64,000 nt of DNA, from assembly GCF_000426485.1 (NCBI RefSeq), contig NZ_KE384529.1, positions 634,422 through 698,421 on the forward strand. Direction: 5' to 3'. The notes under the pieces are model-generated. The model worked only from the letters and a program-made list of their open reading frames with translations, searched no databases and had not been told where the DNA came from. How positions within the stretch are numbered: the stretch's first letter is position 1; the number at the start of each line of letters is the position of its first letter. Below are positions 1 through 64,000 of the stretch, one piece after another. The position numbers and the translations under genes were made by a program. The stretch comes from Indolivaga capnocytophagoides DSM 22835 (GTDB lineage: Bacteria > Bacteroidota > Bacteroidia > Bacteroidales > Dysgonomonadaceae).

Positions 1-374
1 TTGCAATATGGGTAGAAAACCTTGAAATGATGAGGCAGTTTTACCTCACATATTTTGATACGGTTTGTGGCGAAAAGTATTTTAATCCGAAAAGGAATTA
101 TACTTCTTATTTTATTTCTTTCGGAGATAGCGGTTGTCGTATAGAACTCATGCTTCAACCAAATATCATTGAAAATAAAGAAGATAGAGGATTAATCAAG
201 GGATTGGCTCATTTTTCGATCAATGTAGGCAGCAAAACGACCGTGGATAATCTGACAGAACGTCTTCGTGCAGATGGCTATATTATAAAAGGAGAACCAC
301 GCACTACAGGTGACGGATATTACGAAAGTGTAATTTTAGACCCCGAAGGCAATTACGTTGAAATCACCGATTAA
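1..374 (+). CDS. VOC/glyoxalase family protein, 5' end missing
   Basis: The frame is open to the left edge of the window, so the true start lies upstream; the first codons visible (from base 3) read AIWVENLEMM, which is the usual opening strand of VOC-fold proteins. An internal Met at base 27 is therefore not the start. About 123 residues are visible. The second half has the family signature: CRIELM, HFSINVG, and a C-terminal DPEGNYVEI strand in which His and Glu residues would bind a divalent metal. Such proteins include lactoylglutathione lyases and dioxygenase-like enzymes. The substrate cannot be told from this fragment. It converges on the transporter gene to the right, with a spacer of only about 20 bases. 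Confidence 0.85.
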   Translation, partial: AIWVENLEMMRQFYLTYFDTVCGEKYFNPKRNYTSYFISFGDSGCRIELMLQPNIIENKEDRGLIKGLAHFSINVGSKTTVDNLTERLRADGYIIKGEPRTTGDGYYESVILDPEGNYVEITD

Positions 375-393
375 AGGCCTGCAACCGGCTCTG

Positions 394-2070
394 TTACGCA
401 AAAAACAGCAAAATTAATTGTGCGGTTATAATGCGGATAAACATAGTCATCGGATACACCGTTGCATAAGCAACAGCAGGCTCATCGCCCTCTACAGTTG
501 TACTGGCATAATTGAGAGCCATCGGGTTTGCCATACTTCCGCAAAGCATCCCTGTGGTTTTGGGATAGCTCAACCCGAATATCTTCATAGCCATTATACC
601 GACTATAAGTACAGGTATGACGGTCAGCGCAAAACCGATCCCCACCCAGATGAGTCCTTCGCCCTGAAATACGGTTTCGAAGAAATGCTCTCCCGAATCC
701 AAGCCGAGACAAGCCAGATATACCACTATCCCTAATTGGCGCAACATCAGATTGGCACTTTGAGTCGTATAAGTAGTTATACGGAAACGAGGCCCGAATG
801 CCCCCATGAGTATTCCCACAATAATAGGACCTCCTGCGATGCCTAATTTAACAGGAACGCTCACTCCCGGAATAGGAATAGGTATAGCTCCCAGAATCAA
901 TCCTAAAGCAATACCTATAAATATAGCGATAAGATTGGGATTCTTTAAGCGAGCCAACTCATTACCTAGTATTTTAGCCACATTATCAACCGAAACTTTC
1001 TCTCCTACAATGGTAATCTTATCACCTATCTGTAAGGCCAGATCGGGGGATGCCAAGAGGTCAATACCCGCACGGTCGACACGTGTTATATTGATTCCGT
1101 ATAGATTACGGAGACGCAATGCTCCGAGTTTTACACCGTTAACTTTGCTTCGGGTTACGATTATACGTCTCGAAACGAGGTGGCTGTTATCGATATGATT
1201 CCAGTCTATGTCTTCTTTGTTCCAGTCTACTTCTTCCTGTTCACCAAAAAGGATTTTGATATTTTCCACGTCTGATTTCACAGAGATAATCAATATGTGG
1301 TCATTCAGTTCCAATGTAGATTCGGATGTAGGTATAGTTACTTTGCCATCACGCCAGATACGTGAAATTACAAATTTCTTAGGAGACAATCTCATTATTT
1401 CCTTGATGGTACGTGATGCTATTGCCGGATTGGTAACCATAAATTCACCGACATACGTGCTGTTGTCTTTCTTTTCCCTGCTGGTTCCATCGGGACTTTT
1501 AGGTACAAAACAGGCTCTCATAAACGCAATAGCCAATATAACGCCCACCACTCCCAACGGATAAGTAACGGCACACGCCAAAGCCATATCGGCAATGCCT
1601 TTGGCATTGGTTGGGTCTATCTGCCGCAATGTCTGCTGAGCTGCACCCAGTGCCGGTGTATTGGTTACGGCTCCCGATAATATCCCCATCATATTGGGCA
1701 TCGAAATATGAGTGGTTGCCGCCAGAATTATGGCTGTAACCAAACCGATAACCACTACTGCTATCGATAGCATATTGAGTCTGAATCCTCCTTTTTTAAG
1801 CGAAGATAAAAATCCGGGGCCAACCTGAATACCTAAAGCATATACAAAAACAATAAGCCCGAAGTTTTGGGCAAAATAGAGCATGTCTCTGTTGAGATCG
1901 AGTTTGAAGTGCCCGACTATAATACCTGTGAAAAAGACGAAAGTAATCCCCAGCGAGATATTAAATATCTTGATTTTACCTAATTGCAATCCTATAGCAG
2001 AAATCGCAGAGATGAGAATGACCGTCTGTATCATCGACGGTTTGAAAATGGCATCTAATAACCAGTCCAT
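394..2070 (-). CDS. AspT/YidE/YbjL-type transporter with RCK_C (TrkA-C) domains
   Basis: 558 residues. Two hydrophobic blocks of about five to six membrane segments each (roughly residues 10-190 and 375-558) flank a central cytoplasmic region with two RCK_C-like domains (about 205-285 and 290-370, including the IIVTRSKVNG strand). This is the layout of the aspartate:alanine exchanger AspT and of the uncharacterised YidE/YbjL transporters, which have duplicated membrane halves and about 550 residues. Likely an inner-membrane organic-anion exchanger or channel gated by the RCK_C domains. The substrate is unknown. It is transcribed alone from a promoter about 25 bases upstream of its ATG. Confidence 0.88.
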   Translation of the reverse strand: MDWLLDAIFKPSMIQTVILISAISAIGLQLGKIKIFNISLGITFVFFTGIIVGHFKLDLNRDMLYFAQNFGLIVFVYALGIQVGPGFLSSLKKGGFRLNMLSIAVVVIGLVTAIILAATTHISMPNMMGILSGAVTNTPALGAAQQTLRQIDPTNAKGIADMALACAVTYPLGVVGVILAIAFMRACFVPKSPDGTSREKKDNSTYVGEFMVTNPAIASRTIKEIMRLSPKKFVISRIWRDGKVTIPTSESTLELNDHILIISVKSDVENIKILFGEQEEVDWNKEDIDWNHIDNSHLVSRRIIVTRSKVNGVKLGALRLRNLYGINITRVDRAGIDLLASPDLALQIGDKITIVGEKVSVDNVAKILGNELARLKNPNLIAIFIGIALGLILGAIPIPIPGVSVPVKLGIAGGPIIVGILMGAFGPRFRITTYTTQSANLMLRQLGIVVYLACLGLDSGEHFFETVFQGEGLIWVGIGFALTVIPVLIVGIMAMKIFGLSYPKTTGMLCGSMANPMALNYASTTVEGDEPAVAYATVYPMTMFIRIITAQLILLFFA

Positions 2071-2090
2071 AACGAGTTTTAAATTCGGCG

Positions 2091-2098
2091 CAAATTTA
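2091..2098 (-). promoter_or_regulatory. -7 box of the transporter promoter
   Basis: Reads TAAATTTG on the minus strand, a perfect match to the Bacteroidota -7 consensus TAnnTTTG. The transcript would start about base 2085 and leave a very short leader before the ATG at 2070. Confidence 0.6.
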
Positions 2099-2116
2099 TT
2101 ACTATTAATTCTAATT

Positions 2117-2131
2117 CTAGCATTTTGCTAG
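2117..2131. promoter_or_regulatory. Short palindrome at the -33 region
   Basis: CTAGC-ATTTT-GCTAG, perfect 5-bp arms, about 18 bp upstream of the -7 box of the minus-strand transporter gene. It could be an operator; the arms are short, so chance is possible. Confidence 0.3.
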
Positions 2132-2177
2132 TGAATCTTTTATCTGTTTATATTTTTTATGGATCGTTTTTGCATTT

Positions 2178-2270
2178 AAGGCCTCAGACCTTTCTATTAA
2201 CTTTACAATAATAATAACAAGAGCTGGTTATCACTTTAAAATATGTCATTAAATACTTTCTAATATTTAA
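2178..2270 (+). repeat. Dispersed GGTCTCAGACC repeat, full copy
   Basis: Core GGCCTCAGACC at 2180-2190, then a T-rich stretch, an ATAAC/GTTAT hairpin, and the conserved tail CATTAAATACTTTCT. Same order of blocks as the copies at 22749, 24122 and 31899. Confidence 0.75.
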
Positions 2271-2454
2271 TTAGAACGGAACAATACTATATATCTTCAT
2301 GGTGATATATTTGGTGAATTATCCACGATGCTGGAATAAATAAAAGCTCAAATACTATACACAAATAGAATAAATATTTATATATTTACAAAACAATCAA
2401 CTATTAAGGGTTGTTATATCATTAACCAATAAGCTATTACTCTGGACACTAATG

Positions 2455-2622
2455 AGGTCTCGGACCTATTTATTCTATTTTATGAGGCATTTCTCACGAC
2501 TCGGCAAAGCCAAAATAAATTTTGCATATGCTTTTGCAGTTTGAAATGTTGACTTTGATAGCATAACAGCAAGAGTCTGTTGTCGCTTTAAAACAGATCA
2601 TCAGATACTTTCTGTTATTTAT
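2455..2622 (+). repeat. Dispersed repeat, full copy with about 75 bp extra sequence
   Basis: Core GGTCTCGGACC at 2456-2466. After TATTTATT about 75 bp of unrelated sequence intervenes before the internal hairpin (AACAG/CTGTT) and the tail ending near 2622. Together with the copy at 2178 it fills most of the 600-bp spacer at 2071-2671; nothing else but the promoter of the transporter was recognised there. Confidence 0.65.
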
Positions 2623-2671
2623 AAAGCCTTAGTTTCGAGATAATATATACACCATCTAATACACATTTATT

Positions 2672-3928
2672 ATGAAACCTTCAAGTTGTTTGTTTTTGAA
2701 TGTTTTGTTGGCAGTATTCTTTCTCTCCTCTACGTTTCCTTTATCGGCACAGGACGATTCGGTCATTACCATCAGCGGAATTGTAAAAGATCAGAAATCG
2801 AAAAAGAAACTCGAATACGTAAATATATCAGTACAAGGGACTAACATCGGAACGGTAAGTAACAGTGACGGTGAATTTACTCTCAAAATACCAGTCCGAT
2901 ACAAATCGGACAACCTGCTGTTTACCCATCTCGGATATAATAATCACCTGCATCCTATCGGCGGTAAAAACATCGAAAATGAAACGTTTATGCTGACATC
3001 CGACAGTCAGGTTCTCGACGAAGTTGTTATCCGGTCGGGCGATCCTCTTGCAATAGTAAGGGAAGCCGTCAAAAAAATCGACCTGAATTATACTAACTCA
3101 CCAACTATCTTATCGGGTTTTTACAGGGAAACCATACAAAAAGGAAAGAGATACATTGATATATCCGAAGCCGTGATGAACATATACAAAACATCATACA
3201 ACCAGAATACGGATAACGACGGTGTACAAATATACAAAGGACGGAGGCTTTTAAGCCCAAAACCAAGTGACACGCTGAGTGTCAAATTGCAAGGAGGACC
3301 TAATCTGGCGATATACGGCGATATTGTAAAACAGCCTTATCCTTTGCTCGATGAGGAATCGCTTCCGCTTTACATGTTCAAGATGGAAGACCCTGTAACT
3401 ATCAACGAACGCCCCCATTATACAATCAGGTTTACACCTCAGGCTATAGCCGAAATACCATTGTATACAGGCAATATATACATCGATCAGCAAAATCTGA
3501 CCATATCACGTGTCGAATACAGCCTGAGTATGGATAACAGGGACAAGGTGACCCGCATCATCCTTAAGAAGAAACCACCGAAATTGCGTTTTAAACCAAA
3601 CGAAGTCTCATTTGTCGTTACATACAAAACTTTGGAAGGTCGCAGCCGGATCAATTATATACGAAACCAGATAAGGTTCAACTGCGATTGGAAACGCCGT
3701 TTGTTCTCGACTTCCTATACCGTTATTTCGGAACTGGTAGTTACAGACAGTAAACCATTGGATATGAAAAAAGCTCCGAGTAAAGAATTTTTCAAACAAA
3801 ACCAGACGTTATCGGATAAGATAAGTAATTTTTCGGATCAGAATTTCTGGGAAGCCTATAATATTATAGAACCGACCGAATCGCTCGAATCGGCGGTTGT
3901 AAAACTAAAAAAGCAATATAACGAATAA
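2672..3928 (+). CDS. Exported protein with carboxypeptidase-like regulatory domain
   Basis: 418 residues. A Sec signal peptide spans residues 1-26, cut after PLSAQ. Residues about 32-115 form a CarboxypepD_reg-like beta-sandwich (ITISGIVKDQ at its start, LDEVVI at its end), the module found at the N-terminus of SusC-type receptors. The rest has no TonB plug or long barrel, so this is not a receptor. It resembles Bacteroidota proteins annotated only as carboxypeptidase-like regulatory domain-containing, some related to DUF5686. Probably in the periplasm or outer membrane; role unknown. It has its own transcription unit between two repeat copies and a convergent terminator. Confidence 0.75.
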   Translation: MKPSSCLFLNVLLAVFFLSSTFPLSAQDDSVITISGIVKDQKSKKKLEYVNISVQGTNIGTVSNSDGEFTLKIPVRYKSDNLLFTHLGYNNHLHPIGGKNIENETFMLTSDSQVLDEVVIRSGDPLAIVREAVKKIDLNYTNSPTILSGFYRETIQKGKRYIDISEAVMNIYKTSYNQNTDNDGVQIYKGRRLLSPKPSDTLSVKLQGGPNLAIYGDIVKQPYPLLDEESLPLYMFKMEDPVTINERPHYTIRFTPQAIAEIPLYTGNIYIDQQNLTISRVEYSLSMDNRDKVTRIILKKKPPKLRFKPNEVSFVVTYKTLEGRSRINYIRNQIRFNCDWKRRLFSTSYTVISELVVTDSKPLDMKKAPSKEFFKQNQTLSDKISNFSDQNFWEAYNIIEPTESLESAVVKLKKQYNE

Positions 3929-3969
3929 GCCTGAAGGCTTGTAGACTCTGTAATAGTAAATAGTAGAGA

Positions 3970-4007
3970 AAAAGGATGCCGGTCGATTTTTATCGTGGCA
4001 TCCTTTT
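3970..4007. terminator. Bidirectional intrinsic terminator
   Basis: AAAAGGATGCC and GGCATCCTTTT arms with a 16-base loop, A-run on one side and T-run on the other. It lies between the converging genes ending at 3928 and 4065. Confidence 0.8.
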
Positions 4008-4064
4008 CTTTTCAAAAAGTCAAATATATATAAGTGTGAATGAAGAATTTGCTCTATGTCTATG

Positions 4065-4868
4065 TTAATCTTCCCAATCGGCTATTATCTCCTGCCTATC
4101 ATACGAATAGGCACTGAAATAACCTAATGCACCTCCTGTAATATTACTTGTAGGATTATTATTAGAGTCGCTTATTCCGTCGAGAGTATAAAAATAAGTA
4201 TATGCACCTTTATCAAGGCTTTGTAATTCTATTTTCAGTCTGTCTCCTTTTTTAATCTCCTCATCTACGAGTTTTTTTTCATCCGGAAAACATAAGTTAA
4301 CATACTCTATACCATCGCTTCTGTCCATTGATATAGCTTCGTAAGCACAGGGAATGTATTTATCATTGACATATAATTTGGCTCTGTAATAATCATTGGT
4401 AGTTCCGACGGGATCTTTGAAGTGTACTCTCGGCAACCAATAATCAAGAACTTTAAAGTCAAACATACTCAGCGAATCGATCTTAACCACAGGGGGCATT
4501 TTAGATGTAGAAGTGTATGTCTGTTCATCATAAAGCACTGTGAGTTTATAGGTTCTGCCCTCAACCCCTTTCAGAGTTTTAGCAACATACCATCCTGTAC
4601 TGTTTAATAATAACGTTTCGGTATTTCCTGCATCATCACTGATCTGTATACTGGCTCCTGTAATAGGTTCGTATACATTATTATCATTAAAATCCTTGGT
4701 TTTGGTAAGTTTTACTTTTGCAATAGAATCTTTAACCACCAATCCTTCGATAACCAATCGGGGTGTAACCGAATTAAGGTCTACATCTATTTCTTTTTCG
4801 CAAGATGTAAGTATTGCTGTCATTAATAATGCAATGACTATGAGCGGTATATTTATTATTTTTTTCAT
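4065..4868 (-). CDS. DUF4249 outer-membrane lipoprotein
   Basis: 267 residues. Lipoprotein signal peptide with the lipobox Cys at residue 23 (ILTSCEKE). The mature part matches the DUF4249 layout: an early LVIEGLV strand, then an Ig-like region with KVKLTKTKDF and GASIQISDDAG. DUF4249 proteins are almost always encoded directly downstream of a TonB-dependent receptor in Bacteroidota, as here (13-base gap), and are thought to act with it at the cell surface. No enzymatic motif was seen. It is the second gene of a two-gene operon read from the promoter at 7289. Confidence 0.85.
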   Translation of the reverse strand: MKKIINIPLIVIALLMTAILTSCEKEIDVDLNSVTPRLVIEGLVVKDSIAKVKLTKTKDFNDNNVYEPITGASIQISDDAGNTETLLLNSTGWYVAKTLKGVEGRTYKLTVLYDEQTYTSTSKMPPVVKIDSLSMFDFKVLDYWLPRVHFKDPVGTTNDYYRAKLYVNDKYIPCAYEAISMDRSDGIEYVNLCFPDEKKLVDEEIKKGDRLKIELQSLDKGAYTYFYTLDGISDSNNNPTSNITGGALGYFSAYSYDRQEIIADWED

Positions 4869-4881
4869 AATGTTTTACGAT

Positions 4882-7209
4882 TTAGAATTTAAAATTCCAT
4901 GAAACGGATGGCACAAAACGGAATAAGGCATACTGATAAGCTGTTGTCTTATCCGGATCATCGTCATTCGTTCTGAAATCAATCATATAAGCATTTTCAC
5001 GTCCGTATGCATTATAAAGGCTGAATACCAGCTCGGATGAAAATTTTCGGGTCTGTTTCAGTTTGCATGTAGCACCTAAGTCGAGGCGATGGTATGCAGG
5101 TGCACGGTATCCGTTACGCTCAGCGTAATACATCACATCTTTACCGTCGATCTGGTATTTTCCGCTTGGATATGTCAGGGCATTACCGGTATAATAAATC
5201 CATGCTGCGGACAACGACCATTTTTTATTTAGGTCGTACATCCCTACTATCGATATATCGTGTGTCCGATCCTGATATGTATCGTACCAACGGTCGTCAT
5301 TAATACCGTTTATCTGCTTTTCCGATTTGGATAATGTATAGCTGATCCATCCGGTCAAACGTCCCTTCTTCTTTTTCAATAGTAATTCTATACCATACGC
5401 ACGTCCTTTACCTGCAAGTAATTCGGTTTCTATAACATTATATCCTTCAAAATCGGCATTATCCACAAAATCGAGCTGATTTTTAAGATGCTTGTAATAA
5501 CCTTCCACACTAAATTCGTATGCATTGTCTTTGAAGTTGCGGAAATATCCTAATGAATACTGGTCTCCGATCTGAGGCTTTACATTATTCGAACTCATTG
5601 TCCAACGATCGTAAGGTGTACCTGTGGCAGAATATGTCAGCAAGTGCATATTTTGTGTGGTGCGGGCATAAGCAGCCTTTATAGAAGAAGATTTATCGAG
5701 CTTATAAGCCATTGACACACGAGGTTCTAGGTTTATATATGTCTTGACTACATCTTTCGATCCATACCATGTACTATCCGTTACATTACGGTTGTCATCA
5801 AGAGTATAATATTCTCCTTTACCCATAGCTGAAAAAGCCGATAAGCGTAGACCGTAAATCACTTCGAATTTATCGGACAGTTGTACCTGATTCGACAGAT
5901 ATGCAGCATTTTCGAGTGCATAACGGTTATACAGATTTATCTTAGTGGTACTTCTTGCCAGGTCACCCGGATTTAGACGGTGTCGGGTTGCCTGTACTCC
6001 AAATTTCCACGTATTGGTTGCGGAAGGAAGAAATACAAATTCCTGTTTGAAACCTAAGTCCATAATATCGGCCTCCGCATCCATATTCGTTCCGAAATCG
6101 GCATGCGCATTATATTGGTATTTATTGTATGTAAATGTTGTTGCCGAACTCCATTTATTGCTAAATACATCACTCCATTTCAGAGCAGTTATCTGGTTAC
6201 CCCAGTCTGTATTAGCAGCATCTTTCAATACCATTTTATCTTTGCCGAAATAGGCAGAAAATGTAAGCTGATCTTTGTTTGAGAGCCAGATATTTGCTTT
6301 TGCATTCAAGTCATAAAAATACAGATAAGCATCTGTAGCTTCTTTTACTCCTGACATACGGGCAATGGCATCCGCATAGGTACGACGCGCTCCGACTATA
6401 AATGATGATTTACCTTTCTGAATAGGCCCTTCGAAACTCAGTTTAGATGAAATAAGCCCGATTCCGCCTGTCACACCTAACTTTTCAATATCTCCGTTAC
6501 GTTGCTGTACATCAAGTATAGAAGCCAAACGCTCTCCATATTGTGCAGGTAATGCACCTTTATATAATACGGCATCGCGCACAACATCCGAATTGAATGT
6601 CGAAAAAAATCCCATCAAGTGCGAGGCATTATATAAGGCAACGTTATCGAGCAGAATAAGATTCTGATCAACAGAACCTCCTCTTACGAACATTCCGCTA
6701 CTGCCATCACCTGTCGATTTTACACCGGGCATCAATTGCAGTGATTTTATAATATCACGTTCTCCCATCAGAACCGGCAGCTTATTTATCTCCTGAATAT
6801 CAATACGCTCTACTCCGGTTTGAACAGCGGTAACATTTTCGTCTGCCTTACGGCTGCTGACAACTACCTCATTCAGGTTTACGGAGGAGGAAGACAATGA
6901 TATATTCTTCTCCAGATTTTTATCTACGGTAATTTTTATTTCCTGCGTTTCATATCCGACATACGAAACCAACAGCGTATATTTGCCGGATTGTAATGTG
7001 ATCGAGTAAGAACCGGAGACGTCTGAACTGGTCGCTTTCGAGGGAATTTCCTTTATCCCGATAGGAACACCGGCTAAAGTCTCTTTCGAATCCCGATCCA
7101 TAATAATACCTTTAATTGTGAAACTCTCTTTCTTTTGGAGTACAGTAGCAAAAGAAATGCCCCAACCTATTAAAAGCAGAAGAATCGTTAGTGATAAAAT
7201 ACGTTTCAT
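4882..7209 (-). CDS. TonB-dependent receptor with N-terminal carboxypeptidase-like domain
   Basis: 775 residues. Signal peptide at 1-22; CarboxypepD_reg-like domain at about 29-110 (TIKGIIMDRD to LNEVVVSS); plug domain at about 125-225 with MPGVKSTGDGSSGMFVRGG; then a 22-strand-type barrel ending in an aromatic SWNFKF. It is shorter than SusC proteins and lacks the extended SusC signature, which fits the receptor class paired with DUF4249 rather than SusD. It would import a small ligand using TonB/ExbBD energy. The ligand is unknown. Expression probably depends on the direct repeats upstream. Confidence 0.9.
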   Translation of the reverse strand: MKRILSLTILLLLIGWGISFATVLQKKESFTIKGIIMDRDSKETLAGVPIGIKEIPSKATSSDVSGSYSITLQSGKYTLLVSYVGYETQEIKITVDKNLEKNISLSSSSVNLNEVVVSSRKADENVTAVQTGVERIDIQEINKLPVLMGERDIIKSLQLMPGVKSTGDGSSGMFVRGGSVDQNLILLDNVALYNASHLMGFFSTFNSDVVRDAVLYKGALPAQYGERLASILDVQQRNGDIEKLGVTGGIGLISSKLSFEGPIQKGKSSFIVGARRTYADAIARMSGVKEATDAYLYFYDLNAKANIWLSNKDQLTFSAYFGKDKMVLKDAANTDWGNQITALKWSDVFSNKWSSATTFTYNKYQYNAHADFGTNMDAEADIMDLGFKQEFVFLPSATNTWKFGVQATRHRLNPGDLARSTTKINLYNRYALENAAYLSNQVQLSDKFEVIYGLRLSAFSAMGKGEYYTLDDNRNVTDSTWYGSKDVVKTYINLEPRVSMAYKLDKSSSIKAAYARTTQNMHLLTYSATGTPYDRWTMSSNNVKPQIGDQYSLGYFRNFKDNAYEFSVEGYYKHLKNQLDFVDNADFEGYNVIETELLAGKGRAYGIELLLKKKKGRLTGWISYTLSKSEKQINGINDDRWYDTYQDRTHDISIVGMYDLNKKWSLSAAWIYYTGNALTYPSGKYQIDGKDVMYYAERNGYRAPAYHRLDLGATCKLKQTRKFSSELVFSLYNAYGRENAYMIDFRTNDDDPDKTTAYQYALFRFVPSVSWNFKF

Positions 7210-7288
7210 TTATGTGTTGTTTAATTATTTATGAATAGGTATAACCTAAACTTTCTTTATATGAAAAAAACGGGCTTTATTGTTGACG

Positions 7289-7296
7289 CAAATATA
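7289..7296 (-). promoter_or_regulatory. -7 box of the TonB receptor/DUF4249 operon
   Basis: TATATTTG on the minus strand, perfect consensus, about 80 bases upstream of the ATG at 7209. No good -33 TTTG is present at the expected distance, which fits an activator-dependent promoter. Confidence 0.6.
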
Positions 7297-7323
7297 TGAA
7301 ACATCAAGTATACTTTTTTCGAT

Positions 7324-7358
7324 ATTGAGACGAAACACATCTTTATTGAGACGAAACA
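7324..7358. promoter_or_regulatory. Direct repeat operator, 21-bp period
   Basis: ATTGAGACGAAACA occurs twice, at 7324-7337 and 7345-7358, exactly 21 bp apart, so both copies face the same side of the helix. They sit about 47 and 68 bp upstream of the predicted start of transcription of the receptor operon. Two direct repeats about two turns apart are typical of LytTR-type response regulators; the regulator itself is not in this window. Confidence 0.5.
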
Positions 7359-7380
7359 GTCATTTTAACAGGTAAAAGAC

Positions 7381-7422
7381 AAAAGAAGATGTAGCGGCAG
7401 ATAAACCACTACATCTTCTTTT
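7381..7422. terminator. Intrinsic terminator after hcp
   Basis: Perfect 14-bp arms AAAAGAAGATGTAG / CTACATCTTCTTTT with a 14-base loop. On the minus strand it follows the hcp stop codon at 7457. Confidence 0.75.
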
Positions 7423-7456
7423 AAGAAAAACACTTTAACCGGTCTCTCCTTCAAAA

Positions 7457-9094
7457 TCAACCAGCCATAAATACTTCTATATCGTCTTCAACATTTGTAA
7501 TACCTCCGATACCGAAATTTTCGACAAGCACTTTCGCTACATTCGCCGATAAGAATCCGGGAAGAGTTGGTCCGAGATGGATATTCTTCACACCCAGATG
7601 CAGTAAAGCCAGTAACACAATTACAGCTTTTTGTTCATACCATGCAATATTATAAACAATGGGCAGGTCGTTGATATCTTCGAGTCCGAATGCTTCTTTC
7701 AGTTTCAAAGCTATTACAGCCAGTGAATAACAGTCGTTACATTGTCCAGCATCCAAAACACGGGGTATGCCACCTATATCGCCAAGCGGCAATTTATTGT
7801 ATCGGTATTTAGCACATCCGGCTGTAAGTATAACGGTTTCTTTAGGTAATGCCTGAGCAAAGTCGGTATAATACTGACGGCTTTTCATACGTCCGTCGCA
7901 ACCACCCATCACAAAGAATTTCTTGATGGCTCCCGATTTTACGGCATCGATAATTTTATCGGCAAGAGCCAATACCTGAGCATGAGCAAACCCTCCGATA
8001 ATAGTACCTTCTTCTATTTGGTGAGGAGCCTTGCATGTTTTAGCCATTGCTATGATTTCCGAAAAATCTTTAGGCTGTCCGTCTTTACGTTCGGCAATAT
8101 GTTTTGCTCCGGTAAGTCCGGCGGCTCCCGTTGTAAATATTTTACCGACATATGATGCAGATTTAGACGGAGGAACTATACAGTTGGTTGTAAACAGAAT
8201 AGGTCCGTTAAAATTTTCGAAATCGCTTTTTTGCTGCCACCATGCGCCTCCGTAGTTTCCTGCAAGATGTTTGTATTTTTTCAATTGAGGATAATAGTGA
8301 GCCGGCAACATTTCGCTGTGAGTATATACATCTACTCCTGTACCTTCGGTCTGAATAAGCAATTCTTCAATATCACGCAAGTCGTGTCCGCTGATAAGTA
8401 TACCGGGATTTTTACCGACACCTATATTTACTGTAGATATTTCGGGATTTCCGAATCGACCTGTGTTAGCGGCATCGAGCAATGCCATAGCCTGTACTCC
8501 GTATTTACCGGTTTCGAGAGTAAGAGCAATAAGCTCATCAGTTGTAATATCTTCACGGGTAATTTCAGCTAAAGCGTGCTGCATGAATCTGTATAATTCA
8601 TCGTCTGTTTTTTCGAGGTTATAAGCATGTTCGCCATATGCAGCCATTCCTTTCAGCCCGTAATGTATCAGTTCTTTGAGAGAACGCAGGTCTTCGTTTG
8701 GTTCGTGCAGAACACCTACAGTTTTGGCTTTGTCCATAAATTCGTCATCCGATCCGTTCCATGTCGCAGCATCCGGCAGATTAGATTTATCGTTCAGCTT
8801 TTCAAGCAAGCTATTACGAAGCTGTAATCCTTCTTTTACTTTAACTTTCAAAGCTTCAAAATCGAAATTTGCATTAGTGATGCTCATAAACATGGCATCT
8901 ATAACAAACTTATCTGCTACGGGAGATGCCTTGCCTTCTTTTCGTAAACGGTCGTTAACAATAGCAACGCCCTTATTTACAAATAACAGCAGATCTTGAA
9001 TATCCGATACTTCGGGAGTTTTTCCACATACTCCTATAACTTCACATCCTGTACCTTTGGAGGTTTCCTGACATTGATAACAAAACATGCTCAT
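7457..9094 (-). CDS. hcp: Hybrid cluster protein (hydroxylamine/NO reductase)
   Basis: 545 residues, full length for a class I Hcp. N-terminal cysteines C5, C8, C17 and C23 (spacing CX2CX8CX5C) are those of the [4Fe-4S] type, not the [2Fe-2S] class II type. Later cluster ligands are seen in [35 protein letters not shown] and QCNDCYS. Hcp is a cytoplasmic iron-sulfur-oxygen enzyme that reduces NO or hydroxylamine and protects anaerobes from nitrosative stress. No hcr partner is adjacent. A near-palindrome upstream suggests control by a CRP/FNR-family regulator such as HcpR. Confidence 0.95.
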
Positions 9095-9140
9095 AATTAT
9101 ATTTTTAAATTATTGATAGTTTTTTAATTGATCACAATGC

Positions 9141-9148
9141 AAAGCTAG
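9141..9148 (-). promoter_or_regulatory. -7 box of the hcp promoter
   Basis: TAGCTTTG on the minus strand, a perfect TAnnTTTG match. Predicted transcription start near 9135, leader about 40 bases. Confidence 0.6.
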
Positions 9149-9169
9149 AGAATGTATAATAGCTAAAAT

Positions 9170-9185
9170 GTATCATATGTTACAC
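9170..9185. promoter_or_regulatory. CRP/FNR-like (HcpR-type) site upstream of hcp
   Basis: TGTATCATATGTTACA, a 16-bp palindrome with one mismatched pair. Its centre (9177.5) is about 42 bp upstream of the predicted hcp transcript start, the classic class II activator position. HcpR, a CRP/FNR-family protein, is known to control hcp in Porphyromonas; that it binds here is inference. Confidence 0.5.
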
Positions 9186-9310
9186 TCTGTAATTTCTCTT
9201 TCAAAAAAGCAGAACACTAAAAGACAAACGAATTTCTATATAGAATAATATTTTCATAGCAGAAAAACAACTAAATCTCTCTTTTCGGACAATTATATCA
9301 GGATATTATA

Positions 9311-9318
9311 TACTTTTG
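9311..9318 (+). promoter_or_regulatory. -7 box of the beta-barrel gene
   Basis: TACTTTTG, a perfect TAnnTTTG match, 38 bases upstream of the ATG at 9356. Confidence 0.5.
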
Positions 9319-9355
9319 AATCAAAACACATTTTAAACAAAAAAAAACGCGAACT

Positions 9356-10681
9356 ATGAAGAAACTTTATGTAATGACAAGCTTATTACTAACTATCAGT
9401 ATAAGTGGATTTGGTCAATACAACAATTACAAACTCGAAAACTACGTCAACCCGACTTATAAACGCAAGGCTTTGGATCTGGGCTTTAGTACAGCGGGTA
9501 ATTTCCAAAAAACAACAACAAACGAAAGCAATAATTATGGTGGAAACCTTAGTGCTGATTATAAATCCATTGCAAATTCGGAAAAGATTCAAGAGCAAAC
9601 CCAATTATCACTAATGGGGACAGCTTCTCATTCAAGCATAGACAACAGTAAAGCGACTAATGCTTTGACCTCTTTTTCGGTAGACAGGCAAGCTTTCCAT
9701 TTTATGGATAACAAGTTGTTTTTCGAAATCTCACCTAATGGATACGTCAATTATAATTATGCTAAAACCAAGAGTACCCAAAATATTGACACCCCTCCAT
9801 ATTCTTACACAGCAGAAGATAAAACGAATAAATTCCAAGCTTTTGTTGCCATAAAACTCGGTATCGGTAAAGGACGTATCGAAAATGTTACAGATGCTCG
9901 TCAGGCAGTTTATATCCTCGAAGAATTAAGTAAGAAGGGCATTATAAAACAAACACTTACTGACGAAGAAGTGAATGCTTTTGCGGAACAAATATCTCTT
10001 GTAAAAAACAAGCGTAGCTTTGATCCTCGATTAGCATTAATAGACGAAATTTCAGTTATCGACTCATTTCTTGTAGCGAATAAATACATCGAAAAAGACA
10101 ATTCAGCAATATACTTCACCTCACTTTACGACAAGTGGATGTATGGAGACCGAGATTTGAGAGAATCCGGCTCTTATTTCAAAGCTGGTATCAATCCGAT
10201 GTACAATTATTCAGATTATCGTATTAATGGTAATTCTTCAAATTCGAACATATTTTCAGCCTCATTATATCTTGATTATCGTAACGAAAAGCCTCTAGAC
10301 CTGAAATGGCAACGCTCTATTTACGCAGGCATTTCGAGTGGATATCAAAAAATCAGCTTTATGGATGATGGCTCTATCAATTCGTCTATCCAAGCATCAT
10401 ATGCACTGAGCTATTACATGAATACACGTACTTATGTGCAAGGTAAAGTAAGCCAATCTTTAACTTGGGACAGATATAGCGGTAACCCGAAACAAGATAT
10501 TTTGTTCTCATATACTTACGTGGGTGTGAATGCTTATTATTACCTGTCTCCCCAATTACGGCTATTCGGATCGGTTGGTCTCGACTATCAATTCCAGCGT
10601 TACACACAGCATAATGATAACCTGCACGACAAGTACCCTCACACAACATTCAACTTCGGACTGACTTACGCTTTATTCTAA
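9356..10681 (+). CDS. Predicted outer-membrane beta-barrel protein, unknown
   Basis: 441 residues with a signal peptide (residues 1-21, ending ISGFGQ). The mature protein has no recognised domain name. Its C-terminal half alternates polar and aromatic residues as in transmembrane beta-strands (for example YAGISSGYQKISF and YLSPQLRLFGSVGLDYQF) and ends in ALF, so an outer-membrane barrel is likely. A helical segment at about 180-265, rich in Lys and Glu, separates the N-terminal strands from the rest. It is a single-gene unit with its own promoter and a bidirectional terminator. The function is unknown. Confidence 0.7.
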   Translation: MKKLYVMTSLLLTISISGFGQYNNYKLENYVNPTYKRKALDLGFSTAGNFQKTTTNESNNYGGNLSADYKSIANSEKIQEQTQLSLMGTASHSSIDNSKATNALTSFSVDRQAFHFMDNKLFFEISPNGYVNYNYAKTKSTQNIDTPPYSYTAEDKTNKFQAFVAIKLGIGKGRIENVTDARQAVYILEELSKKGIIKQTLTDEEVNAFAEQISLVKNKRSFDPRLALIDEISVIDSFLVANKYIEKDNSAIYFTSLYDKWMYGDRDLRESGSYFKAGINPMYNYSDYRINGNSSNSNIFSASLYLDYRNEKPLDLKWQRSIYAGISSGYQKISFMDDGSINSSIQASYALSYYMNTRTYVQGKVSQSLTWDRYSGNPKQDILFSYTYVGVNAYYYLSPQLRLFGSVGLDYQFQRYTQHNDNLHDKYPHTTFNFGLTYALF

Positions 10682-10698
10682 TATGAATAGTAAATAAT

Positions 10699-10727
10699 AA
10701 AGGCAGATTCTGAGAATCTGCCTTTTT
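10699..10727. terminator. Bidirectional intrinsic terminator
   Basis: AAAGGCAGATTC-TGA-GAATCTGCCTTT, perfect 12-bp arms with flanking A and T runs, between converging genes. Confidence 0.85.
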
Positions 10728-10752
10728 ATTTATATAAATTCTTGAAATCCGC

Positions 10753-11448
10753 TCAAAAAATACGGTATCCTATATTCAGAAATAAATTTCGATTATATAC
10801 CTCATAAACACGGTCAATATTAACCATACCGAAATCGTATCCTAGATTAACCGAAACTTTCTTATATTCAGCGCCCAGCAATGCAGTTAATCCGGCATCC
10901 AGCCGTTTCCAATCGTCCTTACCAAAAACATCTTTCTTAGTTTTAACTACATTTTCCTTAGCATCAACCTCATCCATTGTAGCTTTTCCGCCGACACCAT
11001 AAGCCAGATACGGACCTGCTGCAATATTGATCGACAGATTATCATTCAGATCAAATTTATATCCGGCATACACAGGCACTTGCAAATATATAGCATTAAC
11101 CGAAACGCTCTGATTACCAACAATCCATCCGTTACTCATATCCATCATATAATAATCAATGATCTCGGCATTCCTGTTTTCGGCTTTGTATTTCGCTCCT
11201 TTCGACTCGAAAATCAATCCTGTCTGAAAAAACAAATCCGAAGGCAATACATATTCCGCATATATACCAAACTGATAACCGACCTTCATATCACTAGTCG
11301 TATTCTCATCCGAACCGACATATACATTCGACAAACCAGCTCCGGCTTTAAGCTGCAAAGCCCAATGTGGTTCTTTTTCCTGAGCGAAAAACACCATTGT
11401 ACAACATAAATACATTATCGTACACAACCACAATCTATACTTCATCAT
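10753..11448 (-). CDS. Small outer-membrane beta-barrel (porin-like) protein
   Basis: 231 residues, signal peptide at 1-22 (MVFFAQEKE). The sequence follows the outer_membrane_beta_barrel / PorT-like pattern: LQLKAGAGLSNVYVG first strand, GYQFGIYAEYVL, LQVPVYAGYKF and a C-terminal LNIGYRIF ending in Phe. Such eight- to ten-strand barrels are common orphans in Bacteroidota. No ligand or partner can be named. The leader of about 165 bases contains a full dispersed repeat (11477-11565). Confidence 0.75.
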   Translation of the reverse strand: MMKYRLWLCTIMYLCCTMVFFAQEKEPHWALQLKAGAGLSNVYVGSDENTTSDMKVGYQFGIYAEYVLPSDLFFQTGLIFESKGAKYKAENRNAEIIDYYMMDMSNGWIVGNQSVSVNAIYLQVPVYAGYKFDLNDNLSINIAAGPYLAYGVGGKATMDEVDAKENVVKTKKDVFGKDDWKRLDAGLTALLGAEYKKVSVNLGYDFGMVNIDRVYEVYNRNLFLNIGYRIF

Positions 11449-11476
11449 TATTTTATTCTATTATGAGTTGTTTTTA

Positions 11477-11565
11477 AAGGCCTCAGACCTTTTTGCTTCT
11501 CCAAGTAGAACAACCATAGAAAGTTATCATCTTGAAATACATCATTAAATACTTTTAGTTATTCA
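11477..11565 (+). repeat. Dispersed repeat, full copy
   Basis: Core GGCCTCAGACC at 11479-11489 and tail CATCATTAAATACTTTTAGTTATTCA. It lies inside the leader of the minus-strand barrel gene. The remaining spacer to 11911 holds only the promoter of that gene and AT-rich sequence. Confidence 0.7.
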
Positions 11566-11619
11566 ACTTTAAGACGCAGTAACATATAATACGTTGCTTT
11601 TCTGTTTTTTTATTTTTTG

Positions 11620-11627
11620 CAAACTTA
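11620..11627 (-). promoter_or_regulatory. -7 box of the small barrel gene
   Basis: TAAGTTTG on the minus strand, perfect consensus; predicted leader of about 165 bases. Confidence 0.5.
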
Positions 11628-11911
11628 CATAAAATGCACGATTTACAAGCTAACGGTATAAAAATATAGAATAAACTCAGCTAAATTGATTACAACTGTA
11701 AAAAAGACAAACACTAAAATGTAAAGATATTTTACATTACAAAAACAAACACAAAATACAACCATCTGTAAATAAGAAAATTACAAAACATGGCACAGCT
11801 TTAGCATATTTATTTATGACATAAGATGATTTGTGTTGTAACGTTTTTCGATCAAACACAGTCATATTGATAGTAACGAAAAGAAATAAAATAAACACAT
11901 ATACAGCCATT

Positions 11912-14233
11912 ATGAAATGCAAATTAACTTTATTAGTTGTTTTAGGAATATTCTCAGGGTTATTAACCGCTCAGAATATTAAGCTATCGGGACGTGTTGT
12001 AGACAAATCAAATACTCAACCTATCGAATTCGCCAATATTTCATTACTGAAAGACGATTCGACATTTGTAGCAGGTATCTATTCTGATATAGATGGCCGC
12101 TTTTCATTCAACAATGCTGTGGGCGATTACCTTGTATCTATCTCTTATATGGGCTATCAGACATCATATACCCCCGTAAAGCATCTTACCGATAACAAAG
12201 ATCTGGGAGATATCAATATCGAACCATCTTCGGTGATGCTCGACGGTGTAACCGTTACCGCTCAATCGGTAATAAACAAATCGGATCGTAAACTGATTAC
12301 TCCTTCGGGTGAACAGGTAAAAACATCTGCCAACGGATTCGATTTACTAAAAAAGCTGCAACTGCCGCGTATCGAAGTAAACCCTCTGACAAACGCAATA
12401 TCAACTACCGGAAACGGAGAAGTGCAACTTCGTATCAATGGAGTGAAGGTTACCAATGCCGATGTGCAATCATTAAAGCCCGAAGATATTATCCGTATAG
12501 AATTTCATGACGATCCGGGAGTTCGTTACGGAAATGCTGCCGCTGTAATAGACTACATTACCAGAAGAAGTATTTCAGGTGGAAATGTCAACGGCGATTT
12601 CATGAATAATCTGAGTGATGGACTTGGTTTCGCTGAAGATAACCTCTCGGCAAAATACAACAACAAAAAATCCGAATTTTCGGTAAACAGCTATTATTCG
12701 TATCGTAAAATAAACTGGGTGCAAGCCAATAACGAATCGTTTGTATTCCCCGATCATACAATAAACCGTGAAGAAATGGGAGACCCAACCTTATTTAAGG
12801 AAAGGAACTCAAACACATCACTCAATTACAGCCTGATGGATAAAGACAATTATTTTTTCAATGCTACATTCCGGTACAATTACAGTCACTCGCCCAATAT
12901 GTACAGCGACCGTAACAGTAAACTTTTGACATCTGATAATAATATTCCTTTAATAATCAGCGATCACTCTACCGAAAAGACTAAATCGCCTGCACTGGAT
13001 CTGTACTTTCAAAAAAATCTGAAAAACGAACAGCTGCTCATATTCAATGTGGTAGGAACATATATTGATGCTCATAATACACGTCTTTATCAGGAACACA
13101 GAGAAAAAAACGCTATAACTGACATCTATTCCGATATTTCGGGCAGCAAATATTCACTGATAGCCGAAGGTATTTACGAGCGTAAAATCGGAGACGGCAA
13201 ACTTACATCGGGACTGAAACACATGCAGGTCTATTCAAATAACGAATACAAAGGCACAACCACTGCTGATGTATCAATGAAACAAGCCGAAACATATGCC
13301 TACAGCGAATATCAACTGAAAAAAGGAAAATTCACCTATATGGCTAACATTACCGCTGTAAGATTTTATTACAGCCAGGCTGCAAAGAGTCAGGAAAAAT
13401 ACAGCCTTCAGCCATCGGCACGTATAACATACAACCCGAACGACAACCTGTACTTCCGTTACAGATTCAATATGTGGAACAATACACCTTCTCTGTCAGA
13501 CCTTAATAATGTAGAACAGGCTATCGATTCGTTACAGATACGGAGAGGAAACCCTTATCTGAAAACCGAACAAACATACAACCATACATTTACATCGGGT
13601 TATAACAAAGGCATCTTCGGTGTGGAGCTTTTCAGCAGATACAAATACAACAGTGATCCTATTATGGAATCGGTATTATTCGAAGACGGAGTATTTGTCC
13701 GCACAAACCAGAACCAAAGGTCTCACGAGCATTTGCAAGCCCAGATATCGTTCAAGCTGAAACCGCTGAAAGATCACCTGACCATCACTTTCGCTCCGGG
13801 TATCAATCACTATATAAGTAAAGGTCTCGATTATACACATAAATATACCAACCGATTCTTCAGATTAAGTGTCGACGGTTCGTATAAAAATTTTACCGGA
13901 TCGTTCAACTATTATTCACCCTGGGATTATTTCTATGGCGAATCGCTCAACAATGGAGAACGGATACACATGGCAGGACTAGGTTACAGCAAACCCAAAT
14001 GGTCGGTAATGATCGGAGCATTCAACCCGTTTGGCGGACATTATAAACGTGAAAATGAAAACTGGTCGGATCTGAATCCCGTAAAATCAAGAATATCAAC
14101 CGGAAGCCTTACACGTATGTACACAATCAAATTCACATTCAACCTCGACTTCGGACGTAAGTTCAGCGGCGGCGATAAACGAATCAATAACAGCGATACT
14201 GATTCGGGCATCATGTCGGGAGCTAAAAAATAA
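11912..14233 (+). CDS. TonB-receptor-like outer-membrane beta-barrel protein
   Basis: 773 residues from the ATG at 11912. This start is chosen because it begins a proper signal peptide (MKCKLTLLVVL to GLLTAQ); an in-frame ATG 81 bases earlier would add a non-signal segment. A carboxypeptidase-like beta-sandwich spans about 25-105 (IKLSGRVVDKSNTQPIEFANI), then a plug-like region (LKKLQLPRIEVN, VQLRINGVKV, EDIIRIEFHDDPG), and a large barrel. This matches the outer membrane beta-barrel family (OMP_b-brl type) in which plug and barrel are present but no SusD or DUF4249 partner is encoded nearby. Ligand unknown. Confidence 0.85.
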   Translation: MKCKLTLLVVLGIFSGLLTAQNIKLSGRVVDKSNTQPIEFANISLLKDDSTFVAGIYSDIDGRFSFNNAVGDYLVSISYMGYQTSYTPVKHLTDNKDLGDINIEPSSVMLDGVTVTAQSVINKSDRKLITPSGEQVKTSANGFDLLKKLQLPRIEVNPLTNAISTTGNGEVQLRINGVKVTNADVQSLKPEDIIRIEFHDDPGVRYGNAAAVIDYITRRSISGGNVNGDFMNNLSDGLGFAEDNLSAKYNNKKSEFSVNSYYSYRKINWVQANNESFVFPDHTINREEMGDPTLFKERNSNTSLNYSLMDKDNYFFNATFRYNYSHSPNMYSDRNSKLLTSDNNIPLIISDHSTEKTKSPALDLYFQKNLKNEQLLIFNVVGTYIDAHNTRLYQEHREKNAITDIYSDISGSKYSLIAEGIYERKIGDGKLTSGLKHMQVYSNNEYKGTTTADVSMKQAETYAYSEYQLKKGKFTYMANITAVRFYYSQAAKSQEKYSLQPSARITYNPNDNLYFRYRFNMWNNTPSLSDLNNVEQAIDSLQIRRGNPYLKTEQTYNHTFTSGYNKGIFGVELFSRYKYNSDPIMESVLFEDGVFVRTNQNQRSHEHLQAQISFKLKPLKDHLTITFAPGINHYISKGLDYTHKYTNRFFRLSVDGSYKNFTGSFNYYSPWDYFYGESLNNGERIHMAGLGYSKPKWSVMIGAFNPFGGHYKRENENWSDLNPVKSRISTGSLTRMYTIKFTFNLDFGRKFSGGDKRINNSDTDSGIMSGAKK

Positions 14234-14263
14234 ATAATAAAGAAACACCTTTTCTTTCATGGA

Positions 14264-14280
14264 TCAGGTCTCAGACCTGC
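14264..14280. repeat. Dispersed repeat, short copy
   Basis: Perfect core GGTCTCAGACC at 14267-14277, extended to CAGGTCTCAGACCTG. The tail blocks are absent. Confidence 0.55.
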
Positions 14281-14330
14281 TGTTATTTACTGTGTAAGAT
14301 TACTTACAGGCTGACTAACAAATCCATCCG

Positions 14331-14375
14331 GCGGCAGCAAGATTTCCCTTACATCTTGTTGCCGCTTCTTTTTTT
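14331..14375 (+). terminator. Intrinsic terminator just before the terminase gene
   Basis: GCGGCAGCAAGAT / ATCTTGTTGCCGC (one G-T pair) followed by TTCTTTTTTT. It ends the outer-membrane gene and lies only about 24 bases upstream of the terminase ATG, so the terminase has no visible promoter of its own after it. Confidence 0.8.
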
Positions 14376-14398
14376 ATCTATACTTAAAAAGTACAGAT

Positions 14399-15559
14399 AT
14401 GAAAGTAACAACAGTATTCAATCGTAACGTCACTGCTTACACCAAAGGCGTACGTGTTATCGTCAACAAAGGCTCGACCCGTTCGTCAAAGACTTGGAGC
14501 ATACTGCAAGCTTTGTGTTTAATCGCAGAAGGTTCCTCTTCACCACTCCTCATTTCAGTCGTATCGGAATCTATGCCCCATCTCAAGAAAGGCTGTATCA
14601 GAGATTTTGAGACAATGCTCCGAACAGAAAAAAACTGGAAGCACGGAGCATGGAATGCTACCGACAAAGTATACCGGATAAATGATTCGGTGATCGAATT
14701 CTTTTCGGCTGATCAGCCCGGAAAAGTACACGGACCTTCCCGTGATATATTGTTCGTCAATGAATGTATCAATATTCCTTTCGAAACATACCGCCAGCTA
14801 GCCATCCGTACACGTAAAACTATTTTTATAGACTTTAATCCATCTTACGAATTTTGGGTAGATGACAAAGTTCTGACACGTCCCGAATCGCTGCTTATAC
14901 ATTCCACATACAAAGACAATGATTATCTGACACATGCCCAGCTTTCCGAAATAGAATCGAACAAAACCGACAATGAATGGTGGCAGGTATACGGACTCGG
15001 ACAAACAGGATCGAAAATAGAATTGATCATGCAAAACTGGGAAATAACAGACCAATTGCCCGAAAATTACAAACAACGCTGGATAGGCATGGACTTCGGA
15101 TTTACCAACGACCCCACAGCTATCATCGACATACGTTTGTCAGAAGGTATATTATGGATGCACGAACTGCTTTATGCAAAAAATTACGACAACATAATGA
15201 TATGCAATCATCTCGAAGACCTGCAGGTTCCCCACTCCACTCCCATTATCGCAGATAGTGCAGAACCCAAGTCGATCAGCGAAATACGTAATCAAAAATG
15301 GACGATTGAGGCAGCAAAAAAAGGGCCGGACAGCATTCTGGCAGGATTATCTATACTCAACCGCTATCCGAAACGGATAACACAGAGCAGCACTAACCTT
15401 ATCTCCGAATTTCGTAATTATCGCTGGCAAACAGACATTTCGGGCAATCCGCTTAATATTCCCTGCGACCGCTACAACCATGCCATAGATGCCATTCGGT
15501 ATGTCGCACTGAACAAGCTGTCTCAGAAAAGTGGTTTCGACTATTTTGTAAACAAATAA
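14399..15559 (+). CDS. Phage terminase large subunit (PBSX/XtmB type), solitary
   Basis: 386 residues, near full length for the PBSX family. ATPase domain: P-loop GSTRSSKT at 25-32, Walker B ILFVNE at 117-122. Nuclease (RNase H-like) domain: D232 in WIGMDFGF, D286 in IIADSAEP and D364 in RYNHAIDAIRY, the usual three acidic residues. In phages this protein cuts concatemeric DNA and pumps it into capsids through the portal. Here no small terminase, portal, capsid or integrase gene is adjacent: neighbours are an outer-membrane protein and an NlpC/P60 peptidase. Base use looks like that of its neighbours. It could be a phage relic kept intact, part of a gene-transfer agent encoded elsewhere, or a domesticated nuclease. 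Confidence 0.9.
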   Translation: MKVTTVFNRNVTAYTKGVRVIVNKGSTRSSKTWSILQALCLIAEGSSSPLLISVVSESMPHLKKGCIRDFETMLRTEKNWKHGAWNATDKVYRINDSVIEFFSADQPGKVHGPSRDILFVNECINIPFETYRQLAIRTRKTIFIDFNPSYEFWVDDKVLTRPESLLIHSTYKDNDYLTHAQLSEIESNKTDNEWWQVYGLGQTGSKIELIMQNWEITDQLPENYKQRWIGMDFGFTNDPTAIIDIRLSEGILWMHELLYAKNYDNIMICNHLEDLQVPHSTPIIADSAEPKSISEIRNQKWTIEAAKKGPDSILAGLSILNRYPKRITQSSTNLISEFRNYRWQTDISGNPLNIPCDRYNHAIDAIRYVALNKLSQKSGFDYFVNK

Positions 15560-15734
15560 AAACTGCACACAATAGCTCTATATGAGCAATCCATGGCATT
15601 CTATATATTTGATTTACAAGACTTAAAATCCGTTTGCATTTTTTAAGAAAATATTTTTGCTGATATAAATCATTTATAATCAATATACTTAATCAATAAG
15701 ATAAGATCTATTAAGAGAAAATAACTTTTTGCGT

Positions 15735-15766
15735 TTTGCATAGCTGATTTACAATACATATATTTG
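15735..15766 (+). promoter_or_regulatory. Complete promoter of the NlpC/P60 gene
   Basis: -33 TTTG at 15735-15738, 20-bp spacer, -7 TATATTTG at 15759-15766: a full match to the Bacteroidota promoter. Leader of about 55 bases. Confidence 0.65.
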
Positions 15767-15787
15767 TTTATCCCGTTTTTTAACAAA

Positions 15788-15802
15788 AAGGTTTAAGACC
15801 TC
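15788..15802. repeat. Dispersed repeat core, degenerate
   Basis: AAGGTTTAAGACCTC, the palindrome with two changes, in the leader of the NlpC/P60 gene. Confidence 0.4.
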
Positions 15803-15828
15803 TTAGACCCTAACAATAAAGTTACCAG

Positions 15829-16425
15829 ATGCAGATAAAAAATATTTCTACAAGACTCACGCTAGCCCTGCTATGTATAATCATAGCTATTTCGGCAGTT
15901 GACGCAAAGAATAAGAAAAGATCTTCAGCTAAAACATCATCAAAAGCAAAACGCGAACTTGTAGAAACAAAAATAGGCATCGAAATCCCCAAAGACAGTA
16001 CCAACCAAAAACTAACATCGTTATACAACGAAGCCATGGACTGGTTGAAAACTCCGTACCGCAGAGGCGGAATGAGCAGTAGAGGAATGGACTGCTCGGG
16101 ACTCACAGGGACTATTTATAAAAATGTATTCGGGGTTACATTGCAACGCAGCAGCAACGATATCTCAAGAATAGATGTAAATGATGTTTCGAAAAACGAA
16201 CTGAGACCGGGAGACCTAGTATTCTTCTCTACCTCACGAAGAGGTAAACGAGTGAATCACGTAGGAGTGTTCCTCGGCAACAGACACTTCATCCATGCAT
16301 CTACATCAAACGGAGTAATTATCAGTAGCCTCGACGAAGCCTATTATCAGCGCACATGGGTGAAAGGTGGACGGGTAAAATCAGCCACAGAGAAAACTTC
16401 TTCAGAAGAAATACCAACAACTTAA
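15829..16425 (+). CDS. NlpC/P60 cysteine peptidase, exported
   Basis: 198 residues. Signal peptide at 1-26 (ALLCIIIAISAVDA), a short Lys/Ser-rich linker, then an NlpC/P60 domain from about residue 60. Catalytic Cys89 in GMDCSGLT, His144 in VNHVGVFLG and a third polar His156 in FIHAS are all present. These enzymes cut the gamma-D-Glu to diamino acid bond in peptidoglycan stem peptides, in the periplasm. No SH3 or LysM targeting domain is present. A single-gene unit with its own promoter and terminator. Confidence 0.92.
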   Translation: MQIKNISTRLTLALLCIIIAISAVDAKNKKRSSAKTSSKAKRELVETKIGIEIPKDSTNQKLTSLYNEAMDWLKTPYRRGGMSSRGMDCSGLTGTIYKNVFGVTLQRSSNDISRIDVNDVSKNELRPGDLVFFSTSRRGKRVNHVGVFLGNRHFIHASTSNGVIISSLDEAYYQRTWVKGGRVKSATEKTSSEEIPTT

Positions 16426-16448
16426 CAGTTGATACATAAAAATAGAAG

Positions 16449-16479
16449 AAAACGGTTCGTTAATCGAACCGTTTTTTTT
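16449..16479 (+). terminator. Intrinsic terminator after the NlpC/P60 gene
   Basis: AACGGTTCG-TTAAT-CGAACCGTT followed by eight T. Confidence 0.85.
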
Positions 16480-16616
16480 CTTTTATTCCCAACTTTCAAT
16501 TATATTCGCATCTTGTTGATATAAAACCAAGCGGGAAACCTCGAAGAATAAGTGAGATTGAGAGTCATACTTGGAAAATCAAATCGTATCCGTTAGAATA
16601 GTAACATAGCCCATAA

Positions 16617-16631
16617 AAGGTCTGAGACCTC
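16617..16631. repeat. Dispersed repeat, short copy
   Basis: Perfect palindrome GGTCTGAGACC at 16619-16629, preceded by ATAAAA: the inverted orientation of the core with its AT-rich flank. Confidence 0.5.
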
Positions 16632-16681
16632 AGTATATTTTCGAGTCGTAGCCTGCACCAATTGCGTTACTTTCAGAGGTA

Positions 16682-16701
16682 ATAAAAAGGTTTACGACCT
16701 T
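16682..16701 (-). repeat. Dispersed repeat, short inverted copy at the 5' end of a gene
   Basis: TAATAAAAAGGTTTACGACCTT, 15 bases before the start codon of the next gene; the orientation is that of the copies at 20616 and 32820. Confidence 0.45.
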
Positions 16702-16715
16702 AATGATAAGACATA

Positions 16716-17423
16716 ATGCAAAAAGAATTAGAAAAAAAAGCACAGGATATCAACGATAATTGTCCGATTATTATAGACCAGACAATCAGACTAGACAGCT
16801 GTGAGGTTTTACCCGACAATACGCTTCAGTACAACTACACATTTTTGTTTATCGATGCGACAAAGATAGACCGGAATGAATTTAAAAGCGAAATGAAAAG
16901 TACGCTTTTATACAATCTGCAAAATAATGACGAACTCAAACGATTGACGGAAAAAGATGTAAGTTTTGTCTATTCCTGTCAGGACGAGAACGGAAAACCG
17001 CTGGGAAAACTGACCATCACTCCCGATGATTACAAAAATCCCGTGGCAAAACCAGATCTCAGAACAACACATTCCGGTAACGGCAACGTGGAGAAGGTGC
17101 TGAAAGAAATGGTAAAAAAGACCAAACAACAGCTTCCCCTATTTACCGAAGGCAGCGGAATAAGCCTTATAGACTGCAAAACGTACAACAAAACCCTCGA
17201 ATATACAACAAAACTACTGAACGAAGATGCCTCGCGTTTCGACAGCATCTACTTCAAATCAACCAATACTCCTATAGTTGTAGATACGCTAAAACACAAT
17301 CCCGAGATGAAATACCTCTCCGAACATGGGGTTAGCATTCAATATGAATATCTGGATAAGAATAACAAGTACTTATGTACGATAACGATACTGCCTGAAG
17401 AATATTCATTACAGGAACCTTAA
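16716..17423 (+). CDS. Unknown protein, paralogue of the next gene without signal peptide
   Basis: 235 residues, no known domain recognised. It consists of two tandem copies of a unit: each has a strand pattern ending LKYLSEHGVSIQYEY or LKRLTEKDVSFVY, followed by a Gly/Lys turn and LTITPDDY or ITILPEEY. The neighbour at 17436 has the same unit twice and shares CP.IID or CPVQID followed by EVLP.D.L.YNY. That neighbour starts with a lipoprotein signal peptide; this one begins abruptly at the conserved region, and stop codons close the frame upstream. The signal peptide may have been lost where a repeat copy now sits at 16682. The two genes are 12 bases apart and probably co-transcribed. Confidence 0.65.
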   Translation: MQKELEKKAQDINDNCPIIIDQTIRLDSCEVLPDNTLQYNYTFLFIDATKIDRNEFKSEMKSTLLYNLQNNDELKRLTEKDVSFVYSCQDENGKPLGKLTITPDDYKNPVAKPDLRTTHSGNGNVEKVLKEMVKKTKQQLPLFTEGSGISLIDCKTYNKTLEYTTKLLNEDASRFDSIYFKSTNTPIVVDTLKHNPEMKYLSEHGVSIQYEYLDKNNKYLCTITILPEEYSLQEP

Positions 17424-17435
17424 ATAACACCCGCT

Positions 17436-18176
17436 ATGAAAAAGACTCTTTATTTATTATGTACCGTAATTATTTTATTAACAGGATGTTCGGACAGCAA
17501 GAAGATAAATCCGATGCTGAAAGCAACATCCGAAGAGGCAAATAAACAGTGCCCAGTTCAGATTGATATATCAACCATCTTAACCGGAACAGAAGTTCTT
17601 CCCGGAGATGTTTTGAAGTACAATTATAAACTCACCACCAAAAAAGAAGTCACCGATACGGTTATGGCAAAAAAAGTATTCAAAAACAGAATACTCTATC
17701 AAATTAAAAATAATGCAGACCTGAAACCTCTGCGAGACCTGCACACCTCTTTTCTTTACTCATACAAAGACACCAATGGCAAACAACTGTTTCAGGTGGA
17801 AGTAACATACGCTGAATATTCAAAAGATAAAGAAAAAGATAATCGTTCCGATCAGGAAATATTAGCGGAAATCATACCTGAAAATGTTTGGTTTAATAAA
17901 CTGCTGCTGCCTATACAGATGGATGAAATAACATTACTTGCCGAATGTAATTTTACGGCACCCGATACTATAGAAATGATCTATGATTTGGACGATTCGA
18001 AAATATCTTTTACTGAACAAAATCTTCCGATGTTGAAGGAATATCTCAGTAAAGCACAAAGAGCAGACAAGGCATCAACACAGCTGATGGACAAGAATGT
18101 AATATTCAAACATATCTATCGAGCGCAATCTGGAAAAACATACGAAGTCTTAATCACACCCGCCGATTACAAATAA
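17436..18176 (+). CDS. Lipoprotein, unknown, paralogue of the preceding gene
   Basis: 246 residues. Lipoprotein signal with Cys18 (LLTGCSDS). The mature part holds two repeats of a unit of about 100 residues, each with a YNYK or IYDLD strand, a helical FKNRILYQIKNN or LKEYLSKAQ part, and a closing strand ending in VTYAEY or ITPADY. No named family was recognised. Likely anchored in a membrane facing the periplasm. It forms a two-gene unit with 16716, closed by a strong terminator. Confidence 0.7.
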   Translation: MKKTLYLLCTVIILLTGCSDSKKINPMLKATSEEANKQCPVQIDISTILTGTEVLPGDVLKYNYKLTTKKEVTDTVMAKKVFKNRILYQIKNNADLKPLRDLHTSFLYSYKDTNGKQLFQVEVTYAEYSKDKEKDNRSDQEILAEIIPENVWFNKLLLPIQMDEITLLAECNFTAPDTIEMIYDLDDSKISFTEQNLPMLKEYLSKAQRADKASTQLMDKNVIFKHIYRAQSGKTYEVLITPADYK

Positions 18177-18248
18177 AAAGTTCAGAATTTTTATCAACTA
18201 TCGGTAAGCAAAAATATCTTATCAGACAACATCTGTAAGACAAAACAG

Positions 18249-18285
18249 AAAATGGCTGTTCAATTGAATTTGAACAGCCATTTTT
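18249..18285 (+). terminator. Intrinsic terminator
   Basis: AAAATGGCTGTTCAA / TTGAACAGCCATTTTT with a short loop, after the paralogue pair. Confidence 0.85.
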
Positions 18286-18378
18286 ATCAAAAAAACATGA
18301 TATATAAAAAAAAAGGCACCATTTCTGAAAGATTATATATAAATTCGCTGAAAGCGGAAATTCCGATAAAAAATTACA

Positions 18379-19665
18379 ATGGATATATTTATTATATTAC
18401 TTCTTATATTATTAAACGGACTGTTCTCGATGTCCGAAATAGCAATCATATCGGCACGGAAATCAAAGTTATTGAACGAAGCGAAAATGGGTAATCCAAA
18501 AGCAATGGCAGCCCTCAAACTTTCGACCGAACCCAATAAATTTTTATCTACTGTACAAATAGGTATCACTCTGATAGGCATAGTTACCGGTATTTATTCG
18601 GGAGATGTCCTCACCAAAGACTTTATGCCATTGTTCAATATATTCGGACTGTCACCTGTTACAACCTACTATGTCGCACAAGGCACTATTGTAATTACAG
18701 TTACATACCTGAGCATTATTTTCGGAGAACTTGTACCGAAACGTATAGGTATGAGTCTGGCCGAGAAAGTGGCAAAACTTGTTGCGCGCCCCATGACAAT
18801 ACTTTCGCATATAGCATCACCTTTTGTCTGGATACTTTCAAAAAGTACATCTTCGATCTTCAATATTCTTAATATCCATGACAAGGATAATAAAGTGACC
18901 GAAGAAGAAATTAAATCTATGATCAAAGAAGGAACGGAAGACGGCGAGGTTAAAAAAGTGGAACAGGATATTGTCGAGCGGGTATTTACTCTCGGCGACC
19001 GTACCCTCGAATCTATCATGACACACCGCGGCGAGATTGTCTGGCTGAATACAAGCATGACTCCGGAAAAGATCAATGATACCGTACAAAACAATCTTTT
19101 TAATGTATATCCCGTAGCTGATCACAATCTCGATGATATATCAGGGGTCGTATTCCTGAAAGATCTGTTCGGAAAGATACAGCAATCCGGATTTAAGCTC
19201 GAAAGCGTGATCCGCCCCTGCCAGTATTTCCCCGAACACATGGACGTGTACACCGCACTCGACCACATGAAAAGCAGCCACGTGCATTATGCGCTTATCT
19301 GCGATGAATTTGGTGGAATAGTGGGTATTATCACCCTCAAAGATATTCTGGAAGCATTAGTAGGAGCAATACCCGACGACTACGAAGAACCCGAAATCGT
19401 TGTCAGAGACGATGGCAGCTGCCTTGTCGACGGACAATGCCCCTTCTATAATTTTCTTTTATATTTCGATCTCGGCAATCTGTATTTCGAGAACGAATAT
19501 AATACCATCAGTGGTTTGATTCTGGATCTTTTACAACACATCCCCATTACCGGCGAGAAACTCGAATGGAATAACCTGATATTCGAGATCGTAGATATGG
19601 ACGGGGCTCGTATTGATAAAGTTCTGGTTAAGCACAAACATCAAATCGTGACACAAGAGAATTAA
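18379..19665 (+). CDS. CNNM/CorC (hemolysin C) family membrane protein
   Basis: 428 residues. DUF21/CNNM membrane domain at about 1-190 with three to four membrane segments; two CBS domains at about 205-335 (TLESIMTHRGEIVWL and CDEFGGIVGIITLKDIL); CorC_HlyC domain at about 345-420 (DGSCLVDGQ, YNTISGLILDLL, DGARIDKVLV). The full three-part layout is that of Mg2+/Co2+ efflux-related proteins often misnamed hemolysins. The CBS pair usually senses ATP-Mg. Inner membrane. It stands alone; no metal-responsive leader was recognised. Confidence 0.92.
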   Translation: MDIFIILLLILLNGLFSMSEIAIISARKSKLLNEAKMGNPKAMAALKLSTEPNKFLSTVQIGITLIGIVTGIYSGDVLTKDFMPLFNIFGLSPVTTYYVAQGTIVITVTYLSIIFGELVPKRIGMSLAEKVAKLVARPMTILSHIASPFVWILSKSTSSIFNILNIHDKDNKVTEEEIKSMIKEGTEDGEVKKVEQDIVERVFTLGDRTLESIMTHRGEIVWLNTSMTPEKINDTVQNNLFNVYPVADHNLDDISGVVFLKDLFGKIQQSGFKLESVIRPCQYFPEHMDVYTALDHMKSSHVHYALICDEFGGIVGIITLKDILEALVGAIPDDYEEPEIVVRDDGSCLVDGQCPFYNFLLYFDLGNLYFENEYNTISGLILDLLQHIPITGEKLEWNNLIFEIVDMDGARIDKVLVKHKHQIVTQEN

Positions 19666-19697
19666 GGTACTTCAGACTTTCGATTTTTTCAGTTATC

Positions 19698-19790
19698 AAG
19701 GTATCAGACCTTTTTATAACTTTGGTAAGTAAAACAATCAAAGTCTGTTATAAACTAAAACACATCATTAAATACTAGATGTTACTTACT
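19698..19790 (+). repeat. Dispersed repeat, full copy
   Basis: Core GGTATCAGACC at 19700-19710, ACTTTGGTAAGTA block, internal AACA/TGTT hairpin, tail CATCATTAAATACTAGATGTTACTTA. Its tail overlaps the stop codon of the minus-strand gene at 19786. The TAACTTTG in this copy is also a perfect -7 promoter box. Confidence 0.75.
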
Positions 19791-20238
19791 TAACTTCATC
19801 ATTCTGAGCCAACCAATGGTTTACTCCCTCTTGCTCGACAGTTATGCTGTCGTGAAATCTTCCGACTTCGAGAACAACCTGCACATTACGAGGAGACACA
19901 AACCGATTATCGGCAGTCTTCACAACTAATTTCTGACGGCCATGACGTTCGACAGTGAACCATTTCCCATCTAATTTAAATTTATCACTCTGAGAATCTG
20001 CGATTTTAAAATCAACAGGCTGCCCGTCAACCAAAATCTGGCTGATCCACCAACAGGTTCCTTTTGTCGTAAAAACAGCCGAATCCCCGTCAGCTGTCAA
20101 ACTTGCTTTCTTCTGAGATAATTGTATGTTATCTATCTCCCTCAAAGAAGAAAGTCCTTTTGTAAGTTCGGAATTCCATGATACTGACCCTAATATAAAT
20201 ATCCCAAACATAAACGAATTCAGATATCTTCCCTTCAT
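19786..20238 (-). CDS. Exported BACON-like domain protein
   Basis: 150 residues from the ATG at 20238; an upstream GTG at 20265 falls in a repeat copy and is less likely. A hydrophobic N-terminus (FMFGIFILGSVSW) acts as signal or anchor. The rest resembles one BACON domain, an Ig-like module of Bacteroidota surface proteins: DGDSAVFTTKGTCWWISQI, a middle FKLDGKWFTVE strand and the terminal FHDSITVEQEG. BACON domains usually accompany catalytic or mucin-binding modules; here it stands alone. Function unknown. Confidence 0.6.
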   Translation of the reverse strand: MKGRYLNSFMFGIFILGSVSWNSELTKGLSSLREIDNIQLSQKKASLTADGDSAVFTTKGTCWWISQILVDGQPVDFKIADSQSDKFKLDGKWFTVERHGRQKLVVKTADNRFVSPRNVQVVLEVGRFHDSITVEQEGVNHWLAQNDEVK

Positions 20239-20257
20239 AAAATAAATAATTTTAGTT

Positions 20258-20305
20258 AAGGTCACAGACCTTCTTTGTTACTTATAGTAAGTACAAGCGC
20301 AACAG
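20258..20305 (+). repeat. Dispersed repeat, truncated copy
   Basis: Core GGTCACAGACC at 20260-20270, followed by TTCTTTGTTACTTATAGTAAGTACAA and GCAACAGAACATTAA; the tail is incomplete. Confidence 0.5.
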
Positions 20306-20488
20306 AACATTAATCTTTTAAGAAACATTAGTAGAGACACTTATCCTCACTTAATTATTACAGAACAGACTCTTGTGTTATATATAAGACGTGAAAATTT
20401 AGAAAATGTTGTATATGAGATCAAAAAAAATATAGAAATATAGAAAACCAGAATAGCGACTACAAAAAGCCCAACCACTCTCTACCCC

Positions 20489-20504
20489 TCACTACATCTA
20501 GTGA
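20489..20504. promoter_or_regulatory. Palindromic operator shared with 24026
   Basis: TCACTACATCTAGTGA with arms TCACTA/TAGTGA. It ends 22 bp before the -7 box of the TonB receptor gene. A site differing at a single base lies at the same position relative to another promoter at 24065. The spacer 20239-20659 otherwise holds repeat copies at 20258 and 20616. Confidence 0.6.
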
Positions 20505-20534
20505 TTGCTAATATTCTAGAGTTTCCTACCTTTG
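20504..20534 (+). promoter_or_regulatory. Promoter of the TonB receptor gene
   Basis: -33 ATTG at 20504-20507, 19-bp spacer, -7 TACCTTTG at 20527-20534. The palindromic operator touches the -33 element. Leader about 120 bases. Confidence 0.6.
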
Positions 20535-20615
20535 CATAAACTAAAAGCTAATTTTTTTCTTTTTTTCTAAAAAAAAGTATTTAACGATCAACTTTTTTCG
20601 ATCAAACCCAACTTT

Positions 20616-20646
20616 TTACCAAAGTAATAAATAGGTCTGTGACCTT
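20616..20646 (-). repeat. Dispersed repeat, short inverted copy
   Basis: TTACCAAAGTAATAAATAGGTCTGTGACCTT: the reverse complement of the 5' third of the full copy at 31899. It lies in the receptor gene's leader, ending 13 bases before the ATG. Confidence 0.65.
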
Positions 20647-20659
20647 TGAATTGAACATA

Positions 20660-22750
20660 ATGAAGAAAAACTGTTATCTCCTCTTATTATGTATTTCCTT
20701 AGTGAATACCAATACCATACTAGCCGAAGACACAACCATTCCACGAGATTCGATAAAAATGTCATATACAGCAGATGAAGTTGTTATTCAAGCATTTAAA
20801 AAGAATGACAATATTTCGGTACAACCCGTATCTGCTACATTGATTACAGATCAGACGATCAAAGACCGAAACATCAGCAATATCAAAGAAGTGAGTGCTT
20901 ATGTACCCAACCTTTTTATTCCGGACTACGGTTCTAAGATGACATCACCCGCATATATCAGAGGTGTAGGATCGAGAATAAACGCACCATCGGTAGGTTT
21001 ATATGTAGACGGTATCCCTTATTTCGACAGATCGACTTTTGATTTCAGTCTCAACGATATAGACCGCATCGAAGTACTTAGAGGCCCTCAGGGAACACTC
21101 TACGGACGTAATACAATGGGAGGCATCATCAATGTATTTACCAAATCGCCTTTCAAATACAAGGAAACAAACCTGAGCCTATCGGCAAGCAGCTACGATA
21201 ATTACAAGGCCGAAGCATCTCATTACGGCAATATAAATAATGTTTTGGGATATTCCCTGTCCGGAAATGTTTCGCATGCAGGAGGATATTTCCGCAATCG
21301 TTTTACCGGCAAAAGAGCCGATCCTGTAGATGCCGCTGCCGGACGTATCCGCTTAAGCTGGAAAATTCAACCTCAGCTTTATATCCACCTTACATCCGCA
21401 TACGAGTATTCCGACCAGGGAGGTTATCCATACGGAATATATCATGCCGAAAATAATTCGGTAGATGATGTCAATTACAATATGCCCTCGTTTTATCGCC
21501 GCAATGTTTCTACAACGGGTGTGAATGTGGCATATACGACAGATAACATACAACTCAGCTCGCAGACATCATTTCAATACTTCGACGGACGTCAGGGTAT
21601 AGATCAGGATTTCAGTACTACCGACCTTTATTATGTAGACTTCGGACAACGTCAGAGAATGGTTTCTCAGGAACTAAACTTCAAATCGAGAGGCAGCAGC
21701 AAATACCAATGGCAATTCGGCGCATTCGGTTTTTATCAGGATTTCAGTACCGATAACGACATAGATAACCGAGGAACAGCCGTGCATACCCTGCAAGATA
21801 TAAACAGCCCGACAAGGGGAGCCGCCGTATACCATCAGTCAACATTCAACGATATTTTGACCGATGGACTATCGCTTATACTGGGAGCCCGTTACGATTG
21901 GGAAGAAGCCCGTATGCACACGGTTGTGCATAGTCTGAAAGCTGATACTAAAACCGAAACGATGAATATCAGACGACAAGATCATTTTTCGGAATTTACA
22001 CCTAAGGCATCATTACAATATCGGTTTACAAATGACGAAATAGTTTATTTCTCTGTCGCCAAAGGATACAAAGCCGGAGGTTTCAATACAACAGTAGAGC
22101 GTGACGAAGACCGATCGTTCAAACCCGAACAAAGCTGGAATTACGAAATAGGCACAAAAGCAAGCTGTTTGGATAAATTGATATACACTGAAATCAGCCT
22201 GTTCTATATAGACTGGAAAGATCAACAGATATCACAATCACAACCAAGCGGAAAAGGATTCCTGCTGCGTAATGCCGGTAAATCGGTTAGTAAAGGTCTT
22301 GAGGTCACATTACACATAAATCCGATGGAAAACCTGAGCGTGCAGTTGAGTTACGGTTACACTCATGCCAAATTTAAACGATATACCGTGAATGACACTG
22401 TAAGTTATGCTAACAATCGTTTACCGATGGTTCCATCGAATACATTTTCGGTAACAGCCGATTACACCATCAAACTAAAAGATTCGTTTCTTGATAAAAT
22501 CGTCTTAAACGGGCAATATGTAGGTCTTGGCAAACTATACTGGAATGAAGATAACAAAGCTATGCAGCCTTACTATGGAACATTCAACGGTAAGGTCTCA
22601 TTCGTTGCTAAAAAAATCTCATTCGATCTATGGGCTAAAAATATAGGCTGCAAAGATTATATATCATATTATTTTACATCAATGGGTAAGACCTTTGCTC
22701 AGGCAGGACGTCCGTTTACATTCGGGGCTAATGTCAATCTGAAATTTTAA
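20660..22750 (+). CDS. TonB-dependent receptor, siderophore/haem class
   Basis: 696 residues from the ATG at 20660, which opens a normal signal peptide (MKKNCYLLLLC to ILAED); an ATG 21 bases upstream lies inside a repeat. No carboxypeptidase-like domain. A TonB-box-like DEVVIQAF follows at about 35, then the plug at about 50-165 (VSAYVPNL, YIRGVGSRI, DRIEVLRGPQGTLYGRNTMGGIINV), then the barrel ending FTFGANVNLKF. This is the FyuA/PbuA-like class that takes up iron chelates or tetrapyrroles, unlike the SusC-type receptors elsewhere in the window. It shares an operator and promoter layout with the MFS-hemN operon. Confidence 0.9.
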   Translation: MKKNCYLLLLCISLVNTNTILAEDTTIPRDSIKMSYTADEVVIQAFKKNDNISVQPVSATLITDQTIKDRNISNIKEVSAYVPNLFIPDYGSKMTSPAYIRGVGSRINAPSVGLYVDGIPYFDRSTFDFSLNDIDRIEVLRGPQGTLYGRNTMGGIINVFTKSPFKYKETNLSLSASSYDNYKAEASHYGNINNVLGYSLSGNVSHAGGYFRNRFTGKRADPVDAAAGRIRLSWKIQPQLYIHLTSAYEYSDQGGYPYGIYHAENNSVDDVNYNMPSFYRRNVSTTGVNVAYTTDNIQLSSQTSFQYFDGRQGIDQDFSTTDLYYVDFGQRQRMVSQELNFKSRGSSKYQWQFGAFGFYQDFSTDNDIDNRGTAVHTLQDINSPTRGAAVYHQSTFNDILTDGLSLILGARYDWEEARMHTVVHSLKADTKTETMNIRRQDHFSEFTPKASLQYRFTNDEIVYFSVAKGYKAGGFNTTVERDEDRSFKPEQSWNYEIGTKASCLDKLIYTEISLFYIDWKDQQISQSQPSGKGFLLRNAGKSVSKGLEVTLHINPMENLSVQLSYGYTHAKFKRYTVNDTVSYANNRLPMVPSNTFSVTADYTIKLKDSFLDKIVLNGQYVGLGKLYWNEDNKAMQPYYGTFNGKVSFVAKKISFDLWAKNIGCKDYISYYFTSMGKTFAQAGRPFTFGANVNLKF

Positions 22751-22842
22751 GGTCTCAGACCTTTTTATTGTCCACCCAAGTATAACAGCAACAACCTGTT
22801 ATTGCTTTGAAATGCAACATTAAATACTTACTGTTACTTATA
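22749..22842 (+). repeat. Dispersed repeat, best-preserved full copy
   Basis: Core GGTCTCAGACC at 22751-22761, starting on the base after the receptor's TAA stop codon (22748-22750). Internal hairpin ATAACAG-CAACAAC-CTGTTAT is perfect over 7 bp. Tail AACATTAAATACTTACTGTTACTTA. Confidence 0.8.
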
Positions 22843-22899
22843 AGGTAGAAAGCATACCACAGTAACAAACCTGGAAGATACTGGTAGTAATCAGAAAGA

Positions 22900-22939
22900 A
22901 AATAAAGAAGTCATTCTATTTGGAATGACTTCTTTATTT
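22900..22939. terminator. Bidirectional intrinsic terminator
   Basis: Perfect 17-bp arms AAATAAAGAAGTCATTC / GAATGACTTCTTTATTT with a 6-base loop, between converging genes. Confidence 0.8.
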
Positions 22940-22961
22940 ATGATATACGATTTGTTATAGT

Positions 22962-23663
22962 TTACTTCAACACATGACCGAACAATCTTTTTTCGGAAGG
23001 AGTCAACTCTTTCAATTCGGGTTCGGGCTGGGTAAGAATTTCTGCTAATAAAGCCTGAAAATTCGGTGCCAGACTTTCGGTTTCACCCGTTTCATTATCG
23101 ACATATACTATCCGGTAATCTTTATTTTCGCAATCCTCATCGAGCAGATCAAAACATATATCCCCGTGATCACTATACTCTCCGATACTGAATAATCCTT
23201 TATCGAGAATGAACTCCCGTTTCTCCTCATTCTGTTTTTTCAGGATAGCTGCCCATGTATTTATAGGGGACGGATAGAGCTTAATTTCGATATTCCAATA
23301 CACCTGATAAAAATGCCTGTAACTTAAGTACCACTTATATGTATCGGGTAATTTTATCGAAAAATAGGTTTCAAAATCTTTTATATCTTTCGGGGTTATT
23401 GTGCTTGCTACGGGTTTCCACTCTTTATATTCATCGGTTATTTTGTTCACAATCGATCCACTGGTATCGGGCTGTACTAATTTCATAACATCAGGTTTAT
23501 CCCTATACTCTTCCGGATTGGAACCGATATACATTTCGGGTTGGACACCCTCACCAAACTCCTGAACAAAAAACGAGTCAACATACATTAAATACTCGTG
23601 GTGTTTACGAGCCAAGGCTATCGCCTTGTCTACATAATATTCGATTACAGTATAATCAGGCAT
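22962..23663 (-). CDS. SMI1/KNR4 (SUKH) domain protein
   Basis: 233 residues, cytoplasmic, no signal or membrane segment. Residues about 80-215 carry the SUKH pattern: ITPKDIKDFETYFSIKLPDTYKWYL opening helix, then YSDHGDICFDL and a strand-turn-strand with VYVDNETGE. SUKH proteins are best known as immunity proteins of contact-dependent or polymorphic toxins, but many are stand-alone. No toxin gene, Rhs or VENN/PT motif is next to it. The N-terminal 75 residues are predicted helical and not part of the fold. It is flanked on both sides by dispersed repeats. Confidence 0.75.
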   Translation of the reverse strand: MPDYTVIEYYVDKAIALARKHHEYLMYVDSFFVQEFGEGVQPEMYIGSNPEEYRDKPDVMKLVQPDTSGSIVNKITDEYKEWKPVASTITPKDIKDFETYFSIKLPDTYKWYLSYRHFYQVYWNIEIKLYPSPINTWAAILKKQNEEKREFILDKGLFSIGEYSDHGDICFDLLDEDCENKDYRIVYVDNETGETESLAPNFQALLAEILTQPEPELKELTPSEKRLFGHVLK

Positions 23664-23694
23664 TCTATTTCTCCTCGCTCTTTAAAGGTCACAG

Positions 23695-23735
23695 ACCTTT
23701 TTTGTTATTTAGTAAGTATTACCTCAGTCCTTATC
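23695..23735 (+). repeat. Dispersed repeat, truncated copy
   Basis: Core GGTCACAGACC at 23697-23707, followed by TTTTTTGTTATTTAGTAAGTATTA; close to the copy at 20258. Confidence 0.55.
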
Positions 23736-23928
23736 ATTATTTTGATACATTTAATCAAAACAAAGGATACCAAGAATACTTACGTTAGTTAGATCATCAA
23801 TACTTCAAACAGAATTCCTGTTGCGCCACCGTCTTTATTGTTCAACACTCGTGCTGCTTTATAAAAAAACTCTGACTAATTTCAGTAAAGGAAGCTGGCC
23901 TGCCCCCTCTATACACAAGACGGTTTAC

Positions 23929-23936
23929 CAAATGTA
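23929..23936 (-). promoter_or_regulatory. Possible -7 box of the SUKH gene
   Basis: TACATTTG on the minus strand, perfect consensus, but 266 bases upstream of the ATG. Confidence 0.3.
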
Positions 23937-24025
23937 GTTTTTTTTCGGATAACCGCCAATATATTAAACAAATAAATTATCAACATTAACCGAAATGGAA
24001 CTATAAAGGCGCATCGATAAACAGG

Positions 24026-24041
24026 TCACTACATATAGTGA
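24026..24041. promoter_or_regulatory. Palindromic operator, second copy
   Basis: TCACTACATATAGTGA, differing from the site at 20489 only at its tenth base. It ends 23 bp before the -7 box at 24065. Confidence 0.6.
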
Positions 24042-24064
24042 TTTTTTTAGTCGATTGAATTTTG

Positions 24065-24072
24065 TAAATTTG
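24065..24072 (+). promoter_or_regulatory. -7 box of the MFS-hemN operon
   Basis: TAAATTTG, perfect consensus. It implies a leader of about 440 bases before the MFS ATG at 24515, holding a full dispersed repeat and a GC-rich stretch. Confidence 0.5.
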
Positions 24073-24121
24073 CAGATAATAATAGCAGTTTTTATCTATA
24101 CAGAAAAGTAAATATGGAAAT

Positions 24122-24217
24122 TAAGGTCTCAGACCTATTTATTGTCTACCCAAGTATAACTCCAATAGAAAGTTATTACTTTAAAACATGACGTTAAATA
24201 CCTACTGCTACTTATTA
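24122..24217 (+). repeat. Dispersed repeat, full copy
   Basis: Core GGTCTCAGACC at 24125-24135; internal hairpin ATAACT/AGTTAT, with different bases from the 22749 copy but still paired; tail GACGTTAAATACCTACTGCTACTTATTA. Confidence 0.8.
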
Positions 24218-24279
24218 GATTAGTAAATACGAAAAATTAAGGAAAAAAGTTACTTCTGAAAAAAGACAAAAAGAGTGTG

Positions 24280-24425
24280 ACTTTTGTAACCTTTTCGGGA
24301 AATGCCCCAAACCCCTAAGAGCTTTTTCGGGAGACAGCAGCATCCCCTTTTGGGGACAGAGGGGTAAAAAAGGAACAATAGAAAACATGCAATTGTGCAG
24401 TAACCTTTGTTACCTTTTAAAGACA
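24280..24425. other. GC-rich non-coding stretch in the MFS leader
   Basis: GC-rich for this window, with several small inverted repeats (CCCCTTTTGGGG and GTAACCTTTGTTAC among them) and runs such as CCCCAAACCCC and GAGGGG. It resembles the C/G-block spacers seen in other Bacteroidota. No gene or named riboswitch could be recognised. A degenerate repeat core (GGATGAGACC) follows at 24475. Confidence 0.3.
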
Positions 24426-24514
24426 AACACCTGATAAACAACGATCAACTAAATAATAATTATTAATATAGAAAGGATGAGACCTTTCTACTGAAATAGC
24501 GAAATATAAACTGA

Positions 24515-25774
24515 ATGAATCTAAACCGAGGTATTGACAACGGAAGTCGGCTCTTCACTTTTTTGTGTCTGTATATTGCCCAAACAATTCCGATGAGTTT
24601 TTTCTCAACGATACTGCCCGTACTTATGCGCCAGCAGAATTTTTCATTAGAAACGATCGGACTCCTACAGTTTATGAAACTGCCGTGGGTACTTAAATTT
24701 CTCTGGTCACCGGCAATAGACCGCAGCTGCAACAAGCTAAGCCACTATAAGAGTTGGATATTTTCATCGGAAATCATTTATGCAGTTATCATACTCGCAA
24801 TCTCTTTTCTCGATCTCGAAACAAATATATATACCATTGTTGCACTTATCATCTTTTCGTTCGTAGCATCAGCCACGCAAGATATAGCGACCGATGCACT
24901 GGCGGTTCTGTCATTCGATAAAAAAGACAAAAGTATGGTAAACAGCATGCAGTCGGTCGGAAGTTTTGCAGGAGCAATGATTGGCGGAGGTTTATTATTG
25001 CTTCTATATCACAAAGTCGGATGGAACCAGTTACTTCCTTATCTGGCTGTATTTGTAGTTGTGGCACTTGTTCCGCTGTTCTTTTTCAAGACCAGCCACG
25101 CCGAACAGCCCAATAAGAAAAAAGAAATGAAAGCCCCTCATCCTGATGACCTTCTCGGTTTTTTCAAACAAAAAGGCATCTGGAAACAAATTATCTTTCT
25201 GTTTTTCTACTATGCCGGACTCATCGGAACATTAGCCATGCTCAAACCTATGTTGGTCGATTATGGTTACAACATAAAGGAAATAGGTGTAATGTCGGGT
25301 ATCATCGGTACATCTATCGGTTGTGTAGGCTCTCTGTCGGGAGGTTTTATAGTCAGACGGTTCGGACGATTCTGGCCTCGTATTATTTTCGGGGTTTGTG
25401 TTTTAATCACGACCGTGTATTTCTACATGCTGGTAACCTGTCTTGAGGTAAATATCGCAACCCTGCACTTAGGAATCAGCCTTCTTTGGGCTAGTTATGG
25501 TATGGCCACCATAGTTGTTTACACCACAGCAATGGATTGTGTACGTAAAGGCTACGAAGGAACCGATTTTACGATACAAACCGTCATAACCCATCTTAGC
25601 GGAATGCTTATGGCTGCTATTGCAGGCAAAGTCGCCGGATCGCTGGGATATGCCAATCTGTTCTTATTCGAAAGTTGCATTGCCTTATTCTCTCTGATAT
25701 ATATACTTCTGATTTTCAGAAAAGATAAAGTAAAAGAAGATAATGATGAAACAAGAGTTACTCAACAAATATAA
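24515..25774 (+). CDS. MFS permease, RhtX/FptX or AmpG-like
   Basis: 419 residues with about 12 membrane segments. The N-terminal motif KLPWVLKFLWSPAIDR is typical of the RhtX/FptX siderophore permeases and of AmpG. A TQDIATDALAV loop follows at about residue 125. These proteins import ferric siderophores or anhydro-muropeptides across the inner membrane. The case for a metallophore or tetrapyrrole is context: a FyuA-class receptor 4 kb upstream has the same operator, and the next gene, hemN, overlaps this one by about 29 bases and is probably translationally coupled. Confidence 0.8.
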   Translation: MNLNRGIDNGSRLFTFLCLYIAQTIPMSFFSTILPVLMRQQNFSLETIGLLQFMKLPWVLKFLWSPAIDRSCNKLSHYKSWIFSSEIIYAVIILAISFLDLETNIYTIVALIIFSFVASATQDIATDALAVLSFDKKDKSMVNSMQSVGSFAGAMIGGGLLLLLYHKVGWNQLLPYLAVFVVVALVPLFFFKTSHAEQPNKKKEMKAPHPDDLLGFFKQKGIWKQIIFLFFYYAGLIGTLAMLKPMLVDYGYNIKEIGVMSGIIGTSIGCVGSLSGGFIVRRFGRFWPRIIFGVCVLITTVYFYMLVTCLEVNIATLHLGISLLWASYGMATIVVYTTAMDCVRKGYEGTDFTIQTVITHLSGMLMAAIAGKVAGSLGYANLFLFESCIALFSLIYILLIFRKDKVKEDNDETRVTQQI

Positions 25775-27113
25775 TGTAGCCGTACCACGTTATACGAGCT
25801 ATCCTCCGGCAAACTTCTTCACCGAAACATTCGATGCTGTGAGTTATCGCAATGCCATTATAGCATCTAACGAACAGCAGCCTCAGCATATATCGTTTTA
25901 CATACATATCCCGTTTTGTTTCAAGATGTGCCACTATTGCGGATGCAATGCCATACTGATGCAAAACAAGAATGTAGTATCCGAATACATGGATGCGGTC
26001 AAGCGTGAGATAGAAATGGTACTTCCCCTACTCGACCACAGCCGCAAGATATCCCAGATCCATTACGGAGGAGGAAGCCCTACATCTCAACCGGTATCGG
26101 CATTAAGAGAAATCAATGAGATGCTGATATCGGGGTTTACAACCATCGACCAGCCCGAAATAGCCATAGAATGTCATCCGGGATATCTGGACGAACAATA
26201 CTGGCTCGACCTGATAGATGCAGGTTTCAACCGCCTGAGCCTGGGTATCCAGGACTTCAACGAAGATGTTTTAAAAACTGTTAACAGAAAGCCGTCTAAA
26301 ATGCCTGTTGAGCAGATAGCATCTTTGCTCAGGTCGAAAGGTATTGCGCTGAATATGGACTTTATTTACGGACTGCCTCAGCAAACGCCTCAATCGTTTG
26401 CCGATACGATAAGTAAGGCTATTGACATGCAGCCTGACAGACTTGTTACTTTTTCGTATGCTCATGTGCCTTGGGTAAATCCCAAAATGGCGATTCTTGA
26501 ACAAGCCGGATTACCTGATCCTGTACAAAAAAACAACTTGTACGAAACTGCTCGTCAACTGCTTACTTCCGCCGGATATTGTACCGTTGGATTAGATCAC
26601 TTTGTACGTCCGAATGACGAATTGTATATCGCCCAGCAAAACAAAAACCTGCACCGTAACTTTCAGGGATATTGTACCCGCCGGACTACGGGTCAGGTAT
26701 ATGCTTTCGGGGTGACAGGCATCAGCCAGCTATCGACAGCTTACAGCCAAAATATAAAAGATCTTAAAAGCTATATAGAAAAAGTGAACGCAGGAGAACT
26801 TCCTGTACTGAAAGGATATACCCTGAAGAGAGAAGAGCAGATTACCCGTGAAGTAATCACTTCGCTAATGTGTAACTATCACATAGAATGGGCTGATATA
26901 GCACAGCATCTCGAAACAAATATTGAAGAAATCAAGTCTTCTTTGCACTACAATGACACAATTTTACGTACATTTGCCAATGATGGTATTATCGATTATA
27001 ATTCTGATTATATCAGTATCCTTCCGGAAGCCACACCGTTTGTCCGTAATGTTGCAGCTTCGCTCGACAAATTAATGATAAACACAGATAAACAGTTTTC
27101 GAAGGTCGGTTGA
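25746..27113 (+). CDS. hemN: Oxygen-independent coproporphyrinogen III oxidase
   Basis: About 455 residues. Two adjacent ATGs (25743 and 25746) are possible starts. Radical SAM motif CX3CX2CXC at C59, C63, C66 and C68 (FCFKMCHYCGC, counted from the first ATG), preceded by the HemN signature PRYTSYPPANFF. GGGSPTSQP and YGLPQQTPQSF are further conserved blocks, and a HemN C-terminal domain follows to the end. It decarboxylates two propionates of coproporphyrinogen III to give protoporphyrinogen IX under anaerobic conditions. HutW/ChuW-type relatives act in haem handling; the full HemN signatures favour HemN here. Confidence 0.9.
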   Translation: MKQELLNKYNVAVPRYTSYPPANFFTETFDAVSYRNAIIASNEQQPQHISFYIHIPFCFKMCHYCGCNAILMQNKNVVSEYMDAVKREIEMVLPLLDHSRKISQIHYGGGSPTSQPVSALREINEMLISGFTTIDQPEIAIECHPGYLDEQYWLDLIDAGFNRLSLGIQDFNEDVLKTVNRKPSKMPVEQIASLLRSKGIALNMDFIYGLPQQTPQSFADTISKAIDMQPDRLVTFSYAHVPWVNPKMAILEQAGLPDPVQKNNLYETARQLLTSAGYCTVGLDHFVRPNDELYIAQQNKNLHRNFQGYCTRRTTGQVYAFGVTGISQLSTAYSQNIKDLKSYIEKVNAGELPVLKGYTLKREEQITREVITSLMCNYHIEWADIAQHLETNIEEIKSSLHYNDTILRTFANDGIIDYNSDYISILPEATPFVRNVAASLDKLMINTDKQFSKVG

Positions 27114-27126
27114 TCACTTATTCGTT

Positions 27127-27160
27127 TGCCAAAAGTAATAAATAGGTCTCTTAGACTTTA
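27127..27160 (-). repeat. Dispersed repeat, short inverted copy
   Basis: GCCAAAAGTAATAAATAGGTCTCTTAGACTTT: matches the copy at 20616 except for a damaged palindrome. It lies between hemN and the next reading frame. Confidence 0.5.
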
Positions 27161-27175
27161 AAATACGTTAACCTC

Positions 27176-27688
27176 ATGTCTAAAAAAGATTTAATTAGGC
27201 TATTAATCAAAATAGCCGGGATTATTTTATTTTTTAACTACCTTTCATCCTTCATCAGTCAGGTAGCACTATTCATTATTACATTTGAATGGTCTTCATT
27301 CCTTCTGCTGTTAGTTTCTACATTCATCACCATATCGCTGGTTATAATACTTATATTTTCGCCTGATAAAGTAATAAATCTATTAAGGCTCGATAAAGGC
27401 TTTGATGATGATCGGGTTACCTTCAATTTTCAGCATGCTTAAACTGCTGTCGGAATAATTATCCTTGCTTTGGGTGGAATATTTATACTTAACAATATTG
27501 CTCCGCTCATGGTCGAGATTGGTTATCGTATTCAAACATCGGTCGATAACAACCAATTTTTATCGAGTATGCCAACTCCCAATGATAAGAGATTATACAT
27601 TTCTATTATCGAAATAGGGATAGGATATTTATTGATGTCGAACTACAAACTATTGGCACAGATACTGACCTCTAAAAAACGGGAATAA
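27176..27688 (+). pseudogene. Small membrane protein gene interrupted by an in-frame TAA
   Basis: A single frame runs from the ATG at 27176 to 27688 and is broken by one TAA at 27440-27442. The first part (88 residues) has two membrane segments; reading past the stop gives TAVGIIILALGGIFILNNI, a third segment, and a fourth near ISIIEIGIGYLLM, ending KKRE. The smooth continuation in the same frame shows one gene of 170 codons. It could be a recent nonsense mutation, a sequencing error, or, less likely, a stop that is read through. The family was not recognised. Confidence 0.7.
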
Positions 27689-27711
27689 GATGCTGATATA
27701 AGCTATAAAAT

Positions 27712-27742
27712 AAAAGACCCGAAAATTATTTTCGGGTCTTTT
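27712..27742. terminator. Bidirectional intrinsic terminator
   Basis: Perfect 14-bp arms AAAAGACCCGAAAA / TTTTCGGGTCTTTT with a 3-base loop. Confidence 0.85.
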
Positions 27743-27763
27743 GGTTATTGTAAAATGACAAAA

Positions 27764-28801
27764 TCAACGTCTTTCTATTTTAAGAATATCTTTTGTGGCA
27801 AAATTAACTAAATGTCCTTCTGCCATTTTGAACATACATGCCGAATTATCAATATTAAGCAATGTTCCTGTAAGTTTAGCTCCATTTTTAAAGTACAATG
27901 TTGCAGGATAACCTTCTTCAATCTGCCTTACTTCGGTCTGAGAATAAGAATAAACGGGATTGTCAGGGGCTTGAGATTGAGGCTGTGGATAATAATATTG
28001 CTGCTGAGGCTCTGCCGGAACCACATATTTCTGAGGTTGAGGTTCCTGATATTGCACCTGTGGCTGTACATAATATTCTTGTTGCTGTATAATACGGGGC
28101 TGATTGTTGTAAGGCACAACATTCCCGTTTTCAACAGTCATTAAGCCAGTATAAGGATCATTTTGTACAGGTTGCTGGTTATATGCAGATCTGTTCTGAC
28201 GATTATACATCATCGACCGATATTCGGGCGTATACATATCATCGGTAAGAGTATAAGCATTGGGTCTGTTATATAAATTATTATCTAAAGACCTGTTGCG
28301 TCCATTTACCGATTGGTTGGTTCTATTTGACTGAGGTGTATTATAAACCTGCACATAATTATAGCCTCCGTAGTTAGGGATTACTGGTTGCGCGGTCTGA
28401 TTGTAATTATAAACAGATGGCTGATTCTGGTTGTTTCGGGCTGTAGTCATATCCACAATCTGTGGCATGTATTGAGCGGAAGAGTTGTCTTGATAATTCT
28501 GAACAGGTTGTACAGCTGCCATCGGGCAGGAATTCGTCTTAACAGGTGCCTGATAAACAGGTTGATTGGACTGTATAGGTGCAGTATATTCATTAGCACT
28601 GTAAATCACTTTACTATTCTGATCATTACGTGTATATGTCCGGTTTATCTGTTGGGTTGCAACATCCCCTTTGGTTGCTTTGTATACCTTAGGACGAGCC
28701 TGATCATCATACACTACTACGCTATCTGGGGTTTTACAAGAAGTCATCACAGCTCCCGCTATAATGCCTGTATACATTAACAATTCGAATTGTTTTTTCA
28801 T
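27764..28801 (-). CDS. Gln/Asn-rich lipoprotein, unknown
   Basis: 345 residues from the ATG at 28801, chosen because it begins a lipoprotein signal with Cys22 (AVMTSCKT); an ATG 66 bases further up would bury it. Residues about 50-285 are low-complexity, rich in Gln, Asn, Tyr and Pro (for example YYVQPQVQYQEPQPQ). The last 60 residues form a small folded domain with LYFKNGAKLTGTLLNIDNS and VNFATKDILKIERR, similar in style to small beta-barrel RNA- or peptide-binding folds. Probably a disordered stalk tethering a small domain at the envelope. No family assigned. Confidence 0.7.
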   Translation of the reverse strand: MKKQFELLMYTGIIAGAVMTSCKTPDSVVVYDDQARPKVYKATKGDVATQQINRTYTRNDQNSKVIYSANEYTAPIQSNQPVYQAPVKTNSCPMAAVQPVQNYQDNSSAQYMPQIVDMTTARNNQNQPSVYNYNQTAQPVIPNYGGYNYVQVYNTPQSNRTNQSVNGRNRSLDNNLYNRPNAYTLTDDMYTPEYRSMMYNRQNRSAYNQQPVQNDPYTGLMTVENGNVVPYNNQPRIIQQQEYYVQPQVQYQEPQPQKYVVPAEPQQQYYYPQPQSQAPDNPVYSYSQTEVRQIEEGYPATLYFKNGAKLTGTLLNIDNSACMFKMAEGHLVNFATKDILKIERR

Positions 28802-28837
28802 ATAAATGGTTGGTTTATTCCTTGTACTTAATAAACA

Positions 28838-28845
28838 CAAAAATA
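28838..28845 (-). promoter_or_regulatory. -7 box of the lipoprotein gene
   Basis: TATTTTTG on the minus strand, perfect consensus, 37 bases upstream of the ATG at 28801. Confidence 0.5.
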
Positions 28846-28922
28846 TACATTTATTCAGAAAAAACAATATTTAAGACTGCATTGTTAACAAAAAGTATTC
28901 AGATATGTTAATGAAAAAATAT

Positions 28923-30404
28923 TTATTTGTTTGTACTCTGCCCTTTATTCTCGACATTCTGCTTATTCAACAAACTGTGTTTACGCCCGTATGTGAAGTA
29001 TATAACTAAACCAACGGCAGTCCATATAATCAGTCTTAACCAAGTACTCCATGGTAAAGCAACCATCTGCATAATACATATACCCGCGCCCAAAAGAGGA
29101 ACAACAGGTACTAACGGAGTTTTGAACGGACGTTTCAGACCGGGCTCTGTTTTTCTCAACACAAGAATAGATATACAAACAATGGCGAAAGCCATAAGCG
29201 TTCCGATAGACACCAATTCACTGAGAACATGTAACGGAAACAAACCTGCAAACACAGAAGTAATAATACATGCTATGAGTGTGGCACGATGAGGGATGCC
29301 TTTCTTATCGTGTATCTTAGAAAAATACTTGGGAAGTAACCCATCCTTCGATATGGAATAGTAGATACGTGACTGCCCCAACATCATTACCAGAATAACG
29401 GAACTAAGTCCGGCAATAGCCCCCAGCTTGATAAAAGGACTGAGCCATGCCAATCCACTGCCGGCACGGTCTATCGCCAATGCTATAGGAGCCGCTACAT
29501 CCAGATCTTTGTAATTCACAATTCCGGTAAGCACGGCTGTAACGGAAATATATAAAACCGCACATACCAAGAGAGACATAAGAATACCTTTGGGCATATC
29601 TCTTTGCGGATTCTTTGCTTCCTGAGCCGCTGTCGATAAGGCATCGAACCCGAGATAAGCATAAAATACAACACCTGCCCCTCGAAGAATACCGCTCCAG
29701 CCAAATTCTCCGAAGTTTCCTGTATTCTCAGGAATATAAGGAGTCCAGTTTTCTAAATTGATATACGACAATCCAAAGCCAATAAATAGAAGTATTACTC
29801 CTACTTTGATAACTACTACTATATTATTAATCAATGCCGACTGCTTTATTCCTCCCATCAACAATGTTGACACAAGAACGACTATAAACACCGCCGGAAA
29901 GTTGAAAAGGCTGCCTGTCATCACCCAACCATCATCCGTATGATCGAATGTAGACAGAATAAGATGTTGAGGCAGATGAATCCCCCACCCTTCGCAAAGA
30001 CTTATCATATATCCCGACCATCCGACCGAAACACTCGAACAGGCAAACAAATATTCGAGAATAAGCACCCACCCGATAAACCATGCCAACCCTTCTCCCA
30101 TAGTCGAATAACTATATGAATATACACTTCCAGCAACGGGTATCATAGCTGCAAACTCGGCATAGCAAAGCCCTGCCATTACACAGCCTATAGCCGATAT
30201 TAGAAAAGAGATAGTTAATCCGGGTCCGGCATAATTAGCAGCGGCTGTACCCGTTATAACAAAGATTCCGGTTCCTACGATAGCGCCTATTCCTAAAGTA
30301 ATAAGGTTAGCGGCTGACAAATTACGTCTCAAACCATCGTTAGTTCCTTTGGTTTCGGAAAGCATCCGGTTGATGTCTTTTTTTCTGAAAATACTCTCAA
30401 GCAT
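28923..30404 (-). CDS. APC-family amino acid permease
   Basis: 493 residues with about 12 to 13 membrane segments. Family signatures: LSAANLITLGIGAIVGTGIF in the first segment (ligand-binding unwound helix), FYAYLGFDALSTAAQEAKNPQRDMPKGI in the sixth to seventh region, and SRIYYSISKDGLLP. This is the cationic amino acid transporter-like (YfnA/CAT) branch of the APC superfamily. Inner membrane; the substrate among amino acids or polyamines cannot be assigned. The promoter was not identified; a repeat core lies 23 bases upstream of the ATG. Confidence 0.9.
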   Translation of the reverse strand: MLESIFRKKDINRMLSETKGTNDGLRRNLSAANLITLGIGAIVGTGIFVITGTAAANYAGPGLTISFLISAIGCVMAGLCYAEFAAMIPVAGSVYSYSYSTMGEGLAWFIGWVLILEYLFACSSVSVGWSGYMISLCEGWGIHLPQHLILSTFDHTDDGWVMTGSLFNFPAVFIVVLVSTLLMGGIKQSALINNIVVVIKVGVILLFIGFGLSYINLENWTPYIPENTGNFGEFGWSGILRGAGVVFYAYLGFDALSTAAQEAKNPQRDMPKGILMSLLVCAVLYISVTAVLTGIVNYKDLDVAAPIALAIDRAGSGLAWLSPFIKLGAIAGLSSVILVMMLGQSRIYYSISKDGLLPKYFSKIHDKKGIPHRATLIACIITSVFAGLFPLHVLSELVSIGTLMAFAIVCISILVLRKTEPGLKRPFKTPLVPVVPLLGAGICIMQMVALPWSTWLRLIIWTAVGLVIYFTYGRKHSLLNKQNVENKGQSTNK

Positions 30405-30426
30405 TCGATTTATGTGTTTTCGGATT

Positions 30427-30441
30427 AAGGTGTCTGACCTG
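30427..30441. repeat. Dispersed repeat core, short copy
   Basis: AAGGTGTCTGACCTG, core at 30429-30439 with one change. The rest of the spacer 30405-30721 is AT-rich and otherwise holds only the promoter at 30672. Confidence 0.4.
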
Positions 30442-30671
30442 ATTCTACAATAATACTGTTATTTCTAAATTCTACCTATCTATAAAATTTGGCTAAAAGT
30501 AATAAAAATCGATGTGACCAACAGATAATCCTTTAATATAAAAGACCTATTTAACAGAAATTGCTATAAAAATGGGCTCTTTTGACTATTATCATCGGTA
30601 AAAATCCTTTTTCACAGAAAAAAGCCAATATATAAAACCGAAAAAATGACATTTTGAGATATATTTCGATA

Positions 30672-30679
30672 TATATTTG
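30672..30679 (+). promoter_or_regulatory. -7 box of the DUF3667 gene
   Basis: TATATTTG, perfect consensus, 42 bases upstream of the ATG at 30722. Confidence 0.55.
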
Positions 30680-30721
30680 CACTTTACATTCATCAAACAC
30701 CCAGAATATAAAATAACAAGC

Positions 30722-31657
30722 ATGAGCCATCAGAAAGTCAGAGAAGACAATACGTGTCAAAACTGTGGTAAATATGTTCAAAATCGGTATTGTCCTCATT
30801 GCGGGCAGGAGAATATAGAAGTCCGTTATTCTTTTCCGGGACTCATACATCACTTTGCAGCCGATCTTTTTCATTACGACAGTTCGATATGGCTCACGGC
30901 CAGATATCTGCTTACGTCTCCGGGGAAATTAGCCAAAGAATATATTTCGGGCAAACGAAAAACATATGTCGACCCTATCAAGCTTTATATCTTCATCAGT
31001 TTTATTACTTTCTTTTCGTTAGGAATATTTTCGCATTATCAGATTGCTAATATTTCAGGTAATACCGATGCTGTAAAACTGACAGTTTCGGGAACAGATA
31101 AACAAACAGGAAAGCCACTATCTGTGACAGTCAACAGTACCGAACAGCTCGATTCGCTTACCAATACCCAGAATGTAGCTTTCAAGGAGCATTACTCCAC
31201 TAAATACCTTCTGAAAGCGGTAAACAACATTTCAAATGAGCACAAACGGGAACAATTTAAAGAATTCGCAACTCACAACCTGCCAAAAGTATTATTTGTA
31301 TATATGCCTATTTTTGCCTTCTGGCTATGGGTATTCCATTACAAGCAAAGGAAATATTATTCCGACAGCGGTATATTTACGCTCTATTTCTTTTCGTTCA
31401 TTCTGCTTCTCTCTACCATCAATATCATACTAAATTATATACTCGAAAAAACAGGAATAGAGCCCTATGTAGATACGTATCTTATGCTATTCAACATTAT
31501 ATATGTTATCTGGTATTTTTTCAAAGCCCATCTCTATTTTTTTGAGGAAAAGAAGTCTGTTTCGGTTCTCAAATCCATTATGATCAGCATCATAGGTGTT
31601 ATACTGATATCCATTATACTCCTATTGTATATTCTATATGCATTGGTCGCTATATAA
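30722..31657 (+). CDS. DUF3667 zinc-ribbon membrane protein
   Basis: 311 residues from the ATG at 30722; an earlier in-frame ATG at 30677 overlaps the promoter box and is rejected. An N-terminal zinc ribbon, C14-X2-C17 and C25-X2-C28 (CQNCGKYVQNRYCPHCG), is followed by a DUF3667 core (FHYDSSIWLTARYLLTSPGKLAKEYISGKR) and four to five membrane segments from about residue 95 to the end. DUF3667 proteins are common in Bacteroidota and uncharacterised. Probably inner membrane with the ribbon in the cytoplasm. Confidence 0.85.
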   Translation: MSHQKVREDNTCQNCGKYVQNRYCPHCGQENIEVRYSFPGLIHHFAADLFHYDSSIWLTARYLLTSPGKLAKEYISGKRKTYVDPIKLYIFISFITFFSLGIFSHYQIANISGNTDAVKLTVSGTDKQTGKPLSVTVNSTEQLDSLTNTQNVAFKEHYSTKYLLKAVNNISNEHKREQFKEFATHNLPKVLFVYMPIFAFWLWVFHYKQRKYYSDSGIFTLYFFSFILLLSTINIILNYILEKTGIEPYVDTYLMLFNIIYVIWYFFKAHLYFFEEKKSVSVLKSIMISIIGVILISIILLLYILYALVAI

Positions 31658-31813
31658 TTAAGGTGAAACAGAAACTAATCAGGGTAAACACATTGGGAGT
31701 ATTTCTCGTCCAGAAAAAAATATGACACTCCAACCTTACATTTTAAGTAATAATTGGCATTCACACTTACTTTTTCCAGAAGATAAGGAACGATCAAATA
31801 TCAAAAAGTAAAC

Positions 31814-31840
31814 ATTTTATCTATATCCATTAGATAAAAT
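31814..31840. promoter_or_regulatory. 10-bp-arm palindrome upstream of nfnAB
   Basis: ATTTTATCTA-TATCCAT-TAGATAAAAT, perfect arms. Its centre is about 40 bp upstream of the predicted transcript start, overlapping the -33 region. Most likely a binding site for a dimeric regulator. Confidence 0.5.
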
Positions 31841-31852
31841 CTATTGTTTTGC

Positions 31853-31860
31853 TATATTTG
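31853..31860 (+). promoter_or_regulatory. -7 box of the nfnAB operon
   Basis: TATATTTG, perfect consensus; leader of about 135 bases that contains two copies of the dispersed repeat. Confidence 0.55.
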
Positions 31861-31870
31861 TGATCAAACT

Positions 31871-31885
31871 AAGGTCGCAAACCTT
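31871..31885. repeat. Dispersed repeat core, short copy
   Basis: AAGGTCGCAAACCTT, a 15-bp palindrome with a changed centre, right at the expected nfn transcript start. Confidence 0.4.
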
Positions 31886-31898
31886 TTTTCACTCAATT

Positions 31899-31994
31899 AA
31901 AGGTCTCAGACCTTTTTATTACTTTGGTAACTATAACAACCAAAGTCTGTTGTTGACTAAAAATGTATCACTAAATACTTTCTTTTACTTAAAA
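31899..31994 (+). repeat. Dispersed repeat, full copy ending at a start codon
   Basis: Core GGTCTCAGACC at 31902-31912, TTTTTATTACTTTGGTAA, hairpin AACAAC/GTTGTT, tail CACTAAATACTTTCTTTTACTTA. It ends six bases before the ATG of nfnA, so it forms the ribosome-binding region. Confidence 0.8.
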
Positions 31995-32000
31995 TAGAAC

Positions 32001-32783
32001 ATGAATAAAATTATCCAGAAACAATACTTCTCGCCCAAAGTAGTTGAATTCGTAGTAGAAGCACCTCTCATAGCCCGAAGTCGCCGTGCAGGACATTTTG
32101 TAATTGTGAAAGTCGGAGAAAAAGGCGAACGTATCCCTTTGACTATAGCACAAAGCGATGTCGAAAAAGGCACTATCACCATTGTTGTACAAAGTGTGGG
32201 TCTATCGTCCGAAAAATTATGCAACCTCGAAGAAGGAGACTACATCACCGATTTGGTAGGACCTTTGGGTAAAGCTACTCATATCGAAAAATACGGAACA
32301 GTTGTTTGTGCCGGAGGCGGTGTTGGTATTGCTCCGATGCTACCTATTATCGAAGCTATGAAAAAAGCAGGAAACCGTGTTATATCGGTTCTTGCGGCAC
32401 GTAACAAAGACCTTGTTATATTAGAAGAACAAGTGGCGAAATACTCGGACGAAGTAATCGTTATGACCGATGACGGATCTCACGGACAAAAAGGACTGGT
32501 TACAAACGGAGTAGAATCGGTAATAAACCGCGAACAAGTAGATTTGTGTGTAACAATCGGACCTGCCATCATGATGAAGTTCGTGTCCCTTCTTACTCAA
32601 AAATACAATATCCCCACGATGGCATCGCTCAATACCATCATGGTAGACGGAACCGGAATGTGCGGAGCATGCCGTGTATCGGTAGACGGAAAGACCAAAT
32701 TCGTTTGTGTCGACGGACCCGAGTTCGATGCACACAAAGTTGATTTTGACGAAATGCTAATGCGTCTGAAAGCATACAACTGA
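32001..32783 (+). CDS. nfnA: NfnA-type FAD/[2Fe-2S] ferredoxin:NAD oxidoreductase subunit
   Basis: 260 residues. An FAD-binding ferredoxin-reductase barrel (about 1-95, with RAGHFVIVKVGEKGERIPLTI) is followed by an NAD-binding fold (GTVVCAGGGVGIAPMLPI at about 95) and a C-terminal [2Fe-2S] cysteine cluster (MCGACRV and later FVCVDGP). This is the small subunit of the NADH-dependent ferredoxin:NADP+ oxidoreductase, also annotated sulfide dehydrogenase or dihydroorotate dehydrogenase electron-transfer subunit. Its partner is the next gene. Together they link NADH, NADPH and reduced ferredoxin pools in anaerobes by flavin-based bifurcation. Confidence 0.88.
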   Translation: MNKIIQKQYFSPKVVEFVVEAPLIARSRRAGHFVIVKVGEKGERIPLTIAQSDVEKGTITIVVQSVGLSSEKLCNLEEGDYITDLVGPLGKATHIEKYGTVVCAGGGVGIAPMLPIIEAMKKAGNRVISVLAARNKDLVILEEQVAKYSDEVIVMTDDGSHGQKGLVTNGVESVINREQVDLCVTIGPAIMMKFVSLLTQKYNIPTMASLNTIMVDGTGMCGACRVSVDGKTKFVCVDGPEFDAHKVDFDEMLMRLKAYN

Positions 32784-32819
32784 AAATAATTAATTATCTA
32801 CAAGATTTGGTTGTCTCTA

Positions 32820-32851
32820 CTTACCAAAGTAATAAAAAAATCAGAGACCTT
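32820..32851 (-). repeat. Dispersed repeat, short inverted copy inside the nfn operon
   Basis: CTTACCAAAGTAATAAAAAAATCAGAGACCTT: the inverted short form, with a damaged palindrome. It fills the gap between nfnA and the chosen nfnB start. Confidence 0.55.
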
Positions 32852-32863
32852 AACAGAAAGAAA

Positions 32864-34339
32864 ATGACACGACAAGAATATATGAAAGAAAGGCGCAGCG
32901 AGCCTTGGAGAGACGAATTGAGACGAAGTGTAAAAGCAAAAGAACGGGGAGAACGTCCACGTGTACACATGAATGAACTCGATCCTGAATTTCGCAGCCA
33001 TGAATTGAAAGCCGAAGTAAATCAGGGATTAACAAAAGAACAGGCTATTGCAGAAGCCGGACGATGTCTGGATTGCGGAAATCCGACCTGTGTAACCGGA
33101 TGCCCTGTCGAAATCAACATCCCTACATTTATAAAAAATATAGAACGGGGCGACTTTATCGAAGCCGCACGTACACTTAAAGAAACCAGTGCATTGCCTG
33201 CTGTATGCGGACGTGTATGCCCTCAGGAAAAACAATGCGAAGCCCAATGTATCTATATCCAGAAAATGGGTAAAGAGCCTGTGGCAATCGGCTATCTCGA
33301 AAGATTTGCCGCCGACTACGAAAGATTGAACGGTATAATAGCCGAACCCGAAAAGCCGGTATCAAACGGTATCAAAGTAGCAGTTGTAGGCTCAGGCCCC
33401 GCCGGGCTCTCTTTCGCCGGAGACATGGCCAAACGAGGATACGACATAACCGTGTTTGAAGCCCTGCATGAAATAGGCGGGGTATTAAAATACGGAATAC
33501 CCGAATTCCGCCTGCCAAACGATGTTGTTGATGTAGAAATAGAAACCCTTCGCAAAACAGGTGTTAAGTTCGTAAAAAACTGCATTATCGGAAAAACGAT
33601 ATCTCACGAAGATCTTCGTGCCGAAGGATTTAAAGGAATATTTGTAGCCAGCGGCGCAGGATTACCTAATTTTATGAATATTCCGGGAGAAAACCTGATA
33701 GGGGTAATGTCAGCAAACGAATTCCTTACCCGTGTCAATCTGATGGATGCCTCTAGTCCCGACAGCGACACTCCCGTGCAGAAAGGCAAAAGTGTGGCCA
33801 TTATCGGAGCAGGAAACACGGCTATGGATGCAGTACGCACCGCACGCCGCCTTGGAGCAGAACGGGCTATGGTCGTTTACCGCCGTTCGGATGAAGAAAT
33901 GCCGGCTCGTGCCGAAGAAGTAAAACACGCCAAGGAAGAAGGTGTGGAATTCCTGACTCTCCATAATCCGATACAATACGAAGGCGATGATAAAGGTCAT
34001 GTACAGCGCATGCTCCTTCAGAAAATGGAGTTAGGAGAAGCCGATGCATCCGGACGCCGCAAACCTGTACCTATCGAAGGTGCAACAGAATGGATCGATG
34101 TCGATGAAGTTATAGTGAGTGTGGGAGTATCTCCCAATCCTTTGATTCCTTCAACATTCACCGGTCTGGATGTGACAAAATGGGGTACTGTTGTTATCAA
34201 TCAGGATACGATGCAAACCGACCTTTCGGATGTCTACGCCGGAGGTGATATTGTTCGCGGAGGGGCAACAGTTATTCTGGCTATGGGAGACGGAAGACGT
34301 GCAGCTGAAGCGATGGATAAATCTTTACAAGCCAATTAA
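32864..34339 (+). CDS. nfnB: NADPH-dependent glutamate synthase small-subunit-like protein (NfnB)
   Basis: 491 residues from the ATG at 32864. An in-frame ATG at 32807 would translate the repeat copy at 32820 into a non-conserved extension, so it is not preferred. N-terminal domain with two [4Fe-4S] cysteine groups (CLDCGNPTCVTGCPV and CGRVCPQEKQCEAQC); FAD-binding GXGXXG at about residue 180 (VVGSGPAGLSFAGDMAKRG); second nucleotide fold at about 325 (IIGAGNTAMDAVRTARR). A GltD/NfnB protein. Coupling to NfnA rather than to a glutamate synthase large subunit supports the NfnAB assignment. Confidence 0.88.
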   Translation: MTRQEYMKERRSEPWRDELRRSVKAKERGERPRVHMNELDPEFRSHELKAEVNQGLTKEQAIAEAGRCLDCGNPTCVTGCPVEINIPTFIKNIERGDFIEAARTLKETSALPAVCGRVCPQEKQCEAQCIYIQKMGKEPVAIGYLERFAADYERLNGIIAEPEKPVSNGIKVAVVGSGPAGLSFAGDMAKRGYDITVFEALHEIGGVLKYGIPEFRLPNDVVDVEIETLRKTGVKFVKNCIIGKTISHEDLRAEGFKGIFVASGAGLPNFMNIPGENLIGVMSANEFLTRVNLMDASSPDSDTPVQKGKSVAIIGAGNTAMDAVRTARRLGAERAMVVYRRSDEEMPARAEEVKHAKEEGVEFLTLHNPIQYEGDDKGHVQRMLLQKMELGEADASGRRKPVPIEGATEWIDVDEVIVSVGVSPNPLIPSTFTGLDVTKWGTVVINQDTMQTDLSDVYAGGDIVRGGATVILAMGDGRRAAEAMDKSLQAN

Positions 34340-34365
34340 GGCATACGATATTATACCACACACTG

Positions 34366-34394
34366 AAACCTGAGTTTTATACTCAGGTTTTTTT
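34366..34394 (+). terminator. Intrinsic terminator after nfnB
   Basis: AAACCTGAGT-TTTAT-ACTCAGGTTT followed by a T-run. Confidence 0.85.
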
Positions 34395-34397
34395 ATG

Positions 34398-34405
34398 TAA
34401 ATTTG
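34398..34405 (+). promoter_or_regulatory. -7 box after the nfn terminator
   Basis: TAAATTTG, perfect consensus, 118 bases upstream of the gene at 34523. Confidence 0.5.
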
Positions 34406-34522
34406 TACCGGAGAATAAAAAAACAACAATCCTACTCTAAATCGGGATAAAGTAAAGTATTGCAGGGATAGTTTTAACACTAAAGAAAATAAAGAACAAC
34501 CATTTGCCAAAATACGTATAAT

Positions 34523-35179
34523 ATGAGGAATGAACAAGAACTTGTTAACGAGATATTTGATCGGTTAGATGAGTGGCGCAATTTTCCGGCTTACTTATTA
34601 GAAGGCAGGGCTGATATTTTTTTCGGCATATATTTGCCCAATATCATAAAGAAAAAATTTGGATGCACGGTTGATCATATCATCCCCGAATTTCCGATAA
34701 AAGCCGGAGTACTATTCAATGCCGATCCCACAGAATCGGCACATCCTCTGAAAATCAACTTTGTGGCTGTTTGCGAATCGGTGAAGACCGTTTACATGAT
34801 ATCTCTCAAAACTGATATCAATTCGCTGCGTCCACTACAATATAGCTATTTGAGTAAAGCCAGAGAAAATAATATCAAGAACATAGTAGATGGTATTCTC
34901 GATATAGAACATGCAAGTATGCTCAAAAAAAAGTACAATAATTTACTTCATAAATTACATGCCGTAGGATGGCTCGATCAATCGCTGAAAAATAATACGG
35001 CAGGGCAATACAATATCAAGATTGTTTACATACAACCATCCAGCAAGAGCGGAGAAGACGAGATTATCACATTTGATAACATTATAGAGTACCTTTCCGA
35101 AAAGAATGACTTCTTTACAACCCGTTTTTGCCGATCGCTGTCGTCTTGGGTCAACAACAGCCCTTCGGAACTACAATAG
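34523..35179 (+). CDS. Unknown cytoplasmic protein
   Basis: 218 residues, no signal peptide or membrane segment; family not recognised. The first 100 residues alternate helix and strand: NEIFDRLDEWRNFP, a GRADIFFGIYLP segment, then IIPEFPIKAG and a strand pair KINFVAVCES / VYMISLKTDINS. An acidic residue followed by a strand with LKTD is faintly reminiscent of PD-(D/E)XK nuclease cores, but the catalytic set cannot be assigned with confidence. The middle (about 120-145) is a Lys-rich helix. It has its own promoter and no functional link to its neighbours. Confidence 0.6.
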   Translation: MRNEQELVNEIFDRLDEWRNFPAYLLEGRADIFFGIYLPNIIKKKFGCTVDHIIPEFPIKAGVLFNADPTESAHPLKINFVAVCESVKTVYMISLKTDINSLRPLQYSYLSKARENNIKNIVDGILDIEHASMLKKKYNNLLHKLHAVGWLDQSLKNNTAGQYNIKIVYIQPSSKSGEDEIITFDNIIEYLSEKNDFFTTRFCRSLSSWVNNSPSELQ

Positions 35180-35222
35180 AGACAATTGAACAAAATATTT
35201 CGTACACTCAACTAAATAAGGT

Positions 35223-35230
35223 TAACTTTG
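35223..35230 (+). promoter_or_regulatory. -7 box of the RBBP9-like hydrolase gene
   Basis: TAACTTTG, perfect consensus, 21 bases upstream of the ATG at 35252. Confidence 0.5.
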
Positions 35231-35251
35231 TTATTAACAAAAACAAAGTAC

Positions 35252-35785
35252 ATGACTACTTATATTATTATACCCGGACTAGGTAATTCGGGCGAAGACC
35301 ATTGGCAAACTTTTTTCGAAAAAAGTGGAGACAATTTCCATCGTATCAACCAAAAAGAATGGTATACTCCTCAATGCGATATATGGGCCGAACAAGTTGA
35401 GCAAGAATTATCGAACTACTCTCTACCGGAGGTCGTACTGATTGCACACAGTCTGGGATGCCTTACTGTTGCACACTGGGCTGAAAGATACAAACATCAG
35501 GTCAAAGGAGCGCTTTTAGTCGCCCCCGCCGATATTGATTCCCTTGTAAATGATCCAAGTTTACCGATGAAAGGATTCTCCCCTATTCCGTTACAGCCCT
35601 TGAACTTTCCGACTATACTTGTGGGCAGCGAAAATGACCCGTGGTGCACAATAGAAAGGGCTCAACATTTTGCGGCTCACTGGGGCAGCCAATTTATAAG
35701 CGCTGGAAAAGCAGGACATATCAACGGATTGTCAGGTTATGGAGAATGGTTATCAGGATTAGATCTCATCCGTACGTTTGATTAA
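35252..35785 (+). CDS. RBBP9/YdeN-family alpha/beta hydrolase
   Basis: 177 residues from the ATG at 35252 (an in-frame ATG at 35228 overlaps the promoter box). Small serine hydrolase fold: oxyanion region IIPGLGNSGEDHWQT, nucleophile Ser67 in AHSLGC, acid Asp129 in GSENDPW, and His156 in GKAGHINGLSGYGEW. All three catalytic residues are in place. Members are small cytoplasmic esterases or peptidases with unknown natural substrates. Single gene with its own promoter. Confidence 0.9.
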   Translation: MTTYIIIPGLGNSGEDHWQTFFEKSGDNFHRINQKEWYTPQCDIWAEQVEQELSNYSLPEVVLIAHSLGCLTVAHWAERYKHQVKGALLVAPADIDSLVNDPSLPMKGFSPIPLQPLNFPTILVGSENDPWCTIERAQHFAAHWGSQFISAGKAGHINGLSGYGEWLSGLDLIRTFD

Positions 35786-35891
35786 AGAAAACTAAGTCTG
35801 CATAACTTTTTTCAGCTTTGGTATACTTACGTTACTTAATCCGATAATTATTCTTAAATTAGTATTCGAATTACACCAATTCCTTACCCCT

Positions 35892-36515
35892 ATGCTGAAA
35901 CAACTATTTACAGAACTTGTAAGCAATTATTCGGCAGACAATAAACTTTCTGTCCGATTATGGAATGAAATTGAGATAAATTATCGTGATGCAGGCAGAT
36001 ACTACCACGATCTCAATCACATTCGTAAAATGTACGATGAATTATCGCAGGTAAAAGACCAGACTGAGGATTGGGATGCAATGCTATTTGCTTTATTTTA
36101 TCACGATATAATTTATCATACCAAACGGATGGACAATGAGTCGGAAAGTGCCTTGCTGGCAGCAAAACGGCTTAATGAAATACAACATTTTCAGAAAGAT
36201 CGTATAAACAGATGCTCCGTACATATTTTAGCAACCAAAGGACACCACAAGAGTCTCGATAATGACACCAATCTCTTTATCGATGCCGACTTGTCGATAC
36301 TAGGCTCCGAAAGTGATGTATACAAGCAGTACATAAAGGATATACGGCGCGAATATTTTATTTATTCAGACAAAGAGTACGCTTACGGACGAAAAAAGGC
36401 TTTATCTCATTTTCTGAATATGAAGCAAATATTCAAAACTCCCCATTTTCTATCCAGATACGAAGATCAGGCTCGTAAAAACATTCAGGAAGAGTTGGAT
36501 CTTCTGGCAGTATGA
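35892..36515 (+). CDS. HD-superfamily metal-dependent phosphohydrolase
   Basis: 207 residues. HD-type metal ligands: RYYHDLNHI (His39, His43), FYHDIIYH (His71, Asp72), then KGHH (His118, His119) and DADLSILG (Asp131 and Asp133). The pattern RYYHDLNHIRKM and DADLSILG is that of the COG4339 group of predicted HD phosphohydrolases, about 200 residues long. Cytoplasmic. The substrate, probably a nucleotide or phosphoester, is unknown. It is not clearly in an operon with its neighbours. Confidence 0.85.
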   Translation: MLKQLFTELVSNYSADNKLSVRLWNEIEINYRDAGRYYHDLNHIRKMYDELSQVKDQTEDWDAMLFALFYHDIIYHTKRMDNESESALLAAKRLNEIQHFQKDRINRCSVHILATKGHHKSLDNDTNLFIDADLSILGSESDVYKQYIKDIRREYFIYSDKEYAYGRKKALSHFLNMKQIFKTPHFLSRYEDQARKNIQEELDLLAV

Positions 36516-36608
36516 ACAAGAGTACAATAAATCTTGTTATTACCATTTCTCCAATTAGGTTATCATTTAGTTTTAATAATTGAACAATACATTTTAATAA
36601 ATAAATTC

Positions 36609-37229
36609 ATGAAAAAATTAGGTATATTATTGACTGTTGTTATCCTAGCGATAACAGGTATAAATGTTTATGGACAAACAGCACCGGATCAGAAAGGATC
36701 GTTCAACGATATTTTCACACAGATAGATGCTAAAGAAATACCCGAAAGTGTATTCAAACTGGTAGGATCGGATTACAGTGTTATAACAGCCGGAGATCCA
36801 TCTCTATACAACTCAATGGTTGCAAGCTGGGGAGGCTGGGGTATTCTATTCGAAAAGCCTACAACCTGGTGCTTCCTCCGTTCTAACCGATATACTCTCG
36901 AAATAATCAGAAAGAAAGAAACATATACGATGAGTTATTTTGATGACGAATACAAAAAAGACTTTCTTTTGTTCGGCAAAAAATCCGGACGCAACAGCGA
37001 TAAAATGAAAGAAAGCAAACTATCTGTCATACAAATACCTTCGGGAAATCTGTCATATAAAGAAGCCAAACTAATAATAGAGTGCAAACTGGCAGAAGTC
37101 ACAACAGTTGCACCCGGCGATTTTTACACAGAACAAGGCAAAAAATTTGTAGAAGATGCTCATGCCGAAACAAACGATTATCACAAAATTGTATTCGGTG
37201 AAATCACAAACGTATGGATACGGAAATAA
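36609..37229 (+). CDS. Exported flavin-reductase-like split-barrel protein
   Basis: 206 residues from the ATG at 36609, which starts a clear signal peptide (KKLGILLTVVILAITGINVYGQ); an ATG 75 bases upstream would spoil it. The mature part resembles FMN-binding split-barrel flavin reductase-like proteins: YNSMVASWGGWGILFEKP, WCFLRSNRYTLEIIRKK, YTMSYFDDEYKKDFLLFGKKSGRN. Most family members are cytoplasmic, so an exported form is unusual. Enzyme activity is not assured. A short intrinsic terminator follows. Confidence 0.75.
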   Translation: MKKLGILLTVVILAITGINVYGQTAPDQKGSFNDIFTQIDAKEIPESVFKLVGSDYSVITAGDPSLYNSMVASWGGWGILFEKPTTWCFLRSNRYTLEIIRKKETYTMSYFDDEYKKDFLLFGKKSGRNSDKMKESKLSVIQIPSGNLSYKEAKLIIECKLAEVTTVAPGDFYTEQGKKFVEDAHAETNDYHKIVFGEITNVWIRK

Positions 37230-37254
37230 GTAACTGTTTAAATTGACCTCATTT

Positions 37255-37276
37255 AGATTTTTAGAAATCTTTTTTT
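37255..37276 (+). terminator. Short intrinsic terminator
   Basis: AGATTT-TTAG-AAATCT followed by six T; weak stem. Confidence 0.5.
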
Positions 37277-37329
37277 AGCCGATTTTTATTTTTTCGATAC
37301 GATAACAGCGGGCTGTTTGAGTTGAGAAA

Positions 37330-37350
37330 GTTACCAAGGTCTAAGACCTT
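37330..37350 (-). repeat. Dispersed repeat, short copy abutting a stop codon
   Basis: GTTACCAAGGTCTAAGACCTTA, core at 37338-37348; the next base starts the stop codon of the minus-strand ATPase gene. Confidence 0.5.
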
Positions 37351-40300
37351 ATTTCTTCTTCAAGACATCTATTATACCCTCGAGGTTGACATTAAATTCG
37401 GCAAGTTGAGCCAATACCATTCCCGTTTGATTCGACTTGTCGATACCTCCGAGCTTATTGTTCTTACCGAACACCTCTTTGATATGCATCCATCGCCGAT
37501 GTTCGTCTTCCGATAATAATCGGGCAATCTCTTTCAGTTTCAAAAGATTCGCCTCGGCATTTGATGTCAGTGTCTGCGATTCGCTTTCATAATGAGATAG
37601 TATAAGTTCATTTATCTCCTTTGGATTCATCAACGGCACTACCTGACCTATCATCTTATTCATATCCCTATACGATCCTTGCAGTTTAAAGGCTGGTTCC
37701 ATCCTGTAAGTATCCTGCATCGCTGCACTGGAGATGTAATTCTGATTCACCTTCAAGACTATATCCCGTATGGCTATTGCATTACGAACAACAGCCACAA
37801 AATCATCCACATCCTGCTGTGTATAATTGCCTTCGAGGTCGGGTAAAGATTCCGATCCGCTTTCTATATAGTTGACAAGTTTATAAAAATCGTCGAAACT
37901 TTTTCCGGCTATCTTCTGAATGTATTGATTTTCGACAATGGCATTTTCCAGAAGACTTAGACGGAACAGGTGCTCTGTTCCCCCGATAACATCTCCCAGA
38001 TTATATACGTCGGCACGATTAGCTAACATATCCGGAATCTGAAATTTTTCGCCGCTCTCGGTATAAGGATTACCTGCCATAATCACACAAAAACGTTTTC
38101 CCCGCAGGTCGTAAGTCTTGCTGTCTCCTTCAAAAATGCCATCCATTTTACGCTGTCCGTCAGCCAAAGAAATGAACTTTTGCAAAAATTCAGAACTGCA
38201 ATGCTGAATATCATCCAGATAGAGCATTACGTTATCTGCCATTTCAAACGAAAGGTTTATCTTTTTCAGTTCTTCTCTTGCTCCCGAAGTTTTTGCTTCT
38301 GCCGGATCGATAGATGTTATAGAATGTCCGATAGTAGGACCGTTTATCTTTACAAAATTCAATCCCATGGTTTTAGCCAGATACTCCATCAAGGTAGTTT
38401 TACCATACCCGGGAGGAGAAATAAGCAATAACATCCCCATACGGGCAGTTCTTTTATTCTCACCTGCCACCCCCAATTGCTTGGCAAGATTAGCGCCTAT
38501 CAACGGAAGATATACTTCATTGATAAGTTTATTACGGACAAAGGACGTTAAAACCTTAGGTTTCAGCTCTTCTAATTTTAATGATTTACGGAATGCCGCA
38601 ATCAAGATATCTTTTTGCCGGATAAATTCATTAAAGTCAGTTACACTTACTTCTTCGAAACAGCTTAATTTATCTACGAATCGATGGTAATCAAGCAGAT
38701 ACAGTCCATTTTCAATTACAGGGTGACTGCCTCTCAGATCATCTATCTGTAATTTATCCGCTGCTATATGCACCGAATATTCCTGCTTGCGCAGTAACAG
38801 CAGACATGCAGTTTCTTCCACATATTTCTTCAGAGGAATATATTCAGATGATAGATCAACAAATGAATTCAGCCAGTTCTGAACCAGATAAAAACGGTCT
38901 ACAGGATCGAAGGTGTTATTTGCCGTATCACTTTCGAAATCTTCAAAAAGACCTTTATCTTCAAGATATTTCACAAACTTGTCTCGGAGTAACGCAGCCT
39001 GCTCACTGCAAGTAAACACCTGTGAATCGGCAAACTCAGCGAAAAGATAATCGGCAACTTTACTTTCAAAACTTTCTGAAACACTGAAATAAGTATTCCA
39101 CTCTTTAAAGCTCTCTCTTATCTGAGTGATTACATACTGATAATTTCCTGATTTTGGAAATGCCTTTAATACCAGATTAGCTGAGGTTATCAGTTTGAAC
39201 AACCGTTTTTTATCATCATCCGGCATCATTGTCCAGAACAACTGGGCTGCAATCCTCACTTTCGGTTCGAAAGCCAAAAGCCCCAGATCGATATACAATT
39301 TGCGTAACGTTTCGTAAATACGTAATGCGTCAAAATCGTGTACACCCTTCATGTACGATTCACTATAATTCTGCTCGACCCGTTGATTCACAAATAGTTT
39401 AACATCAAAGTGCGGATTTTTCAGGCTCTCTTCGAATGCCAGATTTGCGAGATATTCGGCTCGGTACACGTCCTTGTTTTCCGAAACAATCTCCTGTTCC
39501 CATATATCCCGATAACGGTTGATCTCATCGTTTCGTATCTCATAATAGAACCCTGTACCGGTCAGATGATAGAATAGTTTATCTTCTCTGCGGACAACGG
39601 TCAGATCCAGCGATTGCTTATTTACTGCAAATTTATAGCTACCTAAGGATATAATGTTATCGCCATCGACAAACAATTCGGTTCGATCTTTCAGTACACG
39701 AAGGGCATCTTCGAGCGAGGTTTTCAGGCTGTTTTCGAGATTCTCGGCTTTCGACACATCACCCAGAGACTTCAATTCTTCGACCAATTTTCGAATTTTA
39801 TCCGCCATCAGATCAGTAGAAAAGAATGCTTGAATTTCTTCCCGTGTTTTGAATGTCTGCGCCTTGTTCTCAACGTTCTTCAAAACGCGCAGTCCTATTT
39901 GTTCCAATGATGATGTACGGCGGTTTATCTGTTCTATAAGCTGAGCTTTTTTACCATCGAAAGCCTTCACCACATCATTCCGTTTCTCTGCAATACGGAG
40001 TATAAAATCGTCAAAATCGGCGTACTTACTTTCGAGTTCCTCTACCTGTATACTTACTTTAGTAAAATACTCATCGCAGCGTTCGGGAGACGTAGCCAAC
40101 TCCAGATAGTTAACGATACTTTGCTCGAGCAGAGTTATTTGTGCCTTAAAATCAGCAACAGCTTCGTGTGTACGCAATGAGTCGATCTTCCGTTTCAGTT
40201 GCGCCCGCACTTCATTGAGCGAAGAAAATATCAATGATATTTTTTCGACAATACGGGTTGCTTCAGTAGTATCGTCTATTTTCAAACTATTGAGAATATC

Positions 40301-40492
40301 GATAAGCAACTCAAGCTCAGAAGAAATCAATTTGCAATTATCCTCTATTTTATTGGCATCTATAACTTTGGTTACATTATCTACTTCACCCCGCTGCACT
40401 TCTACCTTCTGGTCGTAGGGAATCAGTGCTTCGTCTTTCAAGAGGAAAGCAATTGTTTTTTCTGAAAGCTTTTGACTTGTTTCATTCAACAA
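37349..40492 (-). CDS. Giant 'DNA repair ATPase', C-terminal AAA+ part
   Basis: 1047 residues if read from a TTG at 40492, but the same frame is open and coding-like back to a TAG at 40697. The 68 codons in between (for example ETLIAAAEKVDKLLFEV and DQLVKQLADTRKL) contain no ATG, so this is almost certainly the C-terminal part of one protein with the upstream gene. Long coiled-coil and helical segments fill about residues 1-280. A AAA+ module follows: Walker A SPPGYGKTT near residue 695, Walker B LYLDDIQH near 757, then CVIMAGNPYTESGEKF (sensor 1 region). The fold resembles MoxR/dynein-like AAA+ proteins. Homologues in actinobacteria and others, annotated DNA repair ATPase, are single proteins of about 1600 residues; the DNA repair role is by annotation only. 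Confidence 0.8.
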   Translation of the reverse strand: MLNETSQKLSEKTIAFLLKDEALIPYDQKVEVQRGEVDNVTKVIDANKIEDNCKLISSELELLIDILNSLKIDDTTEATRIVEKISLIFSSLNEVRAQLKRKIDSLRTHEAVADFKAQITLLEQSIVNYLELATSPERCDEYFTKVSIQVEELESKYADFDDFILRIAEKRNDVVKAFDGKKAQLIEQINRRTSSLEQIGLRVLKNVENKAQTFKTREEIQAFFSTDLMADKIRKLVEELKSLGDVSKAENLENSLKTSLEDALRVLKDRTELFVDGDNIISLGSYKFAVNKQSLDLTVVRREDKLFYHLTGTGFYYEIRNDEINRYRDIWEQEIVSENKDVYRAEYLANLAFEESLKNPHFDVKLFVNQRVEQNYSESYMKGVHDFDALRIYETLRKLYIDLGLLAFEPKVRIAAQLFWTMMPDDDKKRLFKLITSANLVLKAFPKSGNYQYVITQIRESFKEWNTYFSVSESFESKVADYLFAEFADSQVFTCSEQAALLRDKFVKYLEDKGLFEDFESDTANNTFDPVDRFYLVQNWLNSFVDLSSEYIPLKKYVEETACLLLLRKQEYSVHIAADKLQIDDLRGSHPVIENGLYLLDYHRFVDKLSCFEEVSVTDFNEFIRQKDILIAAFRKSLKLEELKPKVLTSFVRNKLINEVYLPLIGANLAKQLGVAGENKRTARMGMLLLISPPGYGKTTLMEYLAKTMGLNFVKINGPTIGHSITSIDPAEAKTSGAREELKKINLSFEMADNVMLYLDDIQHCSSEFLQKFISLADGQRKMDGIFEGDSKTYDLRGKRFCVIMAGNPYTESGEKFQIPDMLANRADVYNLGDVIGGTEHLFRLSLLENAIVENQYIQKIAGKSFDDFYKLVNYIESGSESLPDLEGNYTQQDVDDFVAVVRNAIAIRDIVLKVNQNYISSAAMQDTYRMEPAFKLQGSYRDMNKMIGQVVPLMNPKEINELILSHYESESQTLTSNAEANLLKLKEIARLLSEDEHRRWMHIKEVFGKNNKLGGIDKSNQTGMVLAQLAEFNVNLEGIIDVLKKK

Positions 40493-40696
40493 GCCTTTGT
40501 ATTCATCAACTTTCGCAGTATCTATGTATTTTACATTCCCCAGTTCAATAACTTCACCATGCAGTTTTCGAGTATCAGCCAGTTGCTTGACTAACTGATC
40601 GAGAGTCGAATAACGTGCATTCTTGACTTCAAACAGCAGTTTATCTACCTTTTCGGCAGCAGCAATCAGTGTTTCTCCGGCATGCTTTTTCTGAGT

Positions 40697-40699
40697 CTA
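40697..40699 (-). other. In-frame TAG between the two halves of the ATPase gene
   Basis: On the minus strand GAC AAG GTA TAG ACT CAG AAA AAG keeps one frame from the 499-residue part into the 1047-residue part. No ribosome-binding site or ATG follows within more than 60 codons. Nonsense mutation, sequencing error or stop-codon readthrough are the options. Confidence 0.75.
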
Positions 40700-42196
40700 T
40701 ACCTTGTCAAACTCATCTATAGCAGTATTCGCTATTTCCTTGATTTGCTTTAAAGGCGAAGATATTTCGAAAGTTTCGGCACTCGAAATCCAGAAAAAGG
40801 CATCGAGTATATCATTTGACTTCTTTACAATATCCTCATACAAACCTTCATACGAATCTTCTTTATTGATAAGTAAAATAACTTCCTGACATTCTGCCAT
40901 CGCCCTCACAATACTTTTATTGCCTATTTTATAGAGAAAATTGTCTTTTTTCTGAGGATTTTCTCTCCATTCGATCATATAAGGCGTTTGCCAGATCTGC
41001 ACCTGATGATGACGTGTAGCCTCTTTTTCCGATCTGAAATAAATAAGAGAACCATCGGCAAAGAATGTAAATCCGTTACAGATAATAGGTGTTTCGACCT
41101 GCTGACGGATTATATTATGAGACATCAGAACATAAATATTACTTTCATTCTGATAAAAAATATACAGATAGTCTTCTCCATTGGGAGAGGTCACCTTCCG
41201 TATAAATTCGAGATTGCTAAGTTCGCTTTCGAATATCTTATGATCGCCATTTTGCAGATAATAACCATTCGGAAAAATAATGCCCTGACTATCGGGCAGC
41301 AGTATACCAGCATCGTTGAGGGTATGTATATTTATAACCTCTCTGGTACGTGTATTGAAAACAAAAGCTCGGAAACCTTCCTGATAGGGTTTTATCCGTA
41401 TCAATATAATATTTCCCAGATCGGCATAATAATATTCGGCATCATCCAATTGCTGGTCTTTATTCTCCACTTTTTCGGAATAAATCCCTTTGCCCGTCTG
41501 GGTATTATCTTCTATCTTGAATGTGATATCTCCACCTGTGGCTTCAATAAAGACTTTATCAAGGATGGATATATGCGGAAATGTACCCAGCCGACGGTCA
41601 TCCAAAGAGGTTTTATTCCATTTGAATTCGTGCTGAGGAGTTTTTACGACCTCGTGAAAACTGCGGCCGTCCTGATAAATAAGCCTGTTATCTTTGACCA
41701 GCCATTTGAAAGCTTTAGCATCATTTACCGATTTACCCGTCTGAAAAATCATATACAGATAATTCTCCGTACGGCGAAAACGGGAAAATATAGAATCTCT
41801 GTAATATTTATAAAGATTTTTATAGTCGGCTATAAACGCTTCATCATTAATAAGCTCGAGCGATTGAGTTTCAAACTGGTTTTCTTCGAACTTATAGATA
41901 CTGAACACATCACTTAATTGAATATCAGACCGTAAGCCGAAATGCACATTATATCCGAAAATACATAAATTGCCCAGAGCCATGATACCACGTGACACGC
42001 AATTATTTTCTGTATTGATCCGCTGATTGGCTATAAGCGCAAATTCACTGGCTGTAAATACTTCTTTACGGGTATCGTTGAGCTGTAACAAACGTTTGAG
42101 CAGGTCGTCTTTCTGTACCTGTAATCGCTTACGTATTATTTCGTATGTTCCGGCATCGAGAGTCTCAGCCGGTTTGATTTGTTCTGTATCTTGCAT
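40697..42196 (-). CDS. Giant 'DNA repair ATPase', N-terminal part
   Basis: 499 residues ending at the TAG described at 40697. It opens with LDAGTYEIIRKRLQVQKDDL and INTENNCVSRGIMALGNLCIFGYNVHFGL, the hallmark N-terminus of the long DNA repair ATPase family. The rest is mostly beta-strand (repeats such as LGTFPHISILDKVFIEATGGD and GIIFPNGYYLQNGDHKIFESEL), suggesting a propeller-like domain. It has no ATPase motif by itself; the AAA+ module is in the downstream half, in the same frame. Fourth gene of the minus-strand operon with a metzincin, a flotillin and an OB-fold membrane protein. Confidence 0.8.
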   Translation of the reverse strand: MQDTEQIKPAETLDAGTYEIIRKRLQVQKDDLLKRLLQLNDTRKEVFTASEFALIANQRINTENNCVSRGIMALGNLCIFGYNVHFGLRSDIQLSDVFSIYKFEENQFETQSLELINDEAFIADYKNLYKYYRDSIFSRFRRTENYLYMIFQTGKSVNDAKAFKWLVKDNRLIYQDGRSFHEVVKTPQHEFKWNKTSLDDRRLGTFPHISILDKVFIEATGGDITFKIEDNTQTGKGIYSEKVENKDQQLDDAEYYYADLGNIILIRIKPYQEGFRAFVFNTRTREVINIHTLNDAGILLPDSQGIIFPNGYYLQNGDHKIFESELSNLEFIRKVTSPNGEDYLYIFYQNESNIYVLMSHNIIRQQVETPIICNGFTFFADGSLIYFRSEKEATRHHQVQIWQTPYMIEWRENPQKKDNFLYKIGNKSIVRAMAECQEVILLINKEDSYEGLYEDIVKKSNDILDAFFWISSAETFEISSPLKQIKEIANTAIDEFDKV

Positions 42197-42274
42197 ATAT
42201 GGTTTAATCTTTACAGATTATAATAATTTATGCCAATCGGCATATGCTATAAAAACATATCCGATCAGACTAAG

Positions 42275-42901
42275 CTACTCCAATTTCCAACCTCTTTTCT
42301 GAAGATATGTTTTACAGGTTATACAAAAGCCTGTTTCATCGAGAGTCGGGCTTTTATATTTCGAGTCCTTCATATAGCAGGTAGGACTAAGCTCACAATG
42401 TCCGAGCCCTTCGGTATGCGCCAGTTCGTGAATAGCTACTTTAAATAACTGATCGTAACGATCGTCTCCCCTCCTCGACAAACGATATGTTGATACAATG
42501 CAGACATCGCCCGGACTTCGGGCAAGCCCCATTACTCCATAGTCGTAATAACCGTGTGTAGTGATACTGATATCTTTGTATGTAAGCCCCAGAACAACAA
42601 CACCTTTTCGCCTGTAACTTTTACGATGCAGATAATATAATAACGAATCTGCCCTATATCTGTGCAATGGTTCGAAATAAGCATTCGATGCCAGAGGGAT
42701 AGGTCTTGCAATAGAAACGTTAGGAACTATCTGCTGCAAACGTTTCTGTAAAATATCGGCATATTTTTCGGGGAAACCGCCCAGTGGTTGAATCAAAACA
42801 GGACGAGATTCTACTGCATCTCCATTGTGATTTTCAGCATCATTACATGCGGTCAATAGTAAAAATACGCCCAATATAAAAAGCAATCCACCCGCTTTCA
42901 T
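42275..42901 (-). CDS. Archaemetzincin-like zinc metalloprotease, lipoprotein
   Basis: 208 residues. Lipoprotein signal with Cys19 (LLLTACND). Metzincin zinc site HELAHTEGLGH at 158-168, followed by cysteines C169, C175, C193 and C196 with Met177 (HCELSPTCYM ... CITC). This is the archaemetzincin signature, though the first Cys spacing is five rather than the usual four residues. Archaemetzincins are normally soluble and cytosolic; this one should be membrane-anchored and periplasmic. It lies between the flotillin and the ATPase in one operon, 54 and 78 bases from them, so it may cut a partner in that membrane assembly. The target is unknown. Confidence 0.85.
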   Translation of the reverse strand: MKAGGLLFILGVFLLLTACNDAENHNGDAVESRPVLIQPLGGFPEKYADILQKRLQQIVPNVSIARPIPLASNAYFEPLHRYRADSLLYYLHRKSYRRKGVVVLGLTYKDISITTHGYYDYGVMGLARSPGDVCIVSTYRLSRRGDDRYDQLFKVAIHELAHTEGLGHCELSPTCYMKDSKYKSPTLDETGFCITCKTYLQKRGWKLE

Positions 42902-42955
42902 ATCTTCTGTTTTTTTTAATTAGGGAGATATGTTACTACCCCCTATATATACAGA

Positions 42956-45142
42956 TTACGACAACTTGTTGTTAGATATTCCCATTGATTTGGCAAGACT
43001 CAATAAATTATCAAGAATGCCCTTGTCCTCACTACTTGTACACTGGCTCTGCATTTTGAATATCAGTGCGGCTATACTGAGGTTTTTGATATCTTCGGTA
43101 GATATTCCATATTGGCGGACAAAGTATTTTATACGGTTCATCAATTCTCCCCCGTTGTGTCCGTCACCAAGTAATGCCTTTTTAATCTGGCTGATATTCT
43201 CGCTCTCATTCACCAAACGGTCAAACCCTTTAGCATTCGATATCTGTTTCACAATATTATCGAAAAACATAGTTTCACCACCAACAATATCGATATCTGC
43301 CGATTTCAATGCTTCGGCAAGAACAGAAGCCTGAGCATCTGCAATTTCTTTCTGAACTGCAATCTGAGCCAATTCTACGTCTTTCTCTTTTTGTAGTTGC
43401 AGCTTAAACTCTTCGTGTTCACGCCCCACTCCATCGAGTTTTTTCATGGCAGCCGCTTTTTCTTCAATACCCGATGCTTCGGCTAAAGCCTTTTCTTTGG
43501 CAACTTCGGCTTCCATCAGCCCTTCTTTGCGTTTAGCATCTGCTTTTGCCTGTATTCCGGCAGCTTCAGCAACCGATTTCTTCTCTATAATACTCGATTC
43601 TCCGATGGCCGTTGCCAATGATATTTCTTTGGTAACTTCGGCCTCAGCCAAGCCTTCTTTCTTGCGGGCTTCGGCTTTCGCTTCTATACCTGCAGCTTCG
43701 GCTCTCGCCTTTTTCTCTATATTGGCAGCTTCTACTGTACCTTGTTGCTCGGCTGCAGCGGCTTTAGCTTTCATAATTTCAGCTTCTGCCAGTCCATATG
43801 TCGCATCTTCTTTTGCCTGAGCTTCCGCCAATACCTTTCGAGCTTCTGCTTGTTTCGCCGATGCTTCTTTTTTGGCATCAGCATCAATCAATAACTGTTT
43901 AGCTCTTTCTTCGGCGGCCTTTTTATCAGCTTCCGCAGCTTTTACTGTTTGTATCAGTTTTTCTTCCGCTAATTGAGCGGCAGTAGTTATTCCGACTTGC
44001 TTTTTACGTTCCACTTCACGGAATGCTTCTATGTCTTTAATATTCTGAGTTTCTTCTACAACTCCTTTTTCGACTTCGACACGCTCACGAATTACATCCT
44101 GTATATTTTTCTTTTCTATTTCAAGTACCCGTTCCTTATCTATCTGAGCCAAAGTCACAATACGTTCGCGCTCGGTTTGCTCCAATGCACGGTCTTTTTC
44201 CACACGTTCCGCTTCGATAGCTTCAGTTCTCTGTTTGTTCTTCTCTGCTATTATAATCTGACGAAGTTTATTTTCTTCCTGAACAGCCAATTGCTCATCG
44301 GTACTAATACGTACAGTTTCGGATTTTAGGCGTTCCTCTTCACGCACCTTCTGAATTTCGGCTCCTTCACGAGCTTTCACATTATCAATTTCCCTTCGTT
44401 GTTTCTCCTCTTTTTCTGCCAATTGACGTTCGAGTTCGAGGATAGCTTCACGGGCTTCAACATTCTGTTTTTTGATCACTTTTTCTTCATCTCTGCGAAT
44501 CTGGTTCGCATTAATATTCTGAGCCGCCGTCAATTCTGTAATTTTACGGATACCTTCGGAGTCCAGAATATTATCAGGGCTGAGAAACTGTATTTCGGTC
44601 TGTTCCAGATAGTCGATAGCACAGTCGTCCAGATTATAGCCATTAAGGTCTGTTCCGATAATGTCTATAATCTCGTCACGGAATTCGCGTCGTGCTTCAT
44701 ATAATTCGATGAAGTTAAATTTCTTACCTACGGTTTTGAGGGCTTCCGAAAACTTCGCCTCAAATATATTTTTCAGAGTCGAAATATCGCTTGCACGTTC
44801 ACAACCGAGAGTCTGAGCCACATTGATTACATCGTTTACCGATTTATTGACACGTACAAAAAACGCCACTTTAATATCGGCTCGTATATTGTCTTTACAG
44901 ATCAGTCCATCGTGCTGCATACGTTCTATTTCGAGTTTTTTGACCGAAATATCCATTATTTCCATCTTATGAAAAACCGGAACAACGTACATTCCTTTGT
45001 TAAAGGCAACTCCCGTACCTCCTACCCCGGTGCGGACGATAGCTTTTCCCTGAGGAATTTTTTTGTAAAACGAGGCTAAAACACCTAAGAAGATGAGCAA
45101 AAAAAGTAATACTGCTCCTACAATAATTAATATTAGTTCCAT
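42956..45142 (-). CDS. Flotillin-like SPFH protein (YqiK type)
   Basis: 728 residues. One N-terminal membrane segment (about 3-25), SPFH/band 7 domain at about 30-200 (GKAIVRTGVGGTGVAFNKGMYVVPV, DGLICKDNIRADIKVAFFVRV), then a very long coiled coil at about 205-620 rich in Ala, Glu and Lys with repeated EAxGIEAKAEARKKEGLAEAEV-like units, and a C-terminal oligomerisation part. This is the E. coli YqiK/flotillin layout; flotillins build scaffolds in ordered membrane domains. The gene just upstream encodes the YqiJ-like OB-fold partner (30 bases away), a pairing also known from E. coli yqiJK. Confidence 0.92.
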   Translation of the reverse strand: MELILIIVGAVLLFLLIFLGVLASFYKKIPQGKAIVRTGVGGTGVAFNKGMYVVPVFHKMEIMDISVKKLEIERMQHDGLICKDNIRADIKVAFFVRVNKSVNDVINVAQTLGCERASDISTLKNIFEAKFSEALKTVGKKFNFIELYEARREFRDEIIDIIGTDLNGYNLDDCAIDYLEQTEIQFLSPDNILDSEGIRKITELTAAQNINANQIRRDEEKVIKKQNVEAREAILELERQLAEKEEKQRREIDNVKAREGAEIQKVREEERLKSETVRISTDEQLAVQEENKLRQIIIAEKNKQRTEAIEAERVEKDRALEQTERERIVTLAQIDKERVLEIEKKNIQDVIRERVEVEKGVVEETQNIKDIEAFREVERKKQVGITTAAQLAEEKLIQTVKAAEADKKAAEERAKQLLIDADAKKEASAKQAEARKVLAEAQAKEDATYGLAEAEIMKAKAAAAEQQGTVEAANIEKKARAEAAGIEAKAEARKKEGLAEAEVTKEISLATAIGESSIIEKKSVAEAAGIQAKADAKRKEGLMEAEVAKEKALAEASGIEEKAAAMKKLDGVGREHEEFKLQLQKEKDVELAQIAVQKEIADAQASVLAEALKSADIDIVGGETMFFDNIVKQISNAKGFDRLVNESENISQIKKALLGDGHNGGELMNRIKYFVRQYGISTEDIKNLSIAALIFKMQSQCTSSEDKGILDNLLSLAKSMGISNNKLS

Positions 45143-45172
45143 AGCTGGTTTAAGTTGTTTATTTTATGCTTA

Positions 45173-45832
45173 TTAATTTTTAACGACTTGATATACATTG
45201 CCTTCATCGGGCATACGGGTTATTATGACATAGTCCCCATATGACAGTTTTTCGCCCTGCATACTTTTAACATTGAGTCTGATAGGATTTTTCCCGATCA
45301 GAAACTCTGCGACTCCGATTTTATCACCTTCTATGCTTGATAACATCTTTCCGGAACAACCGAAAAAATCAATCGCTTTCTCCCCGTTATAGCCTATCTG
45401 ATGAAAGAAACCCGCCAAAGGTTTTGTCACCCATCCTGTAATAAACAGGCTAACCACAAGGGCCGGCAACAGTATAATGGCTGACCAGTTTCCCCATGCA
45501 GACAGATTAATAAAATGAGTCGTCACAAGTGTTGTAATCCATAGAAACAATATAAATACTGTCAGCACTATCATAAACGGAACACGACCCAAGTTCAGAA
45601 ACTGCAAAGCCTGCAAAAATCCGCCTCCATGACCTGTATCAACATGAACATCATGATCAACATCAATACCGGCATCTATATCAACATCATGCGAAAAGTC
45701 TATCCCTAAATCCAAGTCATCCATACCTAAACCGCCGATCAGAGCAAATATCCAGTACAGAATGATTATAATCATAAGTACGGTAGCTATACCGTTAGGT
45801 AATGGATTAAAAAGGGTATACAGTATATCCAT
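45173..45832 (-). CDS. OB-fold membrane protein (YqiJ-like, NfeD-related)
   Basis: 219 residues. Membrane segments near 14-34, 80-105 and 115-140; between the first two lies an Asp/His-rich loop (DIDAGIDVDHDVHVDTGHGGG) that might bind metal. The C-terminal 70 residues form an OB-fold domain (GCSGKMLSSIEGDKIGVAEFLIG, SYGDYVIITRM), as in YqiJ, YuaF and other NfeD-like flotillin partners. First gene of the operon; a perfect -7 box lies about 90 bases upstream. It probably recruits or stabilises the flotillin in the inner membrane. Confidence 0.85.
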   Translation of the reverse strand: MDILYTLFNPLPNGIATVLMIIIILYWIFALIGGLGMDDLDLGIDFSHDVDIDAGIDVDHDVHVDTGHGGGFLQALQFLNLGRVPFMIVLTVFILFLWITTLVTTHFINLSAWGNWSAIILLPALVVSLFITGWVTKPLAGFFHQIGYNGEKAIDFFGCSGKMLSSIEGDKIGVAEFLIGKNPIRLNVKSMQGEKLSYGDYVIITRMPDEGNVYQVVKN

Positions 45833-45921
45833 AAGCCTTAGATTTGAGTTTGTGTGATTATCAAAGCAAATAATCTGCTTTTGACAATAGTTCTTTAGTG
45901 TTATTTAAGTAACGCTTTTAG

Positions 45922-45929
45922 CAAATATA
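45922..45929 (-). promoter_or_regulatory. -7 box of the flotillin-ATPase operon
   Basis: TATATTTG on the minus strand, perfect consensus; leader of about 83 bases. Confidence 0.55.
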
Positions 45930-45977
45930 AAGAAATAAATTTAACATTACAATAGATTTTCTTCATCCACAACAGAT

Positions 45978-46075
45978 TAAGATTCCAGATCTATTTATTG
46001 ACTCTGCAAGCATAACAACAACAGTCTGTCATCGTTTATAAATACATCATTAAAATCTTACTGTTACTTATTCAA
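45978..46075 (+). repeat. Dispersed repeat, full but degenerate copy
   Basis: Core decayed to GATTCCAGATCT, followed by ATTTATTGACTCTGCAAGCATAACAACAACAGTCTG and the tail CATCATTAAAATCTTACTGTTACTTA. Confidence 0.65.
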
Positions 46076-46090
46076 GATCAACCTGTTAAA

Positions 46091-47179
46091 TTAATTCTTC
46101 TTGACTCTTTTTTGGCGGTAACGATCGATCGGATAAAGAATAAGATGATTGAGGAGGAATGAAAGAGCAATTGTTGCGATAACAACACCCCATCCTTCAT
46201 AAGCCGACTGAAGCTTGAAAATATAATTAAGAAGCAATATAACTAAGCCATGAGATATATAAATAGGATATGACAACTCCCCTATCTTAGAGTCCAGTTT
46301 AGACTGCTTACACAAAGCGAAAAGGAAAGGAACGGAACATGCGAATACTATCAGATAAATATAATCGGTAAAATCACCGAGATACGTTCTGAGAAATACA
46401 CAAAATAAAATCAGCAAAATATCCAGGCAGAGTACAGCCTGTAATTTTCGTAGAGAAAAAGATTTATGTTTTATTCTATTATATACCCGATAAGCGATCA
46501 TCCCCAATATAAACAAATGTAATTCCGAGAAGAAAAACCTATATGTCCACGGATCATTATTATACCCTGTTACAGCTAACAGAACTTTACACGCAACAGA
46601 AGCAGTTCCGATAAGAATAAGCCAGCGTGTATTTTTGCGCGCAAAAAAAGGAACAATTAAATAAAATGTCAATTCCAAACCAATAGTCCAAGCCTGAGGC
46701 ACCAACAAAAATGAATGCAAACGAGGAGAAGTCTCCACAAAATTATCTGTAAAAAACAAGTTTCCGGAAGTTAGATTCACCCCCATAAACATAATCCAAT
46801 CCTGAAAAAAGACAATTATATTACTTATAACCAGAAATAGAAAAGAAAAAACACTGATTTTCGACCAATACAGTTTATAAGATTGCAATACCCCCCAAAA
46901 CCTCCAATTTGTATCAAAAGCAATATACAAGCTAAAAAAAATAACTAATAAGGCAACAACCCAATATATAGGGTATAACTTTAGCATACGATTAGTTATA
47001 AACACTTTATACATTTTCAGCCCGACATATTTTTCGGTCAGGATAAGAGCCATGTAAAACCCGGAGAATATATAAAAAAGCTCAACAGCAAGCTTTCCTC
47101 CAACCATCTGCATGTATTGTTCATGTCCGGTATGAGCAAATACAACTGCTATTGCTAGTAAAAAACGTATAATTCCCAT
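46091..47179 (-). CDS. Acyltransferase 3 family membrane protein
   Basis: 362 residues with about ten membrane segments. The first loop carries the family's active-site pattern: GIIRFLLAIAVVFAHTGHEQ, then GKLAVELFYIFSGFYMAL, and YPIYISHGLVILLLNYI near the C-terminus. Acyltransferase-3 enzymes add acetyl or other acyl groups to sugars of surface polysaccharides or lipids at the inner membrane. No glycosyltransferase gene is adjacent, so the acceptor is not known. Its C-terminus is basic (RYRQKRVKKN). Confidence 0.88.
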   Translation of the reverse strand: MGIIRFLLAIAVVFAHTGHEQYMQMVGGKLAVELFYIFSGFYMALILTEKYVGLKMYKVFITNRMLKLYPIYWVVALLVIFFSLYIAFDTNWRFWGVLQSYKLYWSKISVFSFLFLVISNIIVFFQDWIMFMGVNLTSGNLFFTDNFVETSPRLHSFLLVPQAWTIGLELTFYLIVPFFARKNTRWLILIGTASVACKVLLAVTGYNNDPWTYRFFFSELHLFILGMIAYRVYNRIKHKSFSLRKLQAVLCLDILLILFCVFLRTYLGDFTDYIYLIVFACSVPFLFALCKQSKLDSKIGELSYPIYISHGLVILLLNYIFKLQSAYEGWGVVIATIALSFLLNHLILYPIDRYRQKRVKKN

Positions 47180-47213
47180 TAAAGGATAAAAGAGTTATAA
47201 CAAAAAATCAGGA

Positions 47214-47221
47214 CAAATATA
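47214..47221 (-). promoter_or_regulatory. -7 box of the acyltransferase gene
   Basis: TATATTTG on the minus strand, 35 bases before the ATG. A second identical box occurs at 47270-47277 (same CAAATATACGAAT context). Confidence 0.5.
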
Positions 47222-47307
47222 CGAATATCTATCCTGATTATATATGCTATTTATATTGTTCGGAAGTTACAAATATACGAATTTGAATTTTCACTCCGAC
47301 GTCGTTA

Positions 47308-47541
47308 TTATGTCAACCGAAGCAAAAGATATTGTCCTCCCAACAGAATAAGCAATGCTACAACCACAGCCAGAGCAGGCTTAATAATCTTAAACTTTTC
47401 GTTTGATTTTTTTTCGGGAGGAAGGGTTACTGTATTTACTGCTTCTTCGAAATCTCGCTCAAGCTCGTATCCGCATCCCGAGCAAAATTTTGCATTACTT
47501 GTGTTTTCTGTTTCACATCTTTGGCAAATGTTTCTTTTCAT
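47308..47541 (-). CDS. Zinc-ribbon membrane protein
   Basis: 77 residues. A zinc ribbon at the N-terminus (C6-X2-C9 ... C19-X2-C22, ICQRCETENTSNAKFCSGCG) and one membrane segment near the C-terminus (ALAVVVALLILLGGQYLLL). The zinc_ribbon_2 plus single-helix layout is common among small bacterial membrane proteins of unknown role. A repeat copy and a possible promoter lie upstream. Confidence 0.8.
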   Translation of the reverse strand: MKRNICQRCETENTSNAKFCSGCGYELERDFEEAVNTVTLPPEKKSNEKFKIIKPALAVVVALLILLGGQYLLLRLT

Positions 47542-47572
47542 AAGTTCATAAGTTTGTGTTTAATAAAATGGT

Positions 47573-47667
47573 TGCTATAAGTAAAAGGAAGTATTTAAAA
47601 ATATACTTTCAGAGAGTAAAAACTCCGGTATTTCACTTAGCTAAGCAACAAATAGGTCTGAGACCTT
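47573..47667 (-). repeat. Dispersed repeat, full inverted copy
   Basis: Perfect core GGTCTGAGACC at 47655-47665 with AACAAATA before it; the tail block TAAGTAAAAGGAAGTATTTAAA at the left end is the reverse complement of the usual one. It lies in the leader of the zinc-ribbon gene. Confidence 0.6.
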
Positions 47668-47677
47668 ACAATAAACA

Positions 47678-47713
47678 AATATAGGGTTAAAAACGATGTT
47701 TAACCCTATATTT
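47678..47713 (-). terminator. Terminator after carB, overlapping a -7 box
   Basis: AATATAGGGTTAA / TTAACCCTATATT arms. On the minus strand it follows carB; its distal arm runs into TATATTTG (47676-47683), which could be the promoter of the zinc-ribbon gene. Confidence 0.6.
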
Positions 47714-47729
47714 TCTTCATATTTTTTTA

Positions 47730-50700
47730 TTATTCGTACTCGTTCCAAGGCTTGATCTCAAGCTGATCCACATCAAGCGTACAGAATGCCTGTATAAATG
47801 CCGATGCTAATCGAGAGTTAGTCACCAACGGAATATTATAATCGATTGCTGCACGACGAATTTTATAACCGTTATCAAGCTCATTGCTGGTAAAGTCTTT
47901 TGGGATATTTACCACCAAGTCGATTTTCTTATCTTGTATCATTTCCAAAGCGCTTGGTTTTCTGTCTTTTTCGTCATTCGGCCAATACACCTGAGTAGCA
48001 GGCACACCGTTATCAGTCAGAAAACGCTGTGAACCTCCTGTCGCATAGATCTCATACCCTTTCTGATGAAGCAGACGGGCAGCTTGCAACAATTCTACTT
48101 TCGATTTGGCAGGACCAGTCGAGAACAATACAGTTTTCTTTGGAATGCGATATCCTACCGAAAGCATCGATTTAAGCATGGCATCGTAGAAATTATCTCC
48201 AATACATCCTACCTCACCTGTTGAAGCCATATCTACACCCAGTACAGGGTCGGCTTTTTGCAAACGAGAGAATGAGAACTGAGATGCTTTTATACCTACA
48301 TAATCCAAGTCGAATGCGTTTTTATTAGGCTGTTTCACTTCTTTACCAAGCATTACTTGAGTAGCCAACTCGATAAAGTTGATCTTCAACACTTTCGAAA
48401 CGAATGGGAATGAACGTGATGCACGCAAGTTACATTCTATCACCTTGATTTCGTTGTCACGGGCAAGGAACTGAATATTGAATGGTCCTGATATTTCGAG
48501 AGCCTTGGCAATCTTACGTGCTATCTTTTTCACACGTCTCACCGTTTCCACATATAAACGTTGAGCAGGAAACTGTATCGTTGCATCACCGGAGTGAACT
48601 CCTGCAAACTCTACGTGCTCGGATATTGCGTACATTACTATCTCTCCATTTTGAGCGACAGCATCTACTTCTATTTCTTTGGCATTTTCGAGGAATTGAG
48701 ATACTACCACCGGATGCTTTTTCGATACTTCGGCAGCCAATCCCAAGAAGTTTTCCAACTCTTTATCGTTCGAGCAGACATTCATAGCTGCTCCTGAAAG
48801 GACATAAGACGGACGTATCAGCACCGGATAACCGACTTCGGCTACAAACCCTTTAATATCTTCAAGCGAAGTAAGCTCCTGCCAACGTGGCTGATCCACT
48901 CCGATCTTATCCATCAGGCTCGAAAACTTGTGACGGTCTTCTGCATTATCTATACTCTTAGCAGTCGTTCCCAAAATATTCACTTTAGCGTCATCCAAAC
49001 GGATTGCCAAGTTATTGGGAATCTGACCTCCTACTGAAAGAATTACCCCGTGAGGATTTTCGAGTTCGATGATGTCCATCACACGCTCGTATGTCAACTC
49101 ATCAAAGTACAGCCGATCACACATATCATAGTCTGTCGATACCGTTTCGGGATTATAGTTAATCATCACCGAACGATACCCTTCTTTACGAATAGAATTC
49201 AAAGCATTTACCGAACACCAGTCAAACTCTACAGATGATCCGATGCGGTATGCTCCTGATCCGAGAACGATTACCGAACGATGGTCTCCCAGATATTTTA
49301 CATCATTGGCACTGCCGTTATATGTAAGATACAGGTAGTTTGTCTGCGCAGGATATTCTGCCGCAAGTGTGTCTATCTGTTTCACTACCGGAACGATTCC
49401 GTTTTGTTTACGAATCGAGCGTACTTCTTTCGCCACACTGTCTATCAATGTAGGTTCTTTGCAAACGGTTTTGGCTATCTGGAAGTCAGAGAAACCTTGT
49501 TGTTTTGCAGTACGAAGTGTTTCAAGAGGTAATGATTTTATATCATCATACTTTTTCAGTTCTTCCGATTTGCGGAAAATATAGTGAAGTTTCTGCAAGA
49601 ACCAACGGTCTATTTTGGTCAGTTCGTGAATCTGTTCTATATCATATCCTTTTTCGAATGCCTGATAAATACAGAAGATACGTTTGTCTGTCGGATTTTT
49701 CAGAGCATTATCCAAATCATCTACATCCGGAAATTTGTTTGCTGTAAATCCGTGCATACCAATATTCAGCATACGAAGGCCTTTCTGTATCGCTTCTTCG
49801 AAACTACGGCCGATAGCCATAATTTCTCCAACCGATTTCATGCTTGAACCAATCTCTTTGGATACTCCATGGAATTTACCTAAATCCCAACGAGGAATCT
49901 TCACAACGATATAGTCGAGAGCAGGCTCGAAGAATGCACTGGTTGATTTCGTCACCGAGTTTTTCAGATCGAATAATCCGTAACCTAAACCTAGTTTTGC
50001 TGCAACGAAAGCCAACGGATAACCTGTAGCTTTAGATGCCAATGCCGATGAACGGCTCAAACGGGCATTTACTTCTATCACACGGTAATCTTCCGATTCG
50101 GGGTCGAACGCATACTGTACGTTACACTCTCCCACTATACCGATGTGACGTACGATGCGGATAGCTATTTCGCGAAGTTTATGGTATTCTGAGTTTGTAA
50201 GTGTTTGAGATGGAGCAACCACAATACTCTCTCCGGTGTGGATTCCGAGCGGATCGAAATTCTCCATGTTACAAACAGTCATACAGTTGTCAAAACGGTC
50301 ACGTACGACTTCATACTCAACCTCTTTCCAACCTTTCAGCGATTTTTCGACTAACAACTGAGGAGAGAATGCCAATGCTTTTTCAGCCAGAGCACGAAGT
50401 TCTTTTTCATTATCACAGAATCCTGAGCCTAACCCACCTAAAGCATAAGCGGCACGTACAATAATGGGATATCCTAATTCCGCGGCCGCTCTTACTGCTC
50501 CTTCGATTGTATCTACGGCTTCGCTTTTGATTGTTTTCACATCGATCTGATCGAGTTTCTTAACAAACAACTCGCGGTCTTCAGTATCCATTATCGCTTG
50601 CACGGGAGTACCTAATACTTTCAGATTGTATTTCTCGAGAATTCCCTGTTCAAATAGTTGAACACCACAGTTCAAAGCAGTTTGTCCACCGAAAGCAAGA

Positions 50701-50954
50701 AGTATTCCTTCCGGTTTTTCCTTCTTGATCACCTTCTCTACAAAGTATGGAGTAATCGGCAGGAAATATATTTTATCGGCACTACCTTCGGATGTCTGTA
50801 CCGTTGCGATATTCGGATTGATAAGTACAGTTTCTATACCTTCTTCTTTCAAAGCTTTGAGAGCCTGAGATCCCGAATAGTCGAATTCTCCGGCCTCTCC
50901 GATTTTCAGAGCTCCCGAACCCAGTACCAGTACTTTTTTTATATTATTGTCCAT
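47730..50954 (-). CDS. carB: Carbamoyl-phosphate synthase large subunit
   Basis: 1074 residues, full length. Two homologous halves, each with an ATP-grasp domain: KVLVLGSGALKIGEAGEFDYSGSQA at the start and SVIVLGSGAYRIGSSVEFDWCSVNA near residue 565; the metal-binding EVNARLSRSSAL and ECNLRASRSFPF motifs are present in the first and second halves. The C-terminal 130 residues are the MGS-like allosteric domain (ATGGSQRFL). It makes carbamoyl phosphate from bicarbonate, ATP and the ammonia supplied by CarA, for pyrimidines and arginine. It follows carA by 47 bases in one operon. Confidence 0.98.
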   Translation of the reverse strand: MDNNIKKVLVLGSGALKIGEAGEFDYSGSQALKALKEEGIETVLINPNIATVQTSEGSADKIYFLPITPYFVEKVIKKEKPEGILLAFGGQTALNCGVQLFEQGILEKYNLKVLGTPVQAIMDTEDRELFVKKLDQIDVKTIKSEAVDTIEGAVRAAAELGYPIIVRAAYALGGLGSGFCDNEKELRALAEKALAFSPQLLVEKSLKGWKEVEYEVVRDRFDNCMTVCNMENFDPLGIHTGESIVVAPSQTLTNSEYHKLREIAIRIVRHIGIVGECNVQYAFDPESEDYRVIEVNARLSRSSALASKATGYPLAFVAAKLGLGYGLFDLKNSVTKSTSAFFEPALDYIVVKIPRWDLGKFHGVSKEIGSSMKSVGEIMAIGRSFEEAIQKGLRMLNIGMHGFTANKFPDVDDLDNALKNPTDKRIFCIYQAFEKGYDIEQIHELTKIDRWFLQKLHYIFRKSEELKKYDDIKSLPLETLRTAKQQGFSDFQIAKTVCKEPTLIDSVAKEVRSIRKQNGIVPVVKQIDTLAAEYPAQTNYLYLTYNGSANDVKYLGDHRSVIVLGSGAYRIGSSVEFDWCSVNALNSIRKEGYRSVMINYNPETVSTDYDMCDRLYFDELTYERVMDIIELENPHGVILSVGGQIPNNLAIRLDDAKVNILGTTAKSIDNAEDRHKFSSLMDKIGVDQPRWQELTSLEDIKGFVAEVGYPVLIRPSYVLSGAAMNVCSNDKELENFLGLAAEVSKKHPVVVSQFLENAKEIEVDAVAQNGEIVMYAISEHVEFAGVHSGDATIQFPAQRLYVETVRRVKKIARKIAKALEISGPFNIQFLARDNEIKVIECNLRASRSFPFVSKVLKINFIELATQVMLGKEVKQPNKNAFDLDYVGIKASQFSFSRLQKADPVLGVDMASTGEVGCIGDNFYDAMLKSMLSVGYRIPKKTVLFSTGPAKSKVELLQAARLLHQKGYEIYATGGSQRFLTDNGVPATQVYWPNDEKDRKPSALEMIQDKKIDLVVNIPKDFTSNELDNGYKIRRAAIDYNIPLVTNSRLASAFIQAFCTLDVDQLEIKPWNEYE

Positions 50955-50988
50955 CTTTATTTTATGTAAATAACAGGTTTAATTATAA

Positions 50989-51003
50989 AAGGTCTGTAAC
51001 CTT
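50989..51003. repeat. Dispersed repeat core between carA and carB
   Basis: AAGGTCTGTAACCTT, core at 50991-51001; it abuts the carA stop codon at 51002. Confidence 0.5.
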
Positions 51004-52072
51004 AAAGTTTTTCGAAAAACATATCGAATAAGAAATCTGTATCAGTAGGTCCACTGGCAGCTTCGGGGTGAAACTGTGCGGAAAAGAACGGTTTGGTTTT
51101 ATGCTTGATACCTTCGTTAGTTCCATCATTCAGATTGATGAACAATGGTTCCCAGTCAGCACCCAATGATGAATTTGATACTGCAAAGCCGTGATTTTGA
51201 GATGTAATAAAGCAACGTGTAGAATTTACCATCTTCACCGGCTGATTGTGACTACGATGACCGTATTTCAGCTTATATATCGTAGCTCCTCCTGCTTTCG
51301 ATAATAATTGGTTACCCATACATATACCACAGATAGGTTTATCGCCTTGCATAGCTGTACGGATATTTTGCACGGTTGCCTCGCAAAAGTCGGGGTTACC
51401 GGGTCCATTTGAGATAAATAGTCCGTCCCATTCCAATTGGTTGAAGTCATAATCCCAAGGAACACGTATCAATGTGATATCCCGCTTAAGCAGACATCTT
51501 ATTATATTGTGTTTTACACCACAGTCAACAAGCACTACCTTTTTCTTGCCCGATCCGTATGTGATTACTTCTTTGCAACTGGCCAATGCCACCTGATTTT
51601 CTATATTAGGATCTAGAAATTCAATTTCGTTTTCGTCTTTGAATACGATCTTCCCTTTCATCGAACCTTTTTCACGAAGCAGCTTCGTCAACTCACGGGT
51701 ATCTATACCATAAATGCCCGGCACATTGTTTTCTTTAAGCCATTCACCTAAGCTTTTCTTAGCATTCCAGTGAGAGTATTCGTGCGAATAATCGGAAATG
51801 ATCAATCCATTAACCTGAATTCGTTCCGACTCATAAAAGTTAGAAATGCCATCGGTAAAAGTATTATCGGGAACACCGTAATTACCAACAAGCGGAAAAG
51901 TAACAACTAATATCTGACCAAGGTACGAAGGGTCTGTCAAACTCTCGGGATATCCGACCATAGCTGTACTGAACACCACTTCTCCGGCTGATGCGCTTTC
52001 TGCACCAAACGACCGCCCTTCGAAGATAGTTCCGTCATCAAGAATCAATCGAACAGGTTTGTCTATCTGCAT
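51002..52072 (-). CDS. carA: Carbamoyl-phosphate synthase small subunit
   Basis: 356 residues. The N-terminal CPSase small-chain domain (ILDDGTIFEGRSFG, GYPESLTDPSY, YGIDTRELT) is followed by a class I glutamine amidotransferase domain with the nucleophile Cys251 (GICMGNQLL) and the His/Glu of FHPEAASGP. It hydrolyses glutamine and passes ammonia to CarB. First gene of the carAB operon; the leader contains an attenuator-like hairpin. Confidence 0.98.
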   Translation of the reverse strand: MQIDKPVRLILDDGTIFEGRSFGAESASAGEVVFSTAMVGYPESLTDPSYLGQILVVTFPLVGNYGVPDNTFTDGISNFYESERIQVNGLIISDYSHEYSHWNAKKSLGEWLKENNVPGIYGIDTRELTKLLREKGSMKGKIVFKDENEIEFLDPNIENQVALASCKEVITYGSGKKKVVLVDCGVKHNIIRCLLKRDITLIRVPWDYDFNQLEWDGLFISNGPGNPDFCEATVQNIRTAMQGDKPICGICMGNQLLSKAGGATIYKLKYGHRSHNQPVKMVNSTRCFITSQNHGFAVSNSSLGADWEPLFINLNDGTNEGIKHKTKPFFSAQFHPEAASGPTDTDFLFDMFFEKL

Positions 52073-52122
52073 TTTGCAAAAGAATTATTAATAGGTAAAT
52101 AAATAATTTCGAGTTCACGGAT

Positions 52123-52169
52123 AGGTAAAAAAAAGGAACACGATAGTGATACCTGTTCCTTTTTTACCT
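52123..52169 (-). terminator. Attenuator-like hairpin in the carAB leader
   Basis: On the minus strand AGGTAAAAAAGGAACA, a 13-base loop, then TGTTCCTTTTTTTTACCT: a 16-bp stem with an A-run and a T-run, about 50 bases upstream of the carA ATG and about 60 bases after the predicted transcript start. It looks like a terminator placed before the operon. The spacer 52073-52819 holds this, two promoters and AT-rich DNA. Confidence 0.55.
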
Positions 52170-52237
52170 GTATGTTATATTTGGATTTGTCTGTCATCAA
52201 TATAATAGCTTCAAACACGTTATGAGTATCTGAGTTA

Positions 52238-52245
52238 CAAAGATA
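52238..52245 (-). promoter_or_regulatory. -7 box of carAB
   Basis: TATCTTTG on the minus strand, perfect consensus; leader about 160 bases. Confidence 0.55.
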
Positions 52246-52745
52246 GAAACTATTATTGAGAATAAAAAGTTATTTCCGAAGTAAAAATTCATACATTTTG
52301 ATAAGTTCACTCAAATTATACCGTCCATCTTTTTTCTGATTTCAACAAAATAGATTATTTGCCCTTTTATTATATATCCAAAACAGAATAAACCGACCAT
52401 TTTAAGACAAAAAAAGATATAACAAGCAAAATTACTTAAATCTATCGACAACAATGCCACTTAAAACAGCCATACAGGCAGTCATAATAAAGATAAATTT
52501 TAGAGTTTTTTTTGACACCTATAATTATGTTACCTCAAAAGCAAGATTTTGTTTCTTTTTAGATAATTATCCACCCATCAACCCTCACTTTACGCTCATA
52601 ATTCTATCTATCTGCAATATCTTTTATGTCAAATAATGCTATTTTACATATCAAGATGAGATATTTTTAACTGATTTTACTTTCTTATTTTACATAAAAA
52701 CATAATTTTAACTTAAAAAAATACTTTATCAGTAAAATAAGTGTA

Positions 52746-52753
52746 TATATTTG
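52746..52753 (+). promoter_or_regulatory. -7 box of the SusC/SusD operon
   Basis: TATATTTG, perfect consensus, 67 bases upstream of the susC-like ATG at 52820. Confidence 0.55.
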
Positions 52754-52819
52754 TGATATTCTAAAAAAGTAGAGTAGAATAAACATTTTATCAACTTGAG
52801 TTTAATTAAAGTAGTATTT

Positions 52820-55800
52820 ATGAGAAAATTATTGATGATTTTGACTTGTATCGTAGCAAGTATTGGGTTGTCTCTAGCTCAAACTACACGCGTTTCCGGA
52901 AAAGTAGTGGATGACACCGGAGAGGGAGTGATAGGAGCTTCAGTAGTAGTAAAAGGAACTACAGTCGGCACCGTGACCGATGTAGATGGAAAATTCTCTA
53001 TGAATATTCCTTCCGATAAAAAGACGCTGGTCATATCTCTATTAGGAATGAAGACTAAAGAGGTAGCGGCAGGAGCAAGCTTGAATATTTTGCTCGAAGA
53101 TGACTCCCGGGTGATGGACGAAGTCGTTGTCACAGCCTTGGGCATCAGTAAGGAGAAAAAAGCTCTTGGTTATGCTGTTGCAGATGTCAGCGGTGAAGAA
53201 CTGAGCAAAACCAGAGGCGGTTTAACTAACCCTATTAATGCCTTGGCCGGAAAGGTTGCAGGTTTGCAGATCAATGGAGCTTCAGGCAACATGGGAGGCT
53301 CTTCGAAAGTTCTTCTTCGTGGAGTTAAATCGTTGACCGGAAATAACCAGCCTTTGTTTGTAATTGATGGTGTGCCGGTGGAAGGGCAAGACTACAACTC
53401 TACAGACACTCAGCGTGGAGCCGGAGGCTATGACTATGGTAACCTTATTCAGGATATCAACCCTGATGACGTTGCCGATATTTCTGTATTGAAAGGTCCA
53501 AATGCCTCAGCTCTTTACGGATCTAGAGCTGCCAATGGTGTAATCATGATTACAACTAAAAAAGGAACAAAAGGAGCAGGATTAGGAATTTCTGTTAATT
53601 CATCAGTTGGATTCGAAGTTGTGAACAAGTTTCCAAACTTACAAAGAGAATACGGTGGTGGATCCGCATTAACCAAACAAGCTATCAACGGAAAAGAATA
53701 TTTGATATTAGACTATGATTTGGACGAAAGTTGGGGTCCTAAATACGATCCAAGCACCCAATATGTGTCTTGGTACGATTTAGCAAAATGGGAAGCTGGC
53801 GGTAAAGTAGGCGATCCTACAACATCAGCATGGGTTGCGCCTAAGCACGATGCTAAAGATTTTTTCGAAACAGGAACTTCTTTTACCAACAATATTAGTT
53901 TGTCTAAAGCAACAGACGTATCCAGTGTACGTGTTTCATATACAAATATGAGTGTAAATGGATATATACCGAACAGTAAACTTGATAAAAACAGTTTTAA
54001 TGTAGCAGGTAGTATCAAGGATAATAAATATTATGAATTGTTTACCAATGTAACCTTTCTGAATCAGGCTGCTACAGGGCGTCCAGAAACTGGTTACGGA
54101 GACAATAACGTAATGGTGAAATTTGTGCAATGGGGACAACGCCAATTGGACATGAAGCAACTGAAAGATCTTTACATTATGCCCGATGGTACTCAGGCCG
54201 GATGGAACCGTGTAGCATGGAATGACCCAACTATGGCTTATTCAAATAACCCTTATTGGTCTCGATACAAAAACTACCAAAACGATACACGCGACCGTTT
54301 ATACGGAAACGTTGGTATCAAGGTAAATATTCTTCCAAACCTGAAGGCACAGTACAAAGCCAACTTAGACTATTACAGCGATAAACAATACGAACGTAAT
54401 GCTGTAGGATCGCAGGAAGAATCGAAATATTCAGAAATAGCCAGACAACAACACGAATTGAATCATGAGTTTTTGCTCATGTATAATGGTCGCTTTAACG
54501 ATAAAATTACTTTAGATGCAAATGCCGGAGGAAATATCATGTATCGCAGATATGAATATGTGATGGGTGAGTCGGTAGGCGGATTGGTTTTGCCTGATTT
54601 TTACAATTTGAGCAACTCTGTAAGTACACCTAAAGCATCTAATAAATTGACTAAAAAGTCTATCAACAGTTTATTTGCCAGTGCAACACTTGGGTATAGC
54701 GGTATGGCATATCTTGACGTATCGTTACGTAACGACTGGTCTTCGACTTTACCTAAAGGAAACAATTCATTCCTTTATCCTTCTGTAACAGGTAGCTTCC
54801 TTATTTCGGAAGTTCTGAAAAAAGATTGGTTAGATTTGGCGAAAGTACGCTTAGGCTGGGCAAAAGTAGGTAATGATACGGATCCATATAATATTAATGA
54901 TATATATTCATTCTATGCATCATTTAATGACCTGCCTGCTTATGTAACTTCTACAACAAAACGTAATTCGGGTCTGAAACCAGAACAGACTTATTCTTAC
55001 GAATTTGGGTTAGAAGGTGCATTCTTCAAAAATCGTTTAGGTTTTGATTTCTCTCTTTATTCTTCAGAAACCAAAGACAATATCGTTCCTCTGTCTTTAT
55101 CAGGAGCAACTGGTTATACTGCATACTATCTGAATGCAGCAACTATCCAAAATAAAGGGTTCGAATTAATGGTACATGGTACACCTATACAAACAAAAGA
55201 TTTTGAATGGACTGTTACCGGAACTGTTTCCGGAAATAAAAATAAGGTAAAAGAAATCTTAGGTGATTCAGAAAATGGATATTTAAGATTGACCAATGCA
55301 CCTTTCAAAGTTGAAATCGGAGCCCGTGCAGGTGAAGAATACGGTGTAATTATGGGTACTGATTATGTATATGACGATAATGGTAATAAAGTTGTAACAT
55401 CTACAGGTGTATACGCATCTACCGACAGTAACGTTCCATTAGGCAGTGCATATCCTAAAACATTGTGGGGATTGAACAACTCATTCCGTTATAAAAACCT
55501 ATCATTAAGCGTTTTATTCAATGCTCAATTCGGAGGTAAATATTTCTCAACATCTAATATGTGGGGTATTTACTCGGGTATGTTGCAAGAAACAGTAGGT
55601 CTTAATGAACTTGGAAATCCTAAACGTGATGCAATTGCAGATGGTGGAGGAATTTTACTGGAAGGAGTGAAAGCAGACGGAACTCCCAATACTACTAGAA
55701 TTTCGGCTACAAGATGGGCTTCATCTGTATATAGCGGACCTGCAGCTCAGAATGTATTCAAAAGTGATTTCATCAAGCTAAGAGAAATAACTTTAAGCTA

Positions 55801-56002
55801 TGATGTGCCTTTGACTTCTACCAAATGGGTGAAGGGGCTGAAAATATCGGCATACGGACGTAACTTGGCTATGTTTGGATTGGATAATAAAAACTTCGAT
55901 CCGGAAATGGCGACAACCAGCTCAGGAAATATACAAGGGGTTGAAGGTGGCGCATTACCTTCGACAGCTAGTTTTGGATTTAATGTCGGAGTACAGTTTT
56001 AA
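52820..56002 (+). CDS. SusC/RagA-family TonB-linked outer-membrane protein
   Basis: 1060 residues from the ATG at 52820, which starts a signal peptide (RKLLMILTCIVASIGLSLAQ); an ATG 24 bases earlier is not needed. Carboxypeptidase-like domain at about 22-105 (RVSGKVVDDTGEGVIGASVVVKG), the SusC signature DEVVVTALGISKEKKALGYAV, plug region with LFVIDGVPVEG and DISVLKGPNASALYGSRAANGVIMITTKKG, then the barrel ending STASFGFNVGVQF. Size and signatures fit a SusC transporter that works as a pair with the SusD-like lipoprotein encoded next, to import oligosaccharides or peptides. No SusR, HTCS or sigma/anti-sigma regulator is adjacent. Confidence 0.95.
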   Translation: MRKLLMILTCIVASIGLSLAQTTRVSGKVVDDTGEGVIGASVVVKGTTVGTVTDVDGKFSMNIPSDKKTLVISLLGMKTKEVAAGASLNILLEDDSRVMDEVVVTALGISKEKKALGYAVADVSGEELSKTRGGLTNPINALAGKVAGLQINGASGNMGGSSKVLLRGVKSLTGNNQPLFVIDGVPVEGQDYNSTDTQRGAGGYDYGNLIQDINPDDVADISVLKGPNASALYGSRAANGVIMITTKKGTKGAGLGISVNSSVGFEVVNKFPNLQREYGGGSALTKQAINGKEYLILDYDLDESWGPKYDPSTQYVSWYDLAKWEAGGKVGDPTTSAWVAPKHDAKDFFETGTSFTNNISLSKATDVSSVRVSYTNMSVNGYIPNSKLDKNSFNVAGSIKDNKYYELFTNVTFLNQAATGRPETGYGDNNVMVKFVQWGQRQLDMKQLKDLYIMPDGTQAGWNRVAWNDPTMAYSNNPYWSRYKNYQNDTRDRLYGNVGIKVNILPNLKAQYKANLDYYSDKQYERNAVGSQEESKYSEIARQQHELNHEFLLMYNGRFNDKITLDANAGGNIMYRRYEYVMGESVGGLVLPDFYNLSNSVSTPKASNKLTKKSINSLFASATLGYSGMAYLDVSLRNDWSSTLPKGNNSFLYPSVTGSFLISEVLKKDWLDLAKVRLGWAKVGNDTDPYNINDIYSFYASFNDLPAYVTSTTKRNSGLKPEQTYSYEFGLEGAFFKNRLGFDFSLYSSETKDNIVPLSLSGATGYTAYYLNAATIQNKGFELMVHGTPIQTKDFEWTVTGTVSGNKNKVKEILGDSENGYLRLTNAPFKVEIGARAGEEYGVIMGTDYVYDDNGNKVVTSTGVYASTDSNVPLGSAYPKTLWGLNNSFRYKNLSLSVLFNAQFGGKYFSTSNMWGIYSGMLQETVGLNELGNPKRDAIADGGGILLEGVKADGTPNTTRISATRWASSVYSGPAAQNVFKSDFIKLREITLSYDVPLTSTKWVKGLKISAYGRNLAMFGLDNKNFDPEMATTSSGNIQGVEGGALPSTASFGFNVGVQF

Positions 56003-56107
56003 ATCTGATAAAATATTGTAAGTGGACGGTATATACCTCTTGAATAAAGAATTGGACATTTCCGTCTACAGTATAAATACGATGTTTATAAAAAAAGAAA
56101 GATTCAT

Positions 56108-57739
56108 ATGAAAAAAATAATAAAAGGCTTACTCTTTGCATCTCTTCTTATATCTACTACTTCTTGTAAAGATTTAGAAGAAATAAATGTAGATCCTAAC
56201 AACCCCACAGAGGTGTCGACTCCTGCCATTTTGCTGGGTGCAGAGAAAAAAATAATGGACTATATGTATGATAACTGGTTTAGCGGTCGTCAGAATTTGG
56301 TATATGCTCAATATTGGGCTCAACGTAACTATACGGAAGAAGATCGTTATCAGATAAGAGAATCGGTAAATAACAGTTATTTCAATTACTTCTACACTGC
56401 TGCATCCAATCTAGCTAAAATCGAAAAGATGAATTCGGATGAGGCAACTAAAGGAACAGCCGCGGTTTACGGAGACAACAATAACCAGATCGCAACTGCT
56501 AAAATATTGAAAATATGGCTGATGCAGGTATTGGCTGATACTTGGGGTGGAATTCCTTATAGCGAGGCCTTTAAGTTGACTGACGGAACTTTTTATCCTA
56601 AATACGATGATTTGGATCAATTATATGCATCGCTTATCTCGGAATTGGATGAGGCTATTGCTTTGATAGACGTGAATGAAGACGGCTTTACTACTGGAGA
56701 TAACATCTATGACGGAGATCCTGTTTTGTGGAAAAAGTTTGCTAATTCTTTAAAATGTCGTCTTGCCATACGCCTATCAAAGGTAGATTCGAACTGGAAA
56801 AAATATATTGCGGAAGCCGTAGAATCGGGAGTTTTCACCAGCAATGATGATAATGCTCTATTTGAATATTCGACTACAGCTCCAAACCAATCTTATTTTT
56901 ACAGAGGATTTTTTGTTGATGCTCGTAACGACTTTTCAATCTCTAAACCTTTTACTGATTTATTAAAAGGTCAGGCTGATACTCTAAATGCAAAATCTCA
57001 CCCATGGAAAGGGGTTGTCGACCCTCGTTTGCCTATTTATACTTCAGCAAATGATGCCGGTGAATATATCGGGGTACCTTATGGAGTAGAAAGTAACGAT
57101 TTGTCGAGTGTTGCACCCGGAATTGATTACGCACCAGACTTCTCCAAGGGCAAACCATTGGTTGTACAAGCTAACTTCTCAGTACCATTGCTTACCTATG
57201 CCGAAATATGCTTTATCTTATCTGAATACAACGGATTTTCAGCAGATGAATACAAGAAAGGGATAGAAGCTTCCATTGACTTCTGGAGTGATATGAATGT
57301 TGCAGTAAAAGGAGGAAAAGCTGTATCTGATGCAGATAAGGCAACTTATATTGCAGCTGTTAGCAGTAAAGTTAATGCTGAAACTGTAGCTACACAAAAG
57401 TACATTCATTTATATATGGATGGAACCGAAGCTTGGGCTGAATACAGACGTACAGGCTACCCTTTAACGTTGCTTAAACCTGACGAACATTCAACTGTAG
57501 CTTATCTCTATGACGACAAAGGAAATATAACAGGTACCACAATACTGGATTTTACAACATTATCGGAAACAAAAGGCGATTTACCCGCCCGTATTAAATA
57601 TCCGACTAATGAAAGTACCCTGAATCCTACAGGTTTCAAGGATGCTGTTGCTAAACTGACAGATGGTACTAACAATTACTATAGCAAAATGTTTTGGGAT
57701 GTAAGGACCACATCAAATCCTCATCCTGTAAATAAATAG
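56108..57739 (+). CDS. SusD/RagB-family lipoprotein (SusD-like_2 type)
   Basis: 543 residues. Lipoprotein signal with Cys20 (LISTTSCKD). VDPNNPTEVSTPAILLGAEKKI and the TPR-like helical body (NNQIATAKILKIWLMQVLADTWGGIPYSEAF) match the SusD-like_2 subfamily, which differs from classical SusD. It binds ligand at the cell surface and caps the SusC barrel. It follows the SusC gene by 105 bases. An intrinsic terminator closes the pair, so the genes downstream belong to another unit. Confidence 0.93.
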   Translation: MKKIIKGLLFASLLISTTSCKDLEEINVDPNNPTEVSTPAILLGAEKKIMDYMYDNWFSGRQNLVYAQYWAQRNYTEEDRYQIRESVNNSYFNYFYTAASNLAKIEKMNSDEATKGTAAVYGDNNNQIATAKILKIWLMQVLADTWGGIPYSEAFKLTDGTFYPKYDDLDQLYASLISELDEAIALIDVNEDGFTTGDNIYDGDPVLWKKFANSLKCRLAIRLSKVDSNWKKYIAEAVESGVFTSNDDNALFEYSTTAPNQSYFYRGFFVDARNDFSISKPFTDLLKGQADTLNAKSHPWKGVVDPRLPIYTSANDAGEYIGVPYGVESNDLSSVAPGIDYAPDFSKGKPLVVQANFSVPLLTYAEICFILSEYNGFSADEYKKGIEASIDFWSDMNVAVKGGKAVSDADKATYIAAVSSKVNAETVATQKYIHLYMDGTEAWAEYRRTGYPLTLLKPDEHSTVAYLYDDKGNITGTTILDFTTLSETKGDLPARIKYPTNESTLNPTGFKDAVAKLTDGTNNYYSKMFWDVRTTSNPHPVNK

Positions 57740-57763
57740 TTCTTGATTTTACTCAATTTTTTG

Positions 57764-57798
57764 GAAAGAGCGGGCCGTTGATGGTTCGCTCTTTTATT
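57764..57798 (+). terminator. Intrinsic terminator after the SusD gene
   Basis: AAAGAGCG ... CGCTCTTT with internal GGCC/GGTT pairing and a trailing T-run. Confidence 0.75.
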
Positions 57799-57840
57799 TT
57801 TAAACTCTACTCTTTCAGAAAAAAGTACTAATTTTAAAGA

Positions 57841-57935
57841 ATTAAGTAACAGAAAATATTTAATGACGTATTTAAAAGCGATAATCAGCTCCTGCGGCTA
57901 TGCTTGCAAAGTCTATAAATAGGTCTGCTACCTTA
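57841..57935 (-). repeat. Dispersed repeat, full inverted copy
   Basis: Left end ATTAAGTAACAGAAAATATTTAATGACGTATTTAAA is the reverse complement of the tail block; right end AAATAGGTCTGCTACCTTA is the degenerate core (57922-57932). The internal hairpin reads AGC/GCT. It ends about 25 bases before the acetyltransferase ATG. Confidence 0.7.
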
Positions 57936-57960
57936 AAGGTTTGTAAATTCAATACAGTTT

Positions 57961-58533
57961 ATGACAGAAAAAGAAAAGATGCAGGCTGGAATGCTATATT
58001 ATGTTTTTGATGAGCAACTTACCATGGAAAGAGAAGATGCGAAAATGAAAACATATGAATACAATCTGACCAGACCGACCGAACTCAACAAGAGGAAAGA
58101 AATACTTAAAACATTACTTGGATCGATGGGTGAACAGATACATATCGAACCATCTTTCAAATGCGATTATGGATACAATATACATGTAGGCGAAAATTTT
58201 TATGCAAATTTCGATTGTGTCATGCTTGATGTATGCCCGATAGAGATCGGAGACAATTGTCTGATTGCCCCCGGTGTGCATATCTATACAGCAGAACATC
58301 CGCTGGAGGTAAATTCACGTATTGCCGGGGATGAATTCGGGAGACCGGTTAAGATTGGAAATAATGTCTGGATCGGAGGACGTTCGGTGATAAATCCCGG
58401 TGTCACCATCGGCGATAATGTAGTGATAGCCTCAGGGTCAGTTGTTGTTAAAGATGTACCGGACAACGCTGTGGTAGGCGGCGTACCCGCCAAACTGATA
58501 AGAATGTGTCCAAATAAGGATTCGTTAGCTTAA
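57961..58533 (+). CDS. maa: Maltose O-acetyltransferase-like sugar acetyltransferase
   Basis: 190 residues. N-terminal Mac domain (about 4-57: [18 protein letters not shown]) followed by left-handed beta-helix hexapeptide repeats ([58 protein letters not shown]). The likely catalytic His is in YTAEHPL. These trimeric cytoplasmic enzymes acetylate maltose, glucose or galactosides with acetyl-CoA. It is 14 bases upstream of a GH16-like lipoprotein gene and probably co-transcribed with it. Confidence 0.92.
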
Positions 58534-58547
58534 AAAATCCTGCATGT

Positions 58548-59606
58548 ATGAAATATCTATTGCAACAGATTATATTATTCTTCACATTGATGCTTTTGGT
58601 ATCATGCGGCAACTCGGTGTCGGGTATTTCTAATGACGATTTTCAAATAAGCCTCATCGAAAGAGATAAGCTCAATTTCATAAACTTTCAATGTATTGCT
58701 CCTCCAGATAAGTATGACAATATAATATGGGAGTTTCCATCTGGTAAATTAATATCAGGATATTCTGCTATAACAGCATATTTCCCATATAAGGGTGAGT
58801 ATGCCGTAAAAGTGAAAGTTACCAAAGGTCTAACCTCTTCGGAATTTACAAAAACAGTTTTTGTCAGACGTGACGACCCCTATGTTGCTAAAGGAGAAAA
58901 GCTAGTTTGGCATGATGAGTTTGACGATTCTGCTCTCGACCCTGCTTTCTGGAATATCCGTTCTACTCATTTTCAGGATAACAGATGGAGCGATTCGGAT
59001 GGAAAACAGAATATAAATATAACAGATGGCATCCTGAAAATTTTCACATGCAAAGAAGGAGAAGATCAAAAAGTAGGACATTATACATCTGTAAGCCTCA
59101 ATACACAGAAATTAAAAGAGTTTACATATGGGCGTATTGAGTTCAGGGCGAAGTTGCCGGCTAATAAAAATATACGGCCTACCCTGTCGATTCTGGGCAA
59201 TGATATAGACGACTCGGGATGGCCTGCATGCGGCGAAATGAGTATAACAAACCGTGTTACAATAGATCCGAAAGTTATCTATTCTGCCGTTCATACCTTT
59301 TCTAATTACGAATACACTCAACATGCCGATTCGGTTGGTCTGAATACATACGACTCCGAATTTCATGTGTACGGGATACGTTGGACTCCCGATAAAATTG
59401 ATTTTTATGCAGATGACCCATCATCCGTATATTACACATACGAGCCATCGGAACGTAATATTAAAACATGGCCATTCAGCAAACCATTTTTCTTGTCTCT
59501 TGGTCTGACACTAGGTGGCGACCGCATAGGCAGACAAGGAGTAGACAACAGTCCCTCTCAGCGAGACTTGTATATAGATTATATACGTGTGTATCAGAAT
59601 CAGTAG
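58548..59606 (+). CDS. GH16-fold lipoprotein with altered catalytic site
   Basis: 352 residues. Lipoprotein signal with Cys20 (LVSCGNS). A PKD-like Ig domain at about 30-107 is followed by a GH16 (laminarinase-type) jelly roll from about 117 (KLVWHDEFDDSALDPAFWN) to the end (YIDYIRVYQN). In active members the active-site strand reads E-x-D-x-x-E after WPACG; here it is GEMSITN, so Glu230 is kept but the Asp is Ser232 and the acid/base Glu is Asn235. The usual Trp-rich substrate strand is also changed (RPTLSILG). It is therefore probably a glucan-binding surface protein without hydrolase activity. The adjacent SusC/SusD pair may use the same glycan, but a terminator separates them. Confidence 0.88.
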   Translation: MKYLLQQIILFFTLMLLVSCGNSVSGISNDDFQISLIERDKLNFINFQCIAPPDKYDNIIWEFPSGKLISGYSAITAYFPYKGEYAVKVKVTKGLTSSEFTKTVFVRRDDPYVAKGEKLVWHDEFDDSALDPAFWNIRSTHFQDNRWSDSDGKQNINITDGILKIFTCKEGEDQKVGHYTSVSLNTQKLKEFTYGRIEFRAKLPANKNIRPTLSILGNDIDDSGWPACGEMSITNRVTIDPKVIYSAVHTFSNYEYTQHADSVGLNTYDSEFHVYGIRWTPDKIDFYADDPSSVYYTYEPSERNIKTWPFSKPFFLSLGLTLGGDRIGRQGVDNSPSQRDLYIDYIRVYQNQ

Positions 59607-59622
59607 TCTATTTTAATGAATT

Positions 59623-59653
59623 ATTGTATGTTAAAAAATAATTCCTATATTTG
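59623..59653 (+). promoter_or_regulatory. Promoter of the tandem secreted-protein operon
   Basis: -33 ATTG at 59623-59626, 19-bp spacer, -7 TATATTTG at 59646-59653. It implies a leader of about 470 bases before the gene at 60129, containing the (AG)16 tract and a 12-bp-arm hairpin. Confidence 0.55.
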
Positions 59654-59673
59654 CCTTCATAAATAGCACACCA

Positions 59674-59817
<144 letters not shown>

Positions 59818-60014
59818 TCAAATTTTTAATATAAAAAAATATCTATTGTGTCAAAATGACGCGATAATCTTTTTTGTATATACACCTCTAGTAATATATA
59901 TCAATTTCCAAGTAAACCGGCAGGACTGGCAATGTATTGCAGTCTTGTTGTTGTTTTGTTGTCGTTCTGAATCTGCTTTACAAAGATTCCTGTCCGGTAG
60001 CTGTACTTGGTATG

Positions 60015-60043
60015 CAGTAAAGTGCAGTGAATGCACTTTACTG
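60015..60043 (+). promoter_or_regulatory. 12-bp-arm hairpin in the leader
   Basis: CAGTAAAGTGCA-GTGAA-TGCACTTTACTG, perfect arms, followed by TCTTTTTCG. It resembles a terminator or attenuator 86 bases upstream of the first of three tandem genes. Confidence 0.6.
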
Positions 60044-60128
60044 TCTTTTTCGATACTGCAAGGAATAGTAAAAAACATAAACAACAATCAAGTAATAATC
60101 TTGATAAACAACATTCAAACAAATGATA

Positions 60129-60995
60129 ATGAAGAAAAAAATTCTTTTACTGATGGGTATCTTCTCATTAGGCATTCTTCGTGCGCAAGTAGGTATCAAC
60201 ACACAAAGTCCGATAGGAATATTTCATATAGATCCGAAGGGAGATACCAACATATCAGGTTCAGTTGGTGCGGGCGATGATGTAATAATTGACAAGCTCG
60301 GTAATATCGGAGCAGGAGCATTACCCCGTTCCGACGTAAAGGTTAACTTGACAGATGGAGGGACATCTGCTAATGTAAAATCTGTATTTCAGTTACAGGA
60401 TGGAAATGAAGGTATAGGTAAAGTTCTTATTTCCGATGCCTCCGGCAACGCAACATGGAAAGAATATATTGACTTTGGACTGACTATAGGGAAATTTGGA
60501 GCAGGAGTATACTTTTGTGCAGATGCCGGAGTTACCAATGCAACCTATGGAATAGTTCCCCGTTCGAATAATAATGCGGTAAAGACTACTGGAGAAATAA
60601 CTCTGGGTAAAGGTCTCTGGTGGGTAAGGTGCAGTATGTATATAGCGGCTGCGGCAAGTGTTGATGCCAGTAAGCAAGTCTGGGTAAGGACTACGTTGGC
60701 AGATGATTCGTCATTCTCAACATCAGTGACTATGAGCAACCAGATGACTAAAGATCTGCTCTCTAATCATAGCCTTGCTTCCTCCATGATTTGGTGTAGC
60801 GGATCAGGAGGAGTGGTACAAGGGTCGTTTATTGTGGATAATAGGTCTATGGCAGGAACTTCTAAAAAGTATTATCTTTTAGTCGGCTGGATTGACGATT
60901 TTAATACTCCCGCAGCTGCTGCTGTTACTATCTTCCGTTCGGGGCTTGCTTCTTCGGGCGAAAATTCATTATTTGCTTATCGAATAGAAGAATAA
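60129..60995 (+). CDS. Secreted protein, tandem paralogue 1
   Basis: 288 residues from the ATG at 60129 (another ATG six bases earlier is possible). Signal peptide MKKKILLLMGIFSLGILRAQ. The N-terminal half opens QVGINTQSPIGIFHIDPKGD and continues with short Gly-rich turns (VIIDKLGNIGAGALP), a pattern common in Bacteroidota surface and tail-fibre-like stalks. The C-terminal half (about 115-288) is beta-rich with a WVRTTLADDSSFST strand, perhaps a jelly-roll tip. The next two genes encode the same layout. No enzyme motif. Confidence 0.75.
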   Translation: MKKKILLLMGIFSLGILRAQVGINTQSPIGIFHIDPKGDTNISGSVGAGDDVIIDKLGNIGAGALPRSDVKVNLTDGGTSANVKSVFQLQDGNEGIGKVLISDASGNATWKEYIDFGLTIGKFGAGVYFCADAGVTNATYGIVPRSNNNAVKTTGEITLGKGLWWVRCSMYIAAAASVDASKQVWVRTTLADDSSFSTSVTMSNQMTKDLLSNHSLASSMIWCSGSGGVVQGSFIVDNRSMAGTSKKYYLLVGWIDDFNTPAAAAVTIFRSGLASSGENSLFAYRIEE

Positions 60996-60999
60996 AATC

Positions 61000-61845
61000 A
61001 TGAAAACGAATCAATTATATAAGCTTTTTGCGCTCTGTTTATCTCTGATAATGACTAATGGTATTTTTGGACAAGGAGTAGGAATAAACCTGTTAAAAGG
61101 GCAAACAGGATCTGTATTTCAGATAGATGCTGCGGGAGACAACTCGTCATCCATAACTGCAGCCGAGACATTGAATGATGTTGTAATAATGAATACCGGC
61201 AGAGTTGGGATTGGAACAGCCTCCCCTACCAATCAGTTGCACATTAAAACCGCATCAGGACAAGGAGCACTAAGAATTAGTGACGGTGCAGAAAAAGCCG
61301 GTCGGGTTCTATACTCTTTATTAGACGGTAGTGGTCTTTGGTCTCCGTACGGTTCATATACGCTTGTAGAAATACCTTTAGGTGCTAATCAAACATTTGC
61401 CTTATCGCAGGTTAATGGAGTGTTTAAATATTCTGGAACATCTTTTCAGTTAGATCCGGGTATCTGGATGATAGACCTTCAATTATTAGTTTATCATGAT
61501 ACCGGATCGGGCTCTACGAATAGCACAAACTATAATGACCGTGCCTGGTTTAAATTCGGCATATCCGATACCGGCACTTCGTGGGGTTCATCAGCCGATC
61601 ATATTTCAGGAACGGCAACTCTTATATGTGATTTTTTATATAAAGTAGGAGCGTCATATAATATGATACCGGGTGTATTTTTTCTGAATAACCAAACAAG
61701 TGCAAAAAAAACGTATTATCTCTGGTTTGGAGGAGGATCCGTTAATTCAGGAACAATCCCAGCGACAGAGAAATTTGTTTTAGCTACCGCCGCGAATGAA
61801 TCTATTATAACAGCAACATACTTAGGCAACAGCTATCATAACTAA
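61000..61845 (+). CDS. Secreted protein, tandem paralogue 2
   Basis: 281 residues; signal peptide MKTNQLYKLFALCLSLIMTNGIFGQ. N-terminal module GVGINLLKGQTGSVFQIDAAGD, then DVVIMNTGRVGIGTASPTNQLHI, which is the repeated VGIGTxxPxxxLHI motif of bacterial stalk or fibre proteins. The C-terminal beta domain has WMIDLQLLVYH and GVFFLNNQTSAKKTYYLWFGGG, matching the third paralogue in position. It starts four bases after the first gene's stop, so co-transcription is near certain. Confidence 0.75.
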   Translation: MKTNQLYKLFALCLSLIMTNGIFGQGVGINLLKGQTGSVFQIDAAGDNSSSITAAETLNDVVIMNTGRVGIGTASPTNQLHIKTASGQGALRISDGAEKAGRVLYSLLDGSGLWSPYGSYTLVEIPLGANQTFALSQVNGVFKYSGTSFQLDPGIWMIDLQLLVYHDTGSGSTNSTNYNDRAWFKFGISDTGTSWGSSADHISGTATLICDFLYKVGASYNMIPGVFFLNNQTSAKKTYYLWFGGGSVNSGTIPATEKFVLATAANESIITATYLGNSYHN

Positions 61846-61855
61846 TGCTAATCTT

Positions 61856-62686
61856 ATGAAAATTATTAAATATATAATACTTTGCTTGTTTATCCAGATG
61901 GCGACAGTTTCATTACAAGCTCAAATCGGAATCAATACAGAACTCCCTCAGGCGTTGTTTCATGTAGATGCAAAATCGAATAATAATCTCACAGGTGCAC
62001 CCACAGCCACACAGGTGTTGGATGATGTAGTTGTAACATCAGATGGAAATATAGGTGTGGGAACTATCGTTCCTAAGCGGAAATTACATATAGTGACAGG
62101 TGGAACAGCTACCTCTCCTCAAATCGGATTGCGGATAGAAGACGGTAACCAGGCTCTCAACAAAGTACTGACATCAGATGCAAATGGTGTAGCCAAATGG
62201 CAGACAGCTCCCACTCCTGCAGCTTTGCTTGCATACAGAAACCCTTCTGCTCCGAATATTCCGACCAATGTGTCGACATTTTATAATACAGGCAGCTACA
62301 TAGACCTGCCTCCGGGACGCTGGTTCGTAACGGTAAATACTCTTGTATATGCAGGAACATCTGCGGCAACATCGGTACATGATAGAGTCTTTTGCCATGC
62401 TTCTTTTACAGAAACATCAACAATGAGTACAACTTTAACTGCGGCTAATATATCAGCAGATGTGAAAGATAAAAAGCAGATTGCAAAAATGTTGATCAAG
62501 AGATCATACAATGTGCTGATCGGCAGTTTTATTATAATAAACTCAACAGAGTCAACTACCAAACGTTATTATTATATGTTTGGCAGTATAGTTCAGATGG
62601 GAACAAGTCTTGGATCAGGAAATTTTTCGAAAGTGGCTGGTACAGCTAATGCTGAAAATACGATGGTCGGGATTCAGATTCAATAA
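61856..62686 (+). CDS. Secreted protein, tandem paralogue 3
   Basis: 276 residues; signal peptide MKIIKYIILCLFIQMATVSLQAQ. N-terminal module IGINTELPQALFHVDAKSN and DVVVTSDGNIGVGTIVPKRKLHI, then LRIEDGNQALNKVLTSDANGVAKW, also seen in paralogue 1 as LQDGNEGIGKVLISDASGNATW. The C-terminal beta domain (YIDLPPGRWFVTVNTLVYAG, YNVLIGSFIIINSTES, KRYYYMFGSI) recalls C1q/TNF-like jelly rolls, but this is a judgement by eye. It ends the operon before a bidirectional terminator. Confidence 0.75.
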   Translation: MKIIKYIILCLFIQMATVSLQAQIGINTELPQALFHVDAKSNNNLTGAPTATQVLDDVVVTSDGNIGVGTIVPKRKLHIVTGGTATSPQIGLRIEDGNQALNKVLTSDANGVAKWQTAPTPAALLAYRNPSAPNIPTNVSTFYNTGSYIDLPPGRWFVTVNTLVYAGTSAATSVHDRVFCHASFTETSTMSTTLTAANISADVKDKKQIAKMLIKRSYNVLIGSFIIINSTESTTKRYYYMFGSIVQMGTSLGSGNFSKVAGTANAENTMVGIQIQ

Positions 62687-62702
62687 GAAAACGAAGAAAT
62701 AC

Positions 62703-62742
62703 AAAAAGACTTCCGGCAGGTTTGCCGGAAGTCTTCTCTTTT
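62703..62742. terminator. Bidirectional intrinsic terminator
   Basis: AGACTTCCGGCA-GGTT-TGCCGGAAGTCT with flanking A and T runs, between converging genes. Confidence 0.9.
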
Positions 62743-62803
62743 TATCTTAAAACCTTAAATAACTATTAAAATACCTAACCTATATTCTATCCTTCAAAAA
62801 ATT

Positions 62804-63619
62804 CTATCTTCTGTCTGAACGGGAAGAACCCGAACGGGAACTTTCGGCAGAAGATCTCGAGTTATTCGATGTACGATCACCCGAACGGGAAGATGTTTGG
62901 GTATAATAAGAACCTGATGATTGTCCTGATCTGGACGAACGGCTATTGCTCTTTGAGCTCTCTCTCGTACCCGACGAACGTTTATTCTCATTTCTGTTAC
63001 GATCAGATTTTTTATCATCATTTCTATTATTATCTACCCGATTAGTCCGTCCGTTGGTATATCTCGAATCGTCCCTCTTATTATCATGACGAGAGTTATT
63101 ATCATGACGCCCGCTTGAGTAGCGGCCATTGTCCGAACGTCCTCTGTCGTATCGGTTATCATGGCGATTATCATGACGATCATTGCTCCGGCGATCATAC
63201 CAGATTACATCATTGTTGCGGCTGTTACGATATCTGACATCACGACTATATCGAATGACCGGCTGAGTACGGTAACCTCTGTAACGGGCATATTCGCGAC
63301 GATGGCGATTGTTATACATCCAAGGATCGTGACCAACCAGTACAACTTTATACATTGTATAGAAATCGTAATTTCTATAAGCATAAGGAAGGTAACGTAC
63401 CCCGACCCACCGTCCGGCATTCATATAGAAAAATAATCCCTGATTAACACTGTAATAACAGTCTATATCAGGCATATAATAATAATCTACATAATCATAG
63501 CCGACAGGCCCCCAAGCAGGCTGGCTTCCTATATTAATATTTACACTTACACGTTGTGCCTGCATTGTATATGCTGAGCAAGTAAGAATCAATGCGAATG
63601 TGAGTATAAGTTTTTTCAT
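62804..63619 (-). CDS. Exported Arg-rich low-complexity protein
   Basis: 271 residues from the ATG at 63619 (an ATG two codons earlier is possible). Signal peptide MKKLILTFALILTCSAYTMQAQ. A conserved-looking N-terminal part of about 90 residues has many Tyr (GYDYVDYYYMPDIDCYYSV, YMNAGRWVGVRYLPYAYRNYD). The C-terminal 150 residues are low complexity, rich in Arg, Asp, Asn, His and Ser (RHDNRHDNRYDRGRSD), very basic and likely disordered. Such proteins occur in Bacteroidota without known function. It might bind polyanions such as LPS, DNA or capsule. Confidence 0.7.
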   Translation of the reverse strand: MKKLILTFALILTCSAYTMQAQRVSVNINIGSQPAWGPVGYDYVDYYYMPDIDCYYSVNQGLFFYMNAGRWVGVRYLPYAYRNYDFYTMYKVVLVGHDPWMYNNRHRREYARYRGYRTQPVIRYSRDVRYRNSRNNDVIWYDRRSNDRHDNRHDNRYDRGRSDNGRYSSGRHDNNSRHDNKRDDSRYTNGRTNRVDNNRNDDKKSDRNRNENKRSSGTRESSKSNSRSSRSGQSSGSYYTQTSSRSGDRTSNNSRSSAESSRSGSSRSDRR

Positions 63620-63966
63620 AATCATTCGTTTTTTAATTATTAGAAAATAAGTTTGCTCGTTGTTTTTTATGCCGTTCTATACTTACTAGACGTAAGGATA
63701 ATGAAAAAGATTAATGAAAGAACCATGGATTAACTAGATTTAACGAATAACACATACATCACACAAACAACTACGCGTTAAAACAACGCCTCACATACAA
63801 TAATATAGGTTGACATCAAGTCTATAATAAGCGGAAACAGAAGCTTTTCCTCTAATGATAATTTAAGAAATTACAAAATCGAAAGCCTCAATACTCTATT
63901 ACGGAAAGCCTAACATATCATTTATATTTTCTATCACCGAACATCCGATTTTTCGAAATAAGGCTT

Positions 63967-63974
63967 TATCTTTG
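63967..63974 (+). promoter_or_regulatory. -7 box near the right edge
   Basis: TATCTTTG, perfect consensus, pointing to a gene beyond the window. The rest of 63626-64000 is AT-rich with no gene or repeat recognised. Confidence 0.4.
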
Positions 63975-64000
63975 TGTTGATTTTGTTATAAGGTTTATTA

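What the first reader, a model, noticed from the sequence alone, without database searches (positions are those of the whole stretch)
2178..57935. A dispersed intergenic repeat family built on GGTCTCAGACC
About two dozen copies lie between genes, none inside a clear coding region. Full copies (2178, 2455, 11477, 19698, 22749, 24122, 31899, 45978; inverted at 47573 and 57841) run about 95 bp: palindromic core, T-rich block, hairpin, then a tail like CATTAAATACTTACTGTTACTTA. Short copies (14264, 16617, 20616, 27127, 32820, 37330, 50989 and others) keep only the palindromic end. The 2178-33000 part of the window is densest. I know no named family with this consensus; it may be a non-autonomous mobile element, a REP-like element or an RNA regulatory element.
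Basis: seen in the sequence. Interest (0 to 1): 0.78.

Follow-up and report, generated by a model that had tools for sequence, protein, structure and literature searches.

The report
Small TA-targeting mobile repeat in Dysgonomonas
A roughly 95-letter DNA element without genes has copied itself to many places between the genes of a Dysgonomonas-like bacterium and its relatives, mostly without breaking genes, and the enzyme that moves it is not yet known.

Summary
The repeat family is real. GGTCTCAGACC with up to 1 mismatch occurs 22 times in the window against 0.38 expected; the wider core has hundreds of matches genome-wide, control 1. Most copies are about 95 bp: TA-AGGTCTNAGACCTWTTTATT ... 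TACT-TA.

It is a mobile, non-autonomous insertion element. In 24 of 26 comparisons with sister species the profile finds no element in the matching spacer. Near-identical copies lie in unrelated flanks. In G105, from another family of the order, empty sites show one TA where filled sites have TA...TA.

Insertion into TAA stop codons is frequent and keeps the stop: the rebuilt codon is TAA in 11 of 12. In the window's genome, but not in D. alginatilytica, copies cluster 8-32 bp upstream of start codons.

Members with changed loops and interiors occur in five other Bacteroidales families.

No moving enzyme was identified. Y1 and DDE_3 transposases are not detected in the window's genome. RNA structure is not conserved beyond the end hairpin; Rfam has no match. 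Five literature searches gave no name for it.

The parts
2176..2269 (+). full copy of the element
   Evidence: profile hit
2455..2622 (+). full copy with an internal insertion of about 70 bp
   Evidence: profile hit
11477..11563 (+). full copy, 29 bp from the start codon of the leftward gene 10753-11448; the matching G004 spacer has no copy by the profile
16634..16703 (-). partial copy, about 13 bp upstream of gene 16716; no copy by the profile in G001, G002, G004, G005
19697..19788 (+). full copy between two gene 3' ends; the spacer is 120 bp here and 5, -4, 7 and 6 bp in G004, G001, G002, G005 (empty sites)
20256..20353 (+). full copy; by eye G004 has a co-linear spacer with a single TA where this copy sits
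20569..20646 (-). nearly full copy, about 14 bp upstream of gene 20660
22747..22841 (+). full copy; its left-end TAA is the stop codon of gene 20660-22750 (the one of 12 stop-codon cases whose rebuilt codon is not TAA)
23685..23758 (+). partial copy, 22 bp from the start codon of the leftward gene 22962-23663
24121..24215 (+). full copy
31900..31992 (+). full copy, 9 bp upstream of gene 32001; G002 also has a copy in this spacer, G004 not by the profile
32764..32853 (-). decayed full-length copy, about 11 bp upstream of gene 32864
45977..46071 (+). full copy
47577..47668 (-). full copy, inverted
57842..57936 (-). full copy, inverted, 25 bp upstream of gene 57961
14265..14279 (+). palindrome-only site CAGGTCTCAGACCTG
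16617..16631 (.). palindrome-only site
31871..31885 (+). degenerate left-end site 29 bp left of the full copy at 31900
37336..37350 (.). palindrome-only site AAGGTCTAAGACCTT between two gene 3' ends
27126..27157 (-). decayed left end
50983..51003 (-). decayed left end overlapping the stop codon of gene 51002-52072

Best explanation
This is a short (about 95 bp), gene-less mobile element that is moved in trans. Its end signals are TA-AGG (in the window's family part of a small hairpin AGGTCTNAGACCT followed by WTTTATT) and TACT-TA. It inserts at a TA dinucleotide so that TA stands on both sides afterwards. Because the sequence after the TA begins with A at both ends, read inwards, insertion into a TAA stop codon recreates TAA; such insertions, and others between genes, survive. 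Shown: mobility, sharp ends, the TA junction, and stop-codon insertion. Inferred: that an unidentified enzyme recognises both ends, that copies outlived it in this genome, and that the left end acts as a weak one-way terminator, which would favour left-end-first insertions after stop codons.
For: Filled and empty spacers between species: 24 of 26 comparisons over 13 spacers. In D. alginatilytica a 97.9% pair and an identical 128 bp pair lie in unrelated flanks. Burst in G105: 16 of 42 listed matches (query included) run from position 1 to at least 104 at 92-100% identity (only 40 of 322 candidates were scored); a right-end pattern gives 226 matches, control 0. Empty sites in G105: 3 of 34 filled sites have a counterpart with a single TA and at most 1 mismatch in 24 flanking bases, two of them with none. 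TA...TA in 87 of 124 good full copies. No variable target duplication in 64 copies. Rebuilt stop codon TAA in 11 of 12, against A in 30 of 75 other copies. Left end exactly at a stop 8 of 24 and 15 of 40; right end 2 of 23 and 1 of 21 (own genome, G002). End hairpin -5.1 to -5.5 kcal/mol; terminator-like sites 27 against 9.8 +- 3.2 in 19-33 kb, 6 of the 27 being left ends.
Against: No autonomous copy or moving enzyme was identified in the DNA read. The two ends share little beyond TAAG; the wider inverted repeat is weak: for the consensus 96 of 20000 shuffles do as well, and over 168 copies the mean score is 3.28 against 2.75 for shuffles and 3.21 for an internal segment. The G105 empty sites lie in other repeats, so they are paralogous, and no chance control was run for them. 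Some spacers called empty may hold decayed copies: G004 has a left end in the spacer matching window 32783-32864 that the profile missed. Only 87 of 124 copies show TA at both ends. Terminator activity was not tested; G001 shows no exact stop-codon case among 9 copies.
Confidence: 0.85

Rival explanations
1. It is a classical MITE: an internally deleted DNA transposon of a TA-duplicating DDE family (IS630/Tc1 type or an IS5 subgroup; target sizes recalled), with decayed terminal inverted repeats.
For: TA at both ends. The best copies align over the terminal 26 bases (e.g. L011_18556) and the consensus pair beats all but 96 of 20000 shuffles.
Against: DDE_3 (IS630) is not detected in 6 of 7 carriers searched, including this genome. 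Over all copies the end-to-end score is no better than an internal control. In G105, by eye, the ends share only TAAG although copies are near-identical. Other DDE families were not searched.
Confidence: 0.4
2. It is moved by a single-strand (HUH, IS200/IS605- or REP-like) enzyme that cuts after TTA or TA; TA on both sides is then target plus right cleavage site rather than a duplication.
For: Hairpin at the left end; weak or no terminal inverted repeat; excess of one orientation relative to GC skew (own 53:23, p=0.0008; G002 50:35, p=0.13; G001 18:10, p=0.18). T precedes the left TA in 31 of 46 (own) and 37 of 59 (G002) copies. Y1_Tnp genes occur in 7 of 10 other carriers and in 4 of 5 distant carriers.
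Against: No Y1_Tnp detected in this genome or in G005, G003, G029 and G119 (G003 is 62% and G119 77% complete). The RAYT-like proteins of G001, G002, G004 and G019 fall into two clades. Of 18 Y1 loci none is enclosed by left ends; 2 have one left end about 0.8 kb away; right ends and the sister left end were not looked for there. In G105 no T preference before TA (8 of 34). The strand bias is not significant outside the own genome.
Confidence: 0.2
3. It is a conserved cis-regulatory element (terminator, leader RNA or protein-binding site) kept by selection rather than a mobile element.
For: Own genome: left end 8-32 bp upstream of a start codon in 27 of 48, null 7.9 +- 2.5, maximum 20 in 2000 draws. 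The left end is terminator-like. Pair 6-14 of the palindrome shows a few two-sided changes.
Against: Spacers mostly lack it in sister species. The start bias is absent in D. alginatilytica (13 of 40, null 10.6 +- 2.8) and in G001 (0 of 5). The 28 downstream genes look unrelated, judged by eye. No RNA fold beyond the end hairpin and no Rfam match. Reading out of the left end, the promoter box TAnnTTTG is exact only 1 time in 60 own copies and 4 times in 62 of G002; one-mismatch forms are common on both strands.
Confidence: 0.05

Closest known systems
[quoted passage not shown]
   Same: Short, gene-less, high copy, intergenic, fixed ends, TA at the junctions, patchy presence among relatives.
   Different: Terminal inverted repeat weak or limited to TAAG; no parent transposon found; left end is itself a palindrome.
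REP / REPIN repeats with RAYT transposases
   Same: Palindromic unit, many copies between genes, some orientation excess relative to GC skew.
   Different: No GTAG or CGTC tag, no RAYT detected in this genome, about 95 bp with two unlike ends. GTAG-tagged repeats do occur in D. alginatilytica, some nested inside this element (their kind recognised by recall).
IS200/IS605-derived non-autonomous elements
   Same: Hairpin near an end; no target duplication demonstrable beyond TA.
   Different: No Y1 partner shown; the hairpin lies at the very tip of the element.
BOX, RUP and similar small bacterial repeats (features recalled; named in the listing)
   Same: Small interspersed repeats between genes.
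   Different: Other hosts; sequences were not compared here.

Membership tests
MITE | short, no coding capacity, many dispersed copies | tested here: met
   136 of 170 left-right pairs are 90-99 bp; hundreds of core matches
MITE | insertion shown by empty sites and target duplication | tested here: met
   empty sites in sister species and in G105; TA on both sides against one TA. Whether TA is a duplication or part of the element cannot be told
MITE | terminal inverted repeats | tested here: inconclusive
   consensus: 96 of 20000 shuffles as good; mean over 168 copies 3.28 against 3.21 for an internal segment; only TAAG in G105 by eye
MITE | parent transposon with the same ends | tested here: inconclusive
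   none in the DNA read, but most of each genome was not read
REP/RAYT | GTAG or CGTC tag at the foot of the palindrome (title of PMC3733652, seen in listings 11 and 22) | tested here: not met
   TTA or TA precedes the palindrome AAGGTC...GACCTT in the consensus
REP/RAYT | RAYT gene in the genome, flanked by the repeat | tested here: not met
   no Y1_Tnp in G000 and G005; none of 18 Y1 loci elsewhere enclosed by left ends, 2 of 18 with one left end about 0.8 kb away
IS630/Tc1 derivative | DDE_3 transposase in carriers | tested here: not met
   not detected in 6 of 7 carriers; present in G052
IS200/IS605 derivative | hairpin-bearing ends and a Y1 partner with the same ends | tested here: inconclusive
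   left hairpin present; Y1 genes in many carriers but none shown to have these ends
Structured regulatory RNA | conserved fold or Rfam match | tested here: not met
   RNAalifold on 155 copies keeps only the end hairpin, reverse strand none; Rfam 0 matches in the window

The most novel reading that the evidence does not exclude
A previously undescribed superfamily of TA-inserting small elements in Bacteroidales, with unlike ends TAAGG and TACTTA that tolerate swapped interiors and even swapped left ends. It is moved by an enzyme that is neither a known Y1 nor an IS630-type transposase, and it spreads stop-codon-preserving portable terminators; in the window's genome old copies have become common parts of gene leaders.
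Probability: 0.25. Interest if true: 0.75.

Novelty: new member of a known kind. Interest (0 to 1): 0.5.

Why it matters
Repeats of this class can reshape gene ends and leaders over whole genomes. This one has fresh copies in a cultivated species, D. alginatilytica, so its moving enzyme and its effect on transcription can be looked for directly. Insertion into stop codons without harming the protein is a simple and testable way for a repeat to spread in a gene-dense genome.

Tried and rejected
Target duplications of 2-9 bases: none beyond fixed letters in 64 copies. Autonomous copies (lone left end, gene, lone right end): 12 candidates, 6 of them read, and 8; the proteins printed are not recognisable transposases by eye (no family search was run on them). 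RAYT/Y1 partner. IS630 partner. RNA fold and covariation; the other high-scoring column pairs are mostly not base pairs and look like subfamily signal. Promoter inside the element: not supported. Plasmid and phage copies: one 95 bp query each, no match. A 22-base core in viral contigs: none. Strand bias read from the genome search pattern listings was rejected: the lists omit reverse matches (window copies 47667- and 20646- are missing), so only own profile counts were used. The start-codon bias looked general in pooled data but split into own genome only. The seeds of the profile are window copies, so the 15 window hits are not independent of it; the independent test is. The stretches read from this genome were partly chosen around matches, so densities are not extrapolated. 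Single matches at 2 mismatches are at noise level: the reversed control also has single matches in G011, G017, G018, G033 and G052. Mended after the filing check: other families carrying it are five, not six; the G105 burst count is 16, not 17; Y1 presence in other carriers and the internal control are now told.
Full report
OBSERVATION. The palindrome GGTCTCAGACC with up to 1 mismatch occurs 22 times in 64 kb, against a mean of 0.38 and a maximum of 3 in 100 shuffles. The wider core AAGGTCTNAGACCTWTTTATT with up to 3 mismatches gives 303 forward and 306 reverse matches in the 4.38 Mb genome that holds the window, control 1 and 0; palindromes can be counted twice. A profile from 12 window copies, iterated over the window and 400 kb more, ended at 88 copies at E<=0.001. 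Of 170 left-right end pairs in the loci then held, 136 are 90-99 bp long. About half of the left ends have no recognisable right end within 280 bp: 75 of 133 in the own genome, 65 of 138 in G002.

HOST. 

MOBILITY BETWEEN SPECIES. For adjacent gene pairs conserved with four same-genus relatives, 13 spacers carry a copy here. In 24 of 26 spacer comparisons the profile finds none in the relative, and in 2 of 26 it does; of 33 comparisons of spacers empty here, 1 is filled in the relative. The clearest case is the spacer at window 19665-19786: 120 bp here, and 5, -4, 7 and 6 bp in G004, G001, G002 and G005. The comparison is not free of error: the G004 spacer matching window 32783-32864 shows a left end that the profile missed.

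RECENT MOVEMENT. In D. alginatilytica, copies 94-98% identical lie in different flanks (the one 100% pair listed there is the same place fetched twice). Two 128 bp copies that carry an internal GTAG-type repeat are identical in unrelated places. In G105, from another family of the order, the right-end pattern gives 226 matches, control 0. Of 30 distinct right ends read, 3 have the AAGGTCT left end, 23 a sister left end of the type TAAGGAATGATACAATTATTC, and 4 could not be assigned.

JUNCTION. Among 124 good full copies in G000, G002 and G001, TA stands at both ends in 87. In G105, 3 of 34 distinct filled sites have a counterpart elsewhere without the element, with a single TA and at most 1 mismatch in 24 flanking bases, two with none; weaker counterparts exist for more sites but no chance control was run. 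These empty sites lie in other repeats, so they are paralogous. No longer target duplication is visible. A TA duplication and a cut after TA cannot be told apart from sequence.

WHERE IT SITS. In the own genome 1 of 74 copies overlaps a called gene by more than 25 bp; in G002 3 of 85. Left ends coincide with a stop codon in 8 of 24 (own) and 15 of 40 (G002) cases that face a gene end; right ends in 2 of 23 and 1 of 21; G001 has none among 9 copies. In 11 of 12 testable left-end cases removing the element leaves TAA, against A in 30 of 75 other copies: the element went into an existing TAA and preserved it. In the own genome the left end lies 8-32 bp upstream of a start codon in 27 of 48 cases (TA-weighted null 7.9 +- 2.5, maximum 20 in 2000 draws) and the right end in 7 of 38; in G002 the left end in 13 of 40 (null 10.6 +- 2.8) and the right end in 16 of 42, so this is not general. 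The 28 genes behind such own copies look diverse, e.g. gap, tsf and gltD (names by eye from sequence).

ORIENTATION. Relative to third-position GC skew one orientation is in excess: 53:23 in the own genome (p=0.0008), 50:35 in G002 (p=0.13), 18:10 in G001 (p=0.18) (6 copies of G000 and G002 in places of weak skew left out). Strand information in the genome search pattern listings proved incomplete and was not used.

STRUCTURE. The left end folds at -5.1 to -5.5 kcal/mol. Loops vary between lineages (TCA, TAA, TTA, TTC) while the stem is kept. Beyond that no fold is conserved over 155 copies, and Rfam has no match in the window. In 19-33 kb of the window terminator-like sites are 27 against 9.8 +- 3.2, 6 of the 27 being left ends of this element. 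The two ends resemble each other weakly at best: the consensus is matched by 96 of 20000 shuffles, and the mean over 168 copies (3.28) equals an internal control (3.21).

DISTRIBUTION. Of 393 Bacteroidales genomes, drawn evenly, 11 have the 22-base core with up to 1 mismatch; they belong to 7 of 206 genera, in the own family and five others. Of 61 close relatives, own genome included, 14 have the 21-base core with up to 2 mismatches, among them 5 of 6 same-genus genomes and G052 of another family with 929 matches. Many of the distant copies read keep TAAGGTCTNNGACCTATTTAWT and end in TACTTA or TGCTTA but differ inside. No match in plasmids, phages or viral contigs with the queries used.

ENZYME. 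Y1_Tnp is not detected in G000 and G005; it occurs in 7 of 10 other carriers and 4 of 5 distant ones, but of 18 Y1 loci none is enclosed by left ends and 2 have a single one about 0.8 kb away. DDE_3 is not detected in 6 of 7 carriers. A scan for a gene between a lone left and a lone right end returned no transposase recognisable by eye. The own copies are old (best pair 89%), so the enzyme may be lost here.

NOVELTY. Five literature searches of the held library found no paper with the motif as a repeat or with such a family in Dysgonomonas (listings only, no paper opened; three papers unrelated by title contain the 11-base string). I place it as a new family of small non-autonomous mobile elements, MITE-like in behaviour; strict MITE membership is open because the inverted repeats and the parent element are not shown.

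Noticed in passing
L033:3189-3316, L083:4717-4844, L069, L084, L096, L098, L109: In D. alginatilytica a GTAG-tagged palindromic repeat (GTAGGGGYGAACCTATGTGTTC...CTGCCCCTAC) sits inside several copies at a similar point; one such chimera exists as two identical copies in different places. G001 has matches over the full 128 bases at about 79%.
   Followed up: partly
L300-L329 (G105): A sister subfamily, TAAGGAATGATACAATTATTC...GTAAAAACTTTTGTATGGGTACTTA, makes up 23 of 30 distinct right ends read and looks very recently active.
   Followed up: partly
L286, L319, L322, L290, L325 (G105): G105 holds other repeats (e.g. CATTAAATAGCTCGCTATTTGCAGATT) into which the element has inserted more than once.
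   Followed up: no
window 27711-27743: Strong bidirectional terminator-like hairpin AAAAGACCCGAAAATTATTTTCGGGTCTTTT between two gene 3' ends.
   Followed up: no
L135, L137: RAYT-like proteins of G004 and G001 contain a VGAGLC segment, as if a GTAG repeat were part of the gene; likely partners of the GTAG repeats and not of this element (inference).
   Followed up: no
The genome search pattern output: The listing of reverse-strand matches is incomplete (two known window copies are missing) although the counts are said to be whole; strand conclusions from it would be wrong.
   Followed up: yes
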